A DNA stretch of 38,492 nucleotides, from the NCBI RefSeq assembly GCF_003788635.1, contig NZ_AYKH01000019.1, positions 1-38,492 on the forward strand, given 5' to 3'. The position numbers were made by a program, and so were the translations under genes. This document shows, piece after piece, positions 1 to 38,492 of this stretch (its first letter is position 1; each line of letters opens with the position of its first letter). This DNA comes from Salinisphaera orenii subsp. orenii MK-B5 (lineage in GTDB: Bacteria; Pseudomonadota; Gammaproteobacteria; Nevskiales; Salinisphaeraceae). The notes below the pieces were generated by a model. That model had not been told where the DNA came from. It saw only the letters and a list, made by a program, of their open reading frames with translations, and did not search any database.

Positions 1-411
1 ATGCGAGAACGCCATGGCGATGAACGGGCGGGCGCTTTCCAGCACCTCGTGCTCGTGCAGCTGCCGATGGGCGGTCTCCAGCGCGGCCAGGCACTGGCCG
101 ATGGCGTCGCCCGGCATCTCGGCCTGCTGGAAGACCATGACGCAGGCGCCGGTGGCCGCGTTGTCCAGCACCTCGGCGTCCTTGACGCGCTCCGGATGGT
201 CCGCGCCGTAGCGCTCGGCCAGATGCGAAATCATCTCCACGAGCGCGAGCATGGCCGGCATGTCGTCGTGCAGGGTGGGGTGGCCGCGCTTGGCGGCGAT
301 GTCGGCGGCCACCTGCAGCGCCGGGCCCACGACGCGGTGGTAGGCCTCGGCGTCCAGCGCCTCCGGATCGAGTTTCTCGGGATCCAGCCGTCGGGAATCG
401 GATACGCTCAT
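1..411 (-). CDS. Hypothetical protein, 3' end cut off by window edge
   Basis: The reverse strand is open from an ATG at 411 to base 1, giving the first 137 residues of a longer protein. It begins MSVSDSRRLDPEKLDPEAL and is acidic and helix-rich. It has no signal peptide, no membrane segment and no cofactor motif I can name. Residues around 28-48 (VVGPALQVAADIAAKRGHP) and 120-137 look like amphipathic helices, so a small cytoplasmic helical protein is likely. Its ATG overlaps the TGA of a 19-codon ORF (ATGA), so it may be translationally coupled to that ORF. I do not recognise the family. A long ORF on the forward strand over the same bases is very Arg/Gly-rich and is the antisense shadow. Confidence 0.7.
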   Translation of the reverse strand, partial: MSVSDSRRLDPEKLDPEALDAEAYHRVVGPALQVAADIAAKRGHPTLHDDMPAMLALVEMISHLAERYGADHPERVKDAEVLDNAATGACVMVFQQAEMPGDAIGQCLAALETAHRQLHEHEVLESARPFIAMAFSH

Positions 412-467
412 GGCTTGCGTTTCGCTCGCTCGGGGAATGGCGCGCCGGGGCAGTCGCAACGGCGCAT
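408..467 (-). CDS. Possible 19-residue leader peptide (MRRCDCPGAPFPERAKRKP)
   Basis: A short ORF starts at ATG 467 and ends in TGA at 410-408, sharing ATGA with the next gene's start at 411. A perfect-looking -10 hexamer (TATACT, reverse strand, 480-475) lies so that transcription would begin at about 467, making the ORF the first thing on a leaderless message. The peptide is basic, with two Cys and three Pro. Coupling and position are seen in the sequence; a regulatory role is inference. It could also be simply the 5' leader of the downstream gene. Confidence 0.35.
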   Translation of the reverse strand: MRRCDCPGAPFPERAKRKP

Positions 468-474
468 GGCGTCG

Positions 475-480
475 AGTATA
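475..480 (-). promoter_or_regulatory. -10 hexamer TATACT
   Basis: TATACT on the reverse strand stands out in a GC-rich intergenic region and sits 8 bp upstream of the 19-codon ORF. No convincing -35 is visible 16-18 bp upstream. Confidence 0.4.
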
Positions 481-555
481 GAACACGGGTCCAGCGGTCT
501 GCGCCGGGCCGACGAGAATGCTCTGCGGTGCGGCCCCACCCGGGTGGCGTTGACA

Positions 556-607
556 CCCGCGTCCGGGGCCGCCGAGGCGCCGCGGCCGAGTCGGGCCCGG
601 ACGCGGG
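556..607. repeat. Perfect 12-bp inverted repeat downstream of the sensor kinase gene
   Basis: CCCGCGTCCGGG (556-567) and CCCGGACGCGGG (596-607) are exact reverse complements separated by 28 nt. The hairpin would form about 40 nt past the stop of the kinase gene. No T-tract follows on the reverse strand, so it is not a canonical intrinsic terminator, but it may protect the 3' end or slow polymerase. Confidence 0.5.
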
Positions 608-646
608 CGGGACGCGCCTCGCTGCCGGCCGATCCGCGTCCCGCCG

Positions 647-1990
647 CTAGGCGGCCGGGATGAGCGCGCGCACGCGGGCCCCGCCGTCCTCGTTGCGTTC
701 GAGCTCGATCTCGCCGGTGTAGGAACGCACGATCTCGGCGGCCACGGCCAGACCGAGGCCCTGGCCCTCGCGCGAGGCATCGGCGCGCACGCCGCGCTCC
801 AGCAGCCGCTCGGTCTCGCCATCGCCGAAACCGTCACCGTCGTCGTCCACGCACAGCGCCAGATCGCCGTCGCGCTCGCGTGCGGACACGCGGACCGTGC
901 CGCCGCCGTACTTGGCCGCGTTGTCCATCAGGTTGCCGAGCAGCTCGGTGAGGTCACCCTCGTCGATGGGTGCCCGCAGCCCCGCCGGCACGTCCACGTC
1001 GAAGCGGGTGCCCTGCTCGGCGTAGACCTTGGTCAGCGCGCGGGCGAGTTTCTCGGCGGCCGGCGCGATCGCGATCGGGGCCGCCAGGCTGCGTTTGCCC
1101 GCGGCGGCGGCTTTCTGCAGCTGATAGTCGAGGATGTCGTTCATCCGCGCGAGCTGGTTGCGCAGCGGCGCGCGGTGGGCCGCGGGCAGCTGCTCGTCCT
1201 CGGCCAGGCCGCGCAGGATCGCCATCGGCGTCTTCAGGCTGTGGGCGAGATCGCCCAGGGCATTGCGGTAGCGCGTCAGCCGGGCCTGATCGTTGGAGAG
1301 CATGGTGTTGAGGTTGCTCACCAGCGGCTGGATCTCGTCCGGATAGCGGCCCTCGATGCGGCGCTTCTCGTCCGACTGCAGGCTGACCAGATTGCGGGCG
1401 AGCCGGCGCAGCGGCGCCAGCCCCCAGCGCAGGATCAGCAGCTCCACCAGCAGCAGCATCAGGGCGGCGACGCTGAGCACGGTCCACAGCATGCCGCGAA
1501 AGCGCTGCATCTGCTTGGCGAAGGAATCGGCGTTCTCGGCCACGATCAGGGTGTAGCGATAGTCTTTGCCGGCGTCGGTCACCCAGCGAAAACCGAAGGC
1601 CAGGGTGATCAGGCGAGCGTCGTCGCGCTCGACCCGGGTGAAGCGCCATTCGCCGACCTCCGGCCAGCGCTCGAGATCGATCGTGCCCAGCAGCGACGGC
1701 GAACGCCAGACCGGCTCGTTGTCCTCGTCGAGGACCAGGGCGTACAGGCCCGAGTCCGGGCGCGACAGGTCCGACTCGGGCAGCACCCGCGGCGCCAGCC
1801 GGAAGCCGCCATCCGCGGTGATTTCGGCGCTGCCCAGCAGGGCGTAGCTCAGCCCCTGCAGGCGGTCGCGTTCGGCCTGATCGGCGCGTTCGCTCACCGC
1901 CGCCTCCAGCGCCACGCCGGTGAGCACGATGAAGGCCAGCAGGAGTACCGCGGTGGCGGCCAGCAGCCGCGCCCGCAGCGAATTCATCAC
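647..1990 (-). CDS. phoQ: PhoQ-like two-component sensor histidine kinase
   Basis: A 447-residue membrane kinase. TM1 is at about 8-30, a periplasmic sensor at about 31-167, TM2 at about 168-188, then a HAMP-like linker, a dimerisation/phosphoacceptor helix with LAHSLKTP (His250), and a HATPase_c domain with N box GNLMDNAAKYG (352-362), G1 DDDGDGF (382-388) and G2 GQGLGLAVA (409-417). This is the domain order of the PhoQ/OmpR-partner kinases, and it should autophosphorylate and phosphorylate the regulator encoded just upstream. The start is GTG at 1990 (GTGA overlap with the regulator's stop) or ATG at 1987; both give translational coupling. The periplasmic domain lacks an obvious long acidic cluster like that of E. 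coli PhoQ, so the stimulus may differ. The symbol is by similarity and context. Confidence 0.85.
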   Translation of the reverse strand: MMNSLRARLLAATAVLLLAFIVLTGVALEAAVSERADQAERDRLQGLSYALLGSAEITADGGFRLAPRVLPESDLSRPDSGLYALVLDEDNEPVWRSPSLLGTIDLERWPEVGEWRFTRVERDDARLITLAFGFRWVTDAGKDYRYTLIVAENADSFAKQMQRFRGMLWTVLSVAALMLLLVELLILRWGLAPLRRLARNLVSLQSDEKRRIEGRYPDEIQPLVSNLNTMLSNDQARLTRYRNALGDLAHSLKTPMAILRGLAEDEQLPAAHRAPLRNQLARMNDILDYQLQKAAAAGKRSLAAPIAIAPAAEKLARALTKVYAEQGTRFDVDVPAGLRAPIDEGDLTELLGNLMDNAAKYGGGTVRVSARERDGDLALCVDDDGDGFGDGETERLLERGVRADASREGQGLGLAVAAEIVRSYTGEIELERNEDGGARVRALIPAA

Positions 1991-2694
1991 TGGGGAGCGT
2001 CGTTGGCCGGTGCGGGACTGCGTTCGTTGCGGGCGAGGCGATAGCCGCGGCCACGCAGCGTCTCGATGGGTCTGCGCTGGCCGTCGGGGTCGAGCTTGGC
2101 CCGCAGCCGACGCACGAACACCTCGATGACGTTGGAGTCGCGCTCGGCGTTCTCCTCGTAGATGTGTTCGGTGAGCGCGGTCTTGGACACGACTTCGCCG
2201 GCGTGGAGCATCAGATGCTCGAGCACCCGGTACTCATAGGCCGTGAGTTCGACCGTCTCGCCGCCCACGAAGACCTCCTGACGCGCGGTGTCGAGCACGA
2301 TGTCGCCGGACTCGAGCCGCGGCTGGGCCCAGCCGCGCGAACGCCGGACCAGTGCCTGGATCCGGGCGATCAGTTCCTCGGGCTGAAACGGCTTGACCAC
2401 ATAGTCGTCGGCGCCGGTCTCCAGCCCCTCGACCTTGTCCTGCCATCGGCTGCGGGCTGTGAGGATGAGGATCGGATAGTCCAGGCCCGCCTCGCGCACC
2501 TCGCGAATGATGTCGAGCCCGGTCGGCCCGGGCAGGCCGAGATCGATGATGGCGATGTCGACGGGATATTCGCGGGCGTAGAACAGTCCTTCGTCGCCCT
2601 CGCCGGTGGCGTCCACCGCGAACCCCTCCGCGCGGAGCTGGTTGCAGACCTGCTCCCGCAGGTCGACGTCGTCCTCGATCACCAGTGCGCGCAT
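1987..2694 (-). CDS. phoP: PhoP-like response regulator (OmpR family)
   Basis: A 235-residue regulator. The receiver domain (1-120) has the acidic pocket E7-D8-D9, phosphoacceptor Asp51 in IIDLGLPG, Thr in ILTAR and Lys in VVKPF. A winged-helix DNA-binding domain (about 125-225) has the recognition segment SNVIEVFVRRLRAKL and ends with TLRGRGYRL. It is transcribed with the kinase gene (overlapping stop and start) and follows a PepSY-like gene after 35 bp. On phosphorylation it should dimerise and bind direct-repeat boxes; two candidates lie in the divergent region at 3500-3594. Length and domain layout are normal for the family. The C-terminal tail (SPAPANDAPQ) is probably unstructured. Confidence 0.9.
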   Translation of the reverse strand: MRALVIEDDVDLREQVCNQLRAEGFAVDATGEGDEGLFYAREYPVDIAIIDLGLPGPTGLDIIREVREAGLDYPILILTARSRWQDKVEGLETGADDYVVKPFQPEELIARIQALVRRSRGWAQPRLESGDIVLDTARQEVFVGGETVELTAYEYRVLEHLMLHAGEVVSKTALTEHIYEENAERDSNVIEVFVRRLRAKLDPDGQRRPIETLRGRGYRLARNERSPAPANDAPQ

Positions 2695-2729
2695 TCGCCG
2701 TACTCTCGTCTCAAGCCTTGTGCGGCTGC

Positions 2730-3083
2730 CTAGTGGCGGGCCTCGACGTGCACCACCCGCACGCGGCCGCCGTCCAGCAGTTTGACCCGATAATACGGGC
2801 CGCCGGGACCGTCTTCCAGCACCACGTTGAGCACCCGGCCGCCGTATTCACGCGAGGCGCGCCGCCCGGCCTCGGCCGGCGCCACGTTGGGTTCGGGCCG
2901 TTCCGATTCGCCATTCTCGCCGCCCGGCTGGCCGCTCGGACCGGCCGCTTCCGCCAGCGAGGAGCGCAGTCCGCTTTCGCCCAGACCGGCAAACGTGCTC
3001 GGCGCGATGCAGGCACACGCGATGACCGCGAGAGCCGGCCCGAAGCGGGGCCTCCTGCGTCGGATGGGGGCGGCTGTGGTCAC
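2730..3083 (-). CDS. PepSY-like secreted protein in the phoPQ operon
   Basis: A 117-residue exported protein. An Arg-rich N-terminus and hydrophobic stretch (about 15-32, ending STFA) form a Sec signal peptide. A low-complexity Gly/Glu/Pro spacer follows, then a C-terminal PepSY-type strand pattern from about 80 (RVLNVVLEDGPGGPYYRVK, then VRVVHVEAR). Small PepSY proteins are often encoded beside two-component systems in Gammaproteobacteria and are thought to act in the periplasm on proteases or sensors. The gene lies between the lipoprotein gene (8-bp gap) and the PhoP-like gene (35-bp gap), so all four are probably one transcript. A role in tuning the kinase is inference. Confidence 0.75.
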   Translation of the reverse strand: MTTAAPIRRRRPRFGPALAVIACACIAPSTFAGLGESGLRSSLAEAAGPSGQPGGENGESERPEPNVAPAEAGRRASREYGGRVLNVVLEDGPGGPYYRVKLLDGGRVRVVHVEARH

Positions 3084-3091
3084 GGCACCGC

Positions 3092-3472
3092 CTAGTAGCC
3101 CCGCGATGCGGGGTCGCCCTGGCGCTGCACACAGTCCTGCAGACGGTTGTTTTCCATGCGCTGGGCGTTCCAGGCGCCCGCCGCCGCGCCCGCGGCGACG
3201 CCCGCGCCCGTGGCGAGATCCCGCCCGGAGCCGCTGCCGAACTGGTTACCGAGCAGGCCGCCGGCGAGGCCGCCGATCACGCCCTGGCCGACTTGGCTGG
3301 TGGCGCCCTTGACCGCCACGTTGCGCTCGTCGTCGGCGTGGTAGCAGTCGTAGCGCCCTCCGGGTACGGCCTGAAAGATCGGGTCGACCTGGGGCTCCGG
3401 GTTCGACGCGCACGCGGTGAGTACGCCGGCGCCTGAAAGCAAAGCGATGATGGCGAGACGTGGTGCCTGCAT
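3092..3472 (-). CDS. Glycine-zipper outer-membrane lipoprotein (SlyB-like)
   Basis: A 126-residue lipoprotein. The start at 3472 gives a short signal peptide ending in a lipobox (LTAC, Cys at about 20) and is preceded by a G-rich ribosome site; an upstream in-frame start would put 31 odd residues in front. The centre (about 66-103) is a glycine-zipper 2TM segment (GGLAGGLLGNQFGSGSG, then GAGVAAGAAAG), and two Cys lie outside it. SlyB and Pcp-type lipoproteins share this layout, and slyB is a PhoP target in enterics, so finding it as the first gene of a phoPQ-like operon is meaningful. It probably sits in the outer membrane and supports its integrity. The exact family name is unproven. Confidence 0.8.
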   Translation of the reverse strand: MQAPRLAIIALLSGAGVLTACASNPEPQVDPIFQAVPGGRYDCYHADDERNVAVKGATSQVGQGVIGGLAGGLLGNQFGSGSGRDLATGAGVAAGAAAGAWNAQRMENNRLQDCVQRQGDPASRGY

Positions 3473-3499
3473 CGTGACCCCCGCTGGTGAAGATTGCCA

Positions 3500-3523
3500 A
3501 AAATAGGCGCGAGGCGCTGAACG
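3500..3523 (-). promoter_or_regulatory. Candidate promoter of the lipoprotein-phoPQ operon
   Basis: On the reverse strand CGTTCA (3523-3518) is followed after 12 bp by TATTTT (3505-3500), the spacing usual between a PhoP half-site and the -10. Only one hexamer is clear. Transcription would start roughly 20-25 bp before the lipoprotein ATG. Confidence 0.35.
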
Positions 3524-3558
3524 TTGCCTTAATTGTGCGACGACCGCGCCGAATCTCG

Positions 3559-3594
3559 CGTTCACAGGGCGTTCAGACCCGATACGGGTACAGT
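3559..3594 (+). promoter_or_regulatory. PhoP-box-like direct repeat and -10 for the gene at 3634
   Basis: CGTTCA-N5-CGTTCA (3559-3575) has the hexamer-5-hexamer form of PhoP boxes, whose enteric consensus is close to GGTTTA-N5-GGTTTA. TACAGT (3589-3594) follows after 13 bp and would serve as -10. The arrangement suits activation of the forward gene by the regulator encoded in the neighbouring operon. The consensus match is partial. Confidence 0.4.
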
Positions 3595-3633
3595 CGTGTC
3601 CTCGACGCTTGCGAGATCAGCCGGAGGTCGCGA

Positions 3634-4038
3634 ATGGGTCATCGGATACGCCGCGCCGCAGCGGGATGGGCCATCGCGGTGCTGGCCGCAGGCACGGCGC
3701 CGGCGGCCGACAACGCCGCGGTGGTCATCCACGAGTATGACCATCGGAGCACGCCGTGGGGCGATTATCGCAGCGAGCGGCACACCCGGGTCTTCGGCCC
3801 GGAAAGCGGCTTCCGCTACGAGGAGTACCGCACCCGGTCGCGCCATCCTCGCTCGCTCGCGCCGGCCGCCGCGCATCGGCACGGTCGTGTGATCGAGCGT
3901 TTCGGCCCTGGCCATCGGCGCGCCGCACCCGCGTCTCGGCGGGCACGCGCGGTCGCCGGGCGCTCGCGCCCCGGCTTCGACGTCCGGCGCGCGCGATTGG
4001 GCCGGCCGAACGGGCGATCGAGCCGGGCGAACGCCTGA
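3634..4038 (+). CDS. Small secreted basic protein of unknown function
   Basis: A 134-residue product. The ATG at 3634 is preceded by GGAGG at 3622-3626, which fixes the start. A Sec signal peptide covers about 1-25 (AAAGWAIAVLAAGTAPAA). The mature part begins DNAAVVIHEYDHRSTPWGDY and is rich in Arg, His and Tyr for 50 residues; the last 60 residues are almost all Arg, Ala, Gly and Pro and look disordered. No domain is recognised. The gene ends one base before the stop of the convergent DUF3080 gene. Its promoter carries a PhoP-box-like repeat, so it may be an envelope-stress effector; that is inference. Confidence 0.65.
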   Translation: MGHRIRRAAAGWAIAVLAAGTAPAADNAAVVIHEYDHRSTPWGDYRSERHTRVFGPESGFRYEEYRTRSRHPRSLAPAAAHRHGRVIERFGPGHRRAAPASRRARAVAGRSRPGFDVRRARLGRPNGRSSRANA

Positions 4039-4039
4039 T

Positions 4040-5116
4040 TCAGCTCGAGGGTCCGCGCGACGCGCGCTGACCCGCCGGGGCGGCGCCGGGCATCAGGCCG
4101 CACTGGCCGAGCGCGGCCTGCCAGACGGCGGTATGGGCGTCGATGGCGGCGTCGAGCCGCGTCCAGGCCGTGTCTTTGCCTGTCAGCGTGGCCCGGACAT
4201 AGCGGGCGAATGGCGGCGGTATCGTCACGTGCTGGGCCGCGATCAGCGAGCCGACGGCGCGCCGCCAGTCGCGCCCGGCGCGCACCAGTGTCGACAGATA
4301 AGGCTGGACGCGCTGGCCGTAGATCTCCAGCAGAACGGTCTGCAGTACGCGGGCGCGTCGATTTGGACGCTGCTCGAAGCACAGTGGTCGCCGCGCCAGG
4401 CGGGCCTCGAGCATGCGGGTGGCGCGTTCGAGCGCCCCGGTGGCGGCGTGCGCCGCCTGCAGCAGAGCGCCGCCGTGCTCGCTGGATTCGAGCGTTCGGT
4501 AGTAGTCGCCGAGGCGATCCGCGTCCAGCGGCCGGGCTGCGCTCAGCGCTTCGCCGGCGCCGGCTAGCCCTGCCAGGGCGCGCCGCGTCGGGCCGCCGGC
4601 GGTGTGCGGGTCGAGCCCGTTCGCCTCGCCGGCGAGGCTGAACAGGCCGATGAGCGCGTCATCGGCGAAGGTGGCGTTCCAGAACACGGCCGGGAGGCTC
4701 GCGCGTTTGCGGGCGATCAGGGCGTTCAGGCGCGCGTGCAGTGCCGTGTCGGCGTCGATCTCGGTGCGGCAGCGCTGGAGGCCGCCCAGCAGGCGCGACT
4801 CGTAGGCCAGCCGCCGCTGCGGCGGCGCCACCCGGCCGAGAATGCTGTTGCGCTTGGAGATCAGGTTGACGAGGCCGCAGCGGCGCAGTTCGAACAGACC
4901 GATCCAGCCCGTACGCGGCGTGTCCACGATTCGCGTCAAGGCGCGCTTGGCGGGATAGGCTGCCGGCGGCGGCGCCTGGGCCGGCGGCACTGCGGTATCC
5001 AGGACCCGGGCCAGTCGGGCCAGATAATCGTCGAATCGGGCACGCGGGGTGTCGGCCGCGCTGCAGCCGCCGATAAGGAGGATGAGGATCAGCGCACACA
5101 GCCGCGACCAGCACAC
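4040..5116 (-). CDS. DUF3080 family lipoprotein
   Basis: About 358 residues if started at GTG 5116, which places a compact lipoprotein signal (CWSRLCALILILLIGGCS, lipid Cys18) at the N-terminus. An in-frame ATG at 5191 would add 25 residues and overlap the divergent gene's start. The mature protein begins with FDDYLARLARVLDT and is helical throughout, with Cys pairs at CGLVN and RCRTE and a late QCGLMPG; this matches the DUF3080 family of gammaproteobacterial lipoproteins, whose function is unknown. It should be anchored to a membrane on its periplasmic side. It ends against the convergent gene's stop with no room for a separate terminator. Confidence 0.75.
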   Translation of the reverse strand: MCWSRLCALILILLIGGCSAADTPRARFDDYLARLARVLDTAVPPAQAPPPAAYPAKRALTRIVDTPRTGWIGLFELRRCGLVNLISKRNSILGRVAPPQRRLAYESRLLGGLQRCRTEIDADTALHARLNALIARKRASLPAVFWNATFADDALIGLFSLAGEANGLDPHTAGGPTRRALAGLAGAGEALSAARPLDADRLGDYYRTLESSEHGGALLQAAHAATGALERATRMLEARLARRPLCFEQRPNRRARVLQTVLLEIYGQRVQPYLSTLVRAGRDWRRAVGSLIAAQHVTIPPPFARYVRATLTGKDTAWTRLDAAIDAHTAVWQAALGQCGLMPGAAPAGQRASRGPSS

Positions 5117-5189
5117 GGCGGCGCGCGAGGGGCCGGCGGAGGGCTTACCGGTCGCCCGAGGTGTGCGCCCACAGGGAAGAGGCACAGGC

Positions 5190-6500
5190 ATGTTCGGCAA
5201 ACGCAGCCCGCAACGGGCCGAGGCGACGGATCGCAACAGCATCCGGGCGCGCGTGAGCGTGCACCTGGCCGCACCGCTGGCCGAGAGCCAGGCCCTGCGC
5301 GATCGCATCGCCGATGCGGTCGTGCCGCTGACCAGCGAGGTGATCTCGGACGCGGGCAGGCGGCTGCCGGCCTCGGATGCGGTCTTCGCGCTGTTTCCCG
5401 AGCCGGAGGCGCTCACGCGGCTGGCCGAGGCGGTGCGCGAGCAGCGCGCCGCGCGCGGCGACGGCTGGCCGGTACTGATCGTGGGCCTGTCGCCGGACCG
5501 GCTGACCGAATTCGGCGGCTGGCTCGCGGACGCCGCGCCGGCGGATCTCGTGCAGGGGCTGCGGCTGATCGTCGAGCGTGATCCGGAACGGATCGTCGCG
5601 CAGCTGCCGGGCCGTCTCGAAGCGGTGGTCGAACCCAATGTCATCGCCATGCCGGTCTCGACCGAGGTCGACAACCGCGAATACAAGTACTTCTATTGTC
5701 TCAGTCCCGAGCTGCGCGGTCTGCTGGCGCATCTGCAGGAACTCGCCGAGAACAACATCTCGCGCATCTACCTGCTCGGCGGGCCGGGGGCGGGCAAGAC
5801 CTCTCTGGCCTACTACTATTTTCTGGCGCGGACCCGCGGCAACTTCGTCACCGTCAACCTCACCGCCGAGGCCACCGACGACAAGGCGGCGATGAAGTCG
5901 CTGCTCTGCGGCCATGTCTCCGGCGCCTTTCCGGGCGCGGGCTCGCGCACCGGCGCGTTTTCACACGCCCGCGACGGCGTGTGCTTTCTGGACGAGTCGC
6001 ACGGCGTGTCCGGCTCGGTGATGGAGGTGCTCATGGAAGCGCTGGACTCGAACCAGTATCTGCCCTACGGCGCCTCGGCCAAGCGGCCGCTGGACTGCGC
6101 CGTGGTGTTCGCCTCGAACCGCAGCTGGGATACGCTCATCGCGTCGGTGAACATGGACGAGCACGCCCGGCTGGGCGCGATGATCCTGCATCTGCCCGAT
6201 CTCGCGGTGCGGCGCGAGGACCTGATCGCGGTGCTGGCGACCACGCTCGACGGCATGCGCCGGCGTGCGACCACCTGGGTGGCCCCCGCAGGCCTGTCGC
6301 AGGCGGCCTGGCAGGCGATCGGCGACTGCCCGTGGCGGGGCAATACGCGCGCGCTCATCCGCGTGATCGAGACCGCGTTCGTGACCGCCGCGAGCCGGCG
6401 CGCGCCGCTGATCGAGCGCGATGCCGTCGACGAGGCGATGGCCATCTGGGAGCCCGAAACCCATGCCAGCCACGCGCTTTACACCAGCGGTGGCCGCTAG
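5190..6500 (+). CDS. AAA+ ATPase resembling a sigma-54 activator core without DNA-binding domain
   Basis: A 436-residue protein; ATG 5190 follows an AAGAGG ribosome site. Residues 1-180 are an unrecognised N-terminal domain with no receiver Asp pattern. The AAA+ part has Walker A GGPGAGKT (197-204), a loop GHVSGAFPGA with GAFPGA at 245-250, and Walker B GVCFLDES (Asp268, Glu269). An ARLGAMILHLPDL segment and a small helical lid follow. Spacing and surrounding residues match bacterial enhancer-binding proteins, where GAFTGA contacts sigma-54; here Thr is replaced by Pro. The protein stops after the lid and has no Fis-type helix-turn-helix. It may be an ATPase that acts without enhancer binding, or one repurposed away from sigma-54. 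It is divergent from the DUF3080 gene. Confidence 0.7.
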   Translation: MFGKRSPQRAEATDRNSIRARVSVHLAAPLAESQALRDRIADAVVPLTSEVISDAGRRLPASDAVFALFPEPEALTRLAEAVREQRAARGDGWPVLIVGLSPDRLTEFGGWLADAAPADLVQGLRLIVERDPERIVAQLPGRLEAVVEPNVIAMPVSTEVDNREYKYFYCLSPELRGLLAHLQELAENNISRIYLLGGPGAGKTSLAYYYFLARTRGNFVTVNLTAEATDDKAAMKSLLCGHVSGAFPGAGSRTGAFSHARDGVCFLDESHGVSGSVMEVLMEALDSNQYLPYGASAKRPLDCAVVFASNRSWDTLIASVNMDEHARLGAMILHLPDLAVRREDLIAVLATTLDGMRRRATTWVAPAGLSQAAWQAIGDCPWRGNTRALIRVIETAFVTAASRRAPLIERDAVDEAMAIWEPETHASHALYTSGGR

Positions 6501-6820
6501 GCGCCCTTATCCTAGGAACTACGGGGCCGCGCCTCTCGTTGGTGTCGCTTGCGCGTCGTGTCATCGCACGGCCGCTGCCGGGCGTTGCGAGCGGCCGCAG
6601 CATCTGCCTCGAAGTGAAAAACGCCGCGCCCGGCTCATGCCCGCGCCCTAGCGCCTCGGCGTGGCACGCGGCGGTCCTTGCGCACGGCCGTGGCGACGCG
6701 CTCGCCGCCCGCGCTGGCCTGATGGGCCTGCCGGCCCGGCAATCGCCTCGGCGCGTGCGCGTCGCCGGTCGGCACACCAGCCCGGCCACGCGCGGCCGAC
6801 AGTCGCGGTATGCTGATCGC
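6501..6820. other. Intergenic region with no gene seen
   Basis: 320 bp between the AAA+ gene and the Old Yellow Enzyme gene. Reading frames here are short and Arg/Ala-rich. Apart from a -10-like TATGCT at the right end I see no structured element and no terminator for the AAA+ gene. Confidence 0.5.
6809..6814 (+). promoter_or_regulatory. -10-like TATGCT, leaderless start
   Basis: The hexamer begins 12 bp before the ATG at 6821, so the expected transcription start is the A of the start codon. No ribosome-binding site precedes the gene and no -35 is evident. Confidence 0.35.
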
Positions 6821-8164
6821 ATGACCGCGCCGGACGAATCCGTCACCGCCGCTTCCGCCGCGACCGCGACGCTGGCCCGGCCGCTGACGCTGCCCTGCGG
6901 CCAGGTCCTGCCCAATCGCATCGCCAAGGCGGCGATGACGGAAGGCCTGGCGGATGCCCGCATGAACGCCACGCCGGCGCACGAACGCCTCTACCGGCGC
7001 TGGTCGCACGGCGGCGCCGGTCTGCTGATCACCGGCAACGTCCAGATCGATCGCTGGGATCTCGAACGGCCGGGCAACGTCGTCATCGACGGCGCCGCGG
7101 ATCGTGCGGCGCTGGCGCGCTGGGCCAGCGCCGGCACGGCCGGTGGCAGTCAGATCTGGATGCAGCTCTCGCACGCGGGGCGGCAGGCGCCGTTCTACTG
7201 CTCGCCGACGCCGGTGGCGCCCTCGGCGCGGCGGCTGCGGCTCTTGGGCGCCTACCGCACGCCGAGCGAGCTGACCGTAGCGGGTATCGAACAGATCGTC
7301 GAACGCTTCGCGGCGGCGGCGCGTCTGGCATGGGAGACCGGTTTCACCGGCGTGCAGATCCACGCCGCGCACGGCTATCTGTTGAGCGAGTTCCTGTCGC
7401 CCGCGGTCAATCGCCGCCGCGACGACTACGGCGGTTCGCTGGCCAATCGCGCGCGCCTGCTGCTCGCGGTGGTGCGCGCAGTGCGTCGGGCGGTGGGCCC
7501 CGGTTTCGCCGTGGCCGTCAAGCTCAATTCCGCGGACTTCCAGAAGGGCGGTTTCGACGACGCCGACTGCGTGCAGGTAGTGCACTGGCTCAACGAGCTG
7601 GCCGTCGATCTGATCGAGATCTCCGGCGGCAGCTACGAACAGCCGCGCCTGCTCGGGCACGAGGGCGACGCCGATCGGGCCGAGGCGCCGCGTGCGAGCA
7701 CCCGGGCACGCGAGGCCTATTTTCTCGAGTATGCGGCGCGGGTCCGCCGGGCCGCGCGCATGCCGGTGATGGTGACCGGCGGTTTTCGCAGCCGGGACGC
7801 GATGGCCGCGGCGATCGACGAGGACGGGGTGGATGTGATCGGTCTCGGCCGGCCGCTGTGCGTGGACCCGTTCTTCGTCGCACGGCTTTTCGAGGGCACC
7901 ACCGAGGCCGCCGCCGATCCGGGGGCGGAACTCGCCTACGGCCGCGGCGTGCTCGGCCCGCGTTCGGGAATCACGGCACTACGCTTCATCAACATCTTCT
8001 CGCAGATGGGCTGGTACTACGTCCAGTTGTTCCGGCTCGGCCGCGGCGCCGAACCGCACTGGCGTCTGCCGCTCTGGCGCGGGCTGCTCGGCCACGTGGC
8101 CGCGGAACTGCGCAGCGCCCGGGTGATCCGCGCCTTCCAGAAACAGGCGGCGCAGCTGCGTTAG
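6821..8164 (+). CDS. Old Yellow Enzyme family NADH:flavin oxidoreductase
   Basis: A 447-residue flavoenzyme. The TIM-barrel OYE domain spans about 20-375: LPNRIAKAAMTEG near the N-terminus, QLSHAGRQ for the flavin region, the active-site signature VQIHAAHGYLLSEFLSP, then NRRRDDYGGSLANRARL, and MVTGGFRSR plus DVIGLGRPLCVDP for FMN phosphate binding. It should use FMN and NAD(P)H to reduce activated C=C bonds or related substrates. A C-terminal extension of about 70 residues (FINIFSQMGWYYVQLFRLG) is partly hydrophobic and may associate with the membrane; this is longer than classical OYEs. No operon partner is seen. The start is the first ATG of the conserved region. Confidence 0.88.
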   Translation: MTAPDESVTAASAATATLARPLTLPCGQVLPNRIAKAAMTEGLADARMNATPAHERLYRRWSHGGAGLLITGNVQIDRWDLERPGNVVIDGAADRAALARWASAGTAGGSQIWMQLSHAGRQAPFYCSPTPVAPSARRLRLLGAYRTPSELTVAGIEQIVERFAAAARLAWETGFTGVQIHAAHGYLLSEFLSPAVNRRRDDYGGSLANRARLLLAVVRAVRRAVGPGFAVAVKLNSADFQKGGFDDADCVQVVHWLNELAVDLIEISGGSYEQPRLLGHEGDADRAEAPRASTRAREAYFLEYAARVRRAARMPVMVTGGFRSRDAMAAAIDEDGVDVIGLGRPLCVDPFFVARLFEGTTEAAADPGAELAYGRGVLGPRSGITALRFINIFSQMGWYYVQLFRLGRGAEPHWRLPLWRGLLGHVAAELRSARVIRAFQKQAAQLR

Positions 8165-8456
8165 GGCCTTTCGACACGTCATGCAAGTCCGCGCTGGGCG
8201 CTACCTGAAAAGCGCCTATGGGCGGCAACATAAGGCGCCGTGCGCGTCGCACAGTCGTTCTTCGCCAGCGTGCGACAGCGCTGGATTGCCGCAAAAAAGC
8301 GCGCGTCCCTCCAGGTGGGGCCGCCCACGAACAATCGACCGGGGGCGCGCCGCGGCGTTGCCCGTCTGGATCGTGGCACGCGACGACGGGTGACTCGCGC
8401 CTTGCCGCACACGAAGTGCGGTCTCCAAGGCGGCGCTCGTGTGACGAGGCCTTAGT
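8161..8456 (+). repeat. MITE-like dispersed repeat, copy A
   Basis: About 290 bp that recurs in reverse orientation at 25382-25672. Over the 75 bp from ATGGGCGGCAAC (8218) the copies differ at 11 positions by eye, and a 36-bp stretch near the right end differs at one. That stretch holds a hairpin CCGCAC-ACGAA-GTGCGG (8405-8421), kept in both copies. The ends form an imperfect inverted repeat (TTAGGGCCTTTC... against ...GAGGCCTTAG), and the left end overlaps the stop codon of the oxidoreductase gene. No transposase is encoded. A non-autonomous mobile element or a structured extragenic repeat fits best. Confidence 0.7.
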
Positions 8457-8468
8457 ACAGTCGTCGCC

Positions 8469-8795
8469 TCAGGCGAAGATCGCCACGCCGAGCAGCACGA
8501 TGCCCGCGGCATTGATCAGGCCGTGGCCGGCGACCACCAGCCGGGGCGGGGCACGCTCGCGCCAGACGAGCCCGAACAGCACGGCGCCGGCGGCGAAGCC
8601 GATGGCCAGCAGGCCGAAGGCGGTCCATACCAGCGTCTGGCCGTGCATGAGCGCGCCGATCAACAGCACCAGAAGGCCGAGTCCGGCGATGCCGCCGTGG
8701 GCGGTGCGCACCGCCGGCGCGGCGACGTCGAGCACGGCCATGGCGAGGCCGCCGGTGGCGGCCACGAGCAGCAGCACGAATGCCAGCGCGAGCAT
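8469..8795 (-). CDS. Small integral membrane protein, unknown function
   Basis: A 108-residue, almost wholly hydrophobic protein with four predicted membrane helices (about 2-21, 37-51, 57-79 and 86-107). A His-Gly pair lies after helix 1, with others before helices 3 and 4. No catalytic or cofactor motif is recognised. It starts 2 bp after the stop of the BON lipoprotein gene, so both are probably co-transcribed. It ends just before the MITE-like repeat. Confidence 0.7.
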   Translation of the reverse strand: MLALAFVLLLVAATGGLAMAVLDVAAPAVRTAHGGIAGLGLLVLLIGALMHGQTLVWTAFGLLAIGFAAGAVLFGLVWRERAPPRLVVAGHGLINAAGIVLLGVAIFA

Positions 8796-8797
8796 GC

Positions 8798-9454
8798 CTA
8801 GCTCTTGCCGCCGTCGGAGCCGCCGCCGTTGCTGCCGCCGTTGCTGCCGCCGTTGCTGCCGCCGTTGCTGCCGCCGGAGCCGTCAGCATTCGAGCCGCCG
8901 TCGTTCGAATCGCCGCCGTCCGCCTTGCCCTCGGAGGATTTCTCAGAAGGCGCGGACTCGCTGTCGCGAACCTCCATCGAATCGACGACGTCCTTCACGC
9001 CGGGCTGTGATCGGGCGCTCTCCAGAGCCGCCTTGCGGGTCTCTTCGTCCGGCACGTTGCCGCCTAGCGTCACCACGCGATCGGTCACGCCGACGGAGAT
9101 CGCGGCCTCCTCGAACTGATCCTCGTCGAGCAGTTCACGCTGGATCTTGCGGAACAGCACTTCGTCGGTGACCGTCTTGTCGACCTTCTGCGACGCTTCG
9201 TCGACCTTCTGGCGCGCGGCCTGCAGCTCGGCCTCCGCCTCGTTCAGGTTCGAGCGCAGCTCGGCGAGCTCCTCCTTCTTGGCCTCCAGCGCCTCCTGTG
9301 CCTCGTTTCGGGCCTCGCGGGCCTCCTCCAGGTTCGTGGTGGCGTCCTCGTACTGTTCCTGCGGATCGGGCGAGCAGGCCGTGATCGCCGTGGCGGCGGC
9401 GATGAGCGCGGCGGCGAACGTCAGAGGGCGCGCGATGGACTGAATCGTGGGCAT
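8798..9454 (-). CDS. BON-domain lipoprotein with coiled coil and Ser-Asn-Gly-Gly tail
   Basis: A 218-residue lipoprotein. ATG 9454 follows AAGGAA. The signal peptide ends in ITAC (lipid Cys27). Residues 34-93 are a Glu/Lys/Ala coiled coil. Residues about 95-162 are a BON domain (VLFRKIQRELLDEDQF through VVTLGGNVPDEETRKAALE to GVKDVVDSMEV), of the OsmY kind that binds phospholipid or other envelope surfaces. Residues 163-218 are acidic and then low-complexity, with four SNGG repeats. It is likely a periplasmic or outer-membrane stress protein, which suits a halophile, but its partners are unknown. The next gene downstream encodes a small membrane protein. Confidence 0.82.
   Translation of the reverse strand: MPTIQSIARPLTFAAALIAAATAITACSPDPQEQYEDATTNLEEAREARNEAQEALEAKKEELAELRSNLNEAEAELQAARQKVDEASQKVDKTVTDEVLFRKIQRELLDEDQFEEAAISVGVTDRVVTLGGNVPDEETRKAALESARSQPGVKDVVDSMEVRDSESAPSEKSSEGKADGGDSNDGGSNADGSGGSNGGSNGGSNGGSNGGGSDGGKS
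8823..8870. repeat. Four perfect 12-bp tandem repeats within the BON lipoprotein gene
   Basis: The unit CCGCCGTTGCTG occurs four times without change and encodes Ser-Asn-Gly-Gly on the reverse strand. Identical DNA units suggest recent slippage, so copy number may vary among strains. Confidence 0.9.
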
Positions 9455-9995
9455 GGGGTTCCTTAACCGGGTCGTTGCTCGAAAAATAACACGTTTCCAC
9501 GCGCGTTCATCGGCGTGCGGCACGGGTCGGGCCCAGGCGGTGATACCCGCCGGCCGTCGCCGGTGTCGCGTCATGACATCGGCATGACGGACAGGCGGAC
9601 AGGGGCCGCGCCGATCGCTTCGACTGCGACGGCAGGCAGGCGCCGATGTCGCCACGCCGATCGGGCGCGCATCGCGAACAGCGCCGCTACGCATCGGGCA
9701 CGGCGCCGTCATGCCAATGCCGCGCCGGTGACCGCACATCGGGTCGGGATGCAGGGTGGCCGGCGTTGGCGCCACGATCGAGACCTGCACAACGACAGGG
9801 CACCCGTGGTGAATCGCGCATGGGCGGGCCAAGCGCTGGGGTCGTGCGCGTGACATGAACGAGGGGCGGCAGTCCCGTCTCGCCGCGGGCGGGCGCGATA
9901 GCGGCTGCGCGACGCGCTCGAGGTCTCGTCCTGCCGGACGACGGCGCCCGGCGCGGGCTCGCATGTCGCCTCGGCAGGCCCTAGAATCGCGCGCC
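9455..9995. other. Long divergent intergenic region, no gene seen
   Basis: 541 bp between the BON lipoprotein gene (reverse) and dusB (forward). It must hold both promoters. Frames here are Arg/His/Ala-rich without any family pattern. Apart from TAGAAT at 9982 I see no convincing operator, RNA or terminator. Confidence 0.5.
9982..9987 (+). promoter_or_regulatory. -10-like TAGAAT just before dusB
   Basis: The hexamer begins 14 bp before the ATG at 9996, leaving at most 2-3 nt of leader. No ribosome-binding site is present. Confidence 0.35.
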
Positions 9996-10982
9996 ATGGA
10001 AATCGCCGGCCACGCATTCGACAACGGACTCGCCTGCGCGCCGATGGCGGGCGTCACCGACCGCGTCTTCCGGAGTCTGTGCCGGAGTCTGGGCGCGACC
10101 GCGACCACGGCGGAAATGGTATCGGCCCGACCGGAACTGCGCGCCACCCGCAAGTCGCGCCTGCGGCTCGATTTCGGCGGCCAGCCGGCACCGCGCATCG
10201 TGCAGATCGCCGGCGGCGATGCCGCCGATCTGGCGCAGGCCGCGCGGGTCAATGCGGATGCCGGGGCCGACATCATCGACATCAACATGGGCTGTCCGGC
10301 GAAGAAGGTCTGCCGCAAGGCCGCGGGGTCGGCGCTGATGGCCGACGTCGATCATGTCGCGCGGATTCTCGACGCCGTGGTGGCCGCCAGCCCGGTTCCG
10401 GTCACGCTGAAGATGCGCACGGGCGTGAGCGCCGACCGGATCAACGCGGTAACCATCGCCCGCCGGGCACAGCGCGCCGGCATCGCCGCACTCGCGGTGC
10501 ACGGCCGTACGCGCGACCAGCACTATCGCGGTCGGGCGGAATACGCCACGATCGCCGCGGTCAAGGCCGCGGTCACGATTCCGGTCTGGGCCAACGGCGA
10601 CATCGATTCGCCGGCCGCGGCCGAAGCCGTGCTCGCGGCGACCGGCGCCGACGGGCTGATGATCGGCCGCGCGGCCTGCCGGCGACCCTGGCTGTTCCGC
10701 GAAATCGCGGTGGCGCGCGCGACCGGTCGGCCCGCGCCGCCGCTGTCGCTGGCCGACGAGCGCGAGATCGTGCTCGGGCTCGTCGAGCAGCTGCACGATT
10801 TCTACGGCGAGGACCAGGGCCTGCGGGTGGCGCGCAAGCACATCGGCTGGCTGTGCGAGCGCCGGCCGCCCCGGCCGGCGCTGTACATGGACCTGATGGC
10901 CGCGGCGAGCGGCGCGCGCCAGCTGCGGCTGCTGGCGCGCTACTTCGAGGCCGCGGCCGACATGCCGGCGGCCGCGGCCTGA
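9996..10982 (+). CDS. dusB: tRNA-dihydrouridine synthase DusB
   Basis: A 328-residue FMN enzyme that reduces specific uridines in tRNA to dihydrouridine with NADPH. The barrel begins ACAPMAGVTDRVFRSLC. It then has VQIAGGD, the catalytic loop DINMGCPAKKVCRKAAGSA (Cys100 the likely acid), TLKMRTG, VHGRTRDQHYRG and ANGDIDSP. The phosphate-binding GADGLMIGRAA and a C-terminal helical RNA-binding domain complete it. Length and motifs fit DusB rather than DusA or DusC. The ATG at 9996 starts exactly at the family's N-terminus. In many Gammaproteobacteria dusB is followed by fis; here the next gene is convergent and unrelated. Confidence 0.92.
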   Translation: MEIAGHAFDNGLACAPMAGVTDRVFRSLCRSLGATATTAEMVSARPELRATRKSRLRLDFGGQPAPRIVQIAGGDAADLAQAARVNADAGADIIDINMGCPAKKVCRKAAGSALMADVDHVARILDAVVAASPVPVTLKMRTGVSADRINAVTIARRAQRAGIAALAVHGRTRDQHYRGRAEYATIAAVKAAVTIPVWANGDIDSPAAAEAVLAATGADGLMIGRAACRRPWLFREIAVARATGRPAPPLSLADEREIVLGLVEQLHDFYGEDQGLRVARKHIGWLCERRPPRPALYMDLMAAASGARQLRLLARYFEAAADMPAAAA

Positions 10983-10997
10983 CGCCCGCTCAGGCCG
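10975..10997. repeat. Inverted repeat joining the ends of dusB and the Yip1 gene
   Basis: CGGCCTGA (10975-10982) and TCAGGCCG (10990-10997) form an 8-bp stem with a 7-nt loop. Each arm includes the stop codon of one of the two convergent genes. No T-tract follows, so termination strength is uncertain. Confidence 0.45.
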
Positions 10998-11541
10998 CCG
11001 GTGCCGGCGTGGGGCCGCCCATGCCGAAGCCGGCGGCGCTGCCGATCAGGGCGATGATGAGCAGCTGCACGACCCAGCCGATCACACAGACCCCCACGGC
11101 CCGCCAGGTGCTCTTGTAGTCCAGCGCCTGGCGCACGGCGACCACGGTGGTCGCGAGCATCCAGACCGCGACGACCAGCATCACCAGCGGCCCGATCAGC
11201 GGGATGAAGGCGAACACGCGCAGCACGCCCGGTGCGGCGGCGAAGCCCAGCGTGCGCAGGAGCTGGCCGATGTCGGCCTCGGTCTGGGCCTCCGGCAGCA
11301 GCTTGGTGCCCACGGCCCAGATGATGGCGGCCCAGATCACCCAGCCGAGCAGGGCGGCGAGGCCGGTGAGCAGCAGTGCGGCGATCCCGCCCTGGGCCAT
11401 GGCGCCCACGCCCGCGGCCAGCGCGCTGAGGGCGACGACGCCGGCGGCCTGGCCGGTCGCGGACTTGTCGTGCTCGACCTCCTCGTAGGTCGGTACATCC
11501 AGGCGCGCGGCGCCCAGCATCCGTTGGAAAAAGCTCTGCAT
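10990..11541 (-). CDS. Yip1-family integral membrane protein
   Basis: A 183-residue protein. ATG 11541 has CAGGAG upstream. A short cytoplasmic N-terminus (MQSFFQRMLGAARLDVPTYEE) is followed by about five membrane helices. The segment LLRTLGFAAAPGVLRVFAFIPLIGP is typical of bacterial Yip1-domain proteins, as are TYEEVEHD near the N-terminus and an ALDYKSTWRAV loop near the C-terminus. Function in bacteria is not established; some relatives affect membrane organisation. The gene stands alone, converging on dusB. Confidence 0.75.
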   Translation of the reverse strand: MQSFFQRMLGAARLDVPTYEEVEHDKSATGQAAGVVALSALAAGVGAMAQGGIAALLLTGLAALLGWVIWAAIIWAVGTKLLPEAQTEADIGQLLRTLGFAAAPGVLRVFAFIPLIGPLVMLVVAVWMLATTVVAVRQALDYKSTWRAVGVCVIGWVVQLLIIALIGSAAGFGMGGPTPAPAA

Positions 11542-11663
11542 GGCCGGTGGCTCCTGTGGTGGTTCGGCAACGGCGCCGAGCGTGACGCAACTCGGCCCCG
11601 CTGGCCAATCCGGCCGCCTGCGGATTGCGCCGCATCGGGGTCGCACTTACGCTAGCCTCACCT

Positions 11664-11669
11664 TATACC
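11664..11669 (+). promoter_or_regulatory. -10-like TATACC, leaderless start
   Basis: The hexamer begins 13 bp before the GTG at 11677, with no ribosome-binding site between. It implies a message starting at or one base before the start codon. Confidence 0.35.
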
Positions 11670-11676
11670 GTCGCCG

Positions 11677-12588
11677 GTGATCGTTCTGCGCGCGCTACTG
11701 CTGATCAATCGTGAATCCCGACAGGGTGAGGCCAACGCCCAGGCCGCGCTCGACGTGCTCGGGGATCTGGACGTGGACGTCGTGCTGGGGCGTTTCGAGC
11801 AACCCGACGACGCGCCCGCGGAGATCGACGCCCATGCGGCCGAGGTGGATGTGATCGTGCTTGGCGGCGGCGACGGCACCATCAACCTCGCCTCGGCGGC
11901 GGTCATGCGCGCCGGGCGGCCGATGGCGGTGCTGCCCCTGGGCACGGCCAACGACTTCGCGCGCACGCTGCTGATTCCCACGGTGCTCGAGGCGGCCTGT
12001 CGTAACGTCGTCGAGGGCGTGAGCCATCGGGTGGATCTGGGCCAGTGCAACGACGTGTACTTCGTCAACGTGGCCAGCATCGGCCTGGCGGTGCGCGCCT
12101 GCGAGTATCGCTCCGACGCGGCGAAGAAATGGTTCGGCTCCTTCGGCTACGCCTCCAACGTGTTCTCGGCCTACCGCGACACCGAACCGTTCGACGCCGA
12201 GATCCGGCGCGGCGACGAGGTGCATCGCCTGCGCTCCATCCAGATCGCTATCGGCAACGGCCGCTATTTCGGCGGCGGACTGGCGGTCTCCAGCGACGCC
12301 GCCTTGGATGACGGTCGGCTCGATCTCTACAGCCTGGAGCCGGCCTCGTTCGGCCAGCTCGTCGGCATGCTGCCGTCGCTGGTGCGCGGCCCGGACAAGT
12401 ACGTCCAGGGCGTGCAGATGTTCGAGGGCACGACCTTCCACGTCGACACCGGCCGGCCGATGCCGATCAACACCGACGGCGAGCTGCTCACCGAGACGCC
12501 GGCGACCTTCCGGGTGCTCCCGCGCGCGCTGGAGGTGAAGGTGCCGCGCGAATACATCGAGCGCTACGGCCGCGACGACGCCGCCTGA
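11677..12588 (+). CDS. YegS/diacylglycerol-kinase family lipid kinase
   Basis: A 303-residue cytoplasmic lipid kinase. The DAGK catalytic fold shows GGGDGTINLAS (63-73) for nucleotide binding, LPLGTANDFAR (86-96) and AIGNGRYFGGGL, followed by the second beta-sandwich domain ending in INTDGE. It should transfer phosphate from ATP to a lipid such as diacylglycerol or phosphatidylglycerol. The start is GTG at 11677. The stop overlaps the ATG of the next gene (TGATG), so it is translationally coupled to a CoA-transferase-like protein. Length is normal for the family. Confidence 0.88.
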   Translation: MIVLRALLLINRESRQGEANAQAALDVLGDLDVDVVLGRFEQPDDAPAEIDAHAAEVDVIVLGGGDGTINLASAAVMRAGRPMAVLPLGTANDFARTLLIPTVLEAACRNVVEGVSHRVDLGQCNDVYFVNVASIGLAVRACEYRSDAAKKWFGSFGYASNVFSAYRDTEPFDAEIRRGDEVHRLRSIQIAIGNGRYFGGGLAVSSDAALDDGRLDLYSLEPASFGQLVGMLPSLVRGPDKYVQGVQMFEGTTFHVDTGRPMPINTDGELLTETPATFRVLPRALEVKVPREYIERYGRDDAA

Positions 12589-14822
12589 TGCACGGCGGCG
12601 GTCCGGACAGCGTCATGGCCGAGCGACCGCAGCGATTCAGCGACCCGGAGGCCGTCATCGACTGGCTGCTGGCCACCGTCGGCCGTGACCTGCGGGTGGG
12701 CGCGCCGCTCGGGCTGGGCAAGGCGGCGACGCTGATGAACGCGCTCTACGCCCGGGCGAAGGCCGATCCGGGCATCCGCCTGACCTTCATCACCGCGCTC
12801 TCGCTGGACGTGCCGCAGGCCGACGGCGAGCTCGAGCGGCGGCTGATGGCGCCGATCGTGGAGCGCGTGTTCGAGGACTATCCGGGGCTGGCCTATCTGC
12901 GCGATCTCCGGGCCGGCCGCCTGCCGGCCAACGTCACCGTCTCGGAGTTCTTCTTCCAGCCCGGGGCGTTGCTCGGCAACGGCCACGCCCAGCGCCACTA
13001 TCGTTCGGTCAACTACACCCACGTGGCGCGCGACCTGATGGACGCCGGCGTCAATGTGCTCATGCAGATGGTGGCGCCGGGGCGCCATGCCGGCGAGTTC
13101 TCGCTGTCCTCCAACACCGACGTCACGCTCGATCTGCTGCCGGCGATCGAGTCGGCGCGGGCCCGGGGCGAGCCGCCGGTCGTGGTCGCCCAGCTCAACG
13201 CGCGCATGCCGACGATGACCCGCAGCGCGCTCGTGGACGCGACCCTGGCCGACGCCCTGTTCGCGGGCGATGCCGCCGATTTCAAGCCGTTCGGCGCCCC
13301 GGCCGCGCCGGTGGCCGAGGCCGACTACGCGATCGCCCTGCGGGTGAGCACGCTGCTGGCCGATGGCGGCACCCTGCAGATCGGCATCGGCTCGCTGTCG
13401 GACGCCATCGCCCATGTCTGCGATTTGCGCCAGAATCACAACGCCCGCTATCACGACGTCATCGCCGCGATGCATCGCGGCCCCGCCGAGCGCGGCCTGA
13501 GCGCGGCGATCGGCGGCCTCGCGCCGTTCGTGCGCGGGCTGTATGGCTGCACCGAGATGCTGGTCGAGGCCTATCTCCAGCTCCACCGCGCGGGCGTGAT
13601 CCGGCGCCCGGTCTACGACGACATCGCGCTGCAGACCGCGATCGACGCCGGCGAGATCGGCGAGCGGGTGACGCCGGCGACGCTGACCGCCCTGCGCGAA
13701 CGCGGCGCGATACCCGCCGTCCTGGCGGTTTCGGACGTGGCCTATCTCCAGCGCTTCGGCGTGTTTCACGAGCGCGTCACGCTCCATGGCCGCGCGCTCG
13801 ACGCCGGCGACGACGGACCGCCGATCGCCGCGGATCTGGACGACGCCGGCGCCCGGGCGGCGATCGAATCGCGCTGTCTGGGCGAGCGGCTCGCGGGGGC
13901 GACGCTGGTCCACGGCGGTTTCTTCCTCGGCCCGAGTCGTTTCTATCAGGCCCTGCACGCGCTGGATGACGAGACCCGCGACCTGTTCCACATGACCAGC
14001 GTGGGCCGGATCAATCAGCTCTACGGCGACGAGGCCCTGCGGCGGGTCCAGCGGCGCGGCGCGCGCTTCGTGAACACCGGGATCAAGGTCACCCTCGGCG
14101 GGGCGGTGGCCTCCGACGGCCTCGCCGACGGCCAGGTGCTCTCCGGGGTGGGCGGGCAGTACAACTTCGTTGCCCAGGCCCACGAACTCGAGGGCGGGCG
14201 CTCGATCATCTGCGTGCGCGCGGTACGGGCCGGGTCCGACGGGCCGGAATCGAACATCGTCGCCCACTACGCCCACACCACGATACCGCGCCATCTGCGC
14301 GACATCGTGGTCACGGAATACGGGGTCGCCGATCTGCGCGGCCGCACCGACGAGCAGGTCGCCATTGCCCTGATCGAGATCGCGGACGCCCGTTTCCAGG
14401 AGCCGCTGCGCCGCGCCGCCGTGAAGGCCGGCAAGCTGACGCCCGACTACCGTGTGCCCGCCCGGGCGCGGGACAACACGCCCGCGGCCATCGGCCGAAC
14501 GCTGGCGGGCCACAAGGCCGAAGGCCGGTTCCCGGCCTATCCCTACGGCAGCGATTTCACCGAGATCGAGCGCACGCTCACCGGGGCGTTGAAAGGGCTG
14601 CGCGGCGGTTTTTCGACGCGCCGGCTGCTGCGGCTGGCGCGCCATGCCCGGCGGCTGACCCGGCTGCCCGCCGCGGCGCGCCCGTATCTGGCGCGTATGG
14701 AGCTGGCGGCGCCGCGCGGCTGGCGCGAGGCGCTCTACGCGCGGCTGGTCGTGCTGGCGCTGCTCGACGCCGGGGCGATCACGGCCGAGGCGGACGAAGG
14801 GCGCTCGCGGAACGAGGCCTGA
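12588..14822 (+). CDS. Long acetyl-CoA hydrolase/transferase family protein
   Basis: A 744-residue protein. The N-terminal half has CoA-transferase features (LRVGAPLGLGKAATLMNALY, VNYTHVARDLMDAG, LADGGTLQIGIGSLSDAI). The later part (about 520-640) is the acetyl-CoA hydrolase/transferase C-terminal domain, with GVGGQYNFVAQAHELEGGRSI, a SNIV segment and VVTEYGVADLRGRTDEQ. Typical members are about 500 residues, so roughly 200 are extra, partly between these halves (about 370-510) and partly in a basic C-terminal tail. It probably transfers CoA between acyl groups or hydrolyses an acyl-CoA; the substrate is unknown. The ATG overlaps the lipid kinase stop by one base, which suggests a shared pathway. 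A second in-frame ATG lies nine codons in. Confidence 0.82.
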   Translation: MHGGGPDSVMAERPQRFSDPEAVIDWLLATVGRDLRVGAPLGLGKAATLMNALYARAKADPGIRLTFITALSLDVPQADGELERRLMAPIVERVFEDYPGLAYLRDLRAGRLPANVTVSEFFFQPGALLGNGHAQRHYRSVNYTHVARDLMDAGVNVLMQMVAPGRHAGEFSLSSNTDVTLDLLPAIESARARGEPPVVVAQLNARMPTMTRSALVDATLADALFAGDAADFKPFGAPAAPVAEADYAIALRVSTLLADGGTLQIGIGSLSDAIAHVCDLRQNHNARYHDVIAAMHRGPAERGLSAAIGGLAPFVRGLYGCTEMLVEAYLQLHRAGVIRRPVYDDIALQTAIDAGEIGERVTPATLTALRERGAIPAVLAVSDVAYLQRFGVFHERVTLHGRALDAGDDGPPIAADLDDAGARAAIESRCLGERLAGATLVHGGFFLGPSRFYQALHALDDETRDLFHMTSVGRINQLYGDEALRRVQRRGARFVNTGIKVTLGGAVASDGLADGQVLSGVGGQYNFVAQAHELEGGRSIICVRAVRAGSDGPESNIVAHYAHTTIPRHLRDIVVTEYGVADLRGRTDEQVAIALIEIADARFQEPLRRAAVKAGKLTPDYRVPARARDNTPAAIGRTLAGHKAEGRFPAYPYGSDFTEIERTLTGALKGLRGGFSTRRLLRLARHARRLTRLPAAARPYLARMELAAPRGWREALYARLVVLALLDAGAITAEADEGRSRNEA

Positions 14823-14832
14823 GACCCGGCCG

Positions 14833-15900
14833 TCATTCCACGGTGAAGCGCCGTGCGCCGATGAGCTGGCCGTCGTCGGTGACCACGTTCACCCGCCAGC
14901 GACCGCTGGCGTCGTCGCCGAAGACCGTCTTGTGGCTCCAGGCGCGATAGCCGGCCTCGCGGCCGCCGACGATCTCCAGCGGAATGCGATCGACCACCTC
15001 GCCGTCGTGCGACCAGACGTGGAATATCTGTTGATGCAGGCCGCGCGGCGCCTTGATCGCCGAGAAGGCGTACAGGCCGTCGCCCTGCAGATCGTCGGTC
15101 GCGAAGCTGTCGCGGCTGCGGCCCGGCTCGCGTTCCGCGGTGTCCATCTGCAGGGTGATGGCGAAATCGGTGGCGCGCAGCGTGGCCGGCGGGATCCAGT
15201 AGCGGCCGAACCACGTGAGCGCGCCGAGTGCGAGCGACAGCGCCGCCAGCAGAAACCAGCGCCACCAGTGCCCGGCCTGCAGGGCATCGTTGAAGCTCGG
15301 CAGCGCGCAGACCGCCATCGCCGCGGAGGCGATGGCCACGCTCTCGCCGGTGGTCAGCGACAGCATGATCGGCCCCGCGGTCAGCAGCGCGGCAAACAGG
15401 GTGAAGCCGTGAAAACCCAGAAACAGCCAGCGCCGGCCGGCGATGGCGTTGAGATACAGCGGATCGAGCGTGGACGCCGCGGCGGCGGCGATCAGCAGCC
15501 CCGTGAACACGGCCTGCCCGCTCAGCCAGGTCGTGGTGGCCAGAAAGAACGGGAGCACGAAGAACAGCGTTTCCTGGTGCAGGCACTGGGCGGCGAAGCG
15601 TACCGCGGCCTGCGGGATGCGCTCGCCGAAAAAACGCGCCAGCAGCCGACAGAGCAGGCCCTCGAACAGCAGCGCCAGCCAGCCCAGCAGCATGAGTGCG
15701 GTCACCCACTGCGCGAGCTGGGCCTGACGTTCGACGAGAAAGAAGCTGCCCGCCCCCATGGCGAACGAGGCCAGCGGCACCAGCCGCCGATAGCGATAGG
15801 CCAGGCGCCCGAGCCGGCTGTCGGTCAGTCGTGCGACAAGCCGCTCGGCGGCCTGGGGCGGGGCATGCTCGCCGCTTGAGGTGGTGGCCACGTGCGTCAT
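14833..15900 (-). CDS. DUF5924/DUF2914 membrane protein
   Basis: A 355-residue protein. A 45-residue cytoplasmic start is followed by about seven membrane helices (about 46-230) with Trp- and Phe-rich loops ([21 protein letters not shown]). The C-terminal 115 residues form a soluble DUF2914-type domain: [36 protein letters not shown], then [20 protein letters not shown]. That domain is beta-rich and probably periplasmic. No enzymatic motif is seen and function is unknown. It is divergent from lipA and ends 10 bp from the convergent gene. Confidence 0.75.
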
Positions 15901-16056
15901 CGGCTCCGGTGAATGCGGGGCGCCGTCACGGCGCGCGGCGAATCATAGCAGCGCGGCGCCTGTACGCCGGCTGACCGTCGCCCGGGGCTTGCAAGCGCCG
16001 TTGCCGGCCGCATGTCGATGCCACGGGCGCGGGCCGGCAGAGCCGGTACCCGGTGT

Positions 16057-16062
16057 TATGAT
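16057..16062 (+). promoter_or_regulatory. -10-like TATGAT upstream of lipA
   Basis: TATGAT lies about 47 bp before the lipA ATG in a GC-rich stretch and would give a leader of some 40 nt. No good -35 is visible. Confidence 0.35.
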
Positions 16063-16108
16063 TGGGCCCATCGATCAGGCGGTGGCGCCACCGACGGACG
16101 ACGTAATC

Positions 16109-17104
16109 ATGAGCGACTTCAAGGGCATACCCGTGGTCACGGGCAGCAAGGTGAGCAAGCCCAACGGCACGCGTGCGATCAAGAACGGAATGAAGGCCAG
16201 CAAGCAGGCGGCCGCAGTGCCGATCGGACGCAAGCCCGACTGGCTGCGGGCGCGGCTGCCCACCGGCGAGGGCTACAACGAGGTCAAGCGCAACGTGCGC
16301 AAGCACCGTCTGGCCACGGTCTGCGAAGAGTCGATGTGCCCGAACATCGGCGAGTGCTGGAGCCATGGCACCGCGACCATCATGATCATGGGCGACACCT
16401 GCACCCGCGCCTGCAAGTTCTGCGCGGTGGACACCGGCAATCCGCACGGTTGGCTCGATGCCGACGAACCCGAGCACTGCGCGGATTCCGCCGAGATCAT
16501 GGGCCTGAAGTACATCGTGATCACCTCGGTGGACCGCGACGACCTGCCCGACGGCGGCGCGCAGCACTACGCCGACTGCGTGGCCGCGATCAAGCGCCGC
16601 TGCCCGGAGACGAAGGTCGAGGCGCTCACGCCCGACTTCTCCGGTCGCATGGCGGACGTGGACACCGTGGTCGATTCCGGGCTCGAGGTCTTCGCCCAGA
16701 ACGTGGAGACGGTGGAACGGCTCACCCATGTGGTGCGCGATGCCCGTGCCGGCTATCGCCAGACCCTGGACGTGCTCGCCCACGCCAAGCAGCACAATCC
16801 GTCCGTCCTGACCAAGACCAGCGTCATGCTGGGCCTCGGCGAGACCGAAGACGAGATCGCGCAGGTGCTCGACGACCTCGCCGCCGTGGGCGTGGATATC
16901 GTCACCTTCGGCCAGTATCTGCGCCCGACTGTGAACCACCTGCCGGTCGAGCGCTACGTGCCGCCGGACGACTTCAAGAAGTATCGCCAGTGGGGCCTGG
17001 CGCGCGGCTTTCTGGAGGTCGTCTCTGGCCCGCTGGTGCGCAGTTCCTACCGCGCGGATCGGGTGTTCGACCAGAACAACGCCGGGCTCGACCAGACCGC
17101 CTGA
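16109..17104 (+). CDS. lipA: Lipoyl synthase
   Basis: A 331-residue radical SAM enzyme that inserts two sulfurs into protein-bound octanoyl groups to make lipoate. Auxiliary cluster cysteines are in [12 protein letters not shown] (Cys72, 77, 83) and the radical SAM cluster is in CTRACKFC (Cys98, 102, 105). [44 protein letters not shown] and TFGQYLRPT match the family from end to end, and the C-terminal VRSSYRAD includes the conserved RSSY. The start at 16109 leaves a basic N-terminal leader of about 35 residues. No lipB is nearby. A strong terminator follows. Confidence 0.96.
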
Positions 17105-17131
17105 AGCGAGCGCACCCCGGCGAGGACCGAA

Positions 17132-17157
17132 GGCCCCGGGTCATCCCGGGGCCTTTT
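17132..17157 (+). terminator. Intrinsic terminator after lipA
   Basis: A perfect 9-bp GC stem (GGCCCCGGG / CCCGGGGCC) with a TCAT loop is followed by TTTT, 28 bp past the lipA stop. Confidence 0.9.
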
Positions 17158-17362
17158 CAGTGCAGACGTGCCGTCCGCGGCGTCTCTCCTCTGCATCGCG
17201 TGGCCCCGCACTGGCGGCCTCCAGGTACCACGACACGGCACGCCTCGGGTCATGATGTGACAGCAAGCCGGCGCCGGCACGGTCGCCGCCGGCGCCACCT
17301 GCCGGGGAGCTCGATGACGGACGGCGACACGGCTCGCGCCGTCAGAGGCCCAAAGCCCCTGA

Positions 17363-18127
17363 TCACCCCATGTTCGGCTGGCCGTTGGAGGCCATCAGGC
17401 CACCGTCCACCGGCAGGTTCACGCCACTCACGAAGCGCGCATCGTCGCTGGCCAGAAAGGCGATCGCGCTGGCGACATCGGCCGGTTCGGCGCCCACACC
17501 CAGCGGCATGCGCTTGGCGAACCGGTCCAGCAGGTGATTCTTCTCGAACACGCCGCTGGCCATGTCGGTGCGGGTTAGACTCGGGCATACCGCATTCACG
17601 CGCACGCCGTCGCGACCGTGGTCCAGTGCCAGGGCTCGGGTGAAGTTGGTCACCGCGCCCTTGCTCGCGTTGTAGACACTCATCCCCCAGTCGCCGCCGA
17701 TGCCGGAGACGGACGAGGTATTGACGATATTGCCTTTCGAAGCGATGAGATGCGGTAGCGCCGCGCGGCAGCAATGGAAGACGCCGTCCACGTTGATGCC
17801 CATGATCTGACGCCACGTGTCGTCGTCCGTATCGGTGATCGCGCCGACAGTGGCCTTGCCCGCGTTGTTGACGAGGATATCGAGTCGGCCGTGATCGGCG
17901 ATCACGCGCTCGAACAGCGCGTTCACCGCATTCGCATCGGCGACGTCGGCCGGGATCACCGTCGTGCGTTCGGCCGGCAGCTCGGCGGCGACGGCGTCGA
18001 GCTTGTCCTGTGTGCGGCCCACCAGCACGAGTGTGGCGCCCTCGTCCGAGAGCCGGCGCGCGGTCGCCGCACCGATGCCGGAACCGGCGCCCGTGATCAG
18101 CGCGACCTTGTCCTTGAAGCGTTCCAT
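17363..18127 (-). CDS. Short-chain dehydrogenase/reductase
   Basis: A 254-residue classical SDR. Cofactor motif TGAGSGIG (12-19), NNAG (87-90), catalytic Ser139, Tyr152 and Lys156 in YNASK, then NAVCPSLTRTDM and a C-terminal substrate loop ending LPVDGGLMAS. It should oxidise or reduce an alcohol/carbonyl with NAD(P)(H); the substrate cannot be read from sequence. Arg38 after the second strand (VGRTQ) favours NADPH. The start at 18127 has a GGAAG site. It lies just 27 bp beyond the terminator of the methyltransferase pair in the same direction, so it is either expressed by read-through or from a promoter overlapping that terminator. Confidence 0.88.
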   Translation of the reverse strand: MERFKDKVALITGAGSGIGAATARRLSDEGATLVLVGRTQDKLDAVAAELPAERTTVIPADVADANAVNALFERVIADHGRLDILVNNAGKATVGAITDTDDDTWRQIMGINVDGVFHCCRAALPHLIASKGNIVNTSSVSGIGGDWGMSVYNASKGAVTNFTRALALDHGRDGVRVNAVCPSLTRTDMASGVFEKNHLLDRFAKRMPLGVGAEPADVASAIAFLASDDARFVSGVNLPVDGGLMASNGQPNMG

Positions 18128-18153
18128 AAAATCTTCCGCTGGTGAAACAATCC

Positions 18154-18184
18154 ACAAAAAAAGCCGCGGCGAATGCCGCGGCTT
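18154..18184 (-). terminator. Intrinsic terminator of the betaine-synthesis operon
   Basis: Read on the reverse strand, an 11-bp stem (AAAGCCGCGGC / GCCGCGGCTTT) with an ATTC loop runs into a T-tract (CTTTTTTTGTGG). It lies about 70 bp past the SDMT stop and just before the SDR gene. Confidence 0.88.
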
Positions 18185-18252
18185 TCGATGCTGCAACGAA
18201 CAGCTGGCCGATGGGTCGGGCGGACCCGAGCCCGACCGCCACGGCCGCGTGG

Positions 18253-19089
18253 TTACTGCTTGTCGAAGATCATGATGCCCCAGGACAGGTGACCGGCGTT
18301 GCCGGCGTCGACCCAGTGCTGGAGGCCGTTCTTCATGTTGGTGATGTAATCGTTGGAGATCGCCGAGTCCCGGAGTTCTTCCTCGCGGGATTCGAGCGTC
18401 TCGCGGATACCACCGTAGTGCCGCGGCACCTGATGCGTATGGTCCTCGAACTCGCGCAGCCGAAACCCGCGCTTCTCCAGCTCGCGCTGATAGAAGCCGG
18501 GCGAGCCCATGGTCTCGAGCTGGATCCGATCCAGCACCGGCTGCAGCACGTCGGGCGGGCAGTCGTCGTGCTGCATCGGGTCGGTGAAGATGAAGATGCC
18601 GCCAGGCTTGAGGACCCGGGCCACTTCCTCGAGCACGCGGATCCGATCGCCCGAATGCAGCATCGCGTCTTGCGACCAGACGATATCGAAGGTGCCGGCG
18701 TCGTAGGGCACGTTCTCGAAGTCGCCGTCGACGATGGTCACCAGCTTGTCGAGACCGCGGTCGGCGTTCTGCCGCCGGCCGCGCTCGTTCTGCACTTCGG
18801 ACAGGTTAAGCGAGACCACCTCGGCGCCGTAGTGCTCGGCCATGAACCGGGCCGAGCCGCCGTAGCCGCCGCCGATGTCCAGCACGCGGGCGCCCTTGAG
18901 ATCGTCGCCGAGCTTTTCGCACATGCGGGCCACGGTGCGGTTGCTGGCCTCGATCACCGGCTCGCTCTCGGACTGGTAGAGTCCGATGTGGATGTCCTCG
19001 CCGCCCCACAGGCGCGAGTAGAAGTTCTCGGCGTCGTCGCTGTTGTAGTAGGCCTGCGCCGTCTTGACTGCGTCGGAATACTGAGTCAT
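18253..19089 (-). CDS. Sarcosine/dimethylglycine N-methyltransferase
   Basis: A 278-residue SAM-dependent methyltransferase performing the last two methylations of glycine to betaine. The SAM fold has motif I VLDIGGGYGGSARF (69-82), then LNLSE, GDFENVPYDAGTFDIVWSQDAMLHSGD and LKPGGIFIFTDP. The C-terminal part (FYQRELEKRGFRL, HYGGIRETLE, WVDAGNAGHLSWGIMIF) is distinctive for SDMT of extreme halophiles such as Ectothiorhodospira. An AGGAGGA site precedes ATG 19089 and lies partly inside the upstream gene's 12-bp gap, so the two genes form one operon. The protein is acidic, as expected in a salt-adapted cytoplasm. Confidence 0.93.
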   Translation of the reverse strand: MTQYSDAVKTAQAYYNSDDAENFYSRLWGGEDIHIGLYQSESEPVIEASNRTVARMCEKLGDDLKGARVLDIGGGYGGSARFMAEHYGAEVVSLNLSEVQNERGRRQNADRGLDKLVTIVDGDFENVPYDAGTFDIVWSQDAMLHSGDRIRVLEEVARVLKPGGIFIFTDPMQHDDCPPDVLQPVLDRIQLETMGSPGFYQRELEKRGFRLREFEDHTHQVPRHYGGIRETLESREEELRDSAISNDYITNMKNGLQHWVDAGNAGHLSWGIMIFDKQ

Positions 19090-19101
19090 TTCGCTGTCCT
19101 C

Positions 19102-19962
19102 CTATTCCTTGTCAGCGTCCCGGTCTTCATCGGCCTCGCGGTAGGACTTCTCCGCCACGTGGATGAAGAAATCGGGCTCGTCTTCCTTGAAGCTGCTCTG
19201 GAAGTCGCCGTAGGTGGTCACCGCCTGGAAGCCGACCTGGTGCATCAGATCATGCACGTAGTTCTTGCGCAGCGGGAACATGTTGAGGTGATAGACCTCG
19301 TCGCCCGGGAACTCGTAGCGGAACCGCGCGAGACCCTCGTCGACGTGCTCGGGCGAGGCCGAGACGTTCTCGCCGCAGTAGTAGTACTTGTGCCCCGGCT
19401 TGGACTTGCCGTCGAGCAGCGCGTCGTAGTTGCGCTGGTCGAGGATCAGAATGCCGTCGTGATTGAGCATCGAGTAGAACTCGGCGAGCGTGCGCCGGCG
19501 GTCGTGCTCGTTGAAGATGTGCGTGAAGGAGTTGCCGAGACACACGATGGCGTCGTAGCGGCCCACCAGGTCCCGCGACAGCCAGCGCCAGTCCGCGTGG
19601 ACGGTCGACAGGATCATGCCGTGCTGGCGCGCGTTCTCGAACGCCTTGGCTAGCATCTGCGGGCTGCCGTCGACGCTGGCGACTTCAAAGCCGGCCTTGA
19701 GCAGCTGCACCGAATGGAAACCCGTACCGGCTGCTGCATCGATGACCGATTCGCAGCCGTACTTCTTCAGAATGTCGACGAAGAAGCTGCCTTCGCTTTT
19801 GGCGCGGCCTTCCCAGTCGATGAGTTCGTCCCAGCGCTCGACAAAGTCGTAGACGTACTCGTGCTGGTAGTGGTCGGTCTCGCGAACCTCGGTGGGGTCG
19901 CCGCCGAAATCCTGTTGCTTCTGAAAGACCGGATCCTTTTCAGCGGAGCTATCCATAGGCAT
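19102..19962 (-). CDS. Glycine/sarcosine N-methyltransferase
   Basis: A 286-residue SAM-dependent enzyme that methylates glycine to sarcosine and on to dimethylglycine, the substrate of the next gene's product. Motif I is VIDAAAGTGFHSVQLLKAGF, followed by ASVDGSPQML, HADWRWL, DAIVCLGNSFTHIF and ILILDQRNYDALLDG; FHSVQ and WRWL with GNSFTH are typical of bacterial GSMT. ATG 19962 is spaced well from GGGAGAG; a second ATG at 19956 is further away. The C-terminus is strongly acidic (EADEDRDADKE). It is the first gene of the pair, facing the DNA ligase gene across a 282-bp control region. Confidence 0.94.
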   Translation of the reverse strand: MPMDSSAEKDPVFQKQQDFGGDPTEVRETDHYQHEYVYDFVERWDELIDWEGRAKSEGSFFVDILKKYGCESVIDAAAGTGFHSVQLLKAGFEVASVDGSPQMLAKAFENARQHGMILSTVHADWRWLSRDLVGRYDAIVCLGNSFTHIFNEHDRRRTLAEFYSMLNHDGILILDQRNYDALLDGKSKPGHKYYYCGENVSASPEHVDEGLARFRYEFPGDEVYHLNMFPLRKNYVHDLMHQVGFQAVTTYGDFQSSFKEDEPDFFIHVAEKSYREADEDRDADKE

Positions 19963-20006
19963 TACTCTCCCTCGATACGCCGGCACGGAGATTCCGCGGG
20001 GCGCAC

Positions 20007-20057
20007 TGATTCATGCAAGTGAGTCATTACCGTATGAAGGCTGGTACGGGACTGCAA
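20007..20057 (-). promoter_or_regulatory. Candidate promoter and operator of the betaine-synthesis operon
   Basis: On the reverse strand TTGCAG (20057-20052) and TACGGT (20034-20029) are 17 bp apart and could be -35 and -10. Immediately downstream, at the expected start, TGACTCA-N6-TGAATCA (20026-20007) is an interrupted repeat of two near-identical palindromic heptamers. This placement would suit an osmotic repressor, but no regulator is known here. Confidence 0.35.
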
Positions 20058-20211
20058 TCGCCATAGCGCTAACATCGCGCCGTGCGGACGCCATATGGGG
20101 GCGATTTCGGATGCGGGCCATTCAGCGTGTAACGCCGATGAGTACTGCGCTAGCGGCCGATCGGGCCGGCGCTATCACGGCGTCAGAAAAAATTCATCCA
20201 TTCGGATCGAC

Positions 20212-20232
20212 GATTCGCGCGATTCGCGCGAA
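20212..20232. repeat. Tandem GATTCGCGC with TTCGCGCGAA palindrome before the ligase gene
   Basis: GATTCGCGC occurs twice in a row (20212-20229), and the second copy runs into the perfect palindrome TTCGCGCGAA (20223-20232). It lies 13 bp before the ligase ATG and could be an operator. Confidence 0.4.
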
Positions 20233-20244
20233 ACCTGCGCCCTG

Positions 20245-21885
20245 ATGCGCGCTTTCACCCGTCTCTACACCCGGCTGGACGCCACCACGGCGACCAACGA
20301 CAAGGTCGCGGCCATGCGCGACTACTTCGCGAGCGCGCCGCCGGCCGACGCGGCGTGGGCGGTGTCGTTCCTGTGCGGACGGCGCATCAAGCGCCTCATC
20401 CCGACCGCGCGCCTGCGCGAATGGGTCGCCGAGGCGGCCGACATGCCGCTCTGGCTGGTCGAGGAGAGCTATGCCGCGGTCGGCGATCTGGCCGAGACCG
20501 TGACCCTGCTGCTCGACGCCCAGGCGGTCACGCCCGGCGAGTCCGGGTTGGACGTCGCCCTCCACGACTGGGTCGAGCAGCGGATCCTGCCGCTGCGCTC
20601 GATGAGCGAGGCCCGGCGCCGCGAGGCGGTCACGGGCTACTGGCGCGAACTGCCACTGGAGGCGCGCTTCGTGCTCAACAAGCTGCTCACCGGCGCGTTC
20701 CGCGTGGGCGTGTCGCGCCGACTCGTCACGCGGGCGCTGGCCGAGACCGCCGACATCGAGCCCGCGCGCATCGCCCATCGGCTGATGGGCCGCTGGGAAC
20801 CCACGCCGGCTTTCTTCGAGCGGCTGCTCGATCCGGCCGACCGCGGCGAGGACGCGGCCCAGCCGTATCCGTTCTTCCTCGCCTCGCCCATCGAGAACGC
20901 GCCGGTCGCGCGCGTGGCCGATCTCGGCGCGCGCGACGACTGGCTCGTGGAATGGAAATGGGACGGCATCCGCGCCCAGCTCATCCGGCGCGGCGGCGAA
21001 TGCCATATCTGGTCGCGCGGCGAGGATCTCATGGCCGGCCGCTTTCCGGAGCTGGAGGCCGCCGCCCAGCCGCTGGCCGACGGTTCGGTGCTCGACGGCG
21101 AGATCCTGGCCTGGGCCGCGGGCGAGCCGCGGCCGCTGCCCTTCGCGCGCCTGCAGCGGCGCATCGGTCGGCTCAAGCCGTCGGCGAAGATGCAGGCGGC
21201 GCATCCGGTGCGTTTTCTCGCCTACGATTTGCTCGAGCACGCCGGCCACGACATTCGCGAGTGCGCCATCGAGACCCGGCGCGCGCGGCTGGCCGAGGTG
21301 CTGGCGGAAAGCGACGCGCGGATCGCGCTGTCGGCTCCCGTGACCGCCGAAAGCTGGGACGATCTCGCGGCGTTGCGTGCGCGTTCGCGGGAGTTCGCCA
21401 CCGAAGGATTCATTCTCAAGCGAGCCGGCTCGCCCTACCGGGTCGGCCGGGTGCGCGGCGACTGGTGGAAATGGAAGGTCGATCCGTTCAGCGTCGACGC
21501 CGTGCTCCTCTACGCCCAGCCCGGCCACGGACGGCGCTCGAATCTGCTGACCGACTATACTTTCGGCGTCTGGGACGGCGACGCGCTCGTGCCCTTCGCC
21601 AAGGCCTATTCGGGGCTCACCGACAGCGAGATCGGCCAGCTGGATCACTGGATCCGCCGGCACACCATCGACCGTTTCGGGCCGGTACGGGCGGTCGAGA
21701 GCGCCCACGTCTTCGAATTGCACTTCGAGGGCATTCAGGCGTCCAAGCGACACAAGTCGGGCATCGCCGTGCGCTTCCCGCGGATCGCGCGGTGGCGCCA
21801 CGACAAACCCGTAGCCGAGGCGGACCGGCTGGCCGACGTGAAGGCGCTGCTGCCCGCCGAAGACAGGACAGAGGTCGACGCATGA
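20245..21885 (+). CDS. ATP-dependent DNA ligase of the Lhr/PdeM-associated type
   Basis: A 546-residue ligase. Residues 1-200 are the helical DNA-binding domain (begins MRAFTRLYTRLDATTATNDK). The adenylation domain has motif I EWKWDGIRAQLI with nucleotidyl Lys238, then WSRGEDLM, LDGEILAW, FLAYDLLEHAG and EGFILKRAGSPYRVGRVRG. An OB-fold domain contains WWKWKVDPFSVDAVLLYAQPGHG and a late EIGQLDHWI. It seals DNA nicks using ATP, in addition to the cell's NAD-dependent ligase. This form is characteristically encoded with an Lhr-type helicase and PdeM, as here. The chosen start matches the family; longer upstream reading would cross the promoter region. Its stop overlaps the next gene (ATGA). Confidence 0.93.
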   Translation: MRAFTRLYTRLDATTATNDKVAAMRDYFASAPPADAAWAVSFLCGRRIKRLIPTARLREWVAEAADMPLWLVEESYAAVGDLAETVTLLLDAQAVTPGESGLDVALHDWVEQRILPLRSMSEARRREAVTGYWRELPLEARFVLNKLLTGAFRVGVSRRLVTRALAETADIEPARIAHRLMGRWEPTPAFFERLLDPADRGEDAAQPYPFFLASPIENAPVARVADLGARDDWLVEWKWDGIRAQLIRRGGECHIWSRGEDLMAGRFPELEAAAQPLADGSVLDGEILAWAAGEPRPLPFARLQRRIGRLKPSAKMQAAHPVRFLAYDLLEHAGHDIRECAIETRRARLAEVLAESDARIALSAPVTAESWDDLAALRARSREFATEGFILKRAGSPYRVGRVRGDWWKWKVDPFSVDAVLLYAQPGHGRRSNLLTDYTFGVWDGDALVPFAKAYSGLTDSEIGQLDHWIRRHTIDRFGPVRAVESAHVFELHFEGIQASKRHKSGIAVRFPRIARWRHDKPVAEADRLADVKALLPAEDRTEVDA

Positions 21886-22184
21886 CATCCGACAGCCCAT
21901 CTCAGACCACGGACCGACGCCATATCCGCTGGCAGGACATGACCTGGCGGGACTACCTGCGGGTGGGCCTCGGCGTGGTCATGTTCATTCTGGGCATCCT
22001 CGGGCTCGTCCTGCCGGTGCTCCAGGGCGTGCTGTTCCTGATCATCTCGGCGATCCTGCTGGCGCCGTATTCGCGCTGGGTGCAGAAACAGCTCGACCGC
22101 GGCGAGGCGCGTTTCCCGTGGGTTGCGGCCAGGGCCCGCAGCATCACCCAGCGCTGGAGCCGCAAAGCCCGCTCGGATGAGTGA
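21882..22184 (+). CDS. Small PGPGW-like membrane protein inside the ligase-helicase operon
   Basis: A 100-residue protein. A charged N-terminus (1-28, with WQDMTWRDYLR) leads to a hydrophobic block (about 29-61) that reads GVVMFILGILGLVLPVLQGVLF and then LIISAILLAPYSRW. A basic C-terminal tail follows. The hairpin of two helices around LPVLQG resembles the PGPGW transmembrane family. It begins in the ligase's stop (ATGA) and ends 8 bp inside the helicase gene, so it is tightly embedded. Function is unknown; a membrane tether or an unrelated passenger are both possible. Confidence 0.75.
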   Translation: MTSDSPSQTTDRRHIRWQDMTWRDYLRVGLGVVMFILGILGLVLPVLQGVLFLIISAILLAPYSRWVQKQLDRGEARFPWVAARARSITQRWSRKARSDE

Positions 22185-24666
22185 CGGCGGCGGGCGGCCG
22201 GCGCCGGAGACGGCGCATGCCGTCGATGCGCGCATCGAGGGCTGGTTCGCCGACCGCGGCTGGCAGATCTTCGATTTCCAGCGCGAAACCTGGGCCGCCT
22301 GCGCGGCCGGCGAGTCGGGGCTGATTCACGCGCCGACCGGCACCGGCAAGACGTTGGCGGCGTGGTTCGCGGCCGTGGGCGACTGGCTGAATCGGGCCGA
22401 GGACGACGGCATCACGCCCGGTCTGACCGTGCTCTGGATCACGCCGTTGCGGGCGCTGGCCGCCGACACCACCGCCCATCTGGCGGCCAGCGCCGCCGAA
22501 CTCGGCCTCAACTGGACGGTGGAGCGGCGCACCGGTGACACCGCATCGAGCGTGAAGGCGCGTCAGCGCCGGCGCCTGCCGAGCGCGCTGGTGACCACGC
22601 CGGAGAGTCTGGCGTTGCTGCTGTCCTACGCCGAGCACGAGCGCCTGTTCGCGAGCCTCGATGTGGTCGTGGTCGACGAGTGGCACGAACTGCTGTCGAC
22701 CAAGCGCGGCGTGGCGCTGGAGCTGTGCCTGGCGCGTCTGCGGGCGCTGCGGCCGGGCCTGCGCACCTGGGGGCTGTCGGCCACGCTGGCCAACCTCGAG
22801 CAGGCCAGAGACGCCCTGACCGGGGGCGCGCCGGGGCGGCTGGTGCGCGGCATGACGCCGGCGGCCACCCATATCGACGCGCTGGTGCCGGAGACCATCG
22901 AGCGTTTTCCCTGGGCCGGCCATCTCGGTACACGGCTGGTCCAGCCGGTCATCGAGGCGCTCGAGGCCGCCGAAAGCACGCTGCTGTTCACCAACACCCG
23001 CGCCCAGGCCGAGCTCTGGCACCAGGCGATCCTGCGCGCCCGGCCGGACTGGCTGGCCCGGGTGGCGCTGCACCACGGCTCGCTGGACCGGGCGTTGCGC
23101 GAGCGCGTGGAGGCGATGATCGCCGACGGGCAGCTGGCCTGCGTGGTCGCCACCAGCAGCCTCGATCTGGGTGTGGATTTCTCGCCGGTGGATCAGGTCA
23201 TCCAGATCGGCAGCCCCAAGGGTGTCGCCCGGCTGCTCCAGCGAGCGGGGCGTTCCGGCCACCGGCCGGGCGTGGCCAGCCGCATCCTGTGCGTGCCCAC
23301 CCACGCCTTCGAGCTGGTCGAGATCGCCGCGGCCCGGCGCAAGGCGCTCGCCGGCGAGATCGAGGCGCGGGAGCCGCTGACCGGCGCGCTGGACGTGCTC
23401 GCGCAGCACATCGTCACGCGCGCGCTCGGCAGCAGCGCCCGCGGCGGGGTGTCGGAGCAGGCGCTTCACGCCGAGGTCACCGCCACGCTGGCCTATCGCG
23501 ACCTCGGTGACGCGGCGTGGCAGTGGACGCTGGATTTCGTCACCCGCGGCGGCACGGCGCTGTCGGCCTATCCCGAGTTCCGCCGGGTCGACCGGGTCGA
23601 CGGACGGCTGACGGTGGGTGATCGCCGTATCGCCCGGCGTCATCGCATGACCATGGGCACGATCACCTCGGACGCGGCCATGAGCGTGAAGTGGCTCAAG
23701 GGCGGGCGCATCGGTACGGTCGAGGAGCGTTTCATCGCCCAGCTCACGCCGGGAGACGTGTTTCTGTTCTCCGGCCGGCTGCTGGAGCTCGTCCGGGTGC
23801 GCGAGCTGACCGCCTACGTGCGCGCCGCCAGGCGGCGAAAGCGCCATGTGCCGCGCTGGGCCGGCGGCCGGCTGGCGATTTCGGGCACCCTGGCCGACGC
23901 CATCCGCGGGCTGATCGAGCAGGCCCGTGACGGCGACTATCGCGAGCCGGAGCTCGCCGCGATTCGCGGCCTGCTCGAGGTCCAGCGGCAGTGGTCGGCC
24001 CTGCCGGGGGCCGATGAACTGCTGGTCGAGCACGTGACCAGCCGCGAGGGCCGGCACTGGTTCTTCTATCCCTTCGCCGGGCGGCTGGCCCACGAGGGGC
24101 TGTCCGCGCTGGTGGCGTGGCGGCTGGCGCGCATGCACGCCGCCACGTTCCGTTTCTCGGTCAACGACTACGGTTTCGAGCTGGTCACCCGCAGCCGGGT
24201 CGAGTTCTCGGCCGCCGAGCTGCGCGCCGCGCTGTCGAGCGAGAATCTGATCGACGATCTGCTGGCCTGTCTCAACGCCGCCGAGCTGTCCAAGCGCGCC
24301 TTCCGGGACATCGCCCGCATCGCCGGCCTGGTGTTTCCCGGCTACCCCGGCAGCCACAAGAGCGCGCGCCAGGTGCAGGCCTCCAGCGGGCTCGTCTACG
24401 ACGTGCTCGCCCGCTACGATGCCGACAATCTGCTGCTCGATCAGGCGCGCCGCGAAGTGCTCGAACGCGAGCTGGAGCTGGGACGCCTGCGCGGCGCGCT
24501 CGATCGCATCGACGGTCAGTCGTTGCGGCTGGTCTCGCCGCGGCGGCTCACGCCGATGGGTTTTCCGCTCTGGGTCGAACGGGTCGCCAGCCAGGTCAGC
24601 AACGAATCCTGGCGCGATCGCGTCGAACGCATGACCGTGCAATTGGAAAAGGCCGCCGATCGTTGA
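22177..24666 (+). CDS. Ligase-associated Lhr-type DEXH helicase
   Basis: An 829-residue superfamily 2 helicase. Motif Q-like FDFQRETWAA; Walker A APTGTGKT (52-59); Ia WITPLRAL; DEWH (167-170); SATLANLEQA; domain 2 LLFTNTRAQAELW; SSLDLGVDFSPVDQVIQIGSPK; and QRAGRSGHRPG. The C-terminal half has the Lhr winged-helix and beta-barrel parts, with MTMGTITSDAAM, GRHWFFYPFAGRLAHEG and FPGYPGSHKSARQVQASSGL. Lhr core enzymes unwind 3'-tailed DNA and RNA:DNA hybrids and act in DNA repair. The ATG at 22177 overlaps the membrane protein gene by 8 bp, and the stop overlaps the TTG of pdeM, so all four are coupled. Confidence 0.93.
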   Translation: MSDGGGRPAPETAHAVDARIEGWFADRGWQIFDFQRETWAACAAGESGLIHAPTGTGKTLAAWFAAVGDWLNRAEDDGITPGLTVLWITPLRALAADTTAHLAASAAELGLNWTVERRTGDTASSVKARQRRRLPSALVTTPESLALLLSYAEHERLFASLDVVVVDEWHELLSTKRGVALELCLARLRALRPGLRTWGLSATLANLEQARDALTGGAPGRLVRGMTPAATHIDALVPETIERFPWAGHLGTRLVQPVIEALEAAESTLLFTNTRAQAELWHQAILRARPDWLARVALHHGSLDRALRERVEAMIADGQLACVVATSSLDLGVDFSPVDQVIQIGSPKGVARLLQRAGRSGHRPGVASRILCVPTHAFELVEIAAARRKALAGEIEAREPLTGALDVLAQHIVTRALGSSARGGVSEQALHAEVTATLAYRDLGDAAWQWTLDFVTRGGTALSAYPEFRRVDRVDGRLTVGDRRIARRHRMTMGTITSDAAMSVKWLKGGRIGTVEERFIAQLTPGDVFLFSGRLLELVRVRELTAYVRAARRRKRHVPRWAGGRLAISGTLADAIRGLIEQARDGDYREPELAAIRGLLEVQRQWSALPGADELLVEHVTSREGRHWFFYPFAGRLAHEGLSALVAWRLARMHAATFRFSVNDYGFELVTRSRVEFSAAELRAALSSENLIDDLLACLNAAELSKRAFRDIARIAGLVFPGYPGSHKSARQVQASSGLVYDVLARYDADNLLLDQARREVLERELELGRLRGALDRIDGQSLRLVSPRRLTPMGFPLWVERVASQVSNESWRDRVERMTVQLEKAADR

Positions 24667-25355
24667 CCCTCGCCCGCGCCGAAGCCGCCGAGCCCGAGCA
24701 TGCCGCGCTGGACATTGCCGGCGAGCGGCTGATCCTGCGCGCGGATCGCAGCGTGTACTGGCCGCGGACGGCGACGCTGTTCGTCGCCGACACCCACTTC
24801 GGCAAGGCCGGGGTGTTCCGGCGCCACGGCATGGGCCTGCCGCAGGGCACGACCGATGCCGATCTGGCCCGTCTGGGGGCGGCGATCGCGGCCACGGAGG
24901 CGTCGCGGGTGGTCGTGCTGGGCGATTTCGTGCACGCGCCGCCGGCCGCGGACGAACCCTGGCTGGCCCGCTTCGCCGCGTGGCGGGCCGGTCATGCCGG
25001 CGTCGACTTCCGCGTGCTGCGGGGCAACCACGATCGCATGGACGCCGTGCCGGCGGCCTTCGATGTGGACTGGCAGGCCGGCGCTCGGCTGGAGGCGCCG
25101 TTCGTGTGTCGGCACGAGCCGGCGCACGACCCGCGCGGCCCGGTGCTGGCGGGGCACCTGCATCCGGTCGTGGTCCTGCGTGACGGCGGCGAGCGCCTGC
25201 GCCTGCCGGCGTTCTGGGCGCATGCCGAGGGCCTGGTGCTGCCCGCGTTCTCGAGCTTCGCCGGCGGTGCGGCGGTGACGCCGGCCGCCGGCGACCGGCT
25301 GTTCGTGATCGGCGGCGACCGGGTGATCGAGGTCGCCACCGGCGCCGACCGCTGA
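24663..25355 (+). CDS. pdeM: Ligase-associated metallophosphoesterase PdeM
   Basis: A 230-residue calcineurin-type phosphoesterase. Metal ligands are in ADTHFGK, VVLGDFVHA, LRGNHDRMD and AGHLHPVV. FRRHGMGLPQGTTDADL and the C-terminal AFWAHAEGLVLPAFSSFAGG are typical of the branch linked to Lhr helicase and ATP-dependent ligase. It probably processes DNA or RNA ends before ligation; some relatives have broad phosphodiesterase activity. The only fitting start is TTG at 24663, whose last two bases share the helicase stop (TTGA). It is the last gene before repeat copy B. Confidence 0.88.
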   Translation: MTLARAEAAEPEHAALDIAGERLILRADRSVYWPRTATLFVADTHFGKAGVFRRHGMGLPQGTTDADLARLGAAIAATEASRVVVLGDFVHAPPAADEPWLARFAAWRAGHAGVDFRVLRGNHDRMDAVPAAFDVDWQAGARLEAPFVCRHEPAHDPRGPVLAGHLHPVVVLRDGGERLRLPAFWAHAEGLVLPAFSSFAGGAAVTPAAGDRLFVIGGDRVIEVATGADR

Positions 25356-25381
25356 GCTGCGCCCTCGCTGTCCCCAGCGCC

Positions 25382-25672
25382 TGTTAACACCTCATACGAG
25401 CGCCGTGCTGGAGACCGCACATCGTGTGCGGCAAGGCGCGAGTCGCCGATCGTGGCGAGCCACGCTCAAGACCTTGAACGCCGCAGCGCGCCCGCGGTCG
25501 TCTCATGGGCGGCCCAACCCGAAGGGCCAGGCGCCCCCATGAAACGGCCAGGATGCGGCAATCCAATGTTGTTGCACGCTGGCGCAGAACGACTGCGCGG
25601 CGCGCACGACGCTTGGTGTTGCCGCCCATGGCCGCTTTTCCGGAAGCGCGGGGGCGCGGCCTTGCATGAAGC
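25382..25672 (-). repeat. MITE-like dispersed repeat, copy B
   Basis: Reverse-oriented relative of the element at 8161-8456. The matching core around GGGCGGCAAC on the reverse strand starts at 25629, and the conserved hairpin CCGCAC-N5-GTGCGG is at 25415-25431. The ends, TTAACACCTCATACGAG on one side and the reverse complement of CCAACGCTTCATGCAAG on the other, form an imperfect terminal inverted repeat. A middle segment of some 40 bp differs between copies. It fills the gap between pdeM and the convergent lipoprotein gene. Confidence 0.7.
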
Positions 25673-25683
25673 GTTGGCCGATC

Positions 25684-26367
25684 CTAGTCGGCGGTCTCGC
25701 GCCAGGCCTCGAAGCGCGCGCGCTCGGCGCTGCCGGCGTTGTTCCACCAGTATTTGAGCATCTCGTAGGCCTGCGGGCTGCCCGCGGCCGGCGCAGCCGC
25801 GGGCTCGTTCGCGTTCGCCGCGCTGGCACCGGCATCCGCGACCGGCGCGTAGACGGTGTTGCCGCGGCGAATGGTCTCGGCTTCCGGCTCGGCCACCGAG
25901 ATCGAATCGCTGACGGCCTCGCCGCTTTCGCGCGACTGGATCTCGAGCGTAGGGTCGGCCGCGAACGCCTGCCCGGTCGCCGGCGTGTCCGGCTGGGCGC
26001 CGACCACCGCGTAGTCGCCCCCGGGTCGGGCGTCGAAGGTCACCGTGATCGGCTCTGAGAGCACCCGGGCGTAATCGTCGCTGCGGTCGGCGTCGTCGTC
26101 GATCAGGTCGAAGTAGCGCAGCACCAGCGTGTGCCGGCCGGGGGCCACGGACAGCCGCTGGTCGCGGGCGTCGAAGGTGTAGAAGCTGTCGCGGATGGTC
26201 TCGCCGTCGAGCGCGGCGACCTGGAACTGATAGGGCACGAACAGGCGGGCGGCGTCGGCGCCCTCGGCTGTGCCGGTGTCCAGATCACGGACGCTGGCGC
26301 AGCCGGCCGTCGCGAGCATGGCGGCGGCGATCAGCAGAAACTCGAAGCGACGGAAAGTGCGTGGCAT
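25684..26367 (-). CDS. DUF2057 (YccT-like) lipoprotein
   Basis: A 227-residue lipoprotein. ATG 26367 has a G-rich ribosome site; the signal peptide ends in ATAGC (lipid Cys23). The mature part contains LFVPYQFQVAALDGETI, RLSVAPGRHTLVLRYFD and ITVTFDARPGGDYAVVG. These match DUF2057 proteins, small envelope proteins of unknown role. A 60-residue Ala/Glu/Pro linker follows. The end MLKYWWNNAGSAERARFEAW is the short helical motif often seen at the tail of this family. It faces djlA divergently. Confidence 0.78.
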   Translation of the reverse strand: MPRTFRRFEFLLIAAAMLATAGCASVRDLDTGTAEGADAARLFVPYQFQVAALDGETIRDSFYTFDARDQRLSVAPGRHTLVLRYFDLIDDDADRSDDYARVLSEPITVTFDARPGGDYAVVGAQPDTPATGQAFAADPTLEIQSRESGEAVSDSISVAEPEAETIRRGNTVYAPVADAGASAANANEPAAAPAAGSPQAYEMLKYWWNNAGSAERARFEAWRETAD

Positions 26368-26507
26368 CTCGGCCCCCTGGTGGCGGATCACGATCGTGCG
26401 GCGCCGCGGGCGCCGGAACGCGGCCACGATGCGACGTCAATGTGACCGCGGTATGACAACGGGATGACGCTCGCGCCGGCGATTCGGCATGCGGGGGCCG
26501 GGCCGGG

Positions 26508-26513
26508 TAGAAT
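26508..26513 (+). promoter_or_regulatory. -10-like TAGAAT just before djlA
   Basis: The hexamer begins 13 bp before ATG 26521, predicting a leaderless or one-base leader message. It also argues for ATG 26521 rather than ATG 26515 as the start. Confidence 0.35.
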
Positions 26514-26520
26514 CATGCGC

Positions 26521-27315
26521 ATGCTTATTGCCATCATCATCGGCGCGCTCGCCGGCGGCGCGGTGTTCGGTCTGCCGGGCGCTCTGCTCGGCGGTGTGCT
26601 CGGTTTCTGGGCCGCGCAGCTGATCGCCATGACGCTCATGAAGGGCGCGCTCGGCACCATCCGCGCGCAGTTTCTCGACTCGACCTTCGCGGTCATGGGG
26701 GCGCTGTGCAAGGCCGACGGCCAGGTCACGCGCGACGAGATCCGCGTCGCCGAGGATCTGTTCGGCAAGCTGCGCCTGTCCGAGGATCAGAAGGCCCGGG
26801 CGCGCGCTTCGTTCAACCGCGGCAAGACCCCCGGCTTCGATCTGGATGCGGAGGTCGCGCGGTTCGTGAAGGTCGCCCGCGGCCAGCGCGCGCTGCATCA
26901 GATGTTTCTGCAGGTGCAGATCGCGGCGATCGCGGCCGATGGCAAGGTCAGCGATGCCGAGCACGACACGCTCATGCGGGTCGCCCGCGATCTCGGTCTG
27001 TCGGAGGCCGAGATCCGTCAGCTTGAGGCGATGCTGTCGGGGCGCAGCGGTCAGACCTCCGGCGACGGCATGGGCTCCAAGCAGGGTGTGGACCCGGCCG
27101 AACAGCTGCAGCAGGCCTACGATGTCCTCGGCGTGGACAGCGATGCCAGCGACGCCGACATCAAGAAGGCCTATCGGCGGCAGATGAGCCAGAATCATCC
27201 GGACAAGCTTGCCGCCAAGGGCATGCCCGAGAGCATGCGCGAGATGGCCGAGGAGAAGACGCGCGAGATCGGGGCCGCCTACGAGCGCATCTGCGAGGCC
27301 CGCGGCATCGGCTGA
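26521..27315 (+). CDS. djlA: Membrane-anchored DnaJ-like co-chaperone DjlA
   Basis: A 264-residue protein. One membrane segment (about 1-35, a GG-rich helix) anchors it. A TerB-like helical domain (about 50-175) has two acidic motifs, ALCKADGQVTRDEI and IAADGKVSDAEHD, that may bind metal. A C-terminal J domain (about 198-264, YDVLGVDSDASDADIKKAYR) has HPDK for stimulating DnaK ATPase. This is the DjlA order. It recruits DnaK to the membrane surface. ATG 26515, two codons earlier, is an alternative start. Its 3' end overlaps the convergent LysR gene by 37 bp. Confidence 0.9.
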   Translation: MLIAIIIGALAGGAVFGLPGALLGGVLGFWAAQLIAMTLMKGALGTIRAQFLDSTFAVMGALCKADGQVTRDEIRVAEDLFGKLRLSEDQKARARASFNRGKTPGFDLDAEVARFVKVARGQRALHQMFLQVQIAAIAADGKVSDAEHDTLMRVARDLGLSEAEIRQLEAMLSGRSGQTSGDGMGSKQGVDPAEQLQQAYDVLGVDSDASDADIKKAYRRQMSQNHPDKLAAKGMPESMREMAEEKTREIGAAYERICEARGIG

Positions 27316-28199
27316 TCCCGGTCGCCGCCCAGGCGTCGGATGAACCACTCCAGCGCCCGACCGGGCGCGCCCGAGCGCCACAGCAGCCAGGTCTGTGCGG
27401 CCTCGCGCGGCCGCTCCAGGGGCAGCTCGACCAGCCGTCCGGCGGCCAGCGCCTCGGCGACCCAGGCCCGCGGCACGTGGCCGACACCGAGTCCGTGTTC
27501 GAGCGCAGCCACCTTGCTCGCCATCGAGGCCACGGTCAGCCGGGGCTGGCCGTCGAGCAGGCCGGCATCGCGCGGCGACAGTCGGCGCGCGCTGTCGGCG
27601 ACGACCACCGCGCGATGGCTGCGCAGCTCGTCCTCGGTGACCGCGTGCGTGCGCTCGGCCAGCGGGTGATGCGGCGCGCAGCAGAACGCGAACGCCACGT
27701 CCGCATAGGCGGTGCGCCGGACGCCGGCGCCGGCCGGCGGGTCCGCGACGCCGACGGCCAGATCCACCCGATCGTCGATCAGCGCCTCCCAGGTGCCGCC
27801 GAGCACTTCTTCGGTCAGGCGCACGTTGATCGCCGGATGCTCGGCACCAAAGGCCGCGATCGCCGGCCAGAGATCGGTCGGCGGTATCAGGCCGTCGACG
27901 GCGATGCGCAGTTCCGGCTCCCAGTTGTCGGCCACGCGCCGGGCCGCGGCTCCGAGTTCGCGGGTCGCCGTCAGGATGCGCCGGCCCTCGTCCAGCAGCA
28001 GTCGGCCGGCCGGGGTGAGCACGGCGCGGTGGCCGCTGCGGTCGAATACGGCCACCCCGAGGTCGTTTTCAAGCTGGCTGATGGTGTAGGAGATGGCCGA
28101 CGGCACGCGGTAGAGGGCCGCCGCCGCCGCGGCGAAGCTGCCGTGGCGGTCGATGGCGTCGAGTGCCTCGAGCGACTCCAGTCGCAGTGGGTTGGTCAT
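27279..28199 (-). CDS. LysR-family transcriptional regulator
   Basis: A 306-residue regulator. The N-terminal helix-turn-helix (about 5-62) has LEALDAIDRHGSFAAAAAAL and PSAISYTISQLENDLGVAVFDR, typical of LTTRs. The effector-binding domain starts at about 90 (ELRIAVDGLIPP) and has the usual two-lobed pattern (VDLAVGVADPP, VASMASKVAALEHGLGVGHVP). ATG 28199 fits the family start. It is divergent from wrbA and the nitroreductase gene with a 179-bp gap holding an operator-like palindrome, so it probably controls those two flavoprotein genes in response to a quinone or electrophile; that link is inference. Confidence 0.9.
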   Translation of the reverse strand: MTNPLRLESLEALDAIDRHGSFAAAAAALYRVPSAISYTISQLENDLGVAVFDRSGHRAVLTPAGRLLLDEGRRILTATRELGAAARRVADNWEPELRIAVDGLIPPTDLWPAIAAFGAEHPAINVRLTEEVLGGTWEALIDDRVDLAVGVADPPAGAGVRRTAYADVAFAFCCAPHHPLAERTHAVTEDELRSHRAVVVADSARRLSPRDAGLLDGQPRLTVASMASKVAALEHGLGVGHVPRAWVAEALAAGRLVELPLERPREAAQTWLLWRSGAPGRALEWFIRRLGGDRDQPMPRASQMRS

Positions 28200-28221
28200 G
28201 AGGGGCGTGGCGCGTCCAGGC

Positions 28222-28238
28222 GTTCGAAAAGTTTGAAC
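28222..28238. promoter_or_regulatory. LysR-type operator candidate
   Basis: GTTCGAAAAGTTTGAAC is a 17-bp imperfect palindrome with GTTC/GAAC arms and a T-N11-A core, located 23 bp upstream of the LysR gene. Its position suits autoregulation and divergent control. A small AAAAG-N6-CTTTT hairpin follows at 28248-28263. Confidence 0.5.
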
Positions 28239-28378
28239 GAGTATGCCAAAAGGCTTCGCTTTTCTTGCCATCGCCACGGCCGTAGCGTTGCGGATAGGGC
28301 GCGGCCGGAAACGCGCCGGCATGTGCATCGATCGATGGCGCGTCGCGGCGCGCCGATCCAAAAATCAAGGAGCCGACA

Positions 28379-28981
28379 ATGAAGAAGATTCTGGTGCTGT
28401 ACTACTCGATGTATGGTCATATCGAGACGCTGGCCAATGCGGTCGTCGAGGGCGCCCGGGGCGTCGACGGCGTGAGCGTGACCCTCAAGCGGGTCCCCGA
28501 GACGATGCCTGCGGATGCCTTCGAGGCGGCGGGCGGCAAGACGGATCAGCCGGCGCCGGTGGCCGAGCCCGGGGAGCTGGCCGACTACGACGCGGTGATC
28601 TTCGGCTCGCCCACGCGTTTCGGCAACATGTCCGGCCAGATGCGCACCTATCTCGACCAGACCGGCGGCCTCTGGGCCAACGGCGCGCTGGTGAACAAGC
28701 TCGGCAGCGTGTTCACCTCGAGTGCGACGGGTGCCGGCAACGAGACCACGATCACCTCGTTCTGGAATACGCTGGCCCATCACGGCATGCTCATCGTGCC
28801 GGTCGACTACGCGGGCGCCCAGGAGCTGTTCGATATCTCCGAACTGCGCGGCGGCTCGCCCTACGGTGCCTCCACCTATGCGGGGGGCGACGGTTCGCGC
28901 CAGCCGTCGGACAAGGAACTGTCGATCGCGCGCTATCAGGGCGAGAAAGTCGCCCGGCTGGCGGTGCGCATGAACGATTAG
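28379..28981 (+). CDS. wrbA: NAD(P)H:quinone oxidoreductase, WrbA type
   Basis: A 200-residue flavodoxin-like enzyme that reduces quinones by two electrons using FMN and NAD(P)H, avoiding semiquinone radicals. The FMN phosphate loop is [37 protein letters not shown] and [13 protein letters not shown] form the flavin and ring-binding segments, and [17 protein letters not shown] is the WrbA C-terminal signature. Length is standard. An AAGGAG site precedes the ATG. It is probably co-transcribed with the nitroreductase gene 17 bp on. Confidence 0.95.
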
Positions 28982-28998
28982 GCAATCCAGGAGCCGCG

Positions 28999-29595
28999 AT
29001 GAACAAGAACGCCGAGACCGACCACCCGATCCACAACACGCTCGCGGTGCGGTGGAGCCCGTACGTCTTCAGTGCCAAGCCGGTGGCGATCACCGATCTG
29101 CGATCGCTGTTCGAGGCCGCGCGCTGGGCGCCGTCGTCCTACAACGAGCAGCCCTGGCGTTACATCGTCGGCCTCAAGGGCGAGGGCGAGACCCATCGGC
29201 GCATTCTCGACTGTCTGGCGGAGGGCAACCAGCCCTGGGCGCGGAACGCGCCGGTCCTCGCGCTCGGCGTCGTCATGCGCAACTTCAGCGCCAACGGCAA
29301 GCCGAACAAGGCCGCGCCGCACGATCTGGGTCTGGCGACCGGCAATCTGGTGACCGAGGCCACCACCCGCCGCCTGTATGTCCACCAGATGATCGGTCTG
29401 GACCCCGAGGCCGCGCGCGAGGCCTTCTCGATCCCCGAGGATGCGGAGGCGTTCACCGCGATCGCCATCGGCTATCGGGAAGCCGCACAGGCCGGCGATT
29501 CGGCCCTGCACGCGCGCGAGGACAAGCAGCGCACGCGCCGGCCGCTGGGCGAATTCGTGTTCACCGGCAACTTCGGCGACCCGGCCGGGTTCTAG
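28999..29595 (+). CDS. Nitroreductase family protein
   Basis: A 198-residue FMN protein. ATG 28999 follows CAGGAG. RWSPYVFSAKPV at the start, FEAARWAPSSYNEQPWRY for the FMN phosphate/ribityl contact, GLATGNLVTEATTRRL for the central helix, and AIAIGYREA near the end are the nitroreductase hallmarks. It should reduce nitro-, quinone- or similar electrophilic compounds with NAD(P)H. Pairing with WrbA under a divergent LysR regulator suggests a quinone or oxidative-stress response. The product resembles the Ser/Trp subgroup seen next to stress enzymes, but the substrate is unknown. Confidence 0.88.
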   Translation: MNKNAETDHPIHNTLAVRWSPYVFSAKPVAITDLRSLFEAARWAPSSYNEQPWRYIVGLKGEGETHRRILDCLAEGNQPWARNAPVLALGVVMRNFSANGKPNKAAPHDLGLATGNLVTEATTRRLYVHQMIGLDPEAAREAFSIPEDAEAFTAIAIGYREAAQAGDSALHAREDKQRTRRPLGEFVFTGNFGDPAGF

Positions 29596-29635
29596 CGTTC
29601 GCGCCGGCCGCGCCGATCCCGCTGGCGTCCTGCGA

Positions 29636-29667
29636 CTGTCGTTAGACGACGACAGGCATGTTATAGA
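29636..29667 (+). promoter_or_regulatory. Promoter with operator-like palindrome before the BCCT transporter gene
   Basis: CTGTCGT-N6-ACGACAG (29636-29655) is a perfect 7-bp inverted repeat, placed where a -35 would be, and TATAGA (29662-29667) is a good -10. The leader would be about 33 nt. A regulator bound there would block or recruit polymerase. No T-tract follows, so it is not a terminator of the nitroreductase gene. Confidence 0.5.
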
Positions 29668-29706
29668 TAGAAAGGGGATTACCGCAGACAAGGCGACAAG
29701 TGACAC

Positions 29707-31704
29707 ATGAGTGACGACCAGCCGACGAAGGCGGGTATCAACCCGCCGGTGTTCTATCCGTCCGTGATCGTGATCGGCATATTGGTCGTGTTCGGCGCGT
29801 TGATGCCGGACGTGGCCAATTCGTTTTTCAGCGGCATGCAGAGCTGGCTGATCGAGACCTTCGGCTGGCTGTATCTGTCCGCCGTCGGCGTCTACCTGAT
29901 CTTCTGCATCGTGCTGGCGGCCTCGCGCTACGGGCAGTTCCGACTGGGGCCGGATCACAGCGAGCCGGATTTCAGCTATCTGTCGTGGTTCGCGATGCTG
30001 TTCTCGGCCGGCATGGGCATCGGGCTGATGTTCTACGGCGTGGCCGAGCCGGTGCTGCATTACGACAACCCGCCCACCGGTGAGGCGTCGACGGCTCTGG
30101 CCGCGCGCGAATCCATGCGGTTGACCTTCTTTCACTGGGGCCTGCACGCCTGGTCGGTCTATGCGGTCGTCGGCCTGTGTCTGGCGTACTTCAGTTTCCG
30201 CCGCAACCTGCCGCTGCGTCTGAGCTCCGCCTTCTATCCGCTGATCGGTAATCGCATCTACGGCCCCATCGGCCACGCGGTGGACGTGCTGGCGGTGTTC
30301 GGCACGCTGTTCGGCGTGGCCACGTCGCTGGGCCTCGGCGCGCAGCAGGTCAATTCCGGCCTGAACTTCGTGTTCAACGTGCCGGAGGGCATCACCACGC
30401 AGATCGTGCTGATCGCGATCATCACCGCCATGGCGACGCTTTCGGTGGTACTGGGCCTGGACGGCGGTATCCGTCGGATTTCGGAGCTCAACCTCTGGCT
30501 TGCGGCGGCGCTGCTGCTGTTCGTGCTGGTGCTGGGGCCGACGCTGTTCATCTTCCAGTCGCTGTCGCAGAACATCGGCAACTATTTCTCGAGCATCGTC
30601 GACATGACGTTCAACTCGTACGCCTATACGGGCGACGAGGATACCGACGGCTTCATGAGCGGCTGGACCCTGTTCTACTGGGCGTGGTGGATCTCGTGGT
30701 CGCCGTTCGTCGGTATGTTCGTCGCGCGGGTCTCGCGCGGCCGGACCATCCGCGAGTTCGTGCTCGGCGTGCTGATCGTGCCGGTGGGCGCCACGTTCCT
30801 CTGGTTGACCGCCTTCGGCGACACGGCGCTGCACATGATCATGGCCGACGGCGCTACCGACCTGGTCGGTGCCGTCAACGAGAGCACTTCCACAGCGCTG
30901 TTCTACTTCCTCGAACAGTTCCCGCTGACCTGGCTGACGTCGGTTCTCGGCACGATCCTGGTGGTGACGTTCTTCGTGACGTCCTCGGACTCCGGTTCCC
31001 TGGTCATCGATATCCTCACCGCCAAGGACGGCAGCGAGCCGCCGGTCTGGCAGCGGATCTTCTGGGCTGTGCTCGAGGGCGTCGTGGCGGTCGTGCTGCT
31101 GGTCGCCGGTGGCATCGGCGCGCTCCAGGCCGCATCGCTGGCCTCGGCGCTGCCGATTACCATCATCATTCTCATCATGGCCTACTGCCTGTACAAGTCG
31201 CTGAGCGTCGAGGCGATCAAGCAGGACAGCATGCGCAGCGTGATGAACACGCCCTATAACGTGGCCGGCTTCGGCGCCGGCGGCTGGGAGCAGCGTCTGA
31301 AGACGCTGGTGTCCTCGCCGCGTCGGACGCAGATCGACAGCTTCCTCAAGGAGACCGTCGAGCCGGCGATGCAGGAGGTCGCCCAGCAGTTCGAGGAAAG
31401 CGAGATGGCGACCCAGATCAACTGCGAGGAGGACCGCTGCTATCTGCGCGTGGAGCACGGTGCGGAGATCGACTTCGTCTACGGCGTGCGCGCACGCCGG
31501 TTCACCGCGCCGTCGTTCTACATGGGCGCCCTCAAGGGCGAGCCGCCGGGCAGCGGCAAGGGCCGCGAGCACTACCGTGCCGAGGTTTTCCTGCGCGAGG
31601 GCGGCCAGCAGTACAACGTGGTCGGCTACTCTCGGGAGCAGCTGATCGGCGATATTCTCGACCAGTACGAGAAGCACCTGCACTTCCTCTACCTGGTTCG
31701 ATAG
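29707..31704 (+). CDS. BCCT-family choline/betaine transporter, BetT-like
   Basis: A 665-residue inner-membrane symporter for trimethylammonium osmolytes. Twelve membrane helices lie between about 15 and 495. The substrate-binding stretch SAGMGIGLMFYGVAEP (GMGIG at 102-106) and the aromatic box WTLFYWAWWISWSPFVG with FVARVSRGRTIREF are diagnostic. TSSDSGS follows at about 425. A long C-terminal cytoplasmic domain (about 500-665), with CEEDRCYLRVEHG and YNVVGYSREQLIGDIL, is the BetT form that senses osmolality, longer than betaine-only BetP relatives. With the glycine-betaine synthesis genes it gives both import and synthesis routes. Choline versus betaine cannot be decided by eye. It is a single-gene unit with its own promoter and terminator. 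Confidence 0.92.
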   Translation: MSDDQPTKAGINPPVFYPSVIVIGILVVFGALMPDVANSFFSGMQSWLIETFGWLYLSAVGVYLIFCIVLAASRYGQFRLGPDHSEPDFSYLSWFAMLFSAGMGIGLMFYGVAEPVLHYDNPPTGEASTALAARESMRLTFFHWGLHAWSVYAVVGLCLAYFSFRRNLPLRLSSAFYPLIGNRIYGPIGHAVDVLAVFGTLFGVATSLGLGAQQVNSGLNFVFNVPEGITTQIVLIAIITAMATLSVVLGLDGGIRRISELNLWLAAALLLFVLVLGPTLFIFQSLSQNIGNYFSSIVDMTFNSYAYTGDEDTDGFMSGWTLFYWAWWISWSPFVGMFVARVSRGRTIREFVLGVLIVPVGATFLWLTAFGDTALHMIMADGATDLVGAVNESTSTALFYFLEQFPLTWLTSVLGTILVVTFFVTSSDSGSLVIDILTAKDGSEPPVWQRIFWAVLEGVVAVVLLVAGGIGALQAASLASALPITIIILIMAYCLYKSLSVEAIKQDSMRSVMNTPYNVAGFGAGGWEQRLKTLVSSPRRTQIDSFLKETVEPAMQEVAQQFEESEMATQINCEEDRCYLRVEHGAEIDFVYGVRARRFTAPSFYMGALKGEPPGSGKGREHYRAEVFLREGGQQYNVVGYSREQLIGDILDQYEKHLHFLYLVR

Positions 31705-31719
31705 TCCGTCCCGAAAACG

Positions 31720-31754
31720 GGCCCGGCACTGCTTCTGCGGTGCTGGGCCTTTTT
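31720..31754 (+). terminator. Intrinsic terminator of the BCCT gene
   Basis: A 13-bp stem (GGCCCGGCACTGC / GCGGTGCTGGGCC, two G-T pairs) with a TTCT loop is followed by TTTTT, 15 bp past the stop. Confidence 0.9.
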
Positions 31755-32560
31755 CATGGGCGCGGGCACGACGTGTCGCTGCTTCGACCGTCGCATCGTC
31801 CGGTGTCGGTCTATTCCGGCGGATCTCGGGGGCGGTGATCCCTTCATGTGGAATAGTCGAGCGACGCCCCGGTGTGGCCCTGTCGTGCCGCCCGAGGCTG
31901 TCCGAGCCCGCATGCCTGCGTGCCCGGTGGCGTGCAATCGCCCGATCTGGGTAGGTAGTCTCGTCACGCGGGGCCATCGTTTCGTGCGCTCGACGGCGCC
32001 GGTTCGATGTCAGCGGCACCGTGCCCTGACCCGGGCGTTGCCGCGTGATGGAATGCGCGGTTGCTCGGGGCGAGGCCGGATCGGCGCGCTGTTGGGTTCG
32101 CGTCGGGCATTCACCGACCAATGACGGAGGTCGGGTCGCTCCCGCCGTCGCCGCCGGCCGGGTGGATGAGTCATTCGTTGGACCCGCGTTACCCGGGTCG
32201 TCTTCCCCAGTCCCCGACGAGGGCGCAGCCGTTCATTCGTGCGCGTCATCCGATCAGCGGGGCGGCGCGGGTCATGATCGATGGGCGTGCCGAGGGGCGG
32301 GGCCTGGGATGGTGATGCGGCCGGGCACTCCAAGGGCTCAGCGCACGCCTGGTCGGAGCGGATCGGCGCGGCTAGCGCTTTCGTGTCGACGCCGAGGCGT
32401 CCCTGTCGGATCGACGTCGACGGTGCCGTGGCCGCATGGCGGTCGACTGCTCGGTGCGAGCCGGTACCGGATGGGCTCGGCGATCCTCGCTGCTTGATTC
32501 GAGTCCGGACGTGGATGGGTTATCCTTGACGCGTTTTACTCGCCTTCGGCCGACTCGCCC
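31755..32560. other. 806-bp region without a recognisable gene
   Basis: Open frames on both strands are Arg/Gly/Ala-rich and carry no family motif, and there are no clear ribosome sites. I see no tRNA, no CRISPR and no similarity to the MITE-like repeats. The promoter for the rhomboid gene must lie near the right end (TTATCC at 32520 is AT-rich but poorly spaced). The region could be decayed sequence, a regulatory RNA locus or spacer. Confidence 0.5.
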
Positions 32561-33217
32561 ATGCGCCAGGATCCCTTTGCCGTGACCCGCGTGCCACCGA
32601 TGATCAAGTGGCTGCTCATCGCCAACGGTGTGGGCTTCCTGTTTCTGCTGTATGCCGCGGAACCCGCGATGCAGTACTTCGCGCTGTGGCCCTTCGGCGA
32701 ATACCGGGTGGGTACGTCGAGCGGGCCCGGCACCGTGGGTTTCGAGTTCTGGCAGCTCCTGTCCTACGGTTTCCTGCACGGTGGCTTCGGGCACCTGTTC
32801 TTCAACATGTTCGGCCTGTGGATGTTCGGTCGCGTCGTGGAGCAGGTCTGGGGGGGGCAGCGTTTTCTCATCTACTACCTGGTCTGCGTGGTCGGCGCCG
32901 GAGTGACGCAGGTTGTGGTGCTGTATCTGTTCTCGCCGGGCGAGGTGGTGCCGACGGTCGGTGCGTCGGGCGGGCTGTTCGGGGTGCTGCTCGCCTTCGG
33001 CATGATGTTTCCCAACGCCCGCGTGATGCTGCTCATACCGCCGATCCCGATGACCGCGAAATGGCTGGTGATCGGCTACGGTGCGCTCGAGCTGTTCTTC
33101 GGCGTCACTGGCACGCAGGCGGGCGTGGCCCATTTCGCGCATCTGGGCGGCATGGCCTTCGGTTTCGCCATGATCATGTACTGGCGCCATAATCCGCCGG
33201 GGCGCGGGGCCGGCTAG
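32561..33217 (+). CDS. Rhomboid-family intramembrane serine protease
   Basis: A 218-residue membrane protease with six helices. Oxyanion helix motif HGGFGHLFFNMFGLW (the HxxxxHxxxN pattern), catalytic Ser136 in GASGGLFG and catalytic His194 in AHLGG complete the dyad. The L1 loop has the WR-like segment FEFWQLLSYGFLH. It cleaves within membrane helices; the substrate is unknown. The start at 32561 or ATG 32600 (MIKWLL) both give the whole enzyme. No neighbouring gene is obviously functionally linked. Confidence 0.93.
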   Translation: MRQDPFAVTRVPPMIKWLLIANGVGFLFLLYAAEPAMQYFALWPFGEYRVGTSSGPGTVGFEFWQLLSYGFLHGGFGHLFFNMFGLWMFGRVVEQVWGGQRFLIYYLVCVVGAGVTQVVVLYLFSPGEVVPTVGASGGLFGVLLAFGMMFPNARVMLLIPPIPMTAKWLVIGYGALELFFGVTGTQAGVAHFAHLGGMAFGFAMIMYWRHNPPGRGAG

Positions 33218-33363
33218 TCGCGCCTGCGGCCAAGGTCGACTTCCTCCGGGCGCCCGGCTGCGGCAGGCTGGGGCCGCTTTTGTATTCGACAACAATCCGT
33301 CGCACGTCGGGCCGCGTGGCCCGCGGCGTCGCGGCGCGGGCTGACAAGAGGAGCCATATCGAC

Positions 33364-34449
33364 ATGAAACGACGCCATTTCCTGACCGGTGCCGCCGGGG
33401 CCGCGGCCGCGGCCAGCAGCGTGTTCTCGCCGTTGGCCATCGCCAAGAACAAGACCTTCAACCTGGCCATGGTCACCTCCTGGCCGACTTCGCTGGACAC
33501 GTTGTTTGGCACCGCGCAGTACATCGGCCGCGCGATCGAGGCCGCCACCGACGGCGATGTGACGGTCGAGGTGTTTCCCGCCGGCGAGCAGGTCGGCGGG
33601 CTGGAAGTCTTCGACAGCGTGGCCAGCGGCGCCTTCGCGCTCGGGCACACGGCGTCCTACTACTACATCGGCCAGAATCCCGCGCATGCCTTTTTCACCG
33701 CCATGCCGTTCGGCCTGACCGGCATGCAGCAGAACGCCTGGCTGCAGTCCGGCGGCGGCGTGGACCTGTGGAACGAACTCAACGCCCGCAGCAATCTGAT
33801 CGCCTTCACCGCCGGCAACACCGGCGGCCAGACCGGCGGCTGGTTCAACAAGGAGATCAACAGCCCGGCGGATCTCAAGGGACTGAAGATGCGTTTCCCC
33901 GGCCTGGGTGGCCAGGTGATGGCGCGCGCCGGCGTCAATATCCAGAACCTGCCCGGCGGCCAGGTCTATTTCGCCCTCGATCGCGGCACCATCGACGCCG
34001 CCGACTGGGTCAGCCCCTACGACGACGAGATCCTCAAGCTGCACGAGGCGGCCAAGTACTACTACATGCCGAGCTGGGCCGAGCCGGGCGCAACGCTGGG
34101 ACTCTACGCCAATCTCGACATCTACAAGGACCTACCCGCCGATATCCGCGAGATCATCCAGACGGTCGCGCGTGCCGCCAACGAGCGCATGTTCTCGGAG
34201 TACATGGCCAAGAACGGCCCCGCGCTGCAGCGGCTGATCGACGGCGGCGCCGAGGTGCGCACATTTCCGGCGGAGGTGCTGCAGGTGCTGGAGAAGTACA
34301 CCGACGAGATCCAGGCCGAGCACGCCGAACAGGACAAGTTCTATGCCCGGGTCTACGAGCAGTGGACGGGCTTTCGGGACAGCGTGCGGACCTGGACGAA
34401 TGCCAGCGAGTATCGCTATCTGCGCTACGTGAACGGCGATCTCGCCTGA
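33364..34449 (+). CDS. TRAP transporter substrate-binding protein (TakP-like)
   Basis: A 361-residue periplasmic binding protein. The N-terminus MKRRHFLTGAAGAAAAASS is a Tat signal (RRxFL), so the protein may be exported folded. VTSWPTSLDTLFG, PAGEQVGGLEVFDSVASG, FNKEINSPADLKGLKMRFPG and DWVSPYDDE resemble the TakP/lactate group that binds 2-oxo- or hydroxy-monocarboxylates. Arg in MRFPG is the usual carboxylate ligand and Trp in DWVSP is near it. ATG 33364 has AGAGGAG upstream. Its permease partners are the two genes that converge on it from the other strand. Confidence 0.9.
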   Translation: MKRRHFLTGAAGAAAAASSVFSPLAIAKNKTFNLAMVTSWPTSLDTLFGTAQYIGRAIEAATDGDVTVEVFPAGEQVGGLEVFDSVASGAFALGHTASYYYIGQNPAHAFFTAMPFGLTGMQQNAWLQSGGGVDLWNELNARSNLIAFTAGNTGGQTGGWFNKEINSPADLKGLKMRFPGLGGQVMARAGVNIQNLPGGQVYFALDRGTIDAADWVSPYDDEILKLHEAAKYYYMPSWAEPGATLGLYANLDIYKDLPADIREIIQTVARAANERMFSEYMAKNGPALQRLIDGGAEVRTFPAEVLQVLEKYTDEIQAEHAEQDKFYARVYEQWTGFRDSVRTWTNASEYRYLRYVNGDLA

Positions 34450-34465
34450 ACGCGGCCGCGGCGAT

Positions 34466-34507
34466 CGCCGTGCGGTAGCGGCGCCGGGGCGGTGCTACCG
34501 CACGGCG
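34466..34507. repeat. Perfect 14-bp inverted repeat between convergent TRAP genes
   Basis: CGCCGTGCGGTAGC (34466-34479) and GCTACCGCACGGCG (34494-34507) pair fully around a 14-nt loop. The right arm includes the stop codon of the large permease gene. It is a likely bidirectional end-of-transcript hairpin although no T-tract follows on either side. Confidence 0.65.
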
Positions 34508-35865
34508 TCGCTCAGGTGCGGCAGCCAGAGCACGATCTGCGGGAACAGCCAGAGCAGAACCAGCGCCAGCAGCTGGATGGCGATGAACGGCATTACCCCG
34601 CGATAGATGTCGATGGTGCGGATCGCCGGCGGCGCCACGCCCTTGAGATAGAACAGCGCGAAGCCGAACGGCGGGGTCAGGAACGAAGCCTGCAGGTTCA
34701 GCGCGATCATCACGGCGAACCAGAGCGGATCGACGCCAAGCTTGATCGCGATCGGCGTGATCACCGGGACCACGATGAAGCTGATCTCGATGAAGTCGAT
34801 GAAGAACCCCAGCACGAAGATCACGAGCATCGTGAAGAACAAAAAGCTCAGCGTGCCGCCGGGCAGGTTCACCAGCATGTCGTCCACGAGCCCGGGTCCG
34901 CCGAGGGCGGCGAAGACCATGGTGAAGGCGGTCGCGCCCAGCAGGATCACGAAGACCATCGCCGTGAGCTTGACGGTCTGATCCATCACCGCGCGCAGGT
35001 TCGGCCAGTTCAGGCGGCCGTTGGCCAGTGCCAGCAGCGAGGCGCCGAGCGCGCCCATGGCGCCGGCCTCGGCGGGGGCGGCGATGCCCGCGAAGATGGT
35101 GCCGAGCACGACCAGGATGAGCGCCAGCGGCGGCGCCATCATGACCGCCATGCGCATGAGCAGCCGACGTGCGCCGAGATTTCGTTCGGCCGCGGGCAGG
35201 GCCGGCGCGCGTTCCGGATAGCGCAGGGCCACGAAGGCGATCCAGGCGATGAACAGCCCGGCCAGCAGCACGCCGGGCAGCAGGGCGCCCAGGAACAGAT
35301 CGCCCACCGAAACCTGCATCTGATCGCCCAGGATGATCAGCACGATGCTCGGCGGGATGATCTGGCCGAGCGTGCCCGAGGCGGCCACCGTACCGCTGGC
35401 CAGACCCTTGTCGTAGTTGTACTTCAGCATCACCGGCAGCGCCAGAACGCCCATGGTCACCACCGAGGCGCCGACCACCCCGGTGGAGGCGGCCAGCAGG
35501 GTGCCGACCACGACCACGGAGATCGCCAGGCCGCCGCGCATGCGGCCGAACAGCAGCCCCATGGTCTCGAGCAGGTCCGAGGCCAGCCGGGATTTTTCCA
35601 GCATCACGCCCATGAACACGAAGAACGGTACGGCGACCAGTTCGTAGTTGTTCATGATATTGCCGAAGATGCGCCCCGGCAGGATATTGAGCCGGGCCAC
35701 GCGGAACGCCGGTTCCCAGGGCAGCGTGACCCCCATGTCGGGCAGCAGGTCGCTGCCGATCAGGGTGAATAGCACGGCCGTGCCGCCGAGGCTGAAGGCC
35801 ACCGGATAGCCGATGAGCAGCAGGCCGATCGCGGCCGCGAACATCCACAGGGACAGGTAATCCAT
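34495..35865 (-). CDS. TRAP transporter large permease (DctM)
   Basis: A 456-residue, about 12-helix membrane protein that carries the solute with Na+ and receives it from the binding protein. Family segments include VPFFVFMGVMLEKS, GGLAISVVVVGTLLAASTGVVGASVVTMG, SGTLGQIIPPSIVLIILGDQ and FIDFIEISFIVVPVITPIA; the last holds the residues that line the ion and substrate path. LQASFLTPPFGFALFYLKG follows. ATG 35865 shares its A with the stop of the small permease gene (TGATG). The 3' end converges on the binding-protein gene. Confidence 0.92.
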   Translation of the reverse strand: MDYLSLWMFAAAIGLLLIGYPVAFSLGGTAVLFTLIGSDLLPDMGVTLPWEPAFRVARLNILPGRIFGNIMNNYELVAVPFFVFMGVMLEKSRLASDLLETMGLLFGRMRGGLAISVVVVGTLLAASTGVVGASVVTMGVLALPVMLKYNYDKGLASGTVAASGTLGQIIPPSIVLIILGDQMQVSVGDLFLGALLPGVLLAGLFIAWIAFVALRYPERAPALPAAERNLGARRLLMRMAVMMAPPLALILVVLGTIFAGIAAPAEAGAMGALGASLLALANGRLNWPNLRAVMDQTVKLTAMVFVILLGATAFTMVFAALGGPGLVDDMLVNLPGGTLSFLFFTMLVIFVLGFFIDFIEISFIVVPVITPIAIKLGVDPLWFAVMIALNLQASFLTPPFGFALFYLKGVAPPAIRTIDIYRGVMPFIAIQLLALVLLWLFPQIVLWLPHLSDAVR

Positions 35866-36437
35866 CAGAGTGCGTCCGCGCGCTCGGCGGCTTGGGCCGT
35901 GCCGCTCTCGTCGACGCGGCGATGGCCGGTCAGCAGCGCGGCGTTCTTGATGATCTCGCTGATGCCCTGCAGTAGCAGCATGCCGAAGGCCACCAGAATC
36001 ACGGTTTTGATCGGGTAGCGCGCCAGGCCGCCGGGGTTGGGGCTCTGTTCCATCACCGCCCAGGAGCGTTCGACGTAGCCGTAGCAGAAGTACAGCCCGA
36101 AGACACAGAACGGAATCAGGAAAACGAGCGTGCCGAAGATGTCGATGGCGGCACGCGCCCGCGCGCCGAGACGGCTGTAGATGATGTCCACCCGCACATG
36201 GGCGTCGGCGCGCAGTACATAAGCCGCGCCCAGCAGGAAGATCAGATCGAAGGCATAGGTCTGCAGCTCGAGATAGACGTTGGCACTGAGCTGCATCCCC
36301 AGATACTGGCCGAGATAGCGGGTGATGACGTTGTAGGCGCCGATCAGCACCATGGCGGCGGTCAGCCACCACATCAGCTTGCCGACCCCGTTGGACAGCG
36401 CGTCGATGACGCGCGCCAAGGCGAGCAGTATGGACAT
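35865..36437 (-). CDS. TRAP transporter small permease (DctQ)
   Basis: A 190-residue membrane protein with four helices (about 19-39, 62-80, 95-117 and 143-163). YNVITRYLGQYLG with ELQTYAFDLIFLLGAAYVLR and HVRVDIIYSRL are the DctQ hallmarks. It forms the structural partner of DctM. ATG 36437 has GGGGAGA upstream. Because the binding-protein gene is on the opposite strand, the transporter must be expressed from two promoters. The tail after about 165 is charged. Confidence 0.9.
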   Translation of the reverse strand: MSILLALARVIDALSNGVGKLMWWLTAAMVLIGAYNVITRYLGQYLGMQLSANVYLELQTYAFDLIFLLGAAYVLRADAHVRVDIIYSRLGARARAAIDIFGTLVFLIPFCVFGLYFCYGYVERSWAVMEQSPNPGGLARYPIKTVILVAFGMLLLQGISEIIKNAALLTGHRRVDESGTAQAAERADAL

Positions 36438-36654
36438 GCGTATCTCCCCGGCGGCGGCGACAGGCCGCGTCGAACGCGCCATTCTAGCGAACACGGGGCC
36501 GGGGCGCCGAGCCCGTGGCGGTCGTCCGGGCGACGGTCGCACGCTCGGGGCGCGGGCGTGCGCAGTCCCGTGTCGCGGTCTGCCGGCGCATGACGCGGGC
36601 CCGAAACTGCGCGATATCTGCACGCGTGTTCGTATCAAAGCTACTTCGATCGTG

Positions 36655-36704
36655 CGGCGACCGGCGACCGGCGACCGGCGACCGGCGACCGGCGACCGGC
36701 GACC
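36655..36704. repeat. Seven perfect CGGCGAC tandem repeats
   Basis: Seven identical 7-bp units plus one base, noncoding. The permease operon's transcript would have to start between here and 36437. Perfect identity suggests that copy number is unstable. Confidence 0.9.
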
Positions 36705-37040
36705 TTGCGTACGAGCGGTGCCGTTGTCGGCCGGCGACCTGTTCGTAGGCCGTTGCCATCAGGCTGTGGCTCGTCGCCCGACCGGGGCCATCGGAAGGCC
36801 GGTCGCTTGGCGAAGCAGTCGGGTAACGGACTTCGCTGCGCATCGGCGTTGTGGCCGCCTCGGCCTGCGCGCCAAGGCGAAGCGGGCAGGCTCGCCGCCG
36901 TTGCGCATCCGGGTGCGCCCGGCGCGTGGCTTGAGCTGCCGAGAGAGCGTCCACGGCCGGCCTCGCCGGCAACTCCGGCCGCGCATCGGCGGCGACTGCG
37001 ACGCCGTTCCGAGGGTGCATCCAAACGGCCGGGTTCGAGT

Positions 37041-37046
37041 TATAGT
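37041..37046 (+). promoter_or_regulatory. -10-like TATAGT, leaderless start
   Basis: The hexamer begins 12 bp before ATG 37053, placing the transcription start on the start codon. GGAG directly after it is too close to act as a normal ribosome site. Confidence 0.4.
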
Positions 37047-37052
37047 GGAGAC

Positions 37053-37553
37053 ATGAAGTCACGCATCGCCATCGTCGCGCTGATCTGTGCCGTGCTCACC
37101 GCGTGTGCGAGCGGTCCGGCCTATCGTCCGGCCGCCGAACCGGGCGATTTCGGCTATCGCGACAACGCACTGACCAGCGATCGCTACCGCGTGAGCTTCG
37201 CCGGCGACTACGGCATGGCACGCGAAACGGTCGAGAATTACGCCCTGTTCCGGGCCGCCGACGTGGCCCTCGGCCACGGTGCCGATCGTTTTCGGATCAC
37301 CTCGCGCGAGACGTCCCCGGTGACCAGCTATTCCGGCGGCGGGCCGAGCACCAGCATCGGCTACGGCTGGGGCTATCCCTTCTGGGGTACGAGCATCGGC
37401 TATTCCACCGGCGGGCAGAGCCGGACCCGCTACGAGACCGTGCTGGAGATTCAGCTCGGCGACGAGCTGCCCGACAACGGCGCGGACGTCTACGACGCGG
37501 AAGAGCTCAAGCGCAACCTGGCGCCCTCGGTCGCGGCCGGCGACGAGGCCTGA
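37053..37553 (+). CDS. CC0125/CC1285-type lipoprotein
   Basis: A 166-residue lipoprotein. The signal peptide ends in LTAC (lipid Cys at about 16). The mature part (GDFGYRDNALTSDRYRVSFAGDYGMARETVENYALFRAADVAL, quoted here in parts: GYRDNALTSDRYRVSFAG; ENYALFRAADVAL) followed by GADRFRIT matches a widespread family of small lipoproteins named after Caulobacter CC0125. Next comes a Gly/Ser/Tyr-rich segment (SYSGGGPSTSIGYGWGYPF) and a final strand YETVLEIQLGDE. It is probably bound to the outer membrane; its function is unknown. No partner gene is nearby. Confidence 0.78.
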   Translation: MKSRIAIVALICAVLTACASGPAYRPAAEPGDFGYRDNALTSDRYRVSFAGDYGMARETVENYALFRAADVALGHGADRFRITSRETSPVTSYSGGGPSTSIGYGWGYPFWGTSIGYSTGGQSRTRYETVLEIQLGDELPDNGADVYDAEELKRNLAPSVAAGDEA

Positions 37554-37775
37554 TCGCCACGCGATCCATGCGCCTCGGTTATCGCCTCGCTGGGCTGAGA
37601 TAGCGCAGCGCCCGGTCGGGTCCGGGCATCGGCCGCATTCCGAGTCCAACGCCTTCTGGCGGCCGGCCGGCAGCCGCGTTCCGGCGATCTTCGCCATCAT
37701 GGAGCCTCGTTGGGCCTTGATCGCTTGATCCGCGCGGGTCTGGCCCGGTGGCGGGAGGCGCGGGTGACGCGTCGC

Positions 37776-38492
<717 letters not shown>

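Follow-up and report, generated by a model that had tools for sequence, protein, structure and literature searches.

Two repeats of about 290 bp (A and B) lie in opposite orientation in the 38,492-nt stretch of Salinisphaera orenii DNA analysed here (the window), each at a junction where two genes point toward each other. The question raised by this locus is what such elements are and why they lie where they do. The original prediction took them for MITE-like members of a genome-wide family, with a hairpin kept by selection as a possible terminator or transcript stabiliser. The MITE-like reading is supported by copy number, spread in the genus and empty sites. With a probability of about 80%, we interpret A, B and a third copy, C, as a non-autonomous MITE-like element that enters CTAG-like targets, rebuilds the stop codon it lands on, then decays, and shares the fold of a wider superfamily.

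Copies in the window and in the genus

Pairwise comparison identified A and B as inverted relatives, matching over 109 nt at 83% and over 96 nt at 84%. The 11 differences claimed over 75 bp were exact, the best ungapped 75-bp stretch having 11 mismatches as compared to 34–41 in 20 base-shuffled pairs, so that the kinship is far beyond chance and the two repeats are more than a short chance similarity. The proposed ends required small corrections, A (8161-8456) having its TA dinucleotides at 8162-8163 and 8453-8454, and B (25382-25672) extending from about 25377 to 25684 with TA at 25685-25686. Both junctions are convergent as described, and the gap between the genes is nearly, rather than wholly, filled, with ~16 bp (A) and ~21 bp (B) left over. 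Both A and B are copies of the long form, old and decayed; their ends are poorly complementary (14/30 and 11/30 positions, ungapped), and the low-coordinate end of B reads GCTG where CTAG is expected. Element C, overlooked in the earlier work, sits between divergent genes at 8798-9454 (-) and 9996-10982 (+), with CTAG at 9981-9984.

Table 1 Elements A, B and C, their boundaries and their neighbours in the window
Feature	Position	Strand	Basis and remarks
Left neighbour of A, FMN oxidoreductase family (PF00724)	6821..8164	+	gene finder and Pfam
TAG stop of gene 6821-8164	8162..8164	+	overlaps left TA of A and first element base
TA dinucleotides of A	8162-8163 (left), 8453-8454 (right)		sequence; TTAG at both ends
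Element A, long-form	8164..8452	+	289 bp between TA dinucleotides; nhmmer 242 bits; aligns to family
Hairpin CCGCAC-ACGAA-GTGCGG of A	8405..8421	+	sequence
Right neighbour of A, without Pfam match	8469..8795	-	gene finder and Pfam
Element C, third, more diverged copy	9708..9982	-	nhmmer 70 bits
Left neighbour of B, metallophosphoesterase-like (PF00149)	24663..25355	+	gene finder and Pfam
Element B, long-form	about 25377..25684	-	nhmmer 253 bits; sequence
Hairpin CCGCAC-ACGAT-GTGCGG of B	25415..25431	-	sequence
TAG stop of gene 25684-26427	25684..25686	-	overlaps TA 25685-25686, high-coordinate end of B
Right neighbour of B, DUF2057 (PF09829)	25684..26427	-	gene finder and Pfam

The expected genome-wide family was found. 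A profile search of the genome gave 53 pieces scoring 60 bits or more; two of these are halves of a single copy, which leaves at least 52 copies. Matches were present in all 14 genus genomes. Of 100 candidate copies, 40 were scored, 11 elements were present in 400 kb sampled from contig starts, and the total in the genome is by extrapolation about 100. Most copies of this genome are only 70–87% alike. The elements are about 250-310 bp long, the gene finder predicted no gene inside 52 of the 53 pieces, and a 27-bp terminal inverted repeat (TIR) was recognized by eye in the consensus of 35 copies. Two features of a MITE were observed here, namely a dispersed multicopy family below ~500 bp without a transposase gene, and a TIR. 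The family differs from REP/REPIN sequences, which are palindromic units of 20-40 bp, single or in inverted pairs, in that its complete elements measure 250-310 bp and carry a TIR and TA.

Insertion at CTAG and at stop codons

Mobility, as originally proposed, was supported by presence/absence differences between sister genomes and by empty sites. Site A carries an orthologous copy in genome G003 and is empty in three congeners (G011, G013 and G008), and site B is empty in G008. Joined-flank searches covered 7 of 9 candidates specific to G003 and 9 of 20 specific to G000. Seven sister-genome sites were inspected; three showed a single clean CTAG when empty (L200/L238, L018/L249, L035/L248), in which duplication of TA is indistinguishable from duplication of CTAG, three had no clean CTAG (L203, L229, L015), and L029 gave no readable outcome. 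Among 55 distinct end pairs, 45 have a G as the base inside the left TA; the base outside it varies (20 C, 6 T, 3 G and 2 A among 31 NTAG left ends) and is often unequal between the two ends of one element. These end bases favour TA as the probable duplication, within CTAG-like targets, over a less likely 4-bp duplication. Element A, reading TTAG at both ends, fits the four-base duplication better; the left end of its G003 orthologue is CTAG.

The same tetranucleotide is scarce in the genome. In the 838 kb used for the junction and stop statistics (31 elements scoring 25 bits or more, with fragments counted, and 23 of them full-length), CTAG occurs outside the elements 264 times, as compared to 833 expected from trinucleotides or 2464 from composition, and 100 of the 264 sites are in-frame stop codons. 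A stop codon is abutted by 18 of the 23 full-length elements, 17 times a TAG, a codon that ends 213 of 748 predicted genes (p = 7e-9). When other genera were included, with one element per locus at 41 loci, an open-reading frame of at least 80 codons ended on the boundary TAG in 16/41 elements, or 14/38 without Salinisphaera, as compared to 14/352 control YTAG sites in the same loci.

Junction type was assessed with gene calls from a simple purpose-made gene finder rather than from the annotated genome, and all junction and stop statistics depend on these calls. Convergent junctions hold 18 of the 31 elements and 24% of intergenic bases (p = 4e-5). With the gene finder that was kept, the 53 genome pieces fell at 28 convergent, 20 tandem, 4 divergent and 1 unknown junctions, while two earlier, poor gene finders gave 12 and 27 convergent of 53. 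Ten annotated plasmid regions were of little help on junction type, their gene tables being incomplete; genes were annotated on both sides in five, three convergent (one with distant genes) and two tandem. The location at gene ends follows from a CTAG target concentrated at stop codons, and the further convergent excess is probably due to loss of harmful insertions. CTAG/stop targeting would explain the gene-end placement and largely the convergent junctions as well.

The sequence of events that we propose is as follows. An element inserts at a CTAG-like target and probably duplicates TA, or with lower likelihood the whole tetranucleotide. With CTAG scarce and more than a third of the remaining sites being in-frame stops, many insertions would fall on a stop codon, where the duplicated TA together with the first base of the element, G, would rebuild TAG and leave the protein unchanged. 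Insertions in genes, operons and promoter regions would presumably be lost, producing the convergent excess. Movement would presumably be in trans; the preference for TA within CTAG, seen in empty sites, end bases and CTAG counts alike, is that of the IS630/Tc1-mariner group and points to a DDE transposase of this kind. After insertion, copies decay under little constraint, if any, that could be detected, while active copies probably require the fold for movement or maintenance, given that one fold is kept across the Pseudomonadota superfamily.

A search of the 14 genus genomes for a parent transposase found none accompanied by a pair of the element's ends, either at 17 loci of PF13340 (IS5/IS427 type) or at 14 loci of PF13358 (IS630 type). 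One truncated copy (L101) adjoins a transposase gene. In viral contigs, the core pattern had no matches, and the exact TIR pattern matched six loci, three with a MITE-sized pair and three with a single end; the only long TIR pair among those fetched loci, 533 bp (L061), is too short for a transposase gene.

The superfamily fold and competing explanations

The Salinisphaera family forms a branch within a structured superfamily with a terminal stem, two arms and a linker hairpin, matched in 113 of 398 Pseudomonadota genomes. Both sides have changed in 69 of the 89 pairs of this fold. The alignment A2 comprised 17 of 21 TIR pairs plus L104, L105, L111 and L112, and left out L127, L133, L134 and L139 (truncated or with inserts) and the near-duplicates L106, L107 and L113. 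Across the 21 elements from other genomes, the TIR is paired in 96% of cells, and in other genera the length between TIR ends is mostly 263-268 bp. Two kinds of TIR with the same two-arm core occur inside a single genome (G036). Copies are carried on plasmids and chromids, and superfamily members on Pseudomonas and Azotobacter plasmids. By themselves the Salinisphaera copies are no proof of the fold, since RNAalifold on 33 of them gave 24 pairs with 7 changed on both sides, compared to 3-5 in slid controls.

The superfamily is apparently uncatalogued. Rfam 15 gave no match at gathering score in the window and, at five loci of other genera, one sub-threshold match (E 0.34); no feature is annotated at the element in the plasmid records examined, several of which are almost without annotation; and the published literature searched, mostly outside subscription papers, does not describe the family by sequence or name. 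We tentatively suggest an uncatalogued mobile-DNA superfamily, Pseudomonadota-wide, that might inherit a three-helix fold more than its sequence, live largely in stop codons rebuilt on insertion, and consist of one folded cargo adopted by several transposases.

IS200/IS605 elements, REPINs and integron cassettes move through a folded single strand, and the fold could likewise be the substrate of such a route, with the TA ends a by-product. Consistent with this, the fold is retained across the phylum, and in the inner half of the terminal stem complementarity persists despite free variation, G.T pairs being scarce (7 G.T and 11 A.C in 525 cells), indicating that pairing is kept at the DNA level. 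However, palindrome-templated repair can also keep complementarity with no function needed, and a TIR together with a target duplication is in keeping with a DDE transposase, as HUH elements normally leave their target unduplicated. We regard a single-strand route as unlikely.

Alternatively, the elements could be functional RNA structures at gene ends, acting as bidirectional terminators or stabilisers of convergent transcripts and kept by selection. The convergent excess, the strong predicted folding of A and B (z -2.9 and -4.8) and the covariation in the superfamily agree with this. The G.T versus A.C counts may agree as well, G.T being in excess in both arms (52/12 in one, 30/13 in the other), as expected of one strand folded as RNA, but near-symmetrical with A.C in the terminal stem. 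Between orthologues, paired positions of the weak 24-pair structure changed less than unpaired ones (2.7% versus 4.7%, p = 0.003), a hint of possible constraint. Against it, the 30 pairs of orthologous copies diverge at twice the rate of their mostly coding flanks (5.0% difference and 117 indel columns per 8120 bases versus 2.5% and 34 per 13477), there is no strand bias relative to the abutting gene (11 sense, 9 antisense), the terminator scan, made around A only, found no strong terminator (1 site versus 0.4 in shuffles), and the boundary TAG is left unexplained. The CCGCAC-N5-GTGCGG stem on which the terminator proposal was built is unchanged in A and B, with one base altered in the loop, but across the family only 8 of 35 full copies have it perfect, in a count where the motif finder mislocated about six rows. 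Neither selection on this hairpin nor a terminator or stabiliser role was therefore supported; structure is conserved at the superfamily level, in other helices. An RNA function is accordingly quite improbable.

That the copies are functionless transposon remnants, immobile everywhere and alike across genera through old vertical descent, agrees with the missing transposase and the decaying copies of this genome, but is very improbable given the differences between close sister genomes, the near-constant length in other genera and the plasmid and chromid copies.

Comparison with known systems

The reading as a non-autonomous element targeting CTAG suggests a rule offered for testing, that CTAG targeting and stop-codon restoration allow a mobile element to build up ~100 copies in a compact genome, CTAG surviving in large part at stop codons. 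A transposable-element DNA fold kept phylum-wide while resident copies decay would also separate conservation of structure from host function. The search model could aid annotation of many genomes. Tenzen and co-workers reportedly found that IS630 of Shigella sonnei prefers TA in 5'-CTAG-3'. The Salinisphaera element shares this preference and is non-autonomous, while IS630 is an autonomous insertion sequence.

Among small elements, RUP of Streptococcus pneumoniae is likewise intergenic with TIR and TA termini, and an IS630-type transposase acting in trans has been proposed as the source of its movement, the partner IS630-Spn1 being known (PMC2229807). RUP measures 107 bp and its TIR 9 bp (PMC2229807), in contrast to the Salinisphaera element, which measures 250-310 bp, has a consensus TIR of 27 bp and two arms inside it, and gave no partner in the search described above. 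ERIC, Correia/NEMIS and other MITEs are also short, palindromic, intergenic, TA-flanked and without a transposase gene; they measure about 100-200 bp, and the sections consulted describe no phylum-wide fold of this kind (PMC2229807, PMC10969869). The Thiomargarita MITEs, as far as the consulted part of their description goes, have no bearing on this family (PMC4853749). R200 of Pseudomonas fluorescens SBW25 (320 bp, 47 copies, no inverted repeats in the table) is similar in size, a comparison by description only, and the portion consulted does not mention stop-codon targeting; it reports a Tail-repeat-Tail bias of P. fluorescens repeats, termed the 'least worst' location (PMC2718517).

A likeness in architecture is also seen to CIR, the CcrM-associated repeat of Caulobacter and Brucella, which is intergenic, with two inverted-repeat arms and a linker, TA termini and a fold conserved in alphaproteobacteria (PMC2229807). 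The superfamily fold also has two linker-joined arms. In the description consulted, CIR has no TIR listed and carries a GANTC methylation site at the terminal loop (PMC2229807), whereas five superfamily elements from outside the class contained 0, 0, 0, 0 and 1 GANTC.

Copies in the window and across the genus

The window, contig C19 in a Salinisphaera genome of 3.67 Mb, carries two inverted copies of the element, A and B, each flanked by converging genes (gene finder calls, with neighbours checked against Pfam), together with a third copy, C. A and B match at 83% over 109 nt and 84% over 96 nt, and the 11 differences originally counted in their 75-bp core were recovered exactly in the best 75-bp stretch, whereas 20 shuffled pairs gave 34-41. 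The genome-wide family predicted from this pair was likewise found. In the genome, query A gave 45 matching pieces when 40 of the 100 first-look candidates were scored. A profile search of the fetched loci gave 53 pieces scoring 60 bits or more, including the two halves of a single copy. The opening stretches of five contigs, 400 kb in total, contain 11 elements scoring 25 bits or more; by extrapolation a genome would carry about 100 copies. Every one of the 14 genus genomes examined had matches, between 2 and 42 per genome with up to 40 candidates scored, and the only named hit of an exact 25-base core pattern was in S. halophila YIM 95161. Outside the genus, query A matched 4 of 71 other genomes of the order, giving 18 of 85 in all, with up to eight candidates scored per genome.

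Repeat features in the window and at two further loci
Feature	Coordinates	Strand	Remarks
Copy A	8161-8456	+	
Copy B	about 25377-25686	-	
Copy C	9708-9982	-	70 bits, more diverged; flanked by divergent genes
12-bp repeats	8805-8900		at the 3' end of BON-domain gene 8798-9454 (-); the encoded protein tail is probably of low complexity
Tandem array, 12-bp period	38147-38492		reaches the contig end; may have broken the contig
L284, solo arm in the source genome (G000)	1208-1307 (C44 about 41208-41307)		62 bits to covariance model R1, model positions 33-132; second arm absent from match
L101, locus in genome G010	1736-1809		first 77 profile positions, about 90 bp from a PF13340 (IS5/IS427-type) match, then breaks off; perhaps a copy interrupted by another insertion

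The element exists in a long form of about 290 bp (A and B) and a short form of about 255 bp (L018, L028 and L035), with consensus terminal inverted repeats that, read by eye from the copy alignment, span 27 bp and start CTAGGGCCTGTTAACACTTCATGCGA. Its interior matches its own reverse complement, and in sequence the two arms resemble inverted duplicates of a single ancestral unit. Some Salinisphaera copies have CCCTTCGGG as their linker and others CCCGAAGGG, the loop being turned around between the two, as though the loops of hairpins were flipped when the DNA is replicated. Many Salinisphaera copies also have a GANTC site in one arm, the GACTC within GGCGACTCGCGCC, where the CIR element is said to carry one; since CcrM is alphaproteobacterial, the Salinisphaera site is probably due to chance.

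Insertion at CTAG-like targets and gene ends

Site A is empty in three of the compared genomes (G011, G013 and G008), and site B is empty in G008 and occupied by about 1.4 kb of other DNA in G011. Joined-flank searches between the source genome and its sister G003 covered seven of nine G003-only sites, sought in the source genome, and nine of 20 source-only sites, sought in G003, and seven candidate sites were inspected base by base. Three are empty as a single clean CTAG, with CTAG at both ends of the filled counterpart (L200/L238, L018/L249 and L035/L248), another three (L203, L229 and L015) are empty but lack a clean CTAG, and the remaining candidate, L029, gave no clear call.

Among 55 distinct pairs of ends whose repeats can be recognised, 45 have G immediately inside the left TA. 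The outer base of the 31 left ends that read NTAG is C (20), T (6), G (3) or A (2), and it is often unlike the right end. These end bases favour a target duplication of TA within a CTAG-like target. Copy A reads TTAG at both ends, which counts against TA and fits a four-base duplication; its G003 orthologue has CTAG on the left. Duplication of TA is given as an IS630 family trait in the abstract of PMC2170065, and a CTAG-type target preference with TA appears as an IS630 habit in the Tenzen titles of its reference list.

Outside the elements, CTAG occurs 264 times in 838 kb, where trinucleotide frequencies predict 833 occurrences and base composition 2464, and 100 of the 264 sites are in-frame stop codons. 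Eighteen of 23 full-length elements abut a gene's stop codon, which is TAG in 17 of these 18, an excess (p=7e-9) over predicted genes, only 213 of 748 of which end in TAG. In both A and B, the element boundary is itself a neighbouring gene's stop codon. Together, the duplicated TA and the element's first base would rebuild the stop codon, and such insertions would therefore leave the protein intact. At other loci the trend is weaker but present, with a stop-codon boundary in 16 of 41 elements (14 of 38 without Salinisphaera) compared to 14 of 352 YTAG sites.

The gene context of 31 elements was convergent in 18, tandem in 12 and divergent in 1, compared to 105, 534 and 109 of all adjacent gene pairs, a convergent excess at p=4e-5 against intergenic bases and p=3e-4 against the number of gene 3' ends. 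Target choice explains the location at gene ends, and the remaining convergent excess would presumably follow from the loss of insertions in operons and promoters.

A superfamily fold and its host range

In G036, from another family of the order, the same two-arm core lies behind two different kinds of terminal repeat, suggesting that the core changes its ends or its transposase. The G036 loci with this core and differing terminal repeats are L104, L105, L106 and L107. Queried with the G036 core, 32 of 369 genomes in the class gave a match, three of them Salinisphaera, and these fall in 26 of 271 genera, with up to two candidates scored per genome.

Alignment of 21 non-Salinisphaera elements gave 89 pairs in ten helices, folding into a terminal stem, two arms and, between the arms, a small CCC-loop-GGG hairpin with a loop often TTCG or TCCG, which we take to be UNCG-type. 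Both-side changes occur in 69 of the 89 pairs and in none of the small linker hairpin. Pairing is present in 94.8% of cells, compared with 34-42% after sliding the partners and 75% after shuffling; both-side changes affect 350 cells, compared with 34-65 after sliding. In the inner half of the terminal stem, the sequence is almost free and complementarity is kept.

R1, a covariance model built from these 21 elements and containing no Salinisphaera sequence, recovered the full length of five short-form copies from Salinisphaera, with scores of 153-186 bits. Most full-length matches fell on both strands because the element is palindromic. In the window, B scored 36 bits and A matched in pieces (best 23 bits), so these copies are decayed. 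In 800 kb of the genome, the model gave 25 matches at 16 places, all 16 of which coincide by coordinate comparison with members of the 28 sequence-profile elements; thus no false hit was seen in the 800 kb.

Across Pseudomonadota, R1 matched 113 of 398 sampled genomes, among them some assigned outside the class, and 59 of 213 genera, with up to four candidates scored per genome and rough E-values. Most of 35 inspected hits retain TAG-type ends and the motifs of the core; altered ends occur in some, and one arm is shortened in L347, L348 and L349. Hosts with matches in plasmid records were Pseudomonas, Azotobacter, Halomonas, Pseudoalteromonas, Catenovulum, Vibrio and Variovorax; no annotated feature lay under any listed plasmid match, several of these records being almost unannotated. 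Plasmid searches with element queries L343 and L028, phage records with two queries, E. coli with one query and Rfam gave no match.

Mobility, the hairpin and known relatives

The original prediction held that a CCGCAC-N5-GTGCGG hairpin is selected, perhaps as a terminator or transcript stabiliser. This hairpin is perfect in only 8 of 35 full copies (about six rows were mislocated by the motif finder), and in four short-form copies its 3' arm pairs elsewhere, at 10-11 of 11 positions, with a segment that begins roughly 65 bases upstream of CGCCTTGC. A selected terminator also fared poorly: a scan around A gave 1 site against 0.4 in shuffles, element strand relative to the abutting gene split 11 to 9, and resident copies change faster than their flanks, with differences at 406 of 8120 element bases and 117 indel columns in 30 orthologous pairs, against 334 of 13477 and 34 in the flanks. 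Counting against this rejection, paired positions in the orthologues changed more slowly than unpaired ones (2.7% against 4.7%, p=0.003, on a weak 24-pair consensus).

As a kind, the element is a MITE. The data show that its copies are dispersed, that sites can be empty, that ends are of the CTAG type, that boundaries fall on stop codons, that convergent junctions are over-represented and that a fold is shared across the superfamily. We propose that an IS630-type transposase acting in trans would move it, that the fold would be needed for movement and that harmful insertions would be lost. Even in the absence of selection, palindrome-templated repair could also maintain arm complementarity. 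The terminal stem has few G.T pairs (7, with 11 A.C), but in the arms they outnumber A.C (52/12 and 30/13), counts compatible with either DNA or RNA as the folded form. No partner transposase with these ends was found among the PF13340 and PF13358 (IS630-type) loci of the 14 genus genomes. One of the compared genomes, G009, has five IS630-type transposase genes with equal scores (L305, L310, L313, L315 and L317); the two compared, L305 and L310, are identical over 1114 bp, with ends unrelated to the element.

The literature searched gave no account of this family. It works like RUP and other TA-flanked elements, and its membership among IS630-driven elements is putative. In the review PMC2229807, the alphaproteobacterial CIR is likewise described as a pair of arms with a linker. 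R200 of P. fluorescens may belong to the superfamily. The convergent excess is the same bias as the Tail-repeat-Tail bias that Silby et al. (PMC2718517) reported for Pseudomonas fluorescens repeats, terming it a 'least worst' location.
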